Origin: Mesostigma viride
Taxonomy: Eukaryota; Streptophyta; Mesostigmatophyceae; Mesostigmatales; Mesostigmataceae
Direction of reading: 5' to 3'
Length of the DNA: 64,000 nt
Assembly: GCA_009746045.1 (NCBI GenBank)
Contig: RPFO01000448.1
Coordinates: forward strand, 3,268,049 to 3,332,048
Every line of letters starts with the position of its first letter. Position 1 is the stretch's first letter. Of this stretch, positions 1 through 64,000 are shown in pieces. Under the pieces are notes generated by a model. The model saw only the letters and a list, made by a program, of their open reading frames with translations. It was not told the DNA's origin and searched no databases. The position numbers and the translations under genes are program-made.

Positions 1-51
1 GTAGTTTCTTTGGGGCTGCCTGCACACGTGCTTATTTTTTTCCGCGCAATC
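1..51 (+). promoter_or_regulatory. 5' flank/5' UTR of THOC1
   Basis: These 51 bases precede the THOC1 start codon and contain a pyrimidine-rich run. No TATA box can be recognised in so short a stretch, and the promoter probably lies outside the window. Confidence 0.4.
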
Positions 52-3000
52 ATGTCCACCGAAGGGTTGTTTGCGAAGGAGAGGGATCGCATTGTGGTAA
101 GTGGCTTGAAAATATGCTTGTGGTTTTTAACTAGTGAGCACTCCGCGTGCGCATATTCCTGAGATTTAGGAAGAAAACATCGTGCTTACTAAGTCTGTTC
201 CGACCGTACTCCGTGGCTTACAGAGTGCTTTAGAGGCGGGACTCAGGAGTCACCAGAGTGCGGAAAATGCGGGAATGGCAATTTTGAACGAGGCTATGCC
301 AGACTTGTTGGTTCAAAAGGTGAGTTGCTTGCCATACATTCATTCTGTGTTTCACTTTCTCGTCGTGCGCCTTCTCATTCTGCCCGTTGTGCCTGTGGTT
401 CTGCCTCCCTGGCTGTTCAAGGAAAAATCAGATTCCTGTACTTATCTTTACGTGTGAACATTGAATGCATCTATACCTAGTTGCCCTTTCGGTAACGCTG
501 GCGTCCTGCGTTTCCCTGCCGGCACGTGACCGTACGCCAGGAGCCGGATGGAGACGATGCCAAGGAGAACAAGGCCAACCTGGACCATGCAATGAAGTGG
601 GTCCTGCACGAGATGATGGTGCGTGCCTCCCTAGTGCCGTGTCCTCGCGCAATCCAGCCTCATTGTGCCGGGCTCTTATCCCCCCTCGCCATATCTCAGA
701 GGGGATGCTTGCAGGTTCTTTACCATGCACTAGCTAGTAATAATAGTTAGACATGATCATCGCGACAACATCCTGCCGCCATCAAAGGGACAACGCGCTG
801 GTACAACTCTAGACCACGTCTTGAGTAGAATCTCGTTGCAACAAAACATGGCATGATGTCTGCATGCTGGAAACTAGTTTACCGACCCCCTGCGCGTGAA
901 ATCCTCCTTGATTTGCCTTGTTGCGCCGTTATTTCTCCTAATTGCGTATAGCTTCTTAGCAACCGACTGACATGCTCTGACAACTAGTTGTACGAGACCC
1001 CGGGCGTAGTTTCTCCTAGTTATATATAGTAGTAGCTTGTTAGACGAGTCGCTTACCATGCTCTTGAAACTAGTTGAACAACCCCCTGAGGGTCACTCAC
1101 GCACTATCCAGCATGCGCCAGCGCTGACGGCCTTTCAAGTTTCAGGCCAACCCCAGCTTTTGGTGGCGCACATGGCCGGGTTCCGGTGAGGCAATCCTAA
1201 CATGCGCACACCCTACGCACAATTCGGAGAGCCCACCAGTTCCATTCCATGCACCCGGCCTTGCCAGCTGGATAACACGCGGCATGTCTACAGGGTTCTC
1301 TCTTGTCTGACAACAGCTGGCCGGGGTGAGACAGAATTGGCATTACCTTTAGGCCGTATGGACTATTCTGGGGGAACGCAAGTGTTTGTGTTAGGAAACA
1401 TGCAACCTCCCTGTGCCAGTGAGGCATGTTGCCCGTTGCTTTCGAAGTGTACTCTTCTTCTTTCAAACCTTGTTTCTTTCAACCCAAGTATATAGCAATC
1501 AAGTCCATGTTTGCCCTGCTAGGGAGTTTTACGGGGCCCCGTTCAGTACTCATGCATCCAAGTCCAGGACCCAAGGTGTGAGAGGCGCGCAGTTGACGAT
1601 CGCTCAGTAGTTCACTGTTGGCCACCATCCAGAGCAGTCTTCACCATTCACAGTGCGGGGGCCAGCCTTCCCATGGGCCCCTTTCCTGTCAGTAGCCTTT
1701 CTTTTCCGCTGTCTCTTGGAGTTCTCTTGTAACCCCCGTCAACGTATCAATGTTGCTCGCTCCTATAGCAGCACACAGATAAGAACGACCATAATTTCGA
1801 TGTACAGTGCTGCACCTTTCCAACTCCCATGATCTCCATAATCCCAAAAAACTCGACAAACCCACACAAGAACGGCAGGCTCAGGATTCCATGGTCCCGG
1901 ATCTTCCCGGTTTCAGGCCTGCGCTGCTTGTCTCATGAACGCCATGTTCACTATAGTATATAGTAATGCCATGCCTGCGCGTAGGGGATATTTTGGCCCT
2001 CTCTGGAGCTTCCATGAACTGCTGTTGACTTCCCTTCCATATACGCCCCCCTAACTCATCTTTCTTTTCCTATCTTCGTCCCCCAAACTGCTCTTTCTTT
2101 GCCTATCCTCTTCCCCCAAACTGCTCTTTCTTTGCCTATCCTCTTCGCCCAAACTTGTCTTTCTTTTCCTATCCTCTTCCCCCAAGCTTGTCTTTCTTTT
2201 CCTATCCTCTTCCCCCAAACTTGTCTTTCTTTTCCTATCCTCTTCGCCCAAACTTGTCTTTCTTTTCCTATCCTCTTCCCCCAAACTTGTCTTTCTTTTC
2301 CTATCCTCTTCCCCCAAACTTGTCTTTCTTTTCCTATCCTCTTCCCCCAAACTTGTCTTTCTTTTGCCATGGTGCTTTCCCTATCCTTGGTGTCATTTCC
2401 ATCCATCCCGTTTCATCCACACTGCCAACCACGCGGCTGCTTACCTGCTGGCATTCACAACTCCCTGGGCCCTGCGGCTGCGCCCTCTCCTGCACGCAAG
2501 ATGCCACCGCCTTCCATATTTCTTCCAGATGTTTTTGACTGGTCATTTCACATATTTGTTTACCATTTGTTTACCATTTGTTTACCATTTGTTTACCATT
2601 TGTCTTCCACAAGTCTTCCACGTGAATTTAATTTGTCTTGAATTTGTTTTCCGTTTGTTTTTTGTTTGTTTTCCCGGTTACCTATCGATGGTGATGGTGC
2701 CAGACCAAGGCAGCCACGGCCGACGTGCCCGTGATGAAGTACGGGAGCGGAGAGGGGGGGGATGCTCGTGGCCTGGTCTCGCGGCTGCTGGGTACGTGTG
2801 TGTGTGGTCACTTAAGTATAATACTGTGTGTGTGTGTGTGTGTGCGCCCCCCCCCCCCCCCCCCCCCCCCTCTCTCTCTCTCTCTTGTGTGGGTGGGTGT
2901 GAATGGGTGCGCGCATGTGCGTGTGCGTGTGCGTGTGCGTGTGCGTGTGCGTGTGCGTGTGCGTGTGCGTGTGCGTGTGCGTGTGCGTGTGCGTGTGCGT

Positions 3001-3226
3001 GTGCGTGTGCGTGTGCGTGTGCGTGTGCGTGTGCGTGCGCGTGTGCGTGCGCGTGCGCGTGCGCGTGCGCGTGCGCGTGCGCGTGCGCGTGTGCGTGTGC
3101 GTGTGCGTGTGCGTGTGCGTGTGCGTGTGCGTGTGCGTGTGCGTGTGCGTGTGCGTGTGCGTGTGCGTGTGCGTGTGCGTGTGCGTGTGCGTGTGCGTGT
3201 GCGTGTGCGCGTGCGTGTGCGTGTGC

Positions 3227-3302
<76 letters not shown>

Positions 3303-3304
3303 CT

Positions 3305-3338
<34 letters not shown>

Positions 3339-6300
3339 TGGGGGTGGAGGGGAAGTGGGGTGGGGCGCAGGGATGGGTCGGCCATGGTAGTGTGCTGTGG
3401 GGTGTCATTGGGGCCCCGCTCCACTAGCACACTGTGCCTAGGATGCTGAAGAAGGAGAAGGTTTGGATCAGTTTCTAAAGGCAATATGGTATATGTTGTT
3501 GGCTGCTCATTGATAAAGAGCCAGAGCTGAAATTAATTTCAGGGTTCTTCCCTCCCCCCCCCCCCTCACTTAGTTGCAGGATCTCCCCCCCCCTTATCGC
3601 TCCCCCCCTTCTGCTATTAATTCTAATACGTTGTTCCTACCTCACCATTCACCCCCCTGCCTACCATTGCATGCAGCATCGAAAGCAAACATGCCACCTG
3701 CGACTCCATAGCATTCGCTACATGGCTGTGTGCGCCTTCTTCGCTCCTCTCGTTCTTTTCGATGGATACCTCGCAGATCTTCGTTCCTCTCAGGTTTCCT
3801 GACAAAGTTCCTGAAAATATCTCCTGACAAGGTTTCCTGAAAACGTTTCTTGACAAGGTTTCCTGAAAACGTTTCTTGACAAGGTTTCCTGAAAATGTTT
3901 CCTGAAATTGTTTCCTGACAAGGCTTTCTGACAAGGTGTCCTGACAAAATTTCCCGAGGAACACCCCGTGCGGACAGCGCTGGGCTGTGGTTGTGAACGC
4001 TTTCCTTCTTGTTACAAACCACATGTGGCTGTTAGCATCTGTGTATCGTACGTAATGTATTTCTGTGATCTCTCGTACGTCACCACTGCACCCTGCAGAC
4101 ATCAGCCTGTGGATGTGCGATGCCGGCTACACCGATGGCGGCGCTATTTTTGGCATGTTCGAGGACTTGGTGGAGAGCTCCACCCTCGCCGACTGCCACG
4201 AGGTATGCGGGTATGCATGCCAGGTGTCACACCGTGACGATGCCACATTGTTGCCCTCCATTTCAGTGCCATGTGTATCCTCATGAAATCGATTCAGCCC
4301 GGGTAGTTTTCACCGTCACCTGTCCCCACTTCCCCTCCCCCCCCCCACGCCTACCCTGTGCGTCCCTTCCCTCCCGTCCCCCCCTCCATCTTCCTCCCCC
4401 GGGTCTCCCCTTCCTTTCCCATGTCCTTTCGTCCTTCTCTTTCTCTTCCCCCTTCCCCTCCCCTGCCCTGCCCCCCTCTCCCCAAGCCCCCCCTGCCTCC
4501 CCCTGCCACCCCGCCCCTGCCGTAATTCAGCATCATGCCTGGTTCCACCTTCCGGCTTCGTTTTCTGTGAACCACCTTGATGCTTCCTTTTCCACAAACC
4601 ATGGTATTTCGTCAACCGCACAGACGCACGCACACGCACAGCTGGTATGGGGATTCGCCCCTCCAAATTCACAGTCTGTTATCTTCAGACTGTTCTTGAG
4701 AGGTGGCTTTGGTCACGCCGGTCTGCTATCCCCAAACATCCTGGTTGTTATCCTCAAAGGCCCTATGGTCCTTTGCCCCCCGCTTGTCCCGCTGTCCCTC
4801 CCCCCCTCTTGTCCTGGTGTCCCTCGCCCCCGCTTGTCCTGCTGTCGCTCGCCCCCGCTTGTCCTCCCCGTCACTCGCCCCCGCTTGTCATGGCCATCCC
4901 TGTGCCCAGGTGTTCCGCTACATGGAGGCCCAGGTGGGCGTGCTGGGCAAGCCGTCGCTGCTCAGCCGAGGGAAGCTGATCATGCTGCGCACGTGCAACG
5001 AGCTGCTGCGGAGGCTGTCCAAGGTAGGTGCGCACTTGTGTGTGTTGTCGCTATAGTTAAGTGCTGTATGTGTCTGTGTGTGCGCGTGCGTGTGTGAGTA
5101 AGGGGTAGGGTGGTGGTGTAGGGGGGTAGGGTGGGGCGGAGTGTACGTGGGATGGGGTTGGGGTTGGGGATTGGCAGGTGATGGTCTTGGTTGTATTGGG
5201 CATTTACCTCATGTCGCATTCCCTGCCCTGATTAGCGCTACCCCGCCTCTTGCTGTCACCATGCTGGATTCCCGCCAGACCAACGACATCATGGATCTGT
5301 ACCATGGATCTATCGTGTTTCACATTCTCTGCCACTTACTATCCCACCCGGACGCCTTGTGTCGCCATGCCCCCTGTGCCCCCTGTGCCCCCTATGCCCC
5401 GCCAGACCCACGACACGGCCTTTTGTGGGCGCATCCAGCTGCTGATGACCAACCTGTTCGCACTTTCCGAACGCTCGGGTGAGCCTTTCTGCTCGGCCTG
5501 CCATGTCCCTTGGCTGTCCTATCTTGCTGTTGTTGTTATGATGGCATTCCTGTGTTTCATGATTGTACACTCGTTCACGGTTTCCGAACACTTGGATGAG
5601 GCAATCTGTTCCGCCCGCAATGGCCCTCGTTTGGCTCCCTTTTGGGGTCCCTCGTCCGGTCTTGTGACGGCATCCCTATGTTTCGTGATCGTAAACTAAA
5701 CACCTTAGCACGTTCTGAATGCTCGGGTAAGTGTGGGCGTGCCGGCGGTGGAATAATGATCTCTCCTTTCTTCCGCCCGCCATGCCCGTGATTCGGTCTT
5801 ATGATCGCATTTTTTGCTGCACATAAAGATGTTGAGCCCTGCTAGATTTACCTTTAGCTTTTGGTACGCGCGCACACTACATACCATTATGTCATTCACG
5901 TGTTATCTGAAAGCCTTGCATGTGATGTCAGGGTGGGCTCGGAGAATGCGGACCCGATCAGAGCCATGCTCCTCTCCCATGCAGAGGTGTTTACTTGTAT
6001 TTGGTGTTTATTTGTGTTTATTTGTAAGTGCCAACAGTTCACCGTGGATAGAGGGGAGCCACCAGTAGCCTTGCGTGTTTGAAGAGAGCGAGACAGAAAG
6101 GCTAAATGGGATGGCTCCAATTTGCACACTCTGGCCCCTGCTCCTGGCACCCTGTTGGGATGATAACCCAGGCAATTTTCCCTTTTGTTTTCTATTGTCA
6201 TGCACTACACGCTTATGTACTCCCTCCCCCCTTGCCCCCCCTTACCCCCCCTTACGCCCCCTTGCCCCCCCTTACGCCCCCTTACGCCCCCTTGCCCCCC

Positions 6301-9300
6301 CTTGCCCCCCCTTGATCCCCCTTGCCCCCCCTTGCCCCCCCTTGCCCCCCCTTGACCCCCCTTGCCCCTTGCCCCTTGACCCCCCTTGCCCCTTGACCCC
6401 CTTGACCCCCCTTGACCCCCCTTGACCCCCCTTGACCCCCCTTGACCCCCCTTGACCCCCCTCGACCCCCCTTGACCCCCTTGACCCCCTTGACCCCCCT
6501 TGGCCCCCCTTGACCCCCCTCGACCCCCCTTACCCCCCCTTAGCCCCCCTTGCCCCCCTTTATCCCCCCTACCCCGCCTATCTGCTCCTTCCCGCCCCTA
6601 TCCCCTTCTTCCACCATGCTTATCATACAGCTGGCTGCCGCTGGGCGATCCATCTATCTTCTGTCTGCCTCCGAACGCTGACACCTGTCTCTTTGCCTTC
6701 CCTCGTCGCTCCGGCTTGCCCCCGTCAGCCCTGAACCTGACCAGGTCGCAGAACTTGGCCAACCTGACGGTCTGCGACGACGAACAAACCGCCGATTTTC
6801 GTGCGACAGATCAGCCTGCAGCCGCCGCCGCGGCAGATGCGGGTGGGCTGTTTTCATGTGCTTTCGTTGTTTTGTTCGTTGAGATGGTCCTACCGGTAGA
6901 TGGTGGGGTCCGATTGCCTTGGATGGTCACATGAATGCCTGCCCCAAATTGAGGCGGTGAGGAGCGCATCCGTGCGCTTTTGAGGCACCCCCGGTTGGCA
7001 CTGTGGGATGGCGGCGGGCAGACGCACGCATCTTGTGTACATTAAAAAGAATAACCCAAATGCTGTTGCTGACAATAGCATATGTTTGTTGTTGATACAT
7101 ATGTAGCTTCTACGAATAGCCATGGTGACCCTAGTGTGTTTATTTAATATGTTGTACTACTACACAATTATGTTATGCATCGGTCGTAGGTGTGGCAGGG
7201 AGCAGCAGCCCCTGTCTGGCTGGCGGGAACTCATTCGGTCCCGTGGTGGATCGTTTATATGATGATTTTGTGGTACGATAAGTTCAATGAAGATTAGAAT
7301 AGTATAAGATTATAATAGTATAAAATGATTTTGTGGTACGATAAGTTCAACGAAGCGTTTATGTACCATCGCTGCAGCACCCTATAATCGCATCGCCAAC
7401 AATCCCTTCCAGCGTCTAACCAGCCTCCCGCTCTCTCTGCTTCCGTGGTGGTGTTGTCGGTCCTGGGTGGTGTCATCGGTCCCTGCAGGCACCGTCATCG
7501 ACTACAAGTTCTACAACACATTCTGGGGGCTTCAGGTGAGCGGGATCACTGACGGCGCCCCTCGCATGCCCTTGCGTGTGGTTTTGACTCGGCATGCGCT
7601 GCCATGGAGATTGCGATTTGCGAACATCATTTGTGGCACGTGTCCCCCGATGTGAAAGCTGTGCCTGGCATAGATCATTATGCTTTGTCCCCATGTATAA
7701 AAGTATGATTGTCCCTGGGCACCGTCGTGTCTTGTTGTCTTCTAGTTATCGTTTCATACAAGTATGAAGTTGTTGTCTTGTAACTATCGTTTTATACAAG
7801 TATGAAACGGTTGTCTTCTAATCGTTTCATACATGTATGAAATTAGTGTCTTCTAACTATCGTTTCATACATGTATGAAATTGTTGTCTTTGTAATTGTG
7901 TGGCGTGGCGCGCCTATGTGTCCAATCCACCAGGGCTTTTTCCAAAACCCGGTCCTGGTGCTGCAAGAGGACAACTGGGCCACGTTCACGCGCGGGCTGG
8001 AGGTAAGGGAAAGTTTTTTGCCTTTTATGGACAGTTAACTCTATCTGTTTTTCGCCGCCTCTTATAATTATTGTCTTTTATTAATTTTTTTTTCCGTGGC
8101 TGGCAGTACCGTTGGGCGGTGCCACAACCGTTGTTCGTGTGTCACGTCTTTGCTTTTTTTGTTGCTGGCTCGGCTAGGTTGTGTGCAAGACACACGAACA
8201 ACGAGTGGGGCACCATCTAACGGTACCACCCGCCAAAGGAAAGCACACAAGGCATGAGTGATGGGGACGTGCGTTTGGGGTGCGTTGCCCCCAGGAAGGG
8301 GTGGCCATGGGCCTTTTGCTATTTTTCAACACCCCCTTCTCCCCCGCTGTTGGGATGCACTGGGCCGAAGCGCGCTGTATTGTTTGGGCTTCGGACGGAG
8401 CCCAGCACAACACGGACTAAATGTAGAACCGTTGAGGGCCATTGAATGCCTATGGGTACCTCAGAAGGCTTGGATTCGAATGCCTCAGTCAGCGGTGGGA
8501 ATCGCGAACCCAGAGATGGGCGGTGTCTTATGCCGGCATGCGGCACCATCTCCCGGTACAGAACCCCCCAGCGGCCATGGAGAATCAGAGATATACTGCG
8601 GGGGGGTGGACAACTTGAGCTTCTCATGGCAGTGGATGGACGCGCGAGCGTCTCTTCAGGCCTGCCAGTACCCCATCCATCTCGTGTGGCATTGTGCTGC
8701 CGTCGTCACCCCCCCCGTCCAGCCTATGTCGCCATCTACCTCGTTAGGCCCTTCGCTGCTGGCATCGTGGATTCCCCCCTCTGTCATGTCCTTGTGAGAT
8801 CCCCCCCCTCCCACTCCCTCCCCCCAACTCCCATGAATTGCCTCGTGTTTATCTGCCCTGTTGTTGGCGCCCCCCTCCGATCCCTCCCCCCCCTCTCTCC
8901 TCCCCTTACCTCCTCTCTCCTCTCTCTCTCCCCCCCTCCCCCCCCGCTTCCCCCCCATCGACATCTCAGAGCGTGCTCACTGTGTTCAAGGCGCAGTCGT
9001 TTGCCTCCTCGAGCGCCAGCGCGGGCCCCCTCACGAGTGCGCATGATGCGGTGGACGACGTGTTTGGCGGCGTCAAGTACCTCACAAGCTCCACGCTCAT
9101 CGGCCTGCAGGTGCGCGCCCTTAACACTAGGTCACTAAAGCATATAGAGCACTAGCATTTGTAAGCACCCCACCAGCTCCACGCTCGTCGGCCTACAGGT
9201 GTGCGCACTAAACACCAGGTCACTATAGCCCACATCTTGCATGTGGCGCATAGCAAGCAGATGACAAGCTCCACGCTCATCGGCCTGCAGGTGTGTGCAC

Positions 9301-12300
9301 GTGGCATCGTCCTCCTGGTGGTCCCTCCTGGTGGTCTGTCCTGGTGGTTTCCGCCGGTGCTATCATTAAATCTGCCCGTCATCCTGCTGTTAGTGATTTC
9401 TTTAGCCCGGTTGCTTCCATGGCCAATTTATAAACATTATAGTAGCATAACACATGGCAAATTCTTTTTGGTGTTTTTCTCCGGTGTTCCTCTTTTTTTT
9501 TCCGGGTGTTCTCTCTACTGCTCTCCCCTGCTGTTTTCTAGAAACGAGGAGTCCCGCCACGGGCTGCCCTTGCCGAGCCTAGGTTGTTACTTTGTGTGCA
9601 TCCACCGACTACGCCGGAGCAGAGTTATGCACACAGCCGTTGTAATACCGCAACCCATGCCACACGCTCTTCGTTACGATTTTCCCCTGTGCCGCTAGCT
9701 CGTCCTATCTCATGACTGCCTGTCTGTTATGCTAGTCCTATTCTTACACGATGAGACCTGCATAGACGTGCCATCTAGCTATGCGAGCACTTATCCAAGT
9801 ATTGTGTGTGCCCCCCCCCCGTGCAACCCTCAGCTGCGCGACCCGGTGTTCCAGCGCCACTTTTTGGTGCAGTGCCGCATCCTCTTCCACGCGCTGCAGG
9901 TATGATTGATTTAAGTCAAGATTAATCATTAACGTGTCGGTGCTCTCCAGGTACGATGGCACCACATGGGGCTCACATTGCCCTTACGTTATTATTCAAA
10001 TAAGTCAAAATAAAGCACGTGATGGCGCTCTCCAGGTACGATAGTGGTGCACCCATGGCCTTCCACGCATGATGGCATCGCATGGGGCCCTCCAGTCAGA
10101 TTTTGTGCTTTGCATGTTGTCGGTAACCCTCCTAGTTACATGTTTCTTTCTGGTATATTGCACGCGATGAGACAGAGAAATAAGGACAGGTGGGCGCATG
10201 ACACCAATGTCACTAGCCCTTAGCCAGCGGTTCATCATGTGCTGTTCCAGGGCACGCGGTCGGCGGCTCTACTCACCCCTGTCCCACCTGCAGTTCACTG
10301 TGATACGTGGCTCGGTAATCAGGCCTTCCATAGGACAGCCATGATAGGAATGCTGGTTTCACATTATCATGCTTTGGGTTACTCTCGCTATACTTTTCGT
10401 TGGCTCCTGATGTAGTAATAAATGTTAGTGATAAGATTTTACAGTGGTCATTGGAAGGCTGCCCTGTTGTCGGTCTTCTGCCGACACAGGGACATTTTAT
10501 TATTATTAATATTACTATTATTATTATTATACACAGGGACATTTTATTATTATAATGATGATTATTGTTGTTGTTGTCATTATTATTAATTTTGTAACTA
10601 ACTGCATGGGGCGGCTTTCCTGAATGGAGTGAATATAGACCGGCGACCGCTGCGGACAGTCCCTTACCTTGCTTGGTCTGTAGAGACAGCGTTTTCTGAC
10701 TTCTGCCGTGCGTAGTCCAGCCTGCTTGCCTCGTCGTTTATACTAGTTCCTCTCTAATAACATGTCTGAACCATCGATTATGCACGGACTTGGTCCCTGC
10801 CCCACCCTGCTACTGCCCGTCCTTCCCGCGCCATGATGGGATTTCCCCCCCACCTGCACTGGATGGCCCCGGGTGTGACAGACGCTAGAGACGGCGACGC
10901 TCTCCGACACACAGGTACCTGCCCTTGTCCTATTGGCCAAAGTTGATGAGGTGCCCCCCGGTGCTGTGTGTGTGCCTCTTCTACTGCCAGCTGGCACTTC
11001 CATCTGTGCTATAGTGGGCTGCGCATGGAGCTCTAATGGTGCCGTAGTGGCGAAAGGTTCTGGCGCTATTTAGAGCTAACTAAAACCTGGCCTCGTGGAG
11101 GAACACAGGGTCGAAGAGCCCGAGACATCCGCATGTGGCCTGCTAAGCACGCACTTGGGCGCCGGCATGTCTCAGTGAGGATTCGAACCCTTGACCTATG
11201 GCTTAGTTAGCTCTAAATAACGCCGGGCCTACGCACATTAACTTGAGAGTGTACCAGCGAGTGGTTAATGCCGGCTAAATAGTGCCGGACCTAATTGTCA
11301 TCAAAAAGGTTCTGGCGCTATCGAGAGCTGACTCATGGGAAATTGGGCCGTTCTGGGTTGGCTGGCTACGATGTTGGGTGTGCTGCTGATGAGCGATGGT
11401 GGGTGTCTTGCTTCGTTTTGTTTTGTTTTGTTGGAGCCACTGGGCTGCTGGCAAGCATACCCTATGTCGCTGCGTTTTGTTTTGTTGGAGCAAGTGGGCT
11501 GCTGGCAAGCATGCCCTATGTCGCGCTGGGCTTTGCTTGTGACCCAGACGCCCTCGGTGGTGTGTCTGAGGGCGCCAAGCGTTTGCGTTTTCAGTTTGTA
11601 ACGTGCGGACTCACGCACTTGCACTTGGTGGCCTAGCGGCGTCATGCAGGTGAGGCTTGCATGTTTTCTCGTAGGCTACTATGCAATAGCCACGTGGGTG
11701 CATGGTGCTCTCCCCTTCTCCTATGCCGCGTTATCCGCATTATATGTCTGCGCAGCGCGCGCTGGTGTTGATGTTCTCCGCGTTGGTCGTCTGTGCAGTG
11801 CATGCTGGTGTTGATGCTCGTAAAACTGTGGCTCTCTTGTCCTCATCCCATGGACACCCTGCTCTTTTTCTTCCCTTCTGTTTCTTCCCCTCCCCCGTCG
11901 ATCCCGATTCCTTTCTGTCCCTTCCCCCTTGCGCTCCCGTGTCTCTCCTTTCCCTGCGCCTGCACCGCCTCAGAAGGAGCAGGTCGCGGAGCTCACGCGC
12001 TCGGTAAATGGCGCGATCGAGCGCACACCCGTGCAAGGGGCCGAGTTCCTCGCCTGCGTCGAGCACATCCTGCGGATGGAGGACAACTGGGTGCGTAGGG
12101 ACTTATCTCAACTCGAGTGTGATTATAACGAAATGACTAAGTTCAAATGGGCGTGAAGTGGAACATATCCTGCAGATGGAGGACAGCTGGGTGCGCGGGG
12201 GTTAATGGCACTAGGTTAAATGGGGATAGAATGATTTACTTCAAAGGGGCATTTAGCGAAATATCTTATTAATTTAATTAGGATGTAAGGGCTGAAACAC

Positions 12301-15300
12301 AAGATACCCTACAAGGTTGGTTCAGGGGGGTCTTCATCATGGAACGTGGCTGAGTTAATACCAACTTTTAACAAAGTTATATGGAAAACTCCAGATTTAA
12401 ACGTCCTGAGGATGGAGGACCGAACTGGATGCATCGAGACTGAAGTGGAACTTGTCTGCCTTGCAGGCACCGGCCAGCCTCGATTTTCTGCTCCCGCATC
12501 TATTTAGTTCAGCTGATCGGCCTGCTTGTATAGGATGTGTCATTCTTGTTCTAATACACACTATTCGTGTGTCCTTGTTGTCAGGGCACAGACCACCCTA
12601 GCGATTCCTTTCAACTCTTTTATCGTAGATGCTGAATGGTGGTGGGCCTGGTCCACCATCCGTCCCCGCTAAATCTAGCGCGCGCCATTGTCAAGCTCAA
12701 AGCCATCATTGCTGACTCTATACGTCCGGCCGGGGCGAAACAGTGGGAGGTTCTCATGAACATGTGCCACATGCCACAACCACTTTTTGCATGAGCGTCG
12801 TCCTCGTGTGCCATTTATTTTTTTCTTTCAGCTTGCCACCTCCAGGAATAGGCAAAGCAGGAGCACTAAAGCGCTGTGCACCTTATCGCCTGCAGTTTAT
12901 TATTCATAATCGTGCTGTGTTGTTCTGTTGGGTACTTGCAGGTGCGGTGGAAGCAGGAGCACTGCTACGCGTTTGAAAAGGACCCGATCCGGGCGCCAAA
13001 AGTGGCAGCATCGACTACGGAAGAAGGGGCGAAGGGCGGCGTTGCGGGGTTACGCCCCAAAAGGAGAAAAGTTGCAAAGTAAGTCTGCATGCTTGTCGGG
13101 ATGTCAGGTTTGCTTTTGACGGGAATAACCCCTGCTGATAATGAGCGATGTTATGGTAAGATTATCAATGGGAAGATAATCTTATGGTAAGATAATTTCC
13201 AGGCATACCTTTTGTTTGTCACGGAACATAAGATTACTCATTACTCCCATTTGGAGGGGCCATAAACGTCCCCCTTCATCGTAAAAGTATTCCATCTTGG
13301 GAGGTCAGAAATCGTATGTCCTGGCACCGATGCGGGCGTGCAGAGGAGGGTGCAGGTTTCCAGATCACTGCATGCGCCTGGGCACCCAGAGAAGGAAGCT
13401 CTGATGCGTAAAGCAACTAGATAGTGAGCGCACGGTTGTTGTGATGCCTACGCACAGCTCCCCTGGTTGAGAAAAGCGTTGCTAGGGGGGCGCGTTGCCC
13501 AGTGGTGGTGTTGCGGTGGACAGCATTCGGGAGTATTGGCATTTGGCAGCGGTATGCTGGCATCTAAGTGCGCGGGTTGCCATCCCATCGCGGGTTTGCT
13601 ACACCATGTCTGTCCATGAATGTGGGCTGTCCTGGAACGTCGGCGTCTCTGTGCATCTCCGAATTTTCGCTGTCCCACCTGCACACTAAGCGTTGCGCAT
13701 GTGGGTCATCGTGCCATGCCACATCTTCCCACAGGCCGCAAGAGGTGGACCCACGCACCCTCTGGTCATCGGCGGTCACCCTGGTATGTGTGCAGTGTCT
13801 GTTCCTGCGCATTGCCCCCACATGCGCGTTGCTTGTCCTTTTGCGTTGCCTGTCCTGCATTTTGCCTGTATGTGCCTGCTGCTTCAGTGTAGGAGCCATA
13901 CCATGCTGCAGTTTTAATCAGAGACTGTTTAGTCGGTTTCCTCTTGCCTGGGGGCGCTGGCATGAGGGGACAGATGCAGGGGAGAACCGTGTGCGTGGCG
14001 TATGAAGGGGCGGATATGCCCTGTTACTGCCTGCTGCCGCCCGTTGTGGTGCCCATCTCAAGCCTGTTGTTTTCTTTTTCTGCATAGTCCCTCAGCTTGG
14101 CCACGTAACCAATATCTAGGTCAGGGAACCATTCTATTTATCAATAACCAGTGTTTTATCGATAACCAGTGATTCATCAATAACCAGTGATTCATCAATA
14201 ACCAGTGATTTATCAATAACCAGTGATTTATCAATAACCAGTGATTCATCAATAACCAGTGATTTATCGATAACCAGTGATTCAGCAATAACCAGTGATT
14301 CAGCAATAACCAGTGATTCAGCAATAACCAGTGATTCATCAATAACCAGTGATTTATCAATAACCGGTATCGTGGCCCTGGGTCTCTCGACCCTCGAATA
14401 GAATGGTTTCCATTCTCGGCTCTCGACCCTTGAATATAACTGGCTGTCCGCGACACTCCCGGAGCTAGTGTATACAGGGAGGGGGGGGGGGTAGACCCAC
14501 CCCACCCCCCACCCCCAAAACTGGGGGGGCGGGGGGTAACCAGTGATTTATCAATAACCAGTTATTCATCAATAACCAGTGATTTATCAATAACCAGTGA
14601 TTCATCAATAACCAGTGATTCATCAATAACCAGTGATTTATCAATAACCAGTGATTCATCAATAACCAGTGATTTATCGATAACCAGTGATTCAGCAATA
14701 ACCAGTGATTCATCAATAACCAGTGATTCATCAATAACCAGTGATTCATCAATAACCGGTATCGTGGCCCTGGGTCTCTCGACCCTCGAATATAATGGTT
14801 TCCATTCTCGGCTCTCGACCCTTGAATATAACTGGCTGTCCGCGACACTCCCGGAGCTAGTGTATACAGGGGGGGGGGGGGGGTAGACCCACCCCACCCA
14901 CCCACCCCCAAAACTGGGGGGCGGGGGGTAAAGGGTCGGACCACCCCCCCCCCCAGAAAATTGGGGGGGGGGTTAGGGGTTTTTGAATGCAGACACCCCC
15001 CCCCCCCCGTGAAAAAAGGGGGGGGGAGGGGGTCGCCAGCCAAATGTATAAAATATGTATAAAATATGAATAAAATATGAATAAAATATGTATATTATAT
15101 ATATAATTTTTTGGGAGCTGCCCCCCCCCCACCACCACCACCCCCAAAACTGGGGGGGTGGGGGTGTCGGGGGTCAAGACTCCCCCCCCCCCCCCCGGAA
15201 ACGGGGGGCGGGGGGTGGTATACACTAGCTCCGGGAGTGTCGCGGACAGCCAGATAATGGTTAGTAGCACCTTGAATATGTTGTCACATAGTTCCACATT

Positions 15301-18300
15301 TTAATGCTCAACTCCCGAATTCTTTGAGACTCTATTCAATCTTGATTCTCGACTCTCGAGTCTGGAAACTTTGATTTGTTTATTCTTGGTTCGTTTGTTC
15401 CCAGGCGGACCTACGCACGCGCGAGATCAAGGTGCCCTCGGTGAAGAGCTACTTGGAGCCACTGATCGAGCAGGTGCGCGCTTGACGGCCTGGCATCCAT
15501 CAATACCTGGCAATCATTGATAATACCTACATGTATCATTAATACCTGGCAATCATTAGCAAAACCTATGTGTATCATTAACACCTGGCAATAATTAATA
15601 ATACCTAAATGTATCATTAATACCTGTCAATGCCTGGAAACTTAAATAGGATGGCATCATATGGCTATTGATAGTCATGTGAAGGGCACGTAGCACATGC
15701 CTCTTAAATTTTGTGTGGTTGTTGAATCAAGGTGTGGGCCAGGCAAGAGCACCACATGAACGAAATGGCTTCTCTTTCTAGCTTCTCCGGCTTTTGAAAC
15801 TGCAGTATACTTTCTGCATTATTCCGTTACGCCCTTGGTGGTTGATCAGCTTGTGTCTTACCAACTGTGTTGGTGGCACATTACCGCAGTCACACGGAAA
15901 AGCTTACCAGAAGGCCGGGAAAACAGTTCAGGCTCTCATGGAGTGGCGAGCTGCTTTGTGGGCAGATACCAAGTTGCAGGCAGTTTGTTGGTGTCGGTTA
16001 TCTTGGGCTGGGGGGGGGGCTGTAATTTAAATGGCTGTGATTACTATGTCTTTTTCCCCATAGAGCGTGAGCACACGCACCCATACTGTCCGCCCGATTT
16101 CAGTAGCTCGGTTTTGGAGGGCTGGGGCACACACACACATAGCTCAAGTATAATGATACTTGATACTGGTACACCTGCGGTATGGGGACAGACACACACA
16201 CACGCACACAAATTAATACACGCACACACAGCGTACTAAAGCACAGTGACCACCCACACATGTTTGGCGCCGTCATCCGCAGATGGACCCAGCCGCAGGT
16301 ATCGAGGAGGCGTACAAGCTCAAGAACGACAAGGTGCGGCACGGGGGGGGTAGAAATGGGGGTAGAAGGGGGGTGGATTGGGGGGCAGATAGGAGCCCTG
16401 CAAGCTTTAGAACAACAGCATGCAAGCTTTAGAACAACAGGGTGCGGAACACTCGGGGAAAGGGGTGGGGTGGGGGGGAAGGGGAGAGAAGGGGGGCAGA
16501 AGGGGGGAGAAGGGGGGGGCGAATGGGGGCCATGAAACGCAAGACCAGGGCGCGTGCGGAGGCTAATCTCTGTAGCACTGAGTGTGGGGTGGGGAGATGA
16601 AGGGAGCATTTGGTTTGGGGGTGGTGGAAGGGGAAGTGGGGGATTAGAGGATGGGTTGAAGGTGGGTTTGGTGGTCTGGCGGGCAGAGGTATGTGGGCGG
16701 TTGGGGTAGGGTGGGTTGGAGCAAGGCGGGGGAGAGAGAAGTGAGGCCCGAATTCTGTGATCTGGAACTCTAGGGATGCATGCATACGTTACATAGTAAA
16801 CATGCATGCATACATCATAGAAGAATAGAAGACTGGATCGAGAGTGTGTGTATGTGTGTGTGGGGGGGGGGGGTGCGATGGGGGGAAGGCGGAGGTAGGA
16901 TGATTTCTTGCATACCGTGCATCGCATACTGGAGTTGTGTTTCGAGGTTGTTGGTGGTTTGCCCACCGCCCTTTTGTTTCGGTGCGCCCTTAGGATGTTG
17001 GGTGTTGGGTTTAAATTGGACTTCCAGCCACATGTGCCAGCACAGGGACTCGTTGTCCTGCTGTTGCACGTTGGGGTAGTGCCACGGTTGACGTCTGATG
17101 GCGTCGTGTGATGTGGTGTCCCCATGGGGTATGCATCCCCCATTTGAAGTGGTAGGGCTGCTAGGGCACCAGGGTCGGTAAAAGTGGTAGGGCTACTAGG
17201 GCACTAGGGTAGCTAAAAGTGGTAGGGCTGCTAGGGCACCAGGGTAGGTAAAAGTGGTAGGGCTACTAGGGTGATAGGGTAGCTAAAAGTGGTAGGGCTG
17301 CTAGGGCACCAGGGTCGGTAAAAGTGGTAGGGCTACTAGGGCACTAGGGTAGCTAAAAGTGGTAGGGCTGCTAGGGCACCAGGGTAGGTAAAAGTGGTAG
17401 GGCTACTAGGGTGATAGGGTAGCTAAAAGTGGTAGGGCTGCTAGGGCACCAGGGTCGGTAAAAGTGGTAGGGCTACTAGGGCACTAGGGTAGCTAAAAGT
17501 GGTAGGGCTGCTAGGGCACCAGGGTAGGTAAAAGTGGTAGGGCTACTAGGGTGATAGGGTAGCTAAAAGTGGTAGGGCTGCTAGGGCACCAGGGTCGGTA
17601 AAAGTGGTAGGGCTACTAGGGCACTAGGGTAGCTAAAAGTGGTAGGGCTGCTAGGGCACCAGGGTAGGTAAAAGTGGTAGGGCTACTAGGGTGATAGGGT
17701 AGCTAAAAGTGGTAGGGCTGCTAGGGCACCAGGGTAGGTAAAAGTGGTAGGGCTACTAGGGCACTAGGGTAGCTAAAAGTGGTAGGGCTGCTAGGGCACT
17801 AGGGAAGCTAAAAGCGGTAGGGCTACTAGGGCACTAGGGTAGCTAAAAGTGGTAGGGCTACTTTGGTTTGAACGCAGGGCCTCTGGTGGAATGTCCCCTT
17901 GTGTTGCCGCCATGGGCATGCGGCCTCCCACGCACGCATGGCAATGAGACATCAGCATGTATGATGAAAACAGCATTCATGGTGACAACAGCATGTGCCG
18001 GTGAGGGCAGATAAGATAACGGTTGGCTGGAGCTACCATGGGCCGGACTCTGCATATCTCTGGCCTGCGCTGGTTGTCTCGTTGATGTATGGTGACCAAT
18101 GCAAGCATGACGGCGTTTCCACAGTCCCACTTTGGACGTCGCAGGTCTATTTGCATCATGCAGCCCCCCCCCCCCCCCCCCCTCTCCACCTAGGGTGATA
18201 TATGCGATACTCACCGCTGGTCATCCCGACAATCATTCAACTGCAGGTCTTCTGCTTCAAGGCGCAGCGACTGGTGACCCGCAGCAGCTTCCACCTCTTC

Positions 18301-20106
18301 CTCCGAAATGTACGCATGGGGCGCTCTTGTGGATGCATGGCATAGCAGGTGTAGAAGGCATACTAGGCGTGGTAGGCGTAGACAGCAGCGTCTGCATAGC
18401 AGGCTTAGTAGGAATAGGAGGCAGTAGGTTTTCAAACCTGATGGTGTGATGCTGTGGATTTCCCGTTTGTGGCATGCATTTGGTGACATCTGGCCGACGC
18501 GATGAATGGTGACTTACTTAATCCCACCCACACAGTGTCCAACGGGTTGTCGCGGCTATTATTTGCCCCGTGGCATTCTTGGTTCTTTATGCCCAATCAA
18601 GTAGTTACTGGTAGATTGCGTCGCCGTGCTTCATATATGTGTGAAGAGGATTCTGCTGCAGCAGAAATTGCGTGCTCTGAAGACAGGTTTGTTATACTTC
18701 GAGAAAGGAAGGTCGGTGGCCTATAAGGGCAGCTGTTTGTTTTCGCGTTTTCGGTGCATGTAGTTGGGGTGGAAAGTGTACCGTCCTGTCTGTACCGTTA
18801 GCAAAGGATATCTGCTTGCAGAGAATATCCTCCTGTGTTGGTGCTCTGTAGCCACCTTGTTGTAACAACGCTTTGTATTTCCTGCAAATTATGGTGTACC
18901 AGCACAAAGAGTCATCTCCACTCACTTTTTCCCAGCGTTCACCCCACCCCACCCCACCCCACCCCACCCCACCCCACCCCACCCCACCCCACCCCACCCC
19001 ACCCCACCCCACCCACCCCACCCCACCCCACCCACCCGACCCGACCCCACCCCCCCCCCCCACCCCACCCCACCCCACCCCACCCCACCCCACCCCACCC
19101 CACCCCACCCCACCCCACCCCACCCCACCCCACCACCCCACCCCACCCCACCCACCCCACCCCACCCCACCCCACCCCACCCCACCCCACCCCACCCCAC
19201 CCCACCCCACCCCACCACTCACCGGAAAGCGCCCACCTAGCTTCCATTTTACTCACCCAGCCAACCCAAGGCCCCCTCTCCACACCCCACCATCTCACCC
19301 ACTGTTTCCCCTACTCCCCCCCCCCCCCCGCCAGTCCCCCTCTCTTCTGCCCGCCAGTCCACTTATCCTTTCATTCATCCTCCTGTCCATGTGCTGAGGT
19401 ACCCAACTGACCAACCTAGCACCCAGCCACTTATTGGGTCCAGCCACCTACTGGCTATGCCACCTAACTGCTCTTTCGCCTATAGGTGTGTTTGTTGTCA
19501 ATGGGATCTGTGCAGAAAACCGACAACACCCTGTCTACCATTATCGGCAACATTGACGAGGCCATCCCAAAGATATTCGCCGACAATGAGCAGGCGATGA
19601 GGATTGTAGAAGCCGCACAGGCGGCCCAAAAGGTGGGCATGTGATTTTCCACATATTGGGATCGTCAAGGACGTCAACAATGTCGAATGTTTGAACGCCT
19701 TGGTTTGAGGATATGTAATTTTCCCGTGCTATGTAAGCAGGCTCCGTATGCATGCATGCAACTGATGCAAGTGTAAGTTTCCATCCTGTTTCTACAGCCA
19801 AAAATGACACAAGTTCAGCCATGCTTCAGCCAGCTGCCTGACAGCCTTTGGGTAGCAATTGTGTTTGCGCATTCAGCCATCCAATCGCCCCAAATTTGAC
19901 GAAAATCTTGTTGTTTCTCCTTGAGGCAACTTGTCCTCTTGTCAAGGAGACAACAGCGCAGGCCAGAAATTCTTATTGTCATATGCACTTTCCATGACGT
20001 GTTTTCCATGGCCTCCTGTCTGCAGAGGAAAGCAGAGACTGGTGGAGAGGGGGCTGAAGAGCAAAGGTCGCCAGGTCCTGGACAGCAGCAGGATAACGTC
20101 GAATGA
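52..20106 (+). CDS. THOC1: THO complex subunit 1 (THOC1/HPR1), 20 exons
   Basis: THOC1/HPR1 is a core subunit of the nuclear THO/TREX complex, which couples transcription to mRNP assembly and mRNA export. Exons: 52-96, 170-319, 541-618, 2704-2791, 4099-4202, 4910-5023, 5406-5478, 6729-6842, 7489-7535, 7934-8002, 8970-9110, 9834-9899, 11974-12090, 12942-13078, 13735-13783, 15405-15473, 16283-16333, 18247-18309, 19486-19632, 20026-20106. Every junction is GT-AG and every phase agrees, giving 600 aa (human about 657; plant forms close to 600). Diagnostic blocks in family order are CNELLRRLSK + AFCGRIQLLMTNLFALSERSG-like (exons 6-7), NLANLTV (8), IDYKFYNTFWGLQ (9), FFQNPV (10), FQRHFLVQCRILFHALQ (12), EHILRMEDNW/VRWKQEHC (13-14) and PLIEQ/MDPAAGIEEAYKLKNDK/VFCFKAQRL (16-18). 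A stretch of about 15 residues between exons 12 and 13 is absent relative to human, or a small exon was missed. The last 75 residues are lineage-specific; no C-terminal death domain is recognisable. The start codon is the first ATG of exon 1. Confidence 0.93.
2047..2372. repeat. 33-bp minisatellite in THOC1 intron 3
   Basis: About nine tandem copies of a 33-bp pyrimidine-rich unit built around CTTTCTTTTCCTATCCTCTT. The unit is a multiple of three, so it gives open frames on both strands. These are not genes. Confidence 0.95.
2827..3339. repeat. Compound microsatellite in THOC1 intron 4
   Basis: In order: (GT)n, a pure C run, (CT)n, a (GTGTGC)n tract of about 320 bp with a GCGTGC-rich middle, (TC)n of about 70 bp, and (GT)n. 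All potential coding frames here are repeat artefacts. The tract begins about 35 bp after the exon 4 splice donor. Confidence 0.97.
3800..3960. repeat. Degenerate TTTCCTGA repeat in THOC1 intron 4
   Basis: Short tandem repeats of about 20-25 bp containing GTTTCCTGA and CTTGACAAGG, with point differences between copies. It is intronic and no function is visible. Confidence 0.7.
4320..4520. repeat. C-rich pyrimidine tract in THOC1 intron 5
   Basis: A long, almost pure pyrimidine stretch on the plus strand (CCCCT/CCCTT motifs). A related stretch at 4775-4890 repeats CGCCCCCGCTTGTCCTGCTG-like units shortly before the exon 6 acceptor. Confidence 0.7.
5569..5735 (+). repeat. Two degenerate copies of exon 7 end + splice donor in intron 7
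   Basis: The exon 7 end and donor (about 5461-5483) recur twice downstream as degraded copies, around 5576-5598 (TTTCCGAACACTTGGATGAG) and 5709-5731 (TTCTGAATGCTCGGGTAAG). Following intron sequence is also duplicated (Ttccgcccgc and ...GTTTC.TGATYGTA motifs recur), so the unit is about 115-130 bp. The third copy still carries a consensus-like GTAAGT donor. Confidence 0.75.
6216..6570. repeat. CCCCCCTTG(A/C) minisatellite in THOC1 intron 7
   Basis: More than 30 copies of a 10-11 bp unit (CCCCCTTGCC, CCCCCTTGAC, CCCCCTTACG) on the plus strand. It ends about 150 bp before the exon 8 acceptor. Confidence 0.95.
7738..7888. repeat. Tandem palindromic repeat in THOC1 intron 9
   Basis: Four tandem units of about 35-41 bp, each holding a palindrome of the form TTTCATACATGTATGAAA (centre A-C-A-A/T-G-T variants) separated by TTGTTGTCTTCTAACTATCG-like spacers. 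The transcript could form a row of hairpins. Confidence 0.85.
9165..9305 (+). repeat. Two extra copies of exon 11 end + splice donor in intron 11
   Basis: The last 25-30 bases of exon 11 plus its donor (AGCTCCACGCTCATCGGCCT then GCAGGTGCGCGC at 9086-9120) recur almost unchanged at 9176-9207 and 9267-9298. Shared downstream intron bases (AACACYAGGTCACTA) show that the duplicated unit of about 93 bp spans the splice site. Both copies keep a usable GTGTGC donor. Confidence 0.9.
9940..10100 (+). repeat. Degenerate copies of exon 12 end + donor in intron 12
   Basis: The exon 12 terminus CGCTGCAG|GTATGAT is echoed by GTGCTCTCCAG|GTACGAT (about 9950), GGCGCTCTCCAG|GTACGAT (about 10034) and GGCCCTCCAG (about 10090). 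The adjoining intron motif TTTAAGTCAA/AATAAGTCAA is duplicated too. Confidence 0.65.
11050..11235. mobile_element. Foldback MITE/SINE-like element in THOC1 intron 12
   Basis: Inverted arms of about 28 bp share GGCG(C/T)TATTTAGAGCTAACTAA, at about 11056 and, reverse-complemented, at about 11200-11226. The minus strand of the interior has a perfect Pol III B-box-like GGGTTCGAATCC (about 11168-11179). Part of the arm sequence recurs at 11270-11335. It may be a tRNA-derived SINE fragment or a MITE; no A box was confirmed. Confidence 0.55.
12160..12460 (+). repeat. Degenerate copies of exon 13 end + donor in intron 13
   Basis: The exon 13 terminus CACATCCTGCGGATGGAGGA + CAACTGG|GTGCGT (12064-12096) recurs at about 12165-12198 as CATATCCTGCAGATGGAGGA + CAGCTGGGTGCGCG, and more weakly at about 12402-12434. 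Confidence 0.8.
12846..12880 (+). repeat. Partial copy of exon 14 start in intron 13
   Basis: GGCAAAGCAGGAGCACTAAA, about 95 bp upstream of exon 14, resembles the exon 14 beginning GTGGAAGCAGGAGCACTGCT. It is a small duplication on the acceptor side. Confidence 0.5.
14130..14365. repeat. 18-bp minisatellite (array 1) in THOC1 intron 15
   Basis: About 13 copies of ATAACCAGTGATTCATCA variants. The 18-bp unit yields open frames on the minus strand that are not genes. Confidence 0.95.
14366..14530. repeat. Spacer module copy 1 in THOC1 intron 15
   Basis: This module begins GGTATCGTGGCCCTGGGTCT and ends in a C/G-run hairpin after GGAGCTAGTGTATACAGGG. It is repeated at 14758-14935, and its end recurs in inverted form at about 15215-15252. 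Confidence 0.85.
14541..14757. repeat. 18-bp minisatellite (array 2) in THOC1 intron 15
   Basis: A second array of ATAACCAGTGATTYATCA units, about 12 copies, directly after the first spacer module. Arrays and modules therefore alternate as a higher-order duplication of about 390 bp. Confidence 0.95.
14758..15253. repeat. Spacer module copy 2 and C-run/G-run hairpin cluster
   Basis: After the second module come several hairpins of the form C(6-14)-short AT loop-G(6-10), for example CCCCCAAAACTGGGGGG, plus an AT-rich (ATAAAATATGTAT)n stretch at about 15045-15105. The block closes with an inverted copy of the CTAGCTCCGGGAGTGTCGCG motif. Confidence 0.8.
15495..15640. repeat. Short tandem repeat in THOC1 intron 16
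   Basis: Three to four copies of a unit of about 38 bp containing ATACCTGGCAATCATTA and CCTACATGTATCATTA. Confidence 0.8.
16394..16457 (+). repeat. Degenerate copies of exon 17 end + donor in intron 17
   Basis: The exon 17 terminus TACAAGCTCAAGAACGACAA + G|GTGCGGCAC (about 16310-16342) recurs twice as TGCAAGCTTTAGAACAACAG. The second copy is followed by GGTGCGGAACACTCGGGG, so the donor was copied as well. Confidence 0.75.
17149..17865. repeat. 35-bp minisatellite with 140-bp higher-order repeat, THOC1 intron 17
   Basis: About 20 copies of a 35-bp unit around AGTGGTAGGGCTGCTAGGGC. Variants rotate in sets of four, so the AGGGTCGGTAAA variant recurs exactly every 140 bp (17174, 17314, 17454, 17594). 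Confidence 0.95.
18943..19217. repeat. (CCCCA)n microsatellite in THOC1 intron 18
   Basis: About 50 copies of CCCCA on the plus strand with a few CCCA and CCCGA interruptions and one C run at about 19047. The predicted proline/histidine and glycine/tryptophan frames are artefacts. Confidence 0.97.
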
Positions 20107-20600
20107 TCAGGAGTGTCGTGTACTGCTTTTCTATCAGTCTACCTGCGCGCCCCGCTGAGAAATCCGGGAAGCCATGGATGCATGCATGCACATGTAGACA
20201 CCGTACCTGATTGGGTGTACGTCATGCATACAGCATGACTATACCATGTGGCCAGATCGATAAATCTACATGCATTCGTGGAGTAGGAGCATAGGTAACA
20301 TTCCGCGGCCCGGCACTGAACGCAAAGGTTTTCACCTTTGCGGAGTGCCTGATCAGAATAGGTAACATGAATTTGAACGCATACAGTAGGTGGTCACAAT
20401 CACTTTGCGACCTCAAAACAAGGTGAAAGTTTAGGTTTGCGAGGAAAAACTATCTCAACATGGTATTTAATCATGCAACGCTAAGCCTTTTGAGTAAATT
20501 CAACGAAATTAGTACTGAATCTAGTTCACAAGTGCAATGGCATGTGAACTACAGTATAATTGCCCATGTGAGCCAAAATAAAGCACATCAATAGAAGTTT
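20107..20600. other. THOC1 3' flank, no gene seen
   Basis: A mixed-composition stretch after the THOC1 stop. An AATAAA at 20577-20582 could serve as poly(A) signal but lies about 470 bp downstream. No coding region or RNA gene is recognisable. Confidence 0.5.
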
Positions 20601-20896
20601 GCGAGGTAGGTGTTCAGGACGGGCGAGGACCTGATAGATCAACAACTGCAGCTGTGGAAGCCCCCCACGGGCAAGACGTTAGCCATGATGCAGTCACGCC
20701 GATGTGTGCATTGGTGATGCAACCTGGACACTCCTAGCCATACCATGTGCCATGCACTGCCAATGTAGGGTAGAACGTAGCCATGCTGGCCTATAGCCTA
20801 TAATTACTTAGCCAACAGATATATGGATGTTGCATTAAGAATTTAGCCATGCTATGCCATGCAGAGAGATTAATTAATTAATTAATTAATTAATTA
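20600..20896 (+). mobile_element. 5'-truncated LINE 3' end (ORF1 terminus + 3' UTR)
   Basis: The sequence begins with a version of the ORF1 C-terminus motif (GEDL..Q..LWKPP, equivalent to WRGGDL.xN.K.W.PP in copies at 24.9 and 56.1 kb). It continues through a 3' UTR with ATGGATGTTGCA...GCCATGCTATGCC, also seen at 58.17-58.23 kb, and ends in a (TTAA)n tail. It is a severely 5'-truncated copy. Confidence 0.7.
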
Positions 20897-20897
20897 G
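20870..20897. repeat. (TTAA)n tract shared by two LINE tails
   Basis: Seven TTAA/AATT periods form the 3' tail of the plus-strand fragment on the left and of the minus-strand LINE on the right. Confidence 0.85.
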
Positions 20898-21065
20898 ACT
20901 CGTGCTCCCGTTGGGGAGTCACGGAGCATTAACCCCGATGGATGGATGGATGGGTGCACACATTCCTACCGGTCTAATCTATCTACATTGGCTACATACT
21001 ACATCTATCTAACAACATTCTAACTACAACATCTATCTAGGCAGCCGCACGCTGCCCTGGGGGAG

Positions 21066-22000
21066 CTATCTAGCGTGCCTCCCGTGGGATTGCACACGCG
21101 GGCGCTTCCCCACTGGGGGGGGCTCGTTGTCCTCTATGACCTGGGCCCACTTGGCCTTGTCCATCATCTTCTTCCAAATCACGGAGAGGCCTAGGCCCCC
21201 CATGTCCTCTACTAGCTGTTCTTTGAAGGTGCGGCCGGGCCTTGCGGCGTCTAACATCACTGGGCCCAGCCCACGTCAGGAGGTGCCGGCCAGGCTGGGC
21301 TGGTCGCAGTCCTGCGGGGGGGCCACGTGAGCTGTCTACCTGGTTGGTGCGAGCTAGGTGCCCTACTAGCTGCAGGCGGCGTTGCTTAATTGTGCTGGTG
21401 ATATAGGGCATGCCCTGGTACAGGTCCTCATTGCGGACATGAGCAGCATATCCTACTCTGAAAATGGAACGCGCAGCATGCTGGTGACCGCGCCGTCCAG
21501 CTTGCGGGCCAGGTCGGCGGTGAGGGTCCACGTCTCGGCGCCATACGTGAGAACAGGAAGGACGAGGACCTTGAACAGGTCCTGTTTCTCGATCTTGCCC
21601 AGGGGCTTGCGCCATAGGGCCCGGTACTGGCGTAAAGCGTGCCAGGCGAGGGAGATGCGGTGGTCCACATCCACCTCGCAGCTAGGGAGCAGGCTGCCCA
21701 GCAGCTTAACGCGGTCCCGATACAGGACTCGAGAGCCATCTAGGAGATAGAGGGGCGGCGCTGAGGTGGTGAGCCCAACCGCCAGGGCCTCTGTCTTCTT
21801 GCTGACCTCAAGCCCCACTGCACGGGCCTCGAGAGCCAGGCAGTCAAGCCATGTCTGCACGTGCTCAGTGTCCTCAAAGAGGGTGGTGTCGTCTGCGTAA
21901 ATGATGTCTGCTAGCCGAATCTCCGTGTCCGCACCGCCATGCCAGAATTTGTTAGCAACCTGCACAGTCTCCTGGTTGATTCCACCGTGCTGACAGAATC
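21066..22000 (-). pseudogene. LINE reverse transcriptase C-terminal remnant
   Basis: The frame resumes just upstream of the RT catalytic motif YADD (21888-21899), then shows K-LLGSLLP, ISLAWHALRQYRALW and VLPVLTYGAETW, typical of the thumb and post-RT region of CR1/L1-like LINEs. A frameshift near 21460 leads into a frame with QRRLQLVGHLART (zinc-knuckle-less tail). All RT motifs before YADD are deleted. Confidence 0.85.
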
Positions 22001-22818
22001 TTGCAGGACCGGCGAGCATCGACAACTGAGGGGCGCTGAGCCCGACGTACGCAGACATAATCAAGGCACACCACCCGATCCGACGGCCCATAAAAGGTGG
22101 CCAGCTGCTCAGCGGGGCGTGCGAAAGAAGCATTGCATGCAACCAGCGCAGATTCTGCCAGCAGATTCGCAAATAAAGGCGTGTTACCGTTGGCTGTCGT
22201 GTTGGTTGGGGAATACTGAGCGCCCCCAGTGCCAACTGGCAGCGTGGCGTTGGCGTCGAGCAGCATAACCAGGAAGTGCCGAGCTGGGATGCTGGCCTCC
22301 TCCTCCTTGAGGGCGTCGAAGAAGGCCTCACGTTCTGCCTGAGCTCGACCCGCATGTGGTGCATATCCCACGATAACGGTTAGCGCGTGGTGTGAATGGC
22401 CCTCAGTGGCCGAAAAAGTGGCCACTAGCACACGCGGGGACCGCAGCACGATGGACTGGAGCTGCTCTGATGCTGCCGGCGAGCACAAGAGGCCCACACC
22501 ACCTTGGCCCGGCGCGTCGCCGCCACCATAGTGGAACCGCCAGCCTGCACGCAGGTCGTCGACCAGCAGACCGTTGACCGCGTGCTGAGGGTCAACGGTG
22601 CGTCGGTGCTCCTGGACTCCAAGAACAGCGATCTTGTTGTCGGCGCACAGGGCGATCAGCTCGTCGACGCGTTGGCGTGCTGGGGTGCCGCCGCTCGTAG
22701 AAGGATCTGCAGGGAGGGTGCGCACGTTAAAACTAGCAATACCAAGAATGGGCCGTTGCCCTATTAGCGGGGGGGTGGGGGTTGCAATGCAGAGAGATGC
22801 TCTCTGTCGAGAAGCCAT
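22000..22818 (-). pseudogene. LINE endonuclease (EEP/APE-type) domain
   Basis: An open frame of about 270 residues with the exonuclease-endonuclease-phosphatase signature: SFNVRTL near residue 29, VLGVQEHRR near 68, GGVGLLCSP near 106, VIVGYAP near 148 and LLDANAT near 185. It would nick target DNA for target-primed reverse transcription. The frame breaks off at the deletion junction near 22.0 kb instead of running into the RT. Confidence 0.85.
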
Positions 22819-23048
22819 GCCCTAGCTCTTGTATAGCCATGATGATCTTCCCCCACATGACATACTCCCCCTTAGCTGGGCATAGTGTGAAGATCATGAG
22901 GGTGCCGGTGCCATTGAGGCACCTATAGAGCAAGTGCTGAGCACTTACATTCCACTCTTGCAGGAAGTAGCCTAGAATGTATTAAAAGCCATATGCCCCT
23001 TCTCAGGGATATGTGCTATACATTGATCGACTCCCAACGGAGTGATGT

Positions 23049-23050
23049 TG

Positions 23051-23114
<64 letters not shown>
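23049..23114. repeat. (AAT)n microsatellite
   Basis: About 21 pure AAT triplets. Confidence 0.98.
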
Positions 23115-23116
<2 letters not shown>

Positions 23117-23538
23117 GATATATCCGCCAGCCTTCATTAATCCAGATATCCGCCAGCATTCATTCCCCCCCCTGCCCCATGATGGTCCATGAGCCACGAG
23201 CCACAAGGTGGCCATGGCTGACGGCGGAGCTCATAACTTTCACGCTTGGGCACCAAATTCGGCGCCGTGAATATCTCAATCGCTTCGTCTTTCTAAGACG
23301 CACACGCTGATATCTTTTCCCAAAGCTATTACGCAATATCATGACTAGAAACTAAAAAACTCCATTCACGAAAATGGCTGACGGCGGTATGGCTGACGGC
23401 GGAGTTCAGATCTTTTGCGTCTGAGCCCCAAATTCGGTCAGACCACTTGCATTCGATGCGCCTTTCTAAGACGCACTTGCCAGTATAAACGGTTACGGCT
23501 GCCACGCAGTATAGACAAAGTTACGCACGTGACCAGCT

Positions 23539-24153
23539 ATGACGACTACCAAAGCAAAACGAGGGCTGGAAAAGGAGCTGGCACAGCTTCCCAGCGCCCA
23601 GCCCAACCCTCTCGCCCTCGCCATTGTTCAGCCGCCAGGCTTACCCGCCAAACCCTCGCCAAGCGCCTCGCCTGAGCCCAAGAAACCATGCCACGATCGC
23701 CACAAATGGAGCAAATTCTTGCCCGGCGACGGAATGTTCTCCCTCCTCGAGTGGCAGCAGCTGTCGCCGCAGGAAGTCGTCGAAGTTCTCCAGTTCCTCA
23801 CACAGGAGCGGAAGCTCTTTGTGACCTGGAGAAGGGGGGCGGCTATCGACTACCGCGACACGTCCTGGCTCTACACCTGTGCCGAATCCCGCCAACGCGA
23901 GTTTATCTTGACCAGCTACTACCAGCGCAGCTTCGGCGACATCCACAGAGAACTTTGGAACGCACTCAACGCCCCAGCCCCCGCACAGCCGGCAGCCCCA
24001 TCGGCTTCCTCCCTCTGCAAGGATGACATCCGCGCAGTGCTGGAGGAGCACGTGACCTGGCCGCTGGCCGAGAAGATGACCTCGCTGAACACCACGCTCA
24101 ACACGGTCGAGGCCCGGGTCTCCAACGTGGAAACCAAGGTCGTCCACAATTAA
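23539..24153 (+). CDS. LINE ORF1 protein, N-terminal part
   Basis: A 204-aa frame starting MTTTKAKRG. It has a proline/alanine-rich N-terminus, a domain with KWSKFLPGDGMFSLLEWQQL and YYQRSFGDIHREL, and a C-terminal heptad-like segment (LNTTLNTVEARVSNVETKV) that probably forms a coiled coil. The same layout appears at 56.78-57.57 kb on the minus strand. A stop codon separates it from the RRM-like part downstream, so ORF1 is probably broken here. Confidence 0.7.
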   Translation: MTTTKAKRGLEKELAQLPSAQPNPLALAIVQPPGLPAKPSPSASPEPKKPCHDRHKWSKFLPGDGMFSLLEWQQLSPQEVVEVLQFLTQERKLFVTWRRGAAIDYRDTSWLYTCAESRQREFILTSYYQRSFGDIHRELWNALNAPAPAQPAAPSASSLCKDDIRAVLEEHVTWPLAEKMTSLNTTLNTVEARVSNVETKVVHN

Positions 24154-24159
24154 GCTACA

Positions 24160-24894
24160 ACCACAGTTCACGGCGCTACACACCGCGGCGCAGGCTTGGG
24201 AAACGCATCATGCACTTGTCTCTCGCCTTAACCAGGTGGAAGGCAAGTGCGGCGTGCTCATGAAGAAGCTTGAGGCCATCACCGCCCACACCGAGGCCCT
24301 GGCCACACAGGGGCCCAAAGCTAGCGGAGCAGACGGCCACCATTGCCTCCCAGCCACCCCGGCAGGATGCTGGTGACCTCCCGCTCTCCTACGCGGACCT
24401 GCTGCGGACAGCGACCGCCTCCACCACCGACGCCATCAATCGCCACAAAGCTCCAGGAGCTGGAGGACCACCGCCAGGCCCAGCAACGGGAGGTCACCGA
24501 TCGCGCTCGCCGCGAGTGCCGACTGGTGCTACGTCGCTTCCCCCAGAAGCCAGGTGAGACGTCAACCTCCCTTGCTGACGAGATCAAGAACCAGCATCTT
24601 ACCCTCATGGGCCTGGTAGGTGAGGTAGAACTGCGTGGGTGCCACCGCCTTCCCCACTCACGGGACAAGGCGGCCACCCCACCAGTCCTGCTCACCTTCC
24701 TCTCCCCTGAGGATAAGCAGCGGTTCCTCTCTCGTCGCAAGCGGTTGCACGACCTCACCTGGACGCTGGATGACGACCTAACCCCCGCTCAGCAACAGCA
24801 GCGACGCGACCTGTGGCCGGAATACCTCCGCCATAATAAGCAGGACCCCCAGAAGCCCAAGGTGTTACTACTGTCCAGAGGGGCGGGGACCTGA
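24160..24894 (+). pseudogene. LINE ORF1 protein, C-terminal part (frameshifted)
   Basis: The C-terminal half of ORF1p in shifted frames: DLPLSYADLLRTATASTTDA, then ELEDHRQAQQREVTDRARRE, VLRRFPQKPGE, LRGCHRLPHSRDK, VLLTFLSPEDKQRFLSRRK and LTPAQQQQRRDLWPEYLRH. The pattern resembles the RRM/C-terminal domains of L1-type ORF1p that bind RNA. At least two frame changes are needed to join it to the N-terminal part. Confidence 0.7.
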
Positions 24895-25362
24895 TGATCA
24901 ACCACAAGATGTGGACGCCCCCAGCGGAGTAGAATAGCAATAGCCCTAGCTTGTAACCATTGGAGTCACTGTCGCTAAGGCAGCCATGCCTAGAATGTTT
25001 GCCTACCTGTGCCAACAAACCTAGTCACGTGCCGCCAACGCACGGTACACAACCAGCCATAGCCTTAGCCTACTTCTAGTACAGCCATGCTACGCCCTGG
25101 CTATGTTCAGATTACTTGCCCACGCTCCTTGCTATGACATGCTCACATGGGTCTTATTGCACCCACAGTTTGCCGGATCGTTAGCCTGTCCTTTTAGCTA
25201 GCCGCGCCCGATTGCAGCTGTGGCATGCCTTTGGCATGAAGGAGACTGGGGGTCTCTGCCCTTTCTCCTGCATGTAGTGCACACACAGGGATTAAAAGCA
25301 CTTCGGTGCTTCGTGACTCCCCAACGGGAGCACGAGTTTAATTAATTAATTAATTAATTAAT
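24895..25362 (+). other. LINE 3' UTR and (TTAA)n tail
   Basis: Non-coding 3' region ending GTGACTCCCCAACGGGAGCA + CGAG and six TTAA units. Its inverse counterpart is at 58272-58750. No gene is present. Confidence 0.75.
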
Positions 25363-26298
25363 CATGACGAGCAAACGCACCGTCGACGCAGCGCAGCTTA
25401 GCGGCAGCGCTGAGCCCTGAAGCTACGCAGGAAGCTATGCGCCTAGATCGAGTTCCGCCGCCCAGCCTGGAAGGCATGCAGCAGTACTACTTCCCATGCA
25501 AGCTTTAGTGGTCGTACATTCGGCCCCTTCTTCGTCCTCGCCGTCGGCCTCTCCTGAGCCCAAGGCGCAGTCGTCCCGCCGAGCCACCCAGCCAGTTTTA
25601 CGATTTCCCCATCGACAAGCCACACTTTCGGCAGAAAGGTCCGAGTGAACAGCTGCACGTCCTGTTTCATGCATATGGGACGCACGCCACGCTTTTGGAA
25701 TTGTGCTACCAACTCAAAAGTCGGGAGGGCCGCGGCCTTCGCCTGCCGTCACCTGGTGGCAGCTCGTACGGTACGGCTGCCGGCAAAGCTGCACAGCGCG
25801 CGCTACACCCGTCGGATCCCACCTGCAACAAATCGCGCCCTTTGCTCCCTCCTCGGACGCTCCGACGCCGAGATTCGCCACCGCTGTGACCGACACCATC
25901 CGCGACCTGGCCTTAAGGACGCCGTCGAGCAGCACGTGACTCCCCTCGCCGCGCTGCAGATGTAGCAGCCCTGGTTTGCACGCTGCAACTGCTGAGCTCC
26001 ACACCATCTCCACCGCCACCTCCACGTACCCTTCACGCCTCCACCTCCACCGCCAACCCTGCCATGCACCACCGACCGATCGACACCATCACCGCCCAGC
26101 TCCACGTGCGACATCGACCAGCGCCTCGACTGATCAAGGACAACGTACGCTATCGCCATCGAGTGCCTGCAAAACACCGCAGGCCTCACCGCCCATGCAC
26201 CATTGCACTGAGGCGGTGAAGGACATCGCCGCCCGGCCAGCACCTGCTGGCCCTGCCGACTGATGCTCCTCGATCGATCCCACCCAGACCTGGGCGGG
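25363..26298 (+). pseudogene. Degenerate LINE ORF1 copy interrupted by the 28-kb element
   Basis: It starts right after the preceding (TTAA)n tail with an ORF1-like ATGACGAGCAAACGC. Scattered ORF1 similarity follows in several frames (SPEPK, ELCYQLKSREGRGL, DAVEQHVTPLAALQ, PARPAPAGPAD-like). The right-hand continuation after the large element may be at 54.94 kb, where PAGPA and TTSTASTIA motifs recur. Confidence 0.55.
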
Positions 26299-26380
26299 GT
26301 GGTCCCACGCGGAATGGGGTCATTTTTGGCGCATTTTGCAAGAAAAAAACGCTAGTTTCAATCGTCCGATATCTTTTTTT
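26299..26380 (+). repeat. Left terminal inverted repeat of the large element
   Basis: About 80 bp pairs with the right end in reverse complement, with roughly 60 identical positions and one gap of about 10 bp. Confidence 0.85.
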
Positions 26381-26590
26381 CGCGCGAATTTGGCGTCCGA
26401 TCGCGTATTTTCGAGCTAATTTGGTGTCATAATGCTTAATTCATGTCAATTTGAGCGTACATTCCACATCGAGAGGCTTGAAAGTTAGTAATTCATGTAA
26501 ATTTTACGTGGAGAGACTCGACATCATCCTAACCTTTGTATTAACCATAGGACGAGCATTGCCAGCGCATGTCCAAGTGCTAACTTTCCC

Positions 26591-27187
26591 TCACACTTTC
26601 GAGGGCCTCTTCCGTAATTTCGCTTCCGCGATCTGCTGTTCCGTTTTCGAGTTCCTCCTCTTCTTATCGATCTCCTTTGCAGGCGCCCAGACTTCCACAT
26701 CCTTCCAGCTCTTGCCATCCGTCAGCTTTACCACCTTCATCGCGTAGTCCAGCGGCATCCACCACAACTTGTTCTTCAACTTCCCTCCCTTCTCCCCCTC
26801 AGCGAAAAACTTAAATGCGACGTCCCTCCACTTGGTGTCGTATCCAGACACCTGCCCATAAAGCATGACGTCTTCTAGCTTGGCATACATTGGCGTAGCC
26901 GTATCCTTGTTCCCTGCTTGCATAATGGCTAAAGTCCACCCATCACACCAAAAGGCCTCTGGTGCTCCGAACCCCATTTCCCCGTCCATAAGTCTCATTT
27001 CCAACGTGGGCTTGTCATCATCCTCATCGCCCGCCTGACTGTCTTCCGCCCCCTTAGGCTCCTCCCGTCCGGAAGTGTCAGCATGTACAGCCGCTGGTCC
27101 GAAGCCCACCGCCACATTAGCCAAGCGAAGTAACTGCTCCACATCCTCATTACCTGCGAGCAAACCGATCATGCCATCAACGCATGA
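26591..27187 (-). CDS. Gene A exon 9 (C-terminus)
   Basis: 199 codons including the TGA stop. It contains MRLMDGEMGFGAPEAFWCDG, TPMYAKLEDVMLYGQVSGYD and WWMPLDYAMKVVKLTDGKSW, ending in a basic tail (KKRRNSKTEQQIAEAKLRKR). The upstream intron is only 57 bp, and its donor (GTAGAG) was chosen to keep phase 0; a GTATGT 4 bp upstream would shift the frame. Confidence 0.65.
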   Translation of the reverse strand, partial: SCVDGMIGLLAGNEDVEQLLRLANVAVGFGPAAVHADTSGREEPKGAEDSQAGDEDDDKPTLEMRLMDGEMGFGAPEAFWCDGWTLAIMQAGNKDTATPMYAKLEDVMLYGQVSGYDTKWRDVAFKFFAEGEKGGKLKNKLWWMPLDYAMKVVKLTDGKSWKDVEVWAPAKEIDKKRRNSKTEQQIAEAKLRKRPSKV

Positions 27188-27244
27188 CTAAAATCGAGTT
27201 AGTAGAAATCGGACTGCCAACCGTGAAAAATCAAAACACTCTAC

Positions 27245-28944
27245 ATACCAGAATTCACTCGCAGATTTTTTCTTACCCTTTTTGGCCTTTTCCTTCGACC
27301 TCTGCTCGCAGGTAGACCCCGTCTGGGGGTGGGGGGCAGGCGCCGGGGCGGGTTTGGCGGGCTCGGCAACCTTGGCAGTCTTCGCGGTCTTGGGTAACTT
27401 CTTGGAAGCAACGCGCTCCTTTCCCCCGTCCTCCTCCTCTCCGCCGCCATCCTCCTCCTCCTTCTCCTCCTCATCGTCCGAATCTGAAAGCACAACTGCT
27501 TTTCGACGCCGTTTCTGAGGCAGGGCAGGCTTGGGAGGCTTCCCCACCTTGGCCGATTTCTTGGAAGCAACGTGCTCCGCAGCCTTCCCACCCTTGGCGG
27601 ATTTCTTGGTAGCAACGTGCTGCTCCTCCTCCTCCTCCTCCTCCTCTCCCCCTCCTCCTCCTCAGCATCGTCGTCCTCCTCCTCCTCCTCCTCCTCAGCA
27701 TCGTCGTCCGAATCAGCCACTGCCACAACTGGCTTACGAAGCTGCTTCTTCGGTACCTGAGAAATGGCCAGAGTCGGCGGGGGAACCCGAAGCTGCTTCT
27801 TCGGTACCTGAGAACTGGGCAGAGGCGCCGGGGTGGGCAGAGTCGCCGGGGGAACCCGAAGCTGCTTCTTCGGAACCTGAAAAACGGGCTGCGACGCGGC
27901 AGGCTTGGAAGGCCCACCTCCATCATCCTCAACAAGTGACACGACTGCCCGTCGAGTCACTTGAGAAGCGGGCTTCTTCGCCGCAGGCGGATCCGAATCA
28001 CCTTCAGGCCCCGTCCTCTGTTCGGCCTGCTGCGTTCTGACCTCGACGGGGGTCTCTCCGCGGTTAGACCCTCCTGCCGGACCTCCATCCCCTCCATCCC
28101 CTCCCTCCAACAACTGTTGGTCATCCCTCTCCACCACGGCGGACGATCCCCCAGCTTCGTGGGAAGCTTTTCGCTTCTTCGCCCTTCCGAGCCTAGGCCC
28201 CCCATCACCTTCCCCCTGTTCAAGCCGCTCCCACAATTCACTCCCTTTCCCGATCCTTTCCACTATCTCTTGAAACCCCTTAATCTCCGTCTTGGTACCA
28301 AACACGATCACCATCGGTTCGAACCTGGAGAAAAAGTCGTGGGCGCAAGCCTTCAGCACATTATCGTACATCCCGCCCGGTTGGGGAATGGACGAAGCTG
28401 TCGGGCAAGGACCGAACGCCCACCACCCTCTCTGAAAGTTACTCCACTTATCACCCCAAATGTTCGCCAAGTTCAGCAGGCTCAGGCACGGAAGGGACCT
28501 GCCCAAGGGAAAGGGGCGGGCTGAAGCTGAGGCAACCTCGCCTGCCACCTGCTTGACGAGCGACTTGTCATCATCATCACCGTCTAGGGCCTGACAGCAA
28601 AACCAGACCCGGCGACGGCCCCAGTCCACACTCTGCCACTCATACTTCACGTCCCACTCCTCCTCCTCCTTCGCCTCCTCCTCCTTCTTCGCCTCCGTCT
28701 CCTTCCCCTTCCCCTTCCCCTTCCCCTTCTCCAGCCCCTTCACCGGCCCCTTCATCGCCGCCTCCTTCACCCCCCTTCGAGTAATCCAACTTTTGGAGCG
28801 TACTTCCTGAACGCTTCCGGAGCCAAAAGTGCCAAACCCACCGTCTTGTCCTCGCTCTCTTTTAGCAGAATCTCCTGAAAGTCGATCTTGCCACTACTGA
28901 GATCCTTTCTCGGAATCCTCAGATGTGCGGCGTGTTTTTTGGCT
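27245..28944 (-). CDS. Gene A exon 8, 3' portion (two frameshifts)
   Basis: In frame with 30649-31477 across the TTAA (KAKKHAAHLRIPRKDLSSGK). Further on come WQSVDWGRRRVWFCCQALDG and a globular part. Then follow tandem QVPKKQLRVPP repeats, acidic DDDAEEEEEE runs and basic KKSAKGGKAAEHVASKK repeats, reminiscent of histone-tail-like or nuclear linker sequence. Frameshifts lie in the G6 run at 28770-28775 and the G5 run at 27648-27652. Confidence 0.65.
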
Positions 28945-28948
28945 TTAA

Positions 28949-30648
28949 CCCCTAAATGGTCTGGCTGCCGATTTTCCGCCTAAAACTGAGTTACAGCCGA
29001 CACGTCGGCCCCTTCTCGGGGGACCAAATGCCGCGAAAACTATTGAGAATTAGGAAACGTTTAGCTGAGAAGATCGAAAGTTTATAATTTTCCTCACAGC
29101 ATGGTACTAGGGTTTGCATACTTCTGACAAAGTTATAGAGGTGTTCTGGCCGGTCAAAGTACAAGGGGTCAGGGTACTTTTTCACGTAGAACGTGCATTC
29201 CGGAAAACGACGACCTGGCCATGGCGGCTTGCGCACACGCATGGCATTTACGTTTTCGTTCGAATTTTATGACCAAACTCAGGAAATTGATTTTATACGT
29301 CCTAAAGATGATACAGGCCAATTTTTGGTTCGCGGGAATGCCATTTGATAGGTGTCGGCAGCGTTCTTGCTGGAAAAAACTGCGATCAGGCCGGACGATA
29401 GAAACGTTGACAGCAATAACTTTCCGGCGTATTTTAAAGGATATATCGGTTTCTTTGTACTTTTTATGATACATGGTAGTCGTAAACGTGCAAGGGTGGC
29501 CAGAAATCGCCGAATCCAGCGACCATGCTGCACAACTTTGGTGTGCCGAAATGCGCCATTTTGCGGCCACCGCCTGGGCCAAGGTAACGCCATCCATGCC
29601 TGGTAAAGCTGAGTTATCGTTTTCCAATCGATATTTGACGTTTATATATACGTTCTAGCTTGTGTAGCACATTCTTTCTTCATTATTCATGCTCTTTCTT
29701 GACCATGGCCTGGCCCCTTCCTAAAACACCATTCTTAGATGCTTCCCTCAGTCAGTTGACCTGCCACAGGGTGATGGTGATAAGTTTTAGAGGCTGTATG
29801 GGTTTGAATACCTCCATATATGTTTGTTATACATTTCCCACACACATATTGCATGAGTGTAAGGCAGTTGGCTGGTCTCTGTGGCATCATCAAGCATGTA
29901 CCCGGTGAGTAGAAGCTTCCCATTGTCAGCATGTGCCACCAGGTGTGCTGGCCATCACCTGGCAAGCTATAGCAGCTTAGGCCTAGTTTATCCTTGCTAG
30001 GGCAAGCTGAAATAGGCTTAAAATCACTAGTTTGTTGGTGGCTGCCTCCTCGAATGCATGCCTTGCGTAGGGTATCCGTACTACGTTACCTACGTGCATG
30101 GACCAGGTGGCACCTGCACATAGGTGCCATGTAAGGGCAGTGTGATGATGCAGTTGTGTTTCCCCATCATTGTGGAAGGGAAATGTATGGTGTGGCATGG
30201 TTGGGGGACATTTTTAGTAGGTATTAGTAGGTAGTATGCCCACCCCTACCCCCTTGGTTGCTTTTTACCAACGGTACCCCTATGGGCTGTACTGGGTGTA
30301 ACTGCTGGTATACCCACCCTAATGATGACCCCAATGGCTCAAACTGTTCAGCAACTAATTGTTTATCATCCCTGAAGTGGTAGGTGCCTAGCTCTCACAA
30401 CATAATTCAAAATGCACATTCTACCAAAAATGAAAACGCTCGTCTTGACCCCCCTGACTTTGACGGCAGTTATACATGGCCTACCCTGCATATATGTAAG
30501 GTTATGATATACCAACCCGAAGGGCAACTCATGGACATGCTTGGCCCCCAAGGACAGCCATTGGATATGGGTGGGTTGGATGGCATCTGGTTTGCAAAAT
30601 TGTGAAGTTACAGCCGATGCATCGGCAGTATTTCTGCCCATTTAGGGG
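28949..30648. mobile_element. piggyBac-like non-autonomous element nested in gene A
   Basis: The ends are perfect 11-bp inverted repeats (CCCCTAAATGG ... CCATTTAGGGG) flanked by TTAA at 28945-28948 and 30649-30652, the classic piggyBac arrangement. Subterminal CTGCCGAT and a hairpin (TTACAGCCGA...TCGG / CCGATGCATCGGCTGTAA) occur near both ends. The 1.7-kb interior holds no transposase-like frame, so it would need a helper. It interrupts gene A exon 8. Confidence 0.85.
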
Positions 30649-31477
30649 TTAAGAAGGTAGGCGATGTTCCTCGTTATGATGACGGCTACATCCCAAAATT
30701 CCCGGTATCTGGCCACAATCTCCTTCCTGCCGACCGGCCGAGCGAGAGGATGGAGATTGAAGACGAGTTCGAAAATATGAGACGCCACAAACTCCTTGCC
30801 CTTTGCGTCCTTGCATTGCGCTTCCAGCGTCTCATCCTCCTTGAATCTGGCGCAAATGGTCAGCCGCAGGCACTCCAGCACATCCTTGGCGAACTCCACC
30901 AACTTGGTGAGCTTTTCCGGTCCAACCTGGCAGCTCATGATGCAATCGATCACGGCGTCCATCATAGGAAGGCTGGCCAAGTTCCTGAAAGCGGTCCAAG
31001 AGACCTTCTGGCCTTTCTTCTCCCCCTCTGCATTCGCGAATTTGCACCTTTGCATCATCACCTCCTCAGGCGCGGGTTTCGTTGAGGCAGGATCATCAGT
31101 CTGCTCCTGTGTCAGACGGAGAAACGTGTTGGCCAGCGTGCGACTGTAAGCGGAATGCACTGAAGCAATGCTGTGGGCCGGCTTTTTCTTTCCTTCTGCT
31201 TCCTCCTCGTGTACATCCACCGCTGCCGGCTCCACATTCCCTTCCCTCCCCCCGCTTGCCGCATAGCCGGGAGGATGTACGTGAGCAGATTGGTATAGTG
31301 GCCATCCGCAATATAGTGGCCCTTCCCACGCGTGACTTTGCCGTGTAGATATAGCTTGTTGTAGTTCCACACGTCAAGCAAGGCCTGGCCCAGCGTACGA
31401 TCCGCCACGGCTAAGTCCTCCGAATTCGCCCCCTTGGCGATGTCGAACAGCTTCTCCAGCTTGCCGGTCAGCACCGC
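30649..31477 (-). CDS. Gene A exon 8, 5' portion (frameshift, interrupted)
   Basis: It starts AVLTGKLEKLFDIAKG. After LLTYILPAMRQAG a G6 run (31248-31253) shifts the frame; one extra G restores an acidic linker and then KKGQKVSWTAFRNLASLP, DVLECLRLTICARF and AVIITRNIAYLL. The frame is cut at TTAA by a piggyBac-like element, whose first bases supply a premature stop. Confidence 0.7.
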
Positions 31478-31732
31478 CTGCGACATCAATTAACATCGAG
31501 CGAGCAACGACAAAACTCGTTCATAAAAGGCGAGGGGTATAGCTGCGGATAGACCCTAATAAAATTCGAAAAAGAAACGGCCGACAATACGCAACGAAAA
31601 TTCCAACAAAAAAAAGGAGAGGGTCTAGCTGCAGCGAGACCCTCGCAAAAAACTTGAAGCGCACACAAAAAACAACCACGAAAATTCCGAGGGTCTACCC
31701 GCAGCTAGACCCTGCCAAAATAGATAGCTTAC
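31478..31732 (-). other. Gene A intron 7 with three palindromes
   Basis: Phase-0 intron (GTAAGC ... TCGCAG) containing 22-bp palindromes at 31534-31555, 31621-31642 and 31691-31712, spaced 70-87 bp apart. Confidence 0.75.
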
Positions 31733-31783
31733 ATCTTCTTTTGCCTTAGGTAGATTTCGCAGCTCACTCCACGACGGGAGCAG
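31733..31783 (-). CDS. Gene A exon 7, 3' portion
   Basis: Sixteen codons ending LRNLPKAKED before a GTAAGC donor. Joined to 38975-40092 with one copy of the AG duplication removed, the exon is 1,167 bp (389 codons) and closes in phase 0, matching the next exon. Confidence 0.75.
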
Positions 31784-32140
31784 CACTATACTATAAATTT
31801 ACGGCCCGTACACGTATACGGAAATTTTTACGGGCCGTAAATTTTGCGTTCGTACGCATATACTTACCACTCGTATACTGGCCGTAAAATTTACTACCGT
31901 ATACTTTTTCTCGTATACGGCAGTAAAGTTTACGGTAGTAAATTTTACGGCCAGTATACGAGAAAAAATTTACGGTAGTAAATTTTACGGCCAGTATACG
32001 AGAAAAAATTTACGGTAGTAAATTTTACGGCCAGTATACTAGAAAAAGTATACGGTAGTAAATTTTACAGCAAGTATACTAGAAAAAGTATACGGTAGTA
32101 AAAGTTTACGGCCAGTATACTGGACAAGTATACGGGCCGT
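31784..32140. repeat. Left TIR and subterminal palindrome array
   Basis: After the TIR, about ten repeats built from GTATACGG, TAGTAAATTTTACGG and CCAGTATAC combine into overlapping palindromes. The spacing is about 40-50 bp. Confidence 0.85.
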
Positions 32141-32339
32141 AACCTTGTGATTTGTCCAACCTAGTGTATTGTGATTTGCGTTGTCATTTGACTTCATGGA
32201 AACATCATGTGGCAATAATTCAAATTAATTAATCAATTATCAATCATTCAAATTAATGAAGAAACACATTATACTACTAAGAAACACACTAGTTGAATTA
32301 ACCCTTATCAATCATTCAAATTTCCCAGAGCATCAGCTC

Positions 32340-32720
32340 CACGACGTACGCGAAAATATGCCGAGCTATGGCTGCCGAGAATGCTCATAACTTTCGACTC
32401 AGGCCATGAAATTTAGTCGGGTTTGTTGCATTCGACTCGTCTTCTGATGACAAACACGCTGGTATAATTTCCGGCAGCTATCGTCCCCGATTTCGTACGT
32501 TCTCGACCTCGGCATGCCCAGCAGATATCGCTATTTTCGACTCGATATGGCGGCATTCCCTTCGTGAATAGCACGCCTGCGCCCCCCGCCCCAGCATTCG
32601 ACATCTTCCCCGTAGCTATGGAGGCCCCAACAACACCTGCCGCCCCAGAAACCCGGTCGCTGGACGACGTTCTTGCCGCAGCCAGCCCTTTCGTCGGCAT
32701 CGCTCCCGCCGCTCCCAAGT
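32340..32720 (+). other. LINE 5'-monomer-like segment inside the nested element
   Basis: GCTCATAACTTTCGACTC...AAATTTAGTCGGG...TTGCATTCGACTCGTCTTCT...CACGCTGGTAT parallels the LINE 5' monomers at 23.2-23.5 kb. It is followed by a short proline/alanine-rich region. No intact ORF. Confidence 0.5.
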
Positions 32721-35700
32721 AGCCAAAGGAACTTAGGTAATGCAACGAGGGAGGGAAGCTAAGCAAGGGAGGGGAGGAAAGCTACTAAGGGAGAGGGAGG
32801 AAAGCTACGGGCATTAAGCTATGGGATATGAAAGGGGAGGGGAAGGAAGCTAAAGGAACTTAGGTAATGCAAGGAAGGAGGGAAGCTAAGAAAGTGAGGG
32901 GAGGAAAGCTACTAAGGGAGAGGGAGGAAAGGGAAGGGCATTAAGCTATGGGATATGGGAGGGGAGGGGAAGGAAGCTAAAGGAACTTAGGTAATGCAAG
33001 GAAGGAGGGAAGCTAAGAAAGGGAAGGGGAGGAAAGTTACTAAGGGAGAGGGAGGAAAGGGGAGGGAAGCTAAGATGGGAGGGGAGGGGAAGGAAGCTAA
33101 AGGAACTTCGGTAATGCAAGGAAGCCCCCAAGCTAAGAAAGGGAAGGGGAGGAAAGCTACTTAGAAGGGAGAGGGAGGAAAGGGGAGGGAAGCTAAGGGA
33201 TGGGAGGGGAGAGGAAGGAAGCTAAAGGAACTTAGGTAATGCAAGGAAGGAGGGAAACTAAGAAAGGGAAGGGGAGGAAAGCTACTAAGGGAGAGGGAGG
33301 AAAGGGAAGGGCATTAAGCTATGGGATATGGGAGGGAAGGGGAAGGAAGCTAAAGGAACTTAGGTAATGCAAGGAAGGAGGGAAGCTAAGAAAGGGAAGG
33401 GGAGGAAAGTTACTAAGGGAGAGGGAGGAAAGGGGAGGGAAGCTAAGATGGGAGGGGAGGGGAAGGAAGCTAAAGGAACTTCGGTAATGCAAGGAAGCCC
33501 CCAAGCTAAGAAAGGGAAGGGGAGGAAAGCTACTTAGAAGGGAGAGGGAGGAAAGGGGAGGGAAGCTAAGGGATGGGAGGGGAGAGGAAGGAAGCTAAAG
33601 GAACTTAGGTAATGCAAGGAAGGAGGGAAACTAAGAAAGGGAAGGGGAGGAAAGCTACTAAGGGAGAGGGACGAAAGGGAAGGGCATTAAGCTATGGGAT
33701 ATGGGAGGGGAGGGGAAGGAAGCTAAAGGAACTTAGGTAATGCAAGGAAGGAGGGAAGCTAAGAAAGGGAAGGGGAGGAAAGTTACTAAGGGAGAGGGAG
33801 GAAAGGGGAGGGAAGCTAAGATGGGAGGGGAGGGGAAGGAAGCTAAAGGAACTTCGGTAATGCAAGGAAGCCCCCAAGCTAAGAAAGGGAAGGGGAGGAA
33901 AGCTACTTAGAAGGGAGAGGGAGGAAAGGGGAGGGAAGCTAAGGGATGGGAGGGGAGAGGAAGGAAGCTAAAGGAACTTAGGTAATGCAAGGAAGGAGGG
34001 AAACTAAGAAAGGGAAGGGGAGGAAAGCTACTAAGGGAGAGGGACGAAAGGGGAGGGAAGCTCAGGGATGGGAGGGGAGAGGAAGGAAGCTAAAGGAACT
34101 TAGGTAATGCAAGGAAGGAGGGAAACTAAGAAAGGGAAGGGGAGGAAAGCTACTAAGGGAGAGGGAGGAAAGGGAAGGGCATTAAGCTATGGGATATGGG
34201 AGGGAAGGGGAAGGAAGCTAAAGGAACTTCGGTAATGCAAGGAAGGAGGGAAGCTAAGAAAGGGAAGGGGAGGAAAGTTACTAAGGGAGAGGGAGGAAAG
34301 GGGAGGGAAGCTAAGATGGGAGGGGAGGGGAAGGAAGCTAAAGGAACTTCGGTAATGCAAGGAAGCCCCCAAGCTAAGAAAGGGAAGGGGAGGAAAGCTA
34401 CTTAGAAGGGAGAGGGAGGAAAGGGGAGGGAAGCTAAGGGATGGGAGGGGAGAGGAAGGAAGCTAAAGGAACTTAGGTAATGCAAGGAAGGAGGGAAACT
34501 AAGAAAGGGAAGGGGAGGAAAGCTACTAAGGGAGAGGGACGAAAGGGAAGGGCATTAAGCTATGGGATATGGGAGGGGAGGGGAAGGAAGCTAAAGGAAC
34601 TTAGGTAATGCAAGGAAGGAGGGAAGCTAAGAAAGGGAAGGGGAGGAAAGTTACTAAGGGAGAGGGAGGAAAGGGGAGGGAAGCTAAGATGGGAGGGGAG
34701 GGGAAGGAAGCTAAAGGAACTTCGGTAATGCAAGGAAGCCCCCAAGCTAAGAAAGGGAAGGGGAGGAAAGCTACTTAGAAGGGAGAGGGAGGAAAGGGGA
34801 GGGAAGCTAAGGGATGGGAGGGGAGAGGAAGGAAGCTAAAGGAACTTAGGTAATGCAAGGAAGGAGGGAAACTAAGAAAGGGAAGGGGAGGAAAGCTACT
34901 AAGGGAGAGGGACGAAAGGGGAGGGAAGCTCAGGGATGGGAGGGGAGGGGAAGGAAGCTAAAGGATCTTAGGTGCTGCAAGGAAGGAGGGAAGCTAAGAA
35001 AGGGAAGGGGAGGAAAGCTACTAAGGGAGAGGGACGAAAGGGGAGGGCATTAAGCTATGGGACATGGGAGGGGAGGGGAAGGAAGCTAAAGGAACTTAGG
35101 TAATGCAAGGAAGGAGGTAAGCTAACAAAGGGAAGGGGAGGAAAGCTACTTAGAAGGGAGAGGGACGAAAGGGGAGGGAAGCTCAGGGATGGGAGGGGAG
35201 AGGAAGGAAGCTAAAGGAACTTAGGTAATGCAACGAGGGAGGGAAGCTAAGCAAGGGAGGGGAGGAAAGCTACAAAGGGAGAGGGAGGAAAGGGAAGGGC
35301 ATTAAGCTATGGGATATGGGAGGGGAGGGGAAGGAAGCTAAAGGAACTTAGGTAATGCAAGGAAGGAGGGAAGCTAAGAAAGGGAAGGGGAGGAAAGTTA
35401 CTAAGGGAGAGGGAGGAAAGGGGAGGGAAGCTAAGATGGGAGGGGAGGGGAAGGAAGCTAAAGGAACTTCGGTAATGCAAGGAAGCCCCCAAGCTAAGAA
35501 AGGGAAGGGGAGGAAAGCTACTTAGAAGGGAGAGGGAGGAAAGGGGAGGGAAGCTAAGGGATGGGAGGGGAGAGGAAGGAAGCTAAAGGAACTTAGGTAA
35601 TGCAAGGAAGGAGGGAAACTAAGAAAGGGAAGGGGAGGAAAGCTACTAAGGGAGAGGGACGAAAGGGGAGGGAAGCTCAGGGATGGGAGGGGAGGGGAAG

Positions 35701-36155
35701 GAAGCTAAAGGATCTTAGGTGCTGCAAGGAAGGAGGGAAGCTAAGAAAGGGAAGGGGAGGAAAGCTACTAAGGGAGAGGGACGAAAGGGGAGGGCATTAA
35801 GCTATGGGACATGGGAGGGGAGGGGAAGGAAGCTAAAGGAACTTAGGTAATGCAAGGAAGGAGGTAAGCTAACAAAGGGAAGGGGAGGAAAGCTACTTAG
35901 AAGGGAGAGGGACGAAAGGGGAGGGAAGCTCAGGGATGGGAGGGGAGAGGAAGGAAGCTAAAGGAACTTAGGTAATGCAACGAGGGAGGGAAGCTAAGCA
36001 AGGGAGGGGAGGAAAGCTACAAAGGGAGAGGGAGGAAAGGGAAGGGCATTAAGCTATGGGATATGGGAGGGGAGGGGAAGGAAGCCATAGGAACTTAAGT
36101 AATGCAAGGAAGGAGGGAAGCTAAGAAGGGAGGGGAGGGGAGGGAAGCTAGCGGC
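32715..36155. repeat. GA-rich satellite with 373-bp higher-order repeat
   Basis: A basic unit of about 120-125 bp (GGAAGCTAAAGGAACTTAGG...GGTAATGCAAGGAAGG...) in sets of three. The recurrence is exactly 373 bp around 32.9-33.9 and 34.2-34.6 kb, and a 747-bp block repeats at about 34.85 and 35.6 kb. Minus-strand frames of 61 aa (repeated identically) are artefacts. Confidence 0.95.
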
Positions 36156-37185
36156 CCACATGCATCTCTCCCTCGACAAGGAACAAGCGCATGCACCCAC
36201 CCACCCCACATGCACCCCTCCCTTTACAAGAAACAAGCATGTGGGCCCACCTACTGCAATGCATCCCTCCCTTGATAAAGAACACACACATGCACCCACC
36301 CACCGCGCATGCATCCCTCCCTTGACAAGGAAGAAGCATGTGCACCCACCCCACCTGCGTCCCTCCCTTGACAAGGAACAATTTCATGCACCCACCCACC
36401 CACATGCATCTCTACCTTGACAAGGAACAAGAGCATGCACCTACCCACCGGGCATGCATCCCTCCCTTGACAAGGAACAAGCATGTGTACCCACCCACCC
36501 CACATGCATCCCTCCCTTTACAAGAAACAAGCACGTGAACCCACCTCATGCACAAGCATCCCTCCCTTGATAAGGAACAAGCACGTGCACCCACCCACCC
36601 CACATGCACCCCTCCCTTTACAAGAAACAAGCATGTGGGCCCACCTACTGCAATGCATCCCTCCCTTGATAAAGAACACACACATGCACCCACCCACCGT
36701 GCATGCATCCCTCCCTTGACAAGGAAGAAGCATGTGCACCCACCCACCCCACCTGCGTCCCTCCCTTGACAAGGAACAAGCGCATGCAGCCACCCACCCC
36801 ACATGCAGTCCTCCCTTTACAAGAAACAAGCACGTGCACCCACCTACTGCACATGCACCCCTCCCTTGACAAGGAACAAGCGCGTGCACCCACCCACCCC
36901 ACATGCATCCCTCGACAAGGAACAAGCGCGTGCACTCACCCACCCCACATGCATCCCTCCTTTGACAAGGAAAAAGCACGTGCAACCACCCACCCCACGT
37001 GCATCCCTCCCTTGACAAGGAACAAGCACGTGCACTCACCCACCCCACATGCATCCCTCCTTTGACAGGAAAAAGCACTTGCACTCACCCACCCCACATG
37101 CATCCCTCCCTTGACAGGGAAAAAGTGCGTTCACCCACCCACCCACACGCATTCCTCTCTTGACAACGAACAAGCACGTGAACCT
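36156..37185. repeat. Minisatellite of ~60-bp units (CATGCATCCCTCCCTTGACA)
   Basis: About 17 units containing CATGCATCCCTCCCTTGACA, AGGAACAAGC and GTGCACCCACCCACCCCA. A larger block of about 390 bp is duplicated (36213-36370 versus 36601-36760). Confidence 0.95.
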
Positions 37186-38529
37186 ACCTACCCACTAGCA
37201 TGGCACGAAGGCATACCATACAATAGCATGGCGTTGCCAAAGCGAAAAAAGAGATCTCGGTGGGGAGAAATTGCCCAGCAAAACTGACAACCATGCAAGG
37301 CAAAAAACTTGAATAACTTACGGTGGACATCGGCACATAATGAGTAGCCCAGATGTGCCGGGTGTAGAGTAAACGAGGCCGAAAATGTCGTGTAACTCAA
37401 AGGCATCTTTAGTAGCCTGTCAAGCGACGGGAACGAGTGGAAACCTGAAGAATGGCAAAAGACATTAAGTCGACTGCCATACATAAAAGATAGAGAATCA
37501 GTAGTACACAGCTCCCCTCATGGAGCAGTAAGCAAATGAGCGATGATTAACAAAGTGTGAGACAGATAGCCGATGCGACTCCTTGCGACTAAACGTGGCA
37601 TGCATATGCGGGCGCTGATTAGGAACATTGGCTTACTTTGTTTAGCGTAATGCGATTGCAGTAGCTTCGTGAAATGCCGCATGCGCACGATGTCACGAAA
37701 TTTAAATTTCCTTTAGGAACAAAGACGAACAAATTGATGTAGCTGGCTAAGGACTACGCCATGGTAGGCTAGCTGTATCGGAGAGAGCGCTGTAGATGGC
37801 TGGAAAAATGATAACTCAATCATGCTAAACTGCGGCTCCAAAGGCTTGTCCTAGTGCGCCTTTGGCTTTCTTCTTCTTCAGGCGCAATAAGCCCGCGATT
37901 CTTTTTTAGTCCAAATATTCTTTCACCACTACTGACCGGCTGGCGACTGCAAATCGGCATGGCCGGCTAATTATGAGGCAAGCGTTGCAAGGGCAGACGC
38001 TTGTGATCGTTGATAAATTCGAAAAATCGTTCTCGCCCGGCGCGGCGGTTCACAACTCCCCACCTGCAAACTCGACTAGCACAGGTACGGGGGCGTTCCT
38101 GAAACCAGTCCCGTACACGCAACCGTTCTATCCGGCCCTCGGCAAATATAGAATCTCTGCTGCACTTCCGCGGCGTGGGACACAACAACAACAACAACAA
38201 CTTCCGCGGCGTGGGATTCAACTAACTAACTAACTAACTTCCGCGGCGTGGGAACCAACAACAAGAACAAGAACAAGAACAAGAACAAGAACAACACGCA
38301 ACCGCTCTGTGCCGTACCTAGAACGGGACGAGTACAAGACCGTATCGGCCAGTATAGATTCTCTGCTGCCCATGTGCGGCGTGGGACACAACAACAACAA
38401 CAACAACAACAAGACCCTAACCGGGGACTGTTTCGGTTACGGCCCCGTACTAGGCTCGGTTCGGTGTACGCGGCGTGTACGTAGCGTGACATTAATTCTA
38501 GTGGACGCCAAGTGGACGTAAAAAATGGC
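37186..38529. other. Mixed region of the nested element, no gene
   Basis: No ORF with recognisable content. At 38165-38420 there are copies of GCGGCGTGGGACACAACAAC followed by (CAA)n, (AACTAACT)n and (AAGAAC)n. The same GCGGCGTGGGACACAAC motif occurs in the palindrome at 63.2/63.5 kb. Confidence 0.6.
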
Positions 38530-38974
38530 CTGTAAGGCATACGACACAAAGTATACTTGCCGTAAATGTTACGGCCCGTATACTTTGTGTCGTTTACGGT
38601 AGTAAATTTACTGCAGCATACGACACAAAGTATACGGGCCGTAAAGTTTACGGCCCGTATACTTTTTGTCGTATACTAAAGTAAAATTTACTAAAGTATA
38701 CGACAAAAAGTATACGGTAGTAATTTTTACGGCCCGTATACTTTTTTTCGTATACTAAAGTAAACTTTACTAAAGTATACGACAAAAAGTATACGGGCCG
38801 TAAAGTTTACTAAAGTATACGACAAAAAGTATACGGGCCGTAAACTTTACGGCCCGTATACTTTTTGTCGTATATTGAAGTAAAGTTTACGTAACGTATA
38901 CGGAGCCCGTATACGTTTACGGGCCGTATACGGGGCCCGTATACGTGTACGGGCCGTAAGTTTATAGTATAGTG
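38530..38974. repeat. Right subterminal palindrome array and TIR
   Basis: A mirror of the left array: units such as AAAGTATACGGGCCGTAAAG and TTTACGGCCCGTATACTTTT (hairpin arms) separated by GTCGTATACTAAAGTAAA. It ends with the right TIR. Confidence 0.85.
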
Positions 38975-40092
38975 AGGTCGCCACCCTTGAGAAGAATGAC
39001 GTTCGTACCCATGTAACCACCACGGAATTTCCGCAACAGGTCCTGGAATGCGTGCTCCGCCTCCTTAGGAGTATTTGCGAAATTGGACTCCGCCCCACCC
39101 TCGCACATCATTGCCCGAACCTCTCCCCACCCGCCATCCGGCCCCCTGAGAAACGACTTTAACCCCTTAAAGTAGTGGTTCCCATCCACCACCGCGTACC
39201 GGAGAACCAGATACGGTACCGGTACCCGTTCCTCAAAAAATTTCGGATCGTAGGACTTCATCGCAGTATTGCACAGCAGGTTGAAAACTTGCCGACTGCC
39301 CTCGATCTCCTGAGGCAAAACTGCTTCCACCTCGTCCACCCTGGCGTAGGTACGCCACTCAAGTCCTCTCGCGAGGAAAGAGGTGGTGGACTCCGTGTTA
39401 ATCCACACGTCGACTTCAGTATCCGAAAGGGGCCGGAAGTACCTGGACCCCACATCCTCCGCGTCAATCTTGGCGCCGTGGTGATGCTTCAGCCACTTGA
39501 CGAAATCCGGCATGCACAAGATTTGCTTGTCGAAAAGGTCAGGTTGAGATTCGGCAAGCGCCTGGAAAGGGAACTGCCAGACCGGGACAACAACCTTGAA
39601 GTGCAAGGCGTTGTCCCGCGCATTGAGGAGAATGTGGCCGTTCTCCTTAATGGTTTCAAGGTTTAAACGCCGCTGCCTCAAAGCCTCTGGCAAAATAAGC
39701 GCGTTGACCGTCTGGATCCGCATACTGAAACATCCGGTCTGCTTAAAATCGGCCGGCCGAATCCAACGCGTTTCCCTGAGAGTATTGGCCTTCCGGATGT
39801 TCTGGTCCCTGACCTCCTTGTTCGAGTCGACCTTTTTCGAAGGCTTCCAGCTTTCAATGATAGGGTCGGTGTCCGGGTTCCCACTGCTCGTGAGCACCCC
39901 CTCCTTAAAAAGCTTGTTGAGTGACCGGAGCAGCTCAAGAAAGGGGGAGAACTCGGGCCAGTTTGGCAGGTCATCGACGTCCGCCATCCGCCTACTCGAG
40001 CAGTACTTGACCATATCCTTCACCAGCGCGAACACGGCGTCATGACCAGGTAACTTCTTCTCCACCGTGGCGTCTTCGTCCCCCCCGTCATC
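38975..40092 (-). CDS. Gene A exon 7, 5' portion (interrupted)
   Basis: 373 codons of globular sequence from DDGGDEDATVEKKLPG to GTNVILLKGGDL, where a 7.2-kb element interrupts it. As it stands, three further residues and a stop come from the inserted element's TIR. The frame resumes at 31783. Confidence 0.75.
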
Positions 40093-40229
40093 CTGAAGTA
40101 AAAAATCGAAAAGGACCGCAGGATTTGCTCAAGTCAGTAATCTTTAGGCCGACCACGACATCCTGTTCAGGGACGAACAAAGTTCTGTTGGAATAGTACC
40201 TTACTGACACTAAACACAAAGTCCCGCAG

Positions 40230-40262
40230 CCGGTCAGCGTCTACCCGCAGCGAGAGGTCTAA
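40230..40262. repeat. Palindrome variant in gene A intron 6
   Basis: GCGTCTACCCGCAGCGAGAG, a degraded member of the 22-bp family. A further variant (GTCTCTCTGCGGAGATACCC) lies at about 40886-40905 in intron 5. Confidence 0.6.
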
Positions 40263-40281
40263 ATTTTCACAACAATCGTAC

Positions 40282-40824
40282 CTGTCCAGTTTTCTGCTGC
40301 TTCTTGGCCTCCTTAGCCTTCTCCTTCTCCGCCTTCTTCGCCTCCTTCTCCGCCGCCTTCGCCTCCGCGTTCTTCTTACTGTTGGCCTTTGCCACCGCAT
40401 TCAGCGCCCTTTTTCCCTCAGCGGCCCGACGACGAAAATCAGCCTTCATGAATTTCTCGATCTTGTCAACCTTTGCCTCTGAGTACTCCTTAGGCTGCCA
40501 CTTGAAATTCTTGGTGGCTTTCGACTTCACCAGATTTGCGAATTCATATGCCAATTCACTCTTAAAGGTAGCGTCACCCAACACCTCCGTATCGAAATCG
40601 GCATCGACTTCCGCCTCAAGTCGTGTCAGGTACTTGCGAAACTCGGACCCCGCAGGTCCCTCCGAATCGACGCCATCGGGCGGAGACTTAAGCATGATCA
40701 GGCCAACAGCAATAATATGATCCTTCGCAACCTTCTTGCGGGAATCCAGCTTTTCCCTTTCATGCTCAGTCAATGGAGGCTTCGCCGCCTTCCCCCCCGC
40801 AGTACCCCCAGCGACAGCCCCCGC
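40282..40824 (-). CDS. Gene A exon 6
   Basis: 181 codons, AGAVAGGTAGGKAAKPP to KKQQKTGQ. A central globular part (FRKYLTRLEAEVDADFD, LAYEFANLVKSKATKNFKW) is followed by a K/A/E-rich helix (residues about 140-178) likely to be a coiled coil. Confidence 0.7.
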
Positions 40825-40950
40825 CTGCATTACAAAAAAAAACGAACAAGAAGGGACTTGACCTCAGTTCGATTGTTGCACCATCGTCTCTCTGCGGAGA
40901 TACCCCTCAGCACGAAAAAAATCACACGAACTCGCGGCGGATGAACGTAC

Positions 40951-41466
40951 CTGCACAGCCACTTCTCCCTCAGCGTCTCCCCCATCCTCATCTCCTCCAG
41001 CGTTTTCATCCCCCCCATCCTCATCTCCTCCAGCGTTTTCTTCCTCTCCGGCAGCGCCTGCTGAGGCCAAACCCCCCGCCTGTCAACACCGAATACGACA
41101 GCTCATTGGAAATCAAAATTAGTCGATATTTGTATATTTCGCATAATGCGCTCACTAAAACTTCAGGCGAAATGCAGACATCCGGATATCGTTTAATGCT
41201 TACCATTTCCATCTCGAGTCCAGACCAAATACCAGCACTGTCAACAGCCATCGCCGCAGCCGCCCCCTGAAAAAAGACAACAGATTGGTTGGGGGCACCG
41301 TTGAAATTAGCCGAACATGTCAGTCTCAATAAAAGGGTGAGGGTCTACCTGCAGCTAGACCCCATGTAAGATGCTCGTGGAAACTCGACGGACAAGCACC
41401 CACCTTATCAACCAAGTCTGACAAATTAGGTAAATCCTCCGATACGTCCCCTGGCATGGAGCCCCC
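40951..41466 (-). CDS. Gene A exons 3-5 (short exons)
   Basis: Exon 3 (41404-41466, 21 codons), exon 4 (41204-41266, 21 codons) and exon 5 (40951-41079, 43 codons). All are phase 0 with clean splice sites. Exon 5 encodes tandem ENAGGDEDGGD repeats, an acidic glycine-rich linker. Confidence 0.65.
41341..41362. repeat. 22-bp palindrome in gene A intron 3
   Basis: GGGTCT-AC-CTGCAG-CT-AGACCC: outer hexamers and central PstI-like hexamer conserved. Confidence 0.85.
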
Positions 41467-41573
41467 CTGCATGATATGACAGGACAAACCATGAAGGTTG
41501 GTCAGCATATAGAGCCCTATTCAGGGAATGGAAACAACCCAAATCGATAAACGATATCGGCAAGTTAACGTAC

Positions 41574-42623
41574 CGAAACGTAGAACTTCCACCTCCTCAA
41601 AATCTTCCCCAAAGGCCATATCGGCACTTGATGGGCTCTCTCCTTTTCCAGTTGCCGCCTCAATTCCGCCTCGAAGAACAACTCGAGGGACTGCCAATGG
41701 CCTCCCGCCTCTAAATCAGACCACTCCGTGTCTGTCTTGGTTCGGATACTCTGGAGACAATCAACCAACGAGATTTGATCCAACCATTCCTGGACGACTT
41801 CCCGGTATGGCTTATATGTCTGAATAACATGGAAGTCCTCCCGGTGCCGGAAACTTTGGATCACCTGTCCAGCCCAATCCAAAAAGAAAGCGACCGCTTC
41901 CCGCGAAAGGCTGGCGTCCGGGCTGACAAGAAAGTCAGTCCGCCACTTAACAAAAGATTGCAGTAAGTGGTCTCTTGCCATGTCCAAATGCGCGATCACT
42001 TCATGTGCGCGCTCCTCCAATCCTCCTACGTCATTCATTCTTCCCGGCACAATTACGATATAGTCACTGTTGGACGTGTCAACAAATCCTTGCCTGACAA
42101 TATCAAACACTTCATCTTCCGACAGTGAAGCCCTCGAATCCGCTCTCATATCTCCAGTCATGAGTTTAAAGAGCTGATGCAACGCAGTGGTTTTCAAGGT
42201 TTCCATATAGGAAGCCTCGATGCATGTGAAGCCAATGTGGACCTCGAACTTTTCAACCTCATCAAAGAGCGTCGACCATATTAAAGCACGACGGGGAAAG
42301 TAACGTCCGACATCCTCCTTCAGATTAAGGATGCACGACTGCGCGATCTTCAAAACCTCATACATGTCGTCACCAACGACCCTCTTCCCATGAATGGCTC
42401 GCTGTGTGGCTTCGAACAATGCAAGACGGCCCAGGCGGTCGTTCTTCCAAATTATGTCTGCCGACTCCGGACGGTCCACGACGACACCGGACTTCTCTGC
42501 AAACGCTATCTCGGCCGAAAGAAAGCGGATCAAGCCTCTCAAGCCCTTTTCGGCTTTACGACTCACCCCAGACTCAGACTCAGCCTGAGCCAGGTACTGT
42601 TTCAGAATGGCCAGCGTGTCGGG
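41574..42623 (-). CDS. Gene A exon 2 (globular, unknown)
   Basis: 350 uninterrupted codons starting PDTLAILKQYLAQAESES and ending RRWKFYVS. Alpha-helical looking, with hydrophobic and charged periodicity and no low-complexity stretch. A palindrome sits in the upstream intron at 42691-42712. No family recognised. Confidence 0.75.
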
Positions 42624-42690
42624 CTGCAGACAACAAGAGTAAAAAAAAGGCCACACATCGTCGTCGTCAACAACCTTAACTCCTAGGTCA

Positions 42691-42712
42691 ACGTCTCTCC
42701 GCAGCTAGACCC
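42691..42712. repeat. 22-bp palindrome in gene A intron 1
   Basis: ACGTCT-CT-CCGCAG-CT-AGACCC, a variant with an altered left end. Confidence 0.75.
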
Positions 42713-42810
42713 TTACGATCAATGTATGACATAAAATCCCACCCTTTCTACGATACACACACGCCGTTCAAGCCATCTGAAAAATGTACGTCTCACATTA
42801 ATAAACATAC

Positions 42811-44003
42811 CTGATAATCGACTGAAAATCCTTCGTGAAGAAGGGGTGGGCTCCCGTTCTCGTCCTTCTCCCCCTCAACTGCCTTCGCAGCCTCCTCCCC
42901 TTCCTCGCAGCCTCCTCCTCCATCTTCCTCGCGGCCTCTTCCGCCTTCATCCTCTCCTGTCGCATCTGCAAAAAAAGAGCGGCCTCCTCCGCAAGAATTC
43001 CCTTCGCTGCCGCCTCCGTCTTCTTCTTCGCCTCCTCCTTCTGCTTCGCCACCAGGATCCTGTGCTCCTTCTCCTGGGCAGCCTTTTTCTCCTTGTACTC
43101 CCTCTCCTCCTCCTCCCTCTCCGCCTTCTCCAGCCTCTCCTTCTCCTCCCTCTCCACCCTCTCCCTCTCCGCCTTCTCGATGGCCTCCCTCTCCGCCTTC
43201 TCCTTCTCCTTGTCCTTCTTGTCGAGAGCCGCGTATTCGTCAGCAAAGCTTGCGGCCATTGCTAACAAATCGGACAACCGCTTCTGACGCGACTCCCGAA
43301 CCGGCGATTCCGGGTCTTCAGGCCTCCCGTTAGTCTGATCGCGCTCGTCCTCCTCAACAAGCTCACTGATAGACTTCCTCAGCTTCCTGAGCTCTTTGGT
43401 GCGGTCGTCTTCCTCTACCCACTCGGCCGCAGGCTTACGCTTAGAACTGGAATGCTTGGGGGACGGCGAGCGGGACGCAGCAGCGGGGGACTTGGGTGGC
43501 GGCGAGCGGGACTTGGGGGAAGCAGAGCGGGACGGCGAGCGGGTCGCAGTTGCGGGGTTCTTGGTTGACGGCGAGGGGGACTTGCGAGAAGGAGAGCGGG
43601 ACGCGGTAGCGGGGGGAACTTTGGGCGGAGAGGGGGACTTGCGGTTCGGCGAACGGGTCGCAGTTGCGGGGGACTTGGGGGACTTGCGGGGCGGCGAGCG
43701 GGACGCAGTAGCTCCGGCCGACTTGGGGGGCGGCGATGGAGACTTACGGGGCGGAGAGCGGGACGGAGCGCGAGACGCAGCAGCGAGAGAGGTGGGGGGT
43801 ATAATTCTGTCCAACTCGCTGGGGGGCAAGTTGGACTTGGAGGGCGAGGGGGACTCGGTGGGGGGGGACCTCGCAAGATCTTTTACGGGACCGAACTGCA
43901 ACGAAGGAAACTCCTCCGTTGCCGTTCGGTCCGGCGAGGTGTTCGCCGTCATCTTGGGTGAAACGGGAGTGGCCTTGACAGAATCGGAATAGGAGGACGA
44001 CAT
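42811..44003 (-). CDS. Gene A exon 1 (SR-like repeats + coiled coil)
   Basis: It starts MSSSYSDSVK. Residues about 45-190 repeat SRSPPRKSPSPP-type units, resembling SR or phosphorylation-rich linkers. Residues about 250-380 are a charged (K/E/R-rich) coiled coil. One extra G in the run at 42897-42900 restores a frame that ends exactly at a GTATGT donor in phase 0; without it the last 30 residues are arginine-rich noise. Confidence 0.65.
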
Positions 44004-44069
44004 CTGCAGAACAATATCAAAAAAGCAAGTTTCACAAATGTCATTCAGAATCTGAATCGCCGGCAGAAA

Positions 44070-44550
44070 AACGATGGGGAGGGTCTCGCTGCAGCTAGAC
44101 CCTTTCGTGGATTCTAAAAGGGACATTTAGTTTAATGCAAAACTTTGGCGTCTCGCTGCAGCGAGACCCTCACTTCAAGCAAAAACAAATCATTTTTAGG
44201 GTGAGCGTAAACAAGCAACCTCCCATCATGCAAACATAAAAAAGTATACATTCCTTGGGGTCTCGCTGCAGCGAGACCCTAACGTCAAACAAAAACAAAT
44301 AATTTTTAGGGTGAGCGAAGAAAGCCCCCTCCCATCTTGCAAACATTAAAAGTCGACATTCGTAGGGGTCTCGCTGCAGCGAGACCCTAACACCGATACA
44401 AAAACAAATCATTTTAAGGGTGAGAAAAGAAAGACCCCCCATCATGAAAACATGAAAAATTGACATTCCTTGGGGTCTCGCTGCAGCGAGACCCTAACGT
44501 CAATACAAAAACAAAATTCCGAGGGTCTACCCGCAGCGAGACCCTTACGA
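44070..44550. repeat. Six palindromes at ~107-bp spacing upstream of gene A
   Basis: Palindromes at 44081-44102, about 44148-44169, 44258-44279, 44366-44387, 44473-44494 and 44523-44544. Four of them share spacers containing AAAACAAATCATTTTTAGGGTGAGC and CTCCCATCATGCAAACAT, so this is a tandem repeat rather than a CRISPR array. It lies just upstream of gene A's first exon. Confidence 0.9.
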
Positions 44551-44559
44551 CCACGTATA

Positions 44560-45222
44560 AATACATGTGGGGGGGGAAGCTACGTATAAATACATGTGGG
44601 GGGGGATGCTATGTATAAATGCATGTGGGGGGGTGCTGGCATTAATAATTAAATGTGGGGGGGTGATGGCATGAATAAATAAATGTGGGGGGGTGCTGCC
44701 ATGAATAAAAGAATGTGGGGGTGTGATGGCATGAATAAATGAATGTTGGGGGGTGCTGGCATTAATAATTAAATGTGGGGGGGTGATGGCATGAATAAAT
44801 AAATGTGGGGGGGTGCTGCCATGAATAAAAGAATGTGGGGGTGTGATGGCATGAATAAATAAATGTGGGGGGTGCTGCCATGAATAAAAGAATGTGGGGG
44901 GGTGCTGCCATGAATAAAAGAATGTGGGGGTGTGATGGCATGAATAAATGAATGTTGGGGGGTGCTGGCATTAATAATTAAATGTGGGGGGGTGATGGCA
45001 TGAATAAATAAATGTGGGGGGGTGCTGCCATGAATAAAAGAATGTGGGGGTGTGATGGCATGAATAAATGAATGTTGGGGGGTGCTGGCATTAATAATTA
45101 AATGTGGGGGGTGATGGCATGAATAAATAAATGTGGGGGTGTGCTGCCATGAATAAAAGAATGTGGGGGGGTGATGGCATTAATAATTAAATGTGGGGGG
45201 ATGATGGCATGAATAAATAAAT
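44560..45222. repeat. Minisatellite, G-rich on plus strand
   Basis: Units of about 31 bp alternate GAATAAATAAATGTGGGGGG + GTGATGGCAT and GAATAAAAGAATGTGGGGG + TGCTGCCAT variants. The first units (ATAAATACATGTGGGGGGG) are the reverse complement of the array on the right. Confidence 0.95.
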
Positions 45223-47428
45223 GATACGTAGCATCACCCCCCCACATGTATTGATACGTAGCATCACCCCCCCACGTGTATTAATACGTAGCATCCCCCC
45301 CACATGTATTGATACGTAGCAGCACCCCCCCACATGTATTGATACGTAGCAGCACCCCCCCACATGTATTGATACGTAGCAGCACCCCCCCACATGTATT
45401 GATACGTAGCATCCCCCCACACATGTATTGATACGTAGCAGCACCCCCCCACATGTATTGATACGTAGCAGCACCCCCCCACATGTATTGATACGTAGCA
45501 GCACCCCCCACATGTATTGATACGTAGCAGCACCCCCCCACATGTATTGATACGTAGCAGCACCCCCCACATGTATTGATACGTAGCAGCACCCCCCACA
45601 TGTATTGATACGTAGCAGCACCCCCCCACATGTATTGATACGTAGCAGCACCCCCCCACATGTATTGATACGTAGCACCCCCCCACATGTATTGATACGT
45701 AGCAGCACCCCCCACATGTATTGATACGTAGCAGCACCCCCCCACATGTATTGATACGTAGCAGCACCCCCCCACATGTATTGATACGTAGCAGCACCCC
45801 CCCACATGTATTGATACGTAGCAGCACCCCCCCACGTGTATTGATACGTAGCAGCACCCCCCCACATGTATTGATACGTAGCAGCACCCCCCCACATGTA
45901 TTGATACGTAGCAGCACCCCCCCACATGTATTGATACGTAGCAGCACCCCCCCACATGTATTGATACGTAGCACCCCCCCACATGTATTGATACGTAGCA
46001 GCACCCCCCCACATGTATTGATACGTAGCAGCACCCCCCACATGTATTGATACGTAGCAGCACCCCCCACATGTATTGATACGTAGCAGCACCCCCCCAC
46101 ATGTATTGATACGTAGCAGCCCCCCCACATGTATTGATACGTAGCAGCACCCCCCACATGTATTGATACGTAGCAGCACCCCCCCACATGTATTGATACG
46201 TAGCAGCACCCCCCACGTGTATTGATACGTAGCAGCACCCCCCCACGTGTATTGATACGTAGCAGCACCCCCCCACATGTATTGATACGTAGCAGCACCC
46301 CCCCACATGTATTGATACGTAGCAGCACCCCCCCACATGTATTGATACGTAGCATCCCCCCCACACATGTATTGATACGTAGCAGCACCCCCCCACATGT
46401 ATTGACACGTAGCAGCACCCCCCCACATGTATTGATACGTAGCAGCACCCCCCACATGTATTGATACGTAGCAGCACCCCCCCACGTGTATTGATACGTA
46501 GCAGCACCCCCCCACATGTATTGATACGTAGCATCCCCCCACACATGTATTGATACGTAGCAGCACCCCCCCACATGTATTGATACGTAGCAGCACCCCC
46601 CCACATGTATTGATACGTAGCAGCACCCCCCCACATGTATTGATACGTAGCAGCACCCCCCCACGTGTATTGATACGTAGCAGCACCCCCCCACATGTAT
46701 TGATACGTAGCAGCACCCCCCCACATGTATTGATACGTAGCAGCACCCCCCACATGTATTGATACGTAGCAGCACCCCCCCACATGTATTGATACGTAGC
46801 ATCCCCCCACACATGTATTGATACGTAGCAGCACCCCCCCACATGTATTGATACGTAGCAGCACCCCCCACATGTATTGATACGTAGCAGCACCCCCCAC
46901 ATGTATTGATACGTAGCAGCACCCCCCCACGTGTATTGATACGTAGCAGCACCCCCCCACATGTATTGATACGTAGCAGCACCCCCCCACATGTATTGAT
47001 ACGTAGCAGCACCCCCCCACATGTATTGATACGTAGCAGCACCCCCCCACGTGTATTGATACGTAGCAGCACCCCCCCACATGTATTGATACGTAGCAGC
47101 ACCCCCCCACATGTATTGATACGTAGCAGCACCCCCCCACATGTATTGATACGTAGCAGCACCCCCCCACATGTATTGATACGTAGCAGCACCCCCCCAC
47201 GTGTATTGATACGTAGCAGCACCCCCCCACATGTATTGATACGTAGCAGCACCCCCCCACATGTATTGATACGTAGCAGCACCCCCCCACATGTATTGAT
47301 ACGTAGCAGCACCCCCCCACGTGTATTGATACGTAGCAGCACCCCCCCACATGTATTGATACGTAGCAGCACCCCCCACATGTATTGATACGTAGCAGCA
47401 CCCCCCCACATGTATTGATACGTAGCAG
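45223..47428. repeat. 31-bp minisatellite, C-rich on plus strand
   Basis: About 70 copies of a 31-bp unit (ACATGTATTGATACGTAGCA + GCACCCCCCC), with the C run varying between 5 and 8. Long minus-strand frames of more than 700 codons across it are pure repeat translations. Confidence 0.98.
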
Positions 47429-47592
47429 CACAATTTTAGTCAGCCTACCATCCACGTTGCGGCAAAAGATCACCTTTTTTTGTGTTTCGGCAAAATGAAG
47501 ATTTCTTGCAAACTATCGTTATGCAGGCAGGTAGCAACGTCCGATGTTATAATCCGGCAGGTAGCATGCAAACGTCGAAACGATATGAAGGG
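47428..47592. repeat. Direct repeat copy 1 (~165 bp)
   Basis: It starts ACAATTTTAGTCAGCCTACC and ends CATGCAAACGTCGAAACGAT. The second copy is at 47992-48156 with about 80 percent visible identity. Confidence 0.85.
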
Positions 47593-47991
47593 GAAAAAAA
47601 GCATCAAACAGGAGCACCGATTAGAAACGCAGCAAATGCAGTATGTGCACATCTACACCTATAACCTAACCAGACCAAAGGCATAGCAAACATGGAAAGG
47701 GTGACCCAAGTGAAAGCCTAGCACCACCATGATCGACATGTGCGAGACCAAGAAACGCTCCATGGCAACTAGACTAAAGGGATGGATGCCAGATGTGGAT
47801 TAGGATCGGCTTAGCTGACTCTACCGAGATGTCTGCAGGGTTTAGCTAGCAACGAAAAGAAGGAAGCCAGACATTTTTATCACTCTTGCTGCAACATAGA
47901 GTTTCTTGCGATGGCAGCAAGGACATGTCTTCGCCCAGCTGGCTAACTGTGTCGTCGGCGTGCATGCGCTGTTTAGTTGCCGTTTTTGATA

Positions 47992-48156
47992 GAACAATTT
48001 TAGTCAGCCTACCATCCAGGATGCGGCAAAAGCTCACCTTTTTTTCGTTGTGCGGCGAAAGCAGACCGATTTCCTTGTAAACTTCCGGCACCAGGCAGGT
48101 ATCAACGTAGGATTTTATAATCCAGCAGGTAGCATGCAAACGTCGAAACGATATGG
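47992..48156. repeat. Direct repeat copy 2 (~165 bp)
   Basis: Second copy of the repeat at 47428. The 400 bp between the copies show no gene. Confidence 0.85.
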
Positions 48157-48476
48157 CAGCTCGTATCAGCTATGGGGTCTCTCTGCGGCTGCGCTTCTTT
48201 TTCGATGGGCGATGGGACGGTCGCAATTCGCAAAACGGACGCGGCGTCACAGGGCTGAACGGTATTGAAAAAATTGGAAACGTGGCATCCTCGTTCCTCC
48301 CCACGGAACTGAAAACTGGAAGCGCGGCGCTGGTGCAAAAGCTCGATCCCATCTTTTGGAACCAAGCTAGCGGATTGGACGACATCCAATATGCCGTCAC
48401 CCGTGCTTGTGGCCGCAGGTATAAAAAGAGACGACCTCCAGCCCATTTACCTGGGAACATTCGGATGTTTGGCTGA
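48153..48476 (+). CDS. Uncertain small ORF, 107 aa
   Basis: MAARISYGVSLRL to HLPGNIRMFG. No family recognised. It contains a degenerate copy of the dispersed palindrome (GGGGTCTCTCTGCGGCTGCG), which elsewhere is non-coding, so this may be chance or an exon upstream of the transposase gene. A B-box-like GGTTCGATTCC follows at 48512. Confidence 0.2.
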   Translation: MAARISYGVSLRLRFFFDGRWDGRNSQNGRGVTGLNGIEKIGNVASSFLPTELKTGSAALVQKLDPIFWNQASGLDDIQYAVTRACGRRYKKRRPPAHLPGNIRMFG

Positions 48477-48479
48477 CAT

Positions 48480-49226
48480 CGTTACCATGCGTCAATGTAC
48501 AATGAGGTTCTGGGTTCGATTCCTGGTGTGGTCATGGAAATAAATTTTTTTCTGCACATCTACTGAAATCAGTCATAGCACCAAACAATCACGCTGCAGC
48601 GAGACGCTATAGCCCTGGAGCCCGCTGATAAACCTGACATCCGGTACGTCTTACTATCATAGATTGCCGAACTATATAATAATAATAGTCTATACCACTT
48701 TTTCTTGTAAATGATTTACTAAATAATGATTCTATATACTTTAACATACCATATTATTAAAGTATGTGGAATTTAACCATGCTATTCACAATATATTATA
48801 AAATCTTTTGCAAAATATACTGTAATTAGTATATATATTTTCTGTCATATTGGCGTCAGCGCTTGTCGGTGGCGCTGACTCGGGCCATGGCTGACATCAT
48901 GCTCCGCCGTACGCGGGCTGATTTTGCGGTGCAGCAGGGCTATTAGGTTCCTCCCGTTAGGCGTTTCCATTGGTCTTATCGTAGTATAGAGCTTTGACAT
49001 GGCTCTGTATATAGGTTCATAGCTGGGCGTTTGCTTTGGTTTGAGTGATTTCACTCTGCTGTAAGTAATTATATTTTTAATATATATTTTCTGATAAACA
49101 ATTTTATCAATGCTACTGTGTTATTTTTGTTATTCTCGCCATGCAGGTATCTGAGTGTTCTGGGAGAACTAATAAGAGAATGAGCCGCGAAGGTGAGGAA
49201 AACCTGAAATCTTTTCGTCCTTATTG
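48480..49226. other. AT-rich intergenic stretch, no gene
   Basis: AT-rich sequence between the minisatellites and the transposase gene. No reading frame or RNA gene is supported. It may include the plus-strand promoter. Confidence 0.5.
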
Positions 49227-49484
49227 GGGTCTCTCTGCAGCTAGACCATTTATAACCACAAGCAATAGCTTAAATTCAAGGGTCTCGCTGCAGCTAGACC
49301 CTCTTTATGGTTGCTATAAAATTAATGAATCAGAAGTCTGTGATTTAACAATCGCACGCCGCAATGAAGGGTCTAGCTGCAGCGAGACCCCAATCTTGGT
49401 CGGGGTATGCTAAGTTCACCACATCAGGTAATCTTTTCGTCTAACGGAAAAAGCCCCTCTAAGGGTCTAGCTGCAGCTAGACCC
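49227..49484. repeat. Four palindromes upstream of the transposase gene
   Basis: 22-bp palindromes at 49227-49248, 49280-49301, 49370-49391 and 49463-49484, the last ending 15 bp before the first ATG of the transposase frame. Position 7-8 dinucleotides differ (CT, CG, AG, AG). Confidence 0.9.
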
Positions 49485-49499
49485 CAATCGTGGTAAAAA

Positions 49500-52400
49500 A
49501 TGATACACTTTCGAACTTTGTCTGTAATTGTCGCTTTTCCCAACGATACTCGATTTGCATGGATTTCGTTGTGCCGGTCGTCATGGCATGCAGCACGCGA
49601 ACGGGTGGGAGTTTTCGCCCTTGCGTCCGGTCGTCCAGGATTCAGTGCAATTAAGTTGAACACCGGGACGAAGCAGTCAACTGGCGCAAAAAGGGTTTTC
49701 GGAGATGAGAACCAGAATCCAGCGCAGCCTGAAGCCAAGGAAGTCAAGCGGCCGGGAGAATACTCGAAATCAAAGAGGGTTATTGGGGAATATTTCGCTG
49801 ACCAGGCGTTTGAAGCGGCTCAGGCGATGACAAAACCCGAGGGGCGGGGGCCGGCTTTCGACCAGATGATTGCTGGCTTTAACTCTAGGGCCGCTGAACT
49901 AGGTCACGGGAAGTATCATGAGGAGGCGAAAAAGCTTTACAATCAGGAGCGGATGGCAGAACTGAACAGGTTCTGGGTGGCTCGGATTAACGGCTTTTTT
50001 GATGGTCTGACCAAAAGCGACGCAGACAGAGACGTCAGGATGGTGCTGATGTCCACGCTTTACTGTGGTGACGACTTGGAGAAGGAGTTTTCGGCCGCGG
50101 AGTTGGAGAACCTGACGGGGATGGACGCCAAGAAGATTCGCGGAATTCGCGCGATACGAAGGCAGCAGAAGTTGGACTACCTCAGACACGCGCAGGCTCG
50201 CAAGGGGCGCCCTTTGCCGCAATTCGTGATTGACGCGATAGTGGACGCGTGGATGCACGATGATGAGTCGCGCGCCTCCTCCCAGATGAAGGATGTCAAG
50301 CGCACTTACAGCAGGGAGGGTCGTGGCAATCACGGGGTGCTCGTCGCCGTTGAGGGAGCGCGCTATTACATGACCTCCAAGGAGGACATGTACAATCACT
50401 TTCTCGAAAAGCATGCGTACTGGAACAAAAGGAGTAACCAGTATGATAAGGACGTGGGCATTCACGTGGGCTACACGACCTTCTGCAAATACGCGCCCGA
50501 TTGCATCAAGGGCAAGTGGAAGGAGAGGAACCTGTGCGCGTGTGAGAAGCACGTCACCATGCAGTCGGCCATGGGGGCGTGGACCAAGCACTCCAATGCG
50601 AACCACGGCAAGAACTGCAAGTGTGGCGCGGAGTGTGCGGGATGCTCCAAGTACAGAGAGCCGGACGGTACTTGCGGAATGTGGAAAGCCATTCACTCGA
50701 CGGACTGGATCAAGCACTTTCACTGCCCGGTGTCCGCCGAGACTGACGGCAGGGATAACGGGCTGCGTGAAGGGGGCGGAATGGGCGGGGGGATGGAAGA
50801 GGGGGAGGGGGAAGATGAATGGCGGGGACGGGACCTGGAAGACCTCGACATTTCTGAGAGGCTGGTGGAGGACGAAGATGGGGTGCCGAGGACGGAGAGG
50901 GTTCACCGCATACTGAAGATGGCGTGTGTGGAGGGGTTCTGTCCTGAGGAATCATGCGGCATCCATAATAACTGGGTGCAGTGTGATCGGGACAAGAATT
51001 CCACGGAGATTCTGAATTGGTTCAAGTTCGAGATGGTGGAGCAGACTGTGACCCGACGGGTGAATGTGAGTTGGTTTCGATTTTATTTCTCCGTTAATAT
51101 GTTGTTGACTTTTTTTTTTGTGACCTATAGCTGCAGCGAGACCCTTTGTGAGTTGCAGTTATCTTATCGAAATGCGATTTTATTGCAAATCGAAACTGTC
51201 TGCGGACCTTTGCGAAACAGGGCGAGACCGATGGCAGGGCGGCGAAGAAGGTGAAGCGGCCCGAGCAAGTCCAAATGAGGTCCACCCCAGCTGAGCTGCG
51301 GGACGAGATTCTTAAGATGTGGGACAAGTTCACCGTGCACTGCTTTACGGCCTGGTCGCAGGCGGATACAATCAAGGATCGGGAGAAGAATCTGAGAGAG
51401 GGGGACGTGCTCGTGCACGGCGACTGGGCCGAGAACTACGAGAACAGCAGCTACGTCCAACTGCAGTCGCAGTACTTCCACAAGCGCAGCCACATCCTGA
51501 TGCCCATGATCGTGCGTTATCGGCTCAACGGCGAGCTGGAAAAGCGCGTCTTCTTTTTCCTGGGGGATTCCAGTATCAAGCGGGGCGAGCGCGCACTCGT
51601 ATACGCTCTTCGCAAGATTCTGGAAACCCTGCGGGTAGAAGTAGGGGTAGAGGTGCGAAACCTGTACATGTGCTCGGACAACTGCGCGGTGCAGTTTAAG
51701 TCCAGGTACGTGATTAACCAGATTAACGGTCTGCTCATGGGGGATCCCGACCTGCAGGCCTTTGAGTTCCACTACATGGGGGAGCAGCATGGGAAGGGGG
51801 AGGTGGATGGTCAAGGAGCGAAGTGCAAGTGCGTCTTGAGGGAAATGCAGAGGATTCCCGAAAACCAGCACATACTTGAGACCCACCAGCTAGTCGCCTA
51901 CTTGAACCAGAACTGGCAGGGCGGCAAGACATCGAGCAGGGAGTCGGCCCGCGCGCGGGCCGAGAACGTCACTCGCCACTTCTTCCTTTTACCCCCGGTA
52001 CGGAATTGTGTGTTATTTCAGGTTTTAAGACGTCAACTGCCGCTGTTCTATAAAAATTCAAACCCAATAAAGGTATCTCTGCAGAGAGACCCTATATACT
52101 GTCAATGGGTTGCTTTTCTTTTAGGTATGAAATTTCGCTTGTTCTATCGGTATGAAGGGGTCTCTCTGCAGCTATACCCTGTGTCGAATTTCGATCACTT
52201 GATATCTTGTCGTACGTTGTTATTATGATTCGAATGGGGTCTCTCTGCAGCTATACCCTGTGTCGAATTTCGATCACTTAATATCTTGTCGTACGTTGTT
52301 ATTATGATTCGAATGGGGTCTCTCTGCAGCTATACCCTGTGTCGAATTTTGATCACTTGATGTCTTGTCGTTATTTTTTTTTTGTAAGGGGTCTCTCTGC

Positions 52401-53228
52401 AGCTATACCCTGTTTTATTGATTTTTGGTCAATTTTGCTAACTTGAACGGTATTCTTTTTGCCCTAACTATTTGATGACAGGACGTCGAGTCCGGCCGAC
52501 GCGCGGAGGTGGAGGAGGTGCCTGGCATCAAGAAGGCGCATTGGTGGCGACTGGACAAGTCCGACCCTGGCCTTTTGATGATTAGGCGCTATTCCTGCTA
52601 CTGTCCGCCCTGTTTGGCTGGGCGGTTTGAGGGATGTCTAAGCGAGTGGTCGTTTATCATCGAGTTCAATGATGCAGGAAGCTCGATGAAAACTGTCCGT
52701 TTGCTGCCACCGAGCCAGCCCAACCCTCCGGTTCGCATGGTGACGCGGGGGGAGCAGCTGAAGGACAAGCGGGAGGCGATGGGCCGGCAGATGAGACTCC
52801 ACGACTATGTGGCAGTTCCATCGGACAAGGACACGGATCACGATCCCATCCACCCGTTCTGGTTGGCTGAGGTTGTAAGCGAAGCCGGGCCGATCGTGTT
52901 AGACGAGAACTTCGAGAGGTGGGTCGAGGGCCGGAACGGACGGGAGAAGGAGCTGTTCCTCGCCGGGAACGGCATTCTTCCCGTTCGGATTTGGAAGCGG
53001 GATAAGCATGACCCCCTGCATTTCACGCTCAACGTTGAGGATTGGCCACCGTCACGCCAGCCCGAGCTTGTGAATTGCTATCTCTGCGTCGCTCCGGCTC
53101 TCCGGCTAGAAGCACGCGTGCGCAGCGACGGAATGTGTGCCGACATCAGGATGAGCAAGGAGCTCGACAAGTGGCTTACTGCGCTGGTGATCAAGGATGA
53201 AGCCCCGGAGGGGCCGGCACCGACTTAA
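49500..53228 (+). CDS. Gene B: DDE-like transposase, 3 exons (~1,029 aa)
   Basis: Exons 49500-51065, 51221-51997 and 52482-53228, with both introns in phase 0 (GTGAGT...ACAG, GTACGG...ACAG). Exon 1 has a Cys-rich region (KNCKCGAECAGC, FCPEESCGIH) that may bind zinc. Exon 2 holds the likely catalytic core, with acidic residues in HGDWAENY (about residue 590), YMCSDNCAVQFKSR (about 675) and HGKGEVDGQGAKCK (about 716). The spacing and the HGKG.xDG.G.K block recall a class of uncharacterised animal transposon proteins with an RNase H-like fold. Exon 3 starts EVPGIKKAHWW and is tryptophan/cysteine-rich. It probably mobilises the whole element. The true start may lie in an upstream exon; the first in-frame Met is used here. 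The frame is intact, unlike gene A. Confidence 0.75.
51066..51220 (+). other. Gene B intron 1 with palindrome
   Basis: The phase-0 intron contains a palindrome variant at 51123-51144 (ACCTAT-AG-CTGCAG-CG-AGACCC). Confidence 0.8.
51998..52481 (+). other. Gene B intron 2 with five palindromes
   Basis: Palindromes at 52071-52092, 52158-52179, 52237-52258, 52317-52338 and 52389-52410. Copies 2-4 are embedded in an 80-bp tandem repeat (TGTGTCGAATTTCGATCACT...). Most right halves here read TATACCC instead of AGACCC, a local variant. Confidence 0.85.
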
Positions 53229-53518
53229 ACAAGAAATTGGGGTCTCGCTGCGGGTAGACGACGCCCTAGTTTCGGCTCGTATTATATCTTTAGAGTGGGG
53301 CTTCAGTAGGGTGTAAAAAGGTGGCCGCATATATTGTATATATTTTTCGAGATCTTTCTGAGGTCAAGTTTAAGGGTAGTTGATAATTTTTTGCGGCCTT
53401 CAATTAACAGTTATTTTTTACTGCAACATAATTTTATGCTGTATATTTAAATAATGATAAGGATTTCGATATTTTTTTGCACAATCTATTCGACATTTGT
53501 TTCTGCATGTCGAGAATT
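53229..53518. other. Downstream region of gene B
   Basis: A degraded palindrome (GGGGTCTCGCTGCGGGTAGA, about 53238-53258) lies directly after the stop codon. AT-rich sequence without a gene follows. Confidence 0.6.
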
Positions 53519-53735
53519 TATTGCTCCACCCCCACAAAAAAAATCGTTCCGGAACTGTTCGAAGCGAATAGCACTGACAGGATTCGAACCCGGGTCCACC
53601 TTAATGTTCGGAGTGAGGTAGGCCAGCCATCATGTTCCGCACTCAAATCTGGCTCGGGTCCGATCCCTCCATTGCTCTTCGCTTCGAACAGCTCCGGAAC
53701 AAGTTAGGTGTGGGGTTGGAGCAATAAATACTTAT
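53515..53735. mobile_element. Foldback (MITE/SINE-like) element of ~215 bp
   Basis: Imperfect inverted arms of about 100 bp: TTTATTGCTCCA-CCCCAC...TTCCGGAACTGTTCGAAGCG on the left against the reverse complement on the right (53673-53735). The minus strand carries a perfect B-box-like GGTTCGAATCC (53580-53590). No complete tRNA fold could be drawn. Confidence 0.65.
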
Positions 53736-53945
53736 TTGCCGGGCGCAGTTGTCATTCCGCCTAGTACAATTGCGTCACTAGTACAATTTTTGTCTGGGTA
53801 CGGTACGAACCAATAACGCAATATTTAGTATCTAATCGCCGCTGCTCTTGCTGAATTTTATCCGGAAGCTGAAAAAGGTGTCCGGTGAAGCGAATACTAG
53901 TGACTGGTGGTCGTGCCCTTCCATTACTCCTTATCGACAAATTTT

Positions 53946-53969
53946 GGGTTCTACCTGCAGTTATAACCC
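53946..53969. repeat. Degenerate palindrome upstream of small ORF C
   Basis: GGGTTCTACCTGCAGTTATA + ACCC keeps the CTGCAG core and the outer GGGT/ACCC. Confidence 0.6.
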
Positions 53970-54049
53970 TTGCGCGTCTGGCTGTCGGGGTCACCAATTT
54001 CCTGTCGATTGCAAGCAGCCAACCTTGCCGAAATTTAACACTGTCACAA

Positions 54050-54487
54050 ATGGAGCAGAGCAATATTTTCGGTTCTCAGCATACCTATGTGATGGTCGAC
54101 AAAAATGAGCACGCTGCAAACATCAGAATTGATGTAGAGTTGCTCGGACCTTCTGCACAGTGGGGTGCAGGTGTCATTGCGTTCGGCAATGGCATGATCG
54201 ATCTGGTGCCACCCGATTCAGATTTGAACCCTGCTTACCAATGCGTGCCTGACAATCAGGCGAGAGTGGTGGTGGAGAGCACGGAAATTCCGGGCTCTCC
54301 CAATGTATCAATGATGCGCCTGAGGGCCGAGGCCCAGCAGGAGTTCCTGGCTGCTGCGGAGAACGGCGGGGCCAAGTGGAACACCAAAATGTATACAGGC
54401 GAGCCTCCCAACTACAGGGGAGACCAGTACCAGGGAGTGTACTCCTTCGGCGATTTTGACATCGACGGATGGGGCACCTTTTTCTAG
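54050..54487 (+). CDS. Gene C: small ORF near right TIR, 145 aa, unknown
   Basis: It starts MEQSNIFGSQHTYVMVDK and ends YSFGDFDIDGWGTFF. The protein is acidic, with no signal peptide or membrane segment and no recognised family. The frame opens further upstream (to 53885), but that stretch contains a palindrome of the type found otherwise in non-coding DNA, so I prefer the ATG at 54050. An AATAAA lies about 90 bp after the stop. Confidence 0.55.
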   Translation: MEQSNIFGSQHTYVMVDKNEHAANIRIDVELLGPSAQWGAGVIAFGNGMIDLVPPDSDLNPAYQCVPDNQARVVVESTEIPGSPNVSMMRLRAEAQQEFLAAAENGGAKWNTKMYTGEPPNYRGDQYQGVYSFGDFDIDGWGTFF

Positions 54488-54575
54488 GCGCAATGCCTAA
54501 GTTGTCAAATACTCCGACAATGTCAAAATTGCGAATGATAAAATTACGGACATGTGCACATATATGTACTGATTC

Positions 54576-54581
54576 AATAAA
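54576..54581 (+). promoter_or_regulatory. Candidate poly(A) signal of gene C
   Basis: AATAAA about 90 bp downstream of the gene C stop codon and 285 bp inside the right TIR. Confidence 0.4.
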
Positions 54582-54865
54582 AACTTTCGGCAATTTTGTT
54601 CCCGGCATTGATAATCAATAGCTGCTAGCAAGCCAAGGACTTCAAAAGTGGCAATAGATCGATGTAGGTCGTCGATAAACTTGTCTAGTCGTCATATTTC
54701 GGTCGCAAAATTCGTGCGTGGCCTGCAGGCATCGGACAAAGTGCACGCAACAGCAGGAGTCGGTTGAGTTCGAAGCACGGCAGACACAAAATTTCGGCGC
54801 AAAGTCCGTCGGGCGAAAAATTCGCTCGGCTGCCAAATTTTCGGCAAGAATTTCGGCGCAATGTC

Positions 54866-54935
54866 CGGTTTTCGGACGATTGAAATTAGCGTTTTTTTCT
54901 TGCAAAAATCTACCCCATTCCGCGTGGGACCACCC
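54866..54935 (-). repeat. Right terminal inverted repeat of the large element
   Basis: Inverse counterpart of the left end: TCGGACGATTGAAA, TAGCGTTTTTTTCTTGCA, ACCCCATTCCGCGTGGGACC and ACCC. The flank continues in LINE-derived sequence. Confidence 0.85.
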
Positions 54936-55664
54936 GGCGGACATCAGTGCTGAAGCACCACACCACCTCCACCGCCTCCACCATCGCGGCACAGCTTTAA
55001 AAGCAGCAACAAACGCTCAACCTCCGCGAGGAGGCCGACATCACCAACCGGCCGATATCACCAAGCACCACACCACCTCCACCGCCTCCACCATCGCCGG
55101 GCACAGCTTAAGCGGCAACAAATGCTCGACCTCCGCGAGGAGGCCGACATCACCGCCGCCTCCACCTCCACTGCCACTGATTTCCGCCTCCACTGCCGAC
55201 ATCACACTCGAGGAGCTGGGCGGCCCAGCTCCTCGATTTCGACCATGCAGCGCCTTCAAGCCACCGCCACCGCCCTTGAGTGCTTGCATGGCACCGCCGG
55301 CCTCACCGCCCAGGCGGTGCATGAAGGACCTCGCTGCCCAGCCGGCACCTGCTGGGCCGGCCAGTGATGTTCCCTCACCACCCAGTGGGCGGCGGACTCG
55401 CTTTTAAAGCATCATACCACCTCCACCACCTCCACCATCGCGGCACAACTCAAGCAACAAGCCCTCGACCTTCGCGAGGCGGCCGAGCTCGACAAGCGCA
55501 GCCACAATGTCATCGTCAAGCACCTCGACCAGCCGGCAGGTACGTGAGACCCCGACGAGCCTCATCACGGCATTCTTGCCCCCATGCAACTCACTGGTGA
55601 GCTGGACATGTCGGCTATCCGCCTTCCCCGCGCGCGGGGTAATTAATTAATTAATTAATTAATA
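54936..55664 (+). mobile_element. Degenerate LINE ORF1 fragment with (TTAA)n tail
   Basis: Three repeats of about 100 bp (ACCGCCTCCACCATCGC + GGCACAGCTTAA + CTCCGCGAGGAGGCCGACAT) at about 54957, 55071 and 55425, with frame fragments such as KDLAAQPAPAGPA that match 26.2 kb. It ends at (TTAA)n, 55640-55664. Probably the right-hand part of the sequence interrupted by the large element. Confidence 0.55.
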
Positions 55665-56059
55665 AGCACGTGACTGCGTCATGCGTGGGTGCCAATACAG
55701 AGTAAAGGAACCTTCAACCCTATATACACAGTGAGAAGGAGGGAGGGCGCCCTAGCTTCTCTCACTGCCGCAGGTGGGCAGGCCACAGAGCGCTCTCTCC
55801 ACGGCATCATTGGTGCCGGGGCGCAACACTGTGGGTGCAATACAACCAGTGCAATACCATAGGTAGGCTGACGCATAGCTTATGCTACACATGTGAGGTG
55901 GGCTCAAGACGTCGGCTAATTAAGGCGCAAGCTGATGGCCACAAGGTGCCAGATCGAGCTAATTGAAGGTACTATAACGCTGTGCGCTAATATCGTTTCA
56001 AGTGCTGTAATGCCTAAGCTATCCCATCATCGATTGCCCCCATCTAGACAACTAGCTGG

Positions 56060-56640
56060 AGTGCTCTATCCCGGGGATGAGCCCGGGGGGGCTTCCACAG
56101 TTTCTTGTTGACATAGAGGTCCCCGCCCCGCCAGTACACTTGGGGCTTCTCGGGGTTGGTCTTGTGGCGGATGTAGTCGGGCCACTGATCGCGGCGTTGC
56201 TGCTGCTGGGCTGGCGTCAGGTCGTCGTCAAGCGACCATGCAGGAGGTGTCCACCAGCTTCTTGCGGCGAGAGAGGAACCGAACTCGGGCTGTGATGTCG
56301 CTGAAGGTGAGGACCACTGGAGGGGGCCCAGCCTTGGCCCGTGGATGGGGCAGGCGGTAGGCGCGGCTGCAGTATCGCACCTGGCAGCTGCATGCGCGCC
56401 AAGAGCTGTTTCTTCAGCTCGTCGAGAAGAGAGTCTGGGGTCTCCTCCGGCAGCATGTCGAAGCGCCTGAGGATGACCCGGCAGCGGCGACGGTCGCGGT
56501 CAGCGGCCTCGCGGCGCGTGTCTTCCAGCTCCTGGAGCTTGGTGGTGATGGCGGTCGTGGTAGAGGATGCCTGGCTCTTGAGCAGGTCCGCCCAGGAGGC
56601 GCGAGTCGAGGGGTCATCGCTATAGCCCTACCAGCAGACC
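56060..56640 (-). pseudogene. LINE ORF1 protein, C-terminal part (minus copy)
   Basis: Frame pieces equivalent to 24.46-24.89 kb: RRFDMLPEETPDSLLDELKK, then LDDDLTPAQQQQRRDQWPDY and VYWRGGDLYVNKKLWKPP at the C-terminus. Frame changes separate it from the N-terminal part. Confidence 0.65.
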
Positions 56641-56776
56641 TGTTGGGCGGCGATGGTGGCCGTTTGCTCGGCGATCTCGGGGACCTGCGTGGCCAGGGCG
56701 TCTACCTTGGCAGCAACTGCCTCAAGTTTCACGGTGCCTTGGCCGACTCGGCCTTCCACCTGGTTAAGGCAGGTGG

Positions 56777-57568
56777 TCACAGTGGCTGCAGTGTGGCCTC
56801 GGAAACTTTGGTGGCAACATGTGCGCTTGCGTAGCAGTAAACTGAGGCTGCATGGAGCTTAAGGGCGACTCTGGCTTCAATGTTCTTGACCTTGGCCAAG
56901 AGAGTGTTGAGTGGGCCGTCAGGCGCGTTCAGGGCGGCGAGCTGCTCAGCCATCGGCGCCAGCTGCTCCGCCACTGCAGCTCGGATGGAGTCCGTGCTGG
57001 GGGAGGTGCTGCATCTCTGCGGGGATGCTGCAGCTGCTGTGGCTGCCCGTCTGCGCTCATGCAGGAGGCTCGGACTGAGGCCAGCGTAGCCAATCTGGGT
57101 GATGTCGTGGGCGTCGCAGCGCAGGTAGCTGCACATGATGACTGCCTTCAAGTACGCCTCCGGTTCTTGAAGCAGCCATTCCCAGGCGGGCTTGGTGACC
57201 TTGTCGCCAGGGCCGGTAGGCAGGAAAAGTTCGTCATGGCGGGCCAGGAACTTGATAACATCGTCACATTGTTCTTTCGTGAGCGTAAAGATTTCCAAGA
57301 TGCAAAAATCCCGCTGGCCGGCGCCGAAGCGGCGGACATCCCATTTGGTATGGGAAGTGCGGGTTTTCTTGGGAATGGGCGACGAATTTGGCGTAGAGCA
57401 CTGCGTCGAGGGAGGCAGACCGGGGGGGAGAGCTTCGATCAGGGCGAAAAGGTTGGCGTCCGCAGGAGTTGATGTCGCACGTGCTGCACTGTCGGGGGCC
57501 GGTGGGAATGCCGACGACAGCTTAAACTGGAAATGTTTGTCAAGGCTGCGTTTTGGTGGCATTTGCAA
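56777..57568 (-). CDS. LINE ORF1 protein, N-terminal part (minus copy)
   Basis: 264-codon frame MPPKRSLDKHFQFKLSSAFP (the Met two codons inside the ORF). It has a proline-rich segment, then TKWDVRRFGAGQRDFCILEI and LFLPTGPGDKVTKPAWEWLL, then a coiled-coil-like segment (LAPMAEQLAALNAPDGPLNT). The layout matches the copy at 23.54-24.15 kb with strongly diverged residues, indicating a different subfamily. Confidence 0.7.
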   Translation of the reverse strand: MQMPPKRSLDKHFQFKLSSAFPPAPDSAARATSTPADANLFALIEALPPGLPPSTQCSTPNSSPIPKKTRTSHTKWDVRRFGAGQRDFCILEIFTLTKEQCDDVIKFLARHDELFLPTGPGDKVTKPAWEWLLQEPEAYLKAVIMCSYLRCDAHDITQIGYAGLSPSLLHERRRAATAAAASPQRCSTSPSTDSIRAAVAEQLAPMAEQLAALNAPDGPLNTLLAKVKNIEARVALKLHAASVYCYASAHVATKVSEATLQPL

Positions 57569-57764
57569 AATACTGCGTTTAATACAGCCGTAACCGATTA
57601 TACTAGCAGATGCGTCTTGAAAAGACGCATCTGATGCAAGTAGCCTAACTGAATTTGGGGCTCAGACGCAAAAGTTCTGAGCTCCGCCGTCAGCCATGTC
57701 CGCTCGTGGCTGGTGGCTTCGTCGTCAAAATTCTCTGGCGCGCGGGGTAAGCCTGGCCCGGCAC

Positions 57765-58270
57765 GGCGGCACCTGTGCTCCTCACCTTTAAAGTACATGG
57801 TGGACAAGCTGGCGTTCCTTAAATGCCGCAAGAAGCTCTAGCTCGGAGACTCGCTTCACGCTGTCCAGACGATCGACGACTTGACCCTGGCCCAGCAACA
57901 GCGGCGACGCGAGCTATGGCCGACCTACCTTCAGCTCCGCGCAGGGGGGAAGCCGGTATATACTGGAAGGGGGCGGTCATCCACGTTGACCACAAGCTGG
58001 CTAGGGGGCTAGCCCTGGCAGGCCCCTCCTGCCACCTCAGACTAGGGAACATATACCAGTAGTGTAGATTAGTCAGGCTTAGCCTTGCATGTGGCTCACG
58101 CGCATGTGCGCCCATGATAATGGCCCCGACATGGATGATGCCTTCAGTATTCAGCCACGCCATGCCTACAATGGGACCTCCCATGGATGTTGCAGTCAGA
58201 ATTCAGCCATGCTATGCCTATGCGGCAGGGAGTTATACTCTCTGCTGAGATTCATTCATTAATTAATTAA
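57765..58270 (+). mobile_element. 5'-truncated LINE 3' end, plus strand
   Basis: It starts within ORF1 (LTLAQQQRRRELWPTYLQL), continues through the 3' UTR (CATGGATGTTGCAG...CAGCCATGCTATGCC) and ends in ATTCATTCATTAATTAATTA (58250-58270). Confidence 0.7.
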
Positions 58271-59225
58271 ACATGTGCTCCCGTTGGGGAGTCACGGAGC
58301 ACTGAAGTCCCCTGTGTGGGTCAGGGGAGGGTCCTCTCCTGAAGTCCCCTGTGTGTGCACTACAGGAGAAAGGGCAGAGACCCCCAGTCTCCTTCATGCC
58401 AAAGGCATGCATGCCACAGCTGCAATCGGGCGCGCTAGCTAAAAGGACAGGCTAACGATCCGGCAAACTGTGGGTGCAATAAGACCCATGTAAGCGTGGC
58501 ATAACAAGTATAGCGTGGGCAAGTAATCTGACCATAGCACGGGCGTAGCATGGCTGTACTAGAATTAGTAGGCTAAGGCTATGGCTGGTTGTGTACCGTG
58601 CGTTGGCGGCACTTGACTAGGTATGTTGGCACAGCTAGGCGAACATTCAAGGCATGGCTGCCTTAGCGGCAGTGACTCCAATGGTTACAACTGCTAGGGC
58701 TATTGCTAGCTATTCTAGCCCGCTGCGGGGGGCGTCCACATCTTGTGGTTGATCATCAGGTCCCCGCCCCTCCAGTACACCTTGGGCTTCTGGGGGTCCT
58801 GCATGCTCATGCATGGCGGAGGTATTCCAGCCACAGGTCGCGTCGCTGCTGTTGCTGAGCGGGGGTCAGGTCGTCATCCAGCGTCCAGGTGAGGTCGTGC
58901 AACCTCTTGCGACGAGCTAGCTAGAGAGGAACCGCTGCTTATCCTCAGGGGAGGGGAACTGAGGTGAGCAGGATTGGTGGGGGAGCCGCCTTGTCCCGTG
59001 AGTGGGGAAGGCGGTGGCACCCGCGCAGTTCTACCTCACCTACCCGGCCCATGAGGGTAAGAAGCTGGTTCTTGAGCTCGTCAGCAAGAGAGGTTGACGT
59101 CTCACCTGGCTTCTTGGGGAAGCGACGTAGCACCACTCGGCACTCGCGGCGAGCGCGGTCGGTGACCTCCCGTTGCTGGGCCTGGCGGTGGTCCTCCAGC
59201 TCCTCCCCATGCACACCTGGAATTG
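58271..59225 (-). mobile_element. 5'-truncated LINE 3' half, minus strand
   Basis: From a truncated ORF1 frame (58945-59214: ELEDHRQAQQREVTDRARRE, VVLRRFPKKPGETSTSLADE) through a 3' UTR nearly identical to 24.9-25.34 kb, to the shared TTAA tail. Small insertions (GCATGCTCATGCATGG at about 58800) are present. Confidence 0.8.
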
Positions 59226-59319
59226 TACTCCACCACTAGTACAAATTGACTTTTTTTCAACTTCGTTATTTTGTACCTCTCTTAGGTCCAAAGGTAGGAG
59301 GTAAGTGTCTCATCATGTT

Positions 59320-59665
59320 TTGACACCGTTGCACCGTTGCACCGTTGCACCGTTGCACCGTTGCACCATAAAACTACCATTTTATGATTTTGTATGGTGT
59401 CACGAGGTAACCTAACGTCCAATATTACTAATGTTATAATGTCCACAAGCACTGCCTAAAGTGGGGTGCCACTGTGCCACCGTTGCACCGTTGCACCGTT
59501 GCACCGTGCCACCATAAAACTACCATTTTATGATTTTGTATGGTGTCACGAGGTAACATAACGTCCAATACTAATGTTATATTGCCCACAAGCACTGCCC
59601 AACGTGGGATGCCACTGTGCCACCGTGCCACCGTGCCACCGTGCCACCGTGCCACCGTGACATGT
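59320..59665. repeat. GTTGCACC/GTGCCACC repeat, duplicated block
   Basis: (GTTGCACC)n followed by ATAAAACTACCATTTTATGA...GGTGTCACGAGGTAAC. The whole block of about 145 bp is duplicated at 59475-59600, then (GTGCCACC)n follows. GTTGCACC also forms part of the palindrome at 63.2-63.5 kb. Confidence 0.9.
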
Positions 59666-59879
59666 CTTGACACACACATTAAAATCCGAAAACCCATTTT
59701 CTTCCCCTGGAAATTATTTGGAGAAGGAATAATGGTCAGTTTGACCTCAAATTTGGCACCAAGGTTCCTTATCAGATATCTTATGATGCCATGTGGTCAA
59801 AAAAAATTTTGGGAGTCGGCAGCATGGTAACATGGTGACATTTGCTAGCAAAGAATACCGTATTTTCAGCACTTTCTGG

Positions 59880-61010
59880 CATGTATGCATATATAAAGAC
59901 TCCAAATGAACTCAGTTGGGCCTGGGACTTTGCACATGTTCTAAACACATCCCATGCAGCATGCCCACAAAGTTGCAGGCTGGTTGGATGACAAATAGGT
60001 GACAAATGCTAGCATAAATACCCCCAAAATGCAGTTTTTCATGGTTTTTCAAGGGTTTTATCACACATATGCATACATAATGACTCCAAATGAACTCAGT
60101 TGGGCCTGGGACTTTGCACATGTTCTAAACACATCCCATGCAGCATGCCCACAAAGTTGCAGGCTGGTTGGATGACAAATAGGTGACTGATGGTAGCATA
60201 AATACCCCCAAAATGCAGTTTTTCATGGTTTTTCAAGGGTTTTATCACACATATGCATACATAATGACTCCAAATGAACTCAGTTGGGCCTGGGACTTTG
60301 CACATGTTCTAAACACATCCCATGCAGCATGCCCACAAAGTTGCAGGCTGGTTGGATGACAAATAGGTGACAAATGCTAGCATAAATACCCCAAGAATGC
60401 AGTTTTTCATGGTTTTTCAAGGGTTTTATCACACATATGCATACATAATGACACCAATAGAGCTCAGTTGGGCCTGGGACTTTGCACATGTTCTAAACAC
60501 ATCCCATGCAGCATGCCCACAAAGTTGCAGGCTGGTTGGATGACACTAGGTGACAAATGCTAGCATAAATACCCCCAAAATGCAGTTTTTCATGGTTTTT
60601 CAAGGGTTTTATCACACATATGCATACATAATGACTCCAAATGAACTCAGTTGGGCCTGGGACTTTGCACATGTTCTAAACACATCCCATGCAGCATGCC
60701 CACAAAGTTGCAGGCTGGTTGGATGACAAATAGGTGACAAATGCTAGCATAAATACCCCAAGAATGCAGTTTTTCATGGTTTTCCAAGGGTTTTATCACA
60801 CATATGCATACATAATGACACCAATAGAGCTCAGTTGGAGCTGGAACTTTGCACATGTTCTAAACACATCCCATGCAGCATGCCCACAAAGTTGCAGGCT
60901 GGTTGGATGACAAAATGGTGACTGATGGTAGCGAACCCCCCCCCCAAATGCAGTTTTTCTTGGTTTTCCAAGGTTTCCAACACATGGGTGCCTATATCAA
61001 TGAACTCAGT
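59880..61010. repeat. 184-bp tandem satellite, ~6 copies
   Basis: Unit boundaries recur every 183-184 bp (59912, 60096, 60280, about 60463, 60647, 60831), with AGTTGGGCCTGGGACTTTGC and CATCCCATGCAGCATGCCCA conserved. The last unit is diverged. Identical 69-aa minus-strand frames are artefacts of the repeat. Confidence 0.95.
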
Positions 61011-61345
61011 CAAGCCTAGAAATTTGCACAGCTCATAAAAACATCTATGTTAACTGCCCACAAGAAATTCAGACTGTTTGCATGACAAATAGGTGACAGA
61101 TGCTAGCAAACATAGCACAAAAATGGCAGTTCCTAGTAATTGTTTTTCGTGGGTTTCATCCCATAGTTGAATGTCAACCATTCCAGTTTGGGATATATAG
61201 TCAGGTTCCCAACAACACATCTAGATGATATATTATGTGATATTGCAGGAAGGCAGACTTAGGGGCACACGCCCATGATACAACGTCAACATGTACATCA
61301 ACAACACACACGTAACTTAGCTAATCATCATAATAAAAAGCACAC

Positions 61346-61581
61346 CTTCCCCACCCACCCACCCACCCACCCACCCACCCACCCACCCACCCACCCACCC
61401 ACCCACCCACCCACCCACCCACCCACCCACCCACCCACCCACCCACCCACCCACCCACCCACCCACCCACCCACCCACCCACCCACCCACCCACCCACCC
61501 ACCCACCCACCCACCCACCCACCCATATAACCACGCACGCACGCACGCACGCACGCACGCACGGACGGACGGACGGACGGA

Positions 61582-61659
<78 letters not shown>

Positions 61660-61806
61660 CATGCCCTCCCTTCCTCCCTCCTCCTCCCTCCCTCCCTCCC
61701 TCCCTCCCTCCCTCCCTCCCTCCCTCCCTCCCTCCCTCCTCCCTCCCTCCCTCCCTCCCTCCCTCCCTCCCTCCCTCCCTCCCTCCCTCCCTCCCTCCCT
61801 CCCCAC
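61346..61806. repeat. Compound tetranucleotide tract
   Basis: (CCCA)n of about 180 bp, then (CACG)n of about 130 bp with an internal (GGAC)n block, then (CCCT)n of about 140 bp. All overlapping frames are artefacts. Confidence 0.98.
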
Positions 61807-62880
61807 CACACCATCCAAGGCTGCCTGCCTCCTGTGTGTCTTCCAGGTCCAGACCAGCCTGACCTGGTAGTGTCGTCAGCTTGCGAGCGTTCCCACGTGC
61901 CTACCTATGTGGCTGGCAACATGCGTAAACCCATTCATGCATGCGTGCATGCACGCATGCGACCATATTTGAACATATCTGTCCAGGCCTGCCAAAACAT
62001 GACCATGCAAAGATACACGCAAACTAGCGTACCAGCGGCAAGCATGTGTGCAAATATAAACGGCTGTTCGCCTGCCCCTCTGCCTGCACTTCATCCTGCC
62101 TGTCAGTATGTCTGCCGACACAGGATGCAGGAGGGAGGCCGCCTTCCACAGGCTAATCCCACCAAGGAAATGAAATAAAGCGCATAAAAGCAAAGCAACC
62201 AACAGCAAGAGGCAAAAGGTTACATAGATGAATGCCACATGCAAGACGTATGGACAACATGACACTCAAGGCGCCATAATACCCTGAGCATCCATAACAT
62301 TGACGCAGTCAGGTGCGGCAATTTATCAATGCAGGTGTTTGCGGCCGTCGAATCCACGGCAGCGGTGCCAGACGGAAGGACAGCACACATCCTAGGTCCC
62401 GCAAAGAATTTCTTCAGCGGCCACCGACAGCACCGGAAAATAAAATTCCAGCAAGAAACGCAACAAATAATAACAAACCCTGACTAGACCTCCATTTTCA
62501 ACCACCCTATCACCCTAAACCAGAACTGCGGCTCACCAGATGCTCCGGAGGTCAAGCAGTATCCAGTTTTCACTTACGCACGTTTCCGCAGTATTCTCAC
62601 GGCATTCCCACCGGCAGCTACCTCGGTCCGCCCCAAAAATGCTGTACGATGGAGCCCATGGATGTATCCCGCATTCGACGCCTTTTTGAAGTGATCGCGT
62701 CACGTAGGCAGCTGTAGGCACACGATTCACACGATTCCGGATAGCCCAGTTTTTCATACTTTGATCATCGCAATCGGTCGCTATATGCATGACTCCAACC
62801 TCAGCGTGGAGCGATGCAGACTGAGAAATGTAGCAATTATACACATAAGCACGAGATTTTATCACAGATTTCTTTCTGAA
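61807..62880. other. Mixed region, no supported gene
   Basis: No reading frame with recognisable content or a convincing exon chain. It may be intron or intergenic sequence. Confidence 0.4.
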
Positions 62881-62901
62881 ACGATTGTTTTCGCAGCAAG
62901 A

Positions 62902-62960
62902 ATGGGAAATGCCGTCTCCATAGCTCCACGAGCTGACGACCTCGCCATCATACTAATGAA
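62902..62960 (+). CDS. Possible first exon (MGNAVS...)
   Basis: ATG followed by GNAVSIAPRADDLAIILM, ending at a GTGAGT donor. The MGNAVS start fits an N-myristoylation signal (Gly2, Ser6). No continuing exon could be found before the window ends, so this is speculative. Confidence 0.2.
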
Positions 62961-63132
62961 GTGAGTTGCATGTACTAATTACTCGCGTCGTTAGTGCTTT
63001 CGGATCGGATTTGGTCGGGTACGAATTGTCACTAATCAGTATCCGACCAGATTTCTCGGGTAAACCGTACTAATGAACCGAAAATTGTCACTAATTGAGG
63101 TGCCGAAATCACTAAGGAAGTGAGCTGACCCT

Positions 63133-63620
63133 GTAAAGACCAAATGGTGGTGGCACGGAGTACAAAATTAATGGTGGTGGCACGCCGCCATTGTTGTTGT
63201 TGTTGTTGTGTCCCACGCCGCACACCGGTGGAGTACAATTTGGTGGTGGCACGGTGTGCCGGTGCAACGGTGCAACGGTGCAACGGTGCAACGGTGCAAC
63301 GGTGCAACGGCCAGTGATTGGCCCGTTGCTGATTTTCTGATATGCAGCCTAGTAAAAATTGGCCGCAAATCTTGTGCCCACGTGCGACCGGACGAATTTG
63401 CGGCCAATTTTTATTAGGCTGCATGTCAGCAAATCAGCAACGGGCCAATCACTGGCCGTTGCACCGTTGCACCGTTGCACCGTTGCACCGTTGCACCGGC
63501 ACACCGTGCCACCACCAAATTGCACCGGTGTGCGGCGTGGGACACAACAACAACAACAACAATGGCGGCGTGCCACCACCATTAATTTTATACTCCGTGC
63601 CACCACCATTTGGTCTTCAC
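63133..63620. mobile_element. ~490-bp near-perfect palindrome (foldback element)
   Basis: Two arms of about 235 bp. The outer ends read GTAAAGACCAAATGG on the left and CCATTTGGTCTTCAC on the right. Each arm contains, from outside in, GGTGGTGGCACGGAGTA, (TTG)n, GTCCCACGCCGCACACCGG, (GTGCAACG)5-6, GGCCAGTGATTGGCCCGTTG and TTGGCCGCAAAT. The loop is about 24 bp around 63383. No coding capacity. Confidence 0.9.
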
Positions 63621-64000
63621 ATGTAGGGGATATCGGAAAGCACCAGCGCTGTGTGTTTTGTTTACTCATGTCGTGTGCTCAACCAGCCATCCTTTATTTC
63701 CCTATGATGCATGTTTGCGGAATTCTGGCAACCTGCCATGTGGCACATGGCCAAACTCCTCAATGTCAGGGGTGCGAGGGGTTGTTTGTCAAGAGGATAG
63801 ACACACGCACATGCTCAACAACTCTTGCTCCAATGCCACTGCCACTCACCCAGAAACTCGGGCACAACCACGCACGATCGCTAAGCTGCTAGCCAGAATC
63901 GCAGTCCTCGCCAAAGTGAGGGATGGGGCACCAGCTAGTTTGGCAGTCTGGTGGCTGAGGACGAGCAGGAGTTGAATGACATTTCTGAAGCAAGTAGTCA
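63621..64000. other. Window end, no supported gene
   Basis: A frame reading TIAKLLARIAVLAKVRDG near 63890-63970 is open but too short to classify. It could be an exon continuing past the window. Confidence 0.3.

Follow-up and report, generated by a model that had tools for sequence, protein, structure and literature searches.

The window, a stretch of 64,000 nucleotides from Mesostigma viride, contained a whole transposon copy whose ends begin GGGTGGTCCC (Table 1). Searches against Pfam placed no piece of its large gene AB in a family above the cut-off (best match below it RecQ_Zn_bind, E 0.022), and a homologue search with exon 7 of this gene found none. For the transposase exons no family was found at E ≤ 0.5, whole transposases matched DUF7869 and TniQ alone and weakly, and gene C gave no Pfam match.

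Identical 4-bp duplications of mixed sequence flanked nine of the ten MITEs described below, elements C36, C80, A and C224, and the window copy. Terminal inverted repeats together with a target duplication of fixed length, a trait of DDE-type transposons, were thus found in this family. Elements of the CACTA (En/Spm) type begin with CACTA and make 3-bp duplications; membership in that group was rejected, as the ends here read GGGTGG and the duplications are 4 bp long. A DN-C-x-x-Q-x-K signature is reminiscent of Sola. Sola2 elements are described as making 4-bp duplications that are AT-rich (PMC3627910); the Mesostigma family resembles this description in the length of the duplication but not in its composition.

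Table 1. Transposon features and palindromic sites (dyads) in the window
Feature	Position	Strand	Evidence
Whole transposon copy, 28,639 bp, with two nested elements and minisatellite	26297..54935		TIRs, 4-bp duplication, copies A-D
Left target-site duplication GGCG	26293..26296	+
Right target-site duplication GGCG	54936..54939	+
Left terminal inverted repeat, the two ends agreeing fully over the first 24 bp	26297..26369	+
Right terminal inverted repeat	54872..54935	-
Gene AB, large, multi-exon, split by nested elements, frame breaks	26592..44004	-
Transposase gene, exons 49141-49192, 49594-51065, 51221-51997, 52482-53229	49141..53229	+	models P0001, P0002; candidate RNase H-like core
Small ORF, gene C	54050..54487	+
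Dyad, coding exon of AB, 2 mismatches	28050..28071	+	pattern search
Dyad, AB intron, 2 mismatches	31535..31556	+	pattern search
Dyad, AB intron, exact	31621..31642	+	pattern search
Dyad, AB intron, 1 mismatch	31691..31712	+	pattern search
Weak dyad, AB intron, 5 mismatches	40237..40258	+	search at ≤5 mismatches
Weak dyad, AB intron, 4 mismatches	40884..40905	+	search at ≤5 mismatches; also in copies A, B, C
Dyad, AB intron, exact	41341..41362	+	pattern search
Dyad, AB intron, 3 mismatches	42691..42712	+	pattern search
Dyad upstream of AB start codon, exact	44081..44102	+	pattern search
Dyad, 107-bp tandem array, 1 mismatch	44148..44169	+	pattern search, array
Dyad, 107-bp tandem array, exact	44258..44279	+	pattern search, array
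Dyad, 107-bp tandem array, exact	44366..44387	+	pattern search, array
Dyad, 107-bp tandem array, exact	44473..44494	+	pattern search, array
Dyad upstream of AB, 1 mismatch	44523..44544	+	pattern search
Probably decayed dyad upstream of transposase, 5 mismatches (3 in copies A, B, C), outside the 26	48586..48607	+	copy comparison
Dyad, transposase intron 1, 1 mismatch	49227..49248	+	pattern search
Dyad, transposase intron 1, exact	49280..49301	+	pattern search
Dyad, transposase intron 1, exact	49369..49390	+	pattern search
Dyad, transposase intron 1, exact	49463..49484	+	pattern search
Dyad, transposase intron 2, 4 mismatches	51123..51144	+	search at ≤5 mismatches
Dyad, transposase intron 3, 2 mismatches	52071..52092	+	pattern search
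Dyad, 79-bp tandem array, intron 3, 1 mismatch	52158..52179	+	pattern search, array
Dyad, 79-bp tandem array, intron 3, 1 mismatch	52237..52258	+	pattern search, array
Dyad, 79-bp tandem array, intron 3, 1 mismatch	52316..52337	+	pattern search, array
Dyad, 79-bp tandem array, intron 3, 1 mismatch	52389..52410	+	pattern search, array
Dyad right after transposase stop codon, 3 mismatches	53240..53261	+	pattern search
Dyad before gene C, 3 mismatches	53947..53968	+	pattern search

The palindrome GGGTCTNNCTGCAGNNAGACCC matched the window at 24 places with up to 3 mismatches, against a mean of 0.05 in 100 shuffles (largest 1). The roughly 25 copies claimed in the sequence-only reading were therefore real. 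The set analysed here comprised 26 copies, namely 23 of the 24 matches and three weaker intronic ones with 4 to 5 mismatches (40237, 40884 and 51123). Allowing up to 5 mismatches gave 33 rows, of which seven were left out (22779, 27298, 30294, 32668, 38091, 48586 and 57162). The site at 48586 was probably a real one that has decayed. The match at 30294, with 3 mismatches, was omitted for its position in nested element 2 and has the non-palindromic core CTGCTG; we treated it as a chance resemblance, and with this one exception the nested elements were free of the palindrome, as had been stated. In large copy B, both copies of nested element 2 carried nearly the same word. A single orientation of the palindromes was also suspected, and dropped when asymmetry was tested (P=0.62).

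Coding sequence was largely avoided. All but one of the 26 copies were non-coding, the exception (28050) lying inside an open frame of the minus-strand gene, so the earlier statement that they occur only in non-coding parts held for 25 and failed for one. Among the 21 independent copies (the 26 less five tandem ones) a single one was exonic, far below random placement over 10,815 bp of exon and 6,060 bp of other non-coding DNA (P=1.8e-8). A rate in exons equal to that elsewhere, which would have spoken against the earlier reading, was thus not seen. At least one dyad was present in 8 of 11 introns (five of the eight introns of the minus-strand gene and all three of the transposase gene), on gene models read in part by eye; the intronic location proposed before, for six of eight introns, was borne out with exceptions. 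The minisatellite contained none of the 26 copies, and neither did the non-coding DNA adjoining the two transposon ends (294 bp and 448 bp).

Comparison of the copies gave a degenerate half-site, purine-GGG-T-C/A-T-A/C-N-C-T/C-G. In the 42 half-sites of the independent copies, T3, T5, C8 and G10 were invariant, the base flanking the dyad was always a purine, and position 6, which the search pattern left unconstrained, was always A or C. When sites of all three element types were pooled (27 distinct ones), deviations were few, the counts being 53/54 for T3, 54/54 for T5, 52/54 for C8, 54/54 for G10 and 52/54 for A or C at position 6; the rules were derived from the same copies, except for the sites in the 10.3-kb element and the MITE.

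The two halves varied independently of each other. They agreed at 190 of 252 places (12 positions in 21 independent copies), against 190.5 after permutation (sd 4.8). A base-pair counter found double changes in 11 cells, against 12.2 in shuffles, and the NN positions did not vary in the matched fashion described before. This independence fits a site for a two-subunit protein and not a hairpin. Formation of RNA hairpins in introns, one of the three roles suggested earlier, or of DNA cruciforms would draw on the dyad symmetry, on the joint shift of both halves between families, and on double changes in six pairs (4.6 in shuffles), an excess that is not significant (reached in 86 of 500 shuffles). 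Within the family, on the other hand, covariation was absent, and positions 6 and 7 were mispaired in 12 and 11 of the 21 copies. We consider these structures extremely unlikely.

Of four comparisons of the window copy with other copies, two showed slower change in the dyads than in adjacent non-coding DNA: 4/552 against 165/4433 with copy B (P=1.9e-5), and 2/288 against 78/2309 with copy D (P=0.0045). Constraint was not significant with copy A (2/552 against 35/3985, P=0.15) or with copy C, where only five sites were available (4/120 against 76/2105, P=0.57). The difference in the MITEs was marginal (1/470 against 57/5390 elsewhere, P=0.047). Variable columns in the 107-bp array numbered 1 of 24 in the palindrome and 24 of 82 in the rest (P=0.007), and in the 79-bp array 0 of 24 and 11 of 49 (P=0.008), the latter result leaning on where the array boundary is set.

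Exact dyads occurred at 1837 places in the genome. The first 50 of these were all within the transposon family, 33 in large copies and 17 in the 586-bp MITE; in this sample, an equal density outside such elements, the other outcome that would have counted against the earlier reading, was not observed. Dyad-bearing elements with common ends and 4-bp duplications were of three types (20.7 kb, 10.3 kb and the 586-bp MITE), their interiors differing except in terminal stretches. All ten MITEs found by their ends had two dyads, at distances of 132 and 204 bp from the termini. Two copies of the 10.3-kb element had 22 each, at spacings alternating between 57 and 63 bp, and open reading frames alone revealed no evident gene in it. 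Together with a 16.1-kb deletion copy, these were the derivatives examined in full, and each retained dyads.

Multiplication of the dyads was by local tandem repeats, the 107-bp and 79-bp arrays, whose unit number varied among copies. Copies A and B had dyads at the same places, B with one tandem unit fewer. This bears on another earlier suggestion, a self-spreading mini-palindrome inserted many times, as in some mitochondria and plastids. A report on green algal organelles describes GC-rich short palindromes in introns and spacers (PMC7235400), which the dyads resemble in both respects. The dyads differ in lying in a DNA transposon, in one family in the sample checked, with constraint specific to positions and no sign of independent movement; flanking duplications were inconsistent, with matches of 0 to 4 bases around the 21 independent copies. 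We give this origin almost no credence.

A sister transposase family (P0002) had dyads in matching introns, two of three detected by scan and the third, in intron 2, by eye. Position 5 was T in 2 of 12 halves there and in 42 of 42 in the window family (P=3e-9), from six P0002 sites of which the intron 2 site was chosen by eye. Both halves had changed together between the families. Each intron-intron blastn match between them at E<0.01 included a dyad, with no match below E 0.01 between the two introns 2; a 1134-column stretch of exon 2 was 68.5% identical. In the favoured reading, a putative element-encoded protein coevolves with the dyads. Binding of a host transcription factor, whose sites the transposon would have copied, is very improbable, given that two transposase families of one host have different motifs and that the places sampled all lay in the transposon family.

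We interpreted the dyads, with a probability of roughly 60%, as cis-acting sites for a two-subunit protein that is most likely encoded by the transposon and would, most likely, hold the element's chromatin in an open state. Of the three earlier suggestions, binding by a protein of the element had the best support, given the degeneracy, the independent halves, the slower change in two of four comparisons, the retention in derivatives and the shifted motif. The putative binder would be the gene AB product or the transposase, one subunit occupying each half-site. The sites would multiply by local tandem duplication in non-coding parts, sparing the proteins. Once bound, the protein would open the element's chromatin, countering silencing and activating the element in the way VANC acts on VANDAL transposons. 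We infer the binding, the identity of the protein and the anti-silencing, the last by analogy.

In the accounts of PMC5735166 and PMC10398659, the VANC21 and VANC6 motifs of Arabidopsis VANDALs are short, are enriched in the non-coding DNA of their own family's copies and differ between related families; VANC motifs lie in introns and intergenic parts and are multiplied by tandem repeats (PMC5735166). The dyads showed the same non-coding concentration, tandem multiplication and family-specific motif. They are 24 bp long, whereas the VANC21 motif is the 9-base YAGTATTAY, and they also occur in the MITE and the 10.3-kb element. Unlike in VANDALs, the host is a unicellular streptophyte alga, the duplications are 4 bp, and Pfam searches detected no VANC or Mutator-type protein. 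Methylation of M. viride DNA has been described, with 5mC present and CG the most abundant site (PMC6947507).

Operators for the element's own two large genes only would agree with the clusters that lie upstream of the AB start codon and within the first intron of the transposase gene. Dyads were, however, also found far inside genes, and were kept in the MITEs and in the 10.3-kb element, which has no evident gene; we regard this restricted role as improbable.

A direct use in transposition, as sites where the transposase or an accessory protein acts in synapsis or compaction and with no part in silencing, is unlikely, though it deserves more weight. It would likewise explain the retention in MITEs, with sites at the distances from the ends given above, and the presence of dyads in all the elements with common ends (large, 16.1-kb deletion, 10.3-kb and 586-bp). 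CACTA (En/Spm) and P elements have repeated subterminal sites for element proteins, and the dyads are similarly repeated internal sites with putative protein binding. They differ in spanning 26 kb, clustered in introns and gene starts, while the terminal non-coding stretches of the large element, and the transposon ends themselves, have none. This lack of dyads in the vicinity of the large-element ends led us to set aside terminal-site models of the CACTA kind. Anti-silencing was favoured for three reasons: the sites occur throughout the large element, none lies beside its ends, and longer element types have more of them.

It is possible, though doubtful, that sequence-specific anti-silencing evolved independently in this earliest-diverging streptophyte lineage. 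A dimer encoded by the element would mark the full length of the transposon by way of the scattered dyads, gene-less MITEs and the 10.3-kb relative would bear this mark too and share the protection, and protein and dyad would have diverged into at least two specificities in one genome.

The family is a well-delimited example, open to experiment, of a transposon that arranges its internal non-coding DNA around one putative protein site, and with two sister motifs the coevolution of a transposon protein with its sites can be tested directly. If the sites act like VANC motifs, anti-silencing by proteins of the element also occurs beyond flowering plants and extends to derivatives without genes. 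This, if true, would help explain the spread of MITEs.

Matches to the 22-bp dyad (GGGTCT-NN-CTGCAG-NN-AGACCC) with up to three mismatches numbered 24 in the window, against 0.05 expected, in line with the approximately 25 copies counted in the sequence-only reading. A working set of 26 copies was used, or 21 once five tandem copies were removed. The supposed restriction to non-coding DNA held for 25 of the 26 copies and failed for one. At least one dyad was present in 8 of 11 introns. A degenerate dyad with five mismatches and one perfect half (27298-27319) was seen in the coding region of gene AB, in addition to the exonic copy at 28050.

In the 42 half-sites, T3, T5, C8 and G10 (half-site positions) were invariant. 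Position 4 was C or A and position 6 A or C; position 9 was a pyrimidine (T or C), and next to the half-site stood a purine (A or G) as the flanking base. The restriction at position 6 and the flank was not a search artefact, because the search pattern left both, and position 7, free. When the 33 changes were spread evenly over the nine fixed positions, four unchanged positions occurred in 0 of 20,000 draws. The same test gave P=0.009 with 16 independent changes and P=0.13 with 11, so its significance hinges on the number of independent changes.

The two halves were found to vary independently. They agreed at 190 of 252 comparisons (190.5 when permuted); a set of 27 distinct sites drawn from three types of element gave 241 of 324 (241.5). 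Standard base pairs made up 79.6% (80.2% in shuffled dyads), and the pairs showing a double change numbered 6 (4.6 in shuffled dyads; 86 of 500 shuffles as high). The matched variation of the NN positions claimed earlier was therefore not borne out, and the argument built on it falls. The independence speaks for recognition by two subunits, each of which would contact one half.

Other copies of the large element were compared with the window, with 27 palindrome places marked (including 48586). Palindromes changed less than other non-coding bases in copy B (4/552 vs 165/4433, P=1.9e-5) and copy D (2/288 vs 78/2309, P=0.0045). The values were 2/552 vs 35/3985 in copy A (P=0.15) and 4/120 vs 76/2105 in copy C, where only five sites aligned (P=0.57). 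Ten MITEs, short derivatives found via their ends, gave 1/470 vs 57/5390 (P=0.047). In a 107-bp array, 1/24 palindrome columns varied vs 24/82 others (P=0.007); in a 79-bp array, 0/24 vs 11/49 (P=0.008, partly reflecting the array boundary). The dyad is thus a symmetric word with degenerate half-sites, constrained in part of the tests.

Features of the large element and its surroundings in the window
Feature	Position	Strand	Remarks
Whole element	26297-54935		28,639-bp transposon; flanked by GGCG duplication
Inverted ends	26297-26369 and 54872-54935		about 64-73 bp; first 24 bp identical
Gene AB	44004 to about 26592	minus	both nested elements inside; several frame breaks; tandem peptide repeats
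Transposase gene		plus	four exons
Nested element	28943-30650		ends CTTAACCCCTAAATGG; two more copies elsewhere in large copy B
Nested element	31784-38974		ends CACTATACTATAAA; many ATACGGGCCGTAA repeats; copies A, B and C224 lack it at the corresponding site
Minisatellite	44551-47432		30-bp; two blocks of opposite polarity; higher-order repeats; separates the two divergent genes
LINE-like sequences	23389-25358 and 56087-59204		similar, in opposite orientation, either side of the element region

The large element also contained a small ORF, and the host sequence at its insertion point looks like a LINE-like repeat. A homologue search with exon 7 of gene AB found none; a piece of the gene (30653-31373) gave a weak, sub-cut-off match to RecQ_Zn_bind. 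Copy A (contig C1) was 20,658 bp long with a CTAA/CTAA duplication and, judging from match spacing, contained neither nested element at the window positions.

The exact dyad occurred at 1837 places in the 439.9-Mb assembly, in which the window occupies C1215:3268049-3332048, and its reversed control at none. The first 50 places, which were the ones listed, were classified and all lay in the family (large copies accounted for 33 and MITEs for 17, with 0 elsewhere); an equal density outside such elements, which would have spoken against the sequence-only reading, was not seen in this sample. One of the 17 places (C1:7391307) lay in a MITE that has diverged and carries just one exact dyad. The 24-bp end with up to two mismatches gave 466 places (control, 0), of which 100 were listed. 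Of the listed exact ends, 34 had their neighbouring sequence fetched, which yielded 10 MITEs; the other 24 loci were either terminal parts of larger elements or truncated at contig ends. The MITE, about 586 bp long, has the same ends as the large element; over its left 131 bp it matches the large element's right end, and the likeness stops just ahead of the first dyad. All 10 MITEs carried two dyads, 19 of the 20 being exact at the 18 fixed bases and the remaining one having a single change of an allowed kind. One MITE lay about 100 bp past the right end of copy A (L007:7013-7598).

End pairs about 10.3 kb apart recurred among the matches listed. The two such elements fetched (contigs C36 and C80) differed internally from the large element save in terminal stretches, and each had 22 dyads (up to four mismatches), grouped into two arrays. 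Inspection of the ORF list alone revealed no evident gene in the C36 element. At L046 and L048, the 10.3-kb element looks like one giant inverted repeat built from minisatellites and arrays of dyads. At the same threshold, copy A had 26 dyads, and a 16.1-kb copy on C224 without the front part of the transposase kept 21.

Two transposase models bear Mesostigma viride names, which point to this species as the probable source of the window. P0001 (Mesvir1/24345) matched the window transposase at 100%, with 89% of the searched region covered; P0002 (Mesvir1/2005) matched it at 63% and aligned with P0001 at 58%. With P0002, 45 of 1621 candidates were scored and gave 130 matches. Its 45 exon-2 matches were 97-100% identical, and with at least 45 nearly identical copies this sister family looks very young. 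A scan allowing five mismatches found three dyads in intron 1 and two in intron 3 of the transposase at one of its loci, L067; one in intron 2 was added by eye. L067 and L073 were two out of 10 scanned loci, and their scan hits were the same. Position 5 was T in 2/12 sister-family halves vs 42/42 window-family halves (P=3e-9), or in 2/10 without the eye-picked site. Search bias opposes this shift, because the scan itself asked for T. The dyad word is common to elements sharing ends, and a family-specific variant exists.

Exon 2 of the two families was 68.5% identical across a 1134-column stretch. Between their introns, every blastn match with E<0.01 involved the dyad, and many joined different introns; intron 2 against intron 2 gave no match at that threshold. 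These matches and the position-5 shift suggested that the dyads outlasted almost all other intron sequence and switched specificity between the families.

We interpreted the dyads as putative sites for a dimeric protein coevolving with the family, and such a protein is for that reason probably element-encoded. Dyad number rose from 2 in 0.6 kb to 22 in 10.3 kb and 26 in 20.7 kb, and none lay close to either end of the large element. This favors, without proving, a role along the whole element over end pairing. In the literature searched, we found no description of the motif or its presence in MITEs and the 10.3-kb relative, nor of such a system in Mesostigma viride or of the transposase family. 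PMC6947507 reports that the host DNA carries 5mC, most abundantly at CG. The working principle is already known in VANDALs; VANDAL membership is not claimed for this element. By analogy with VANC, the anti-silencing protein of Arabidopsis VANDAL transposons, as outlined in PMC5735166 and PMC10398659, a protein bound along the Mesostigma element would shield it from silencing.
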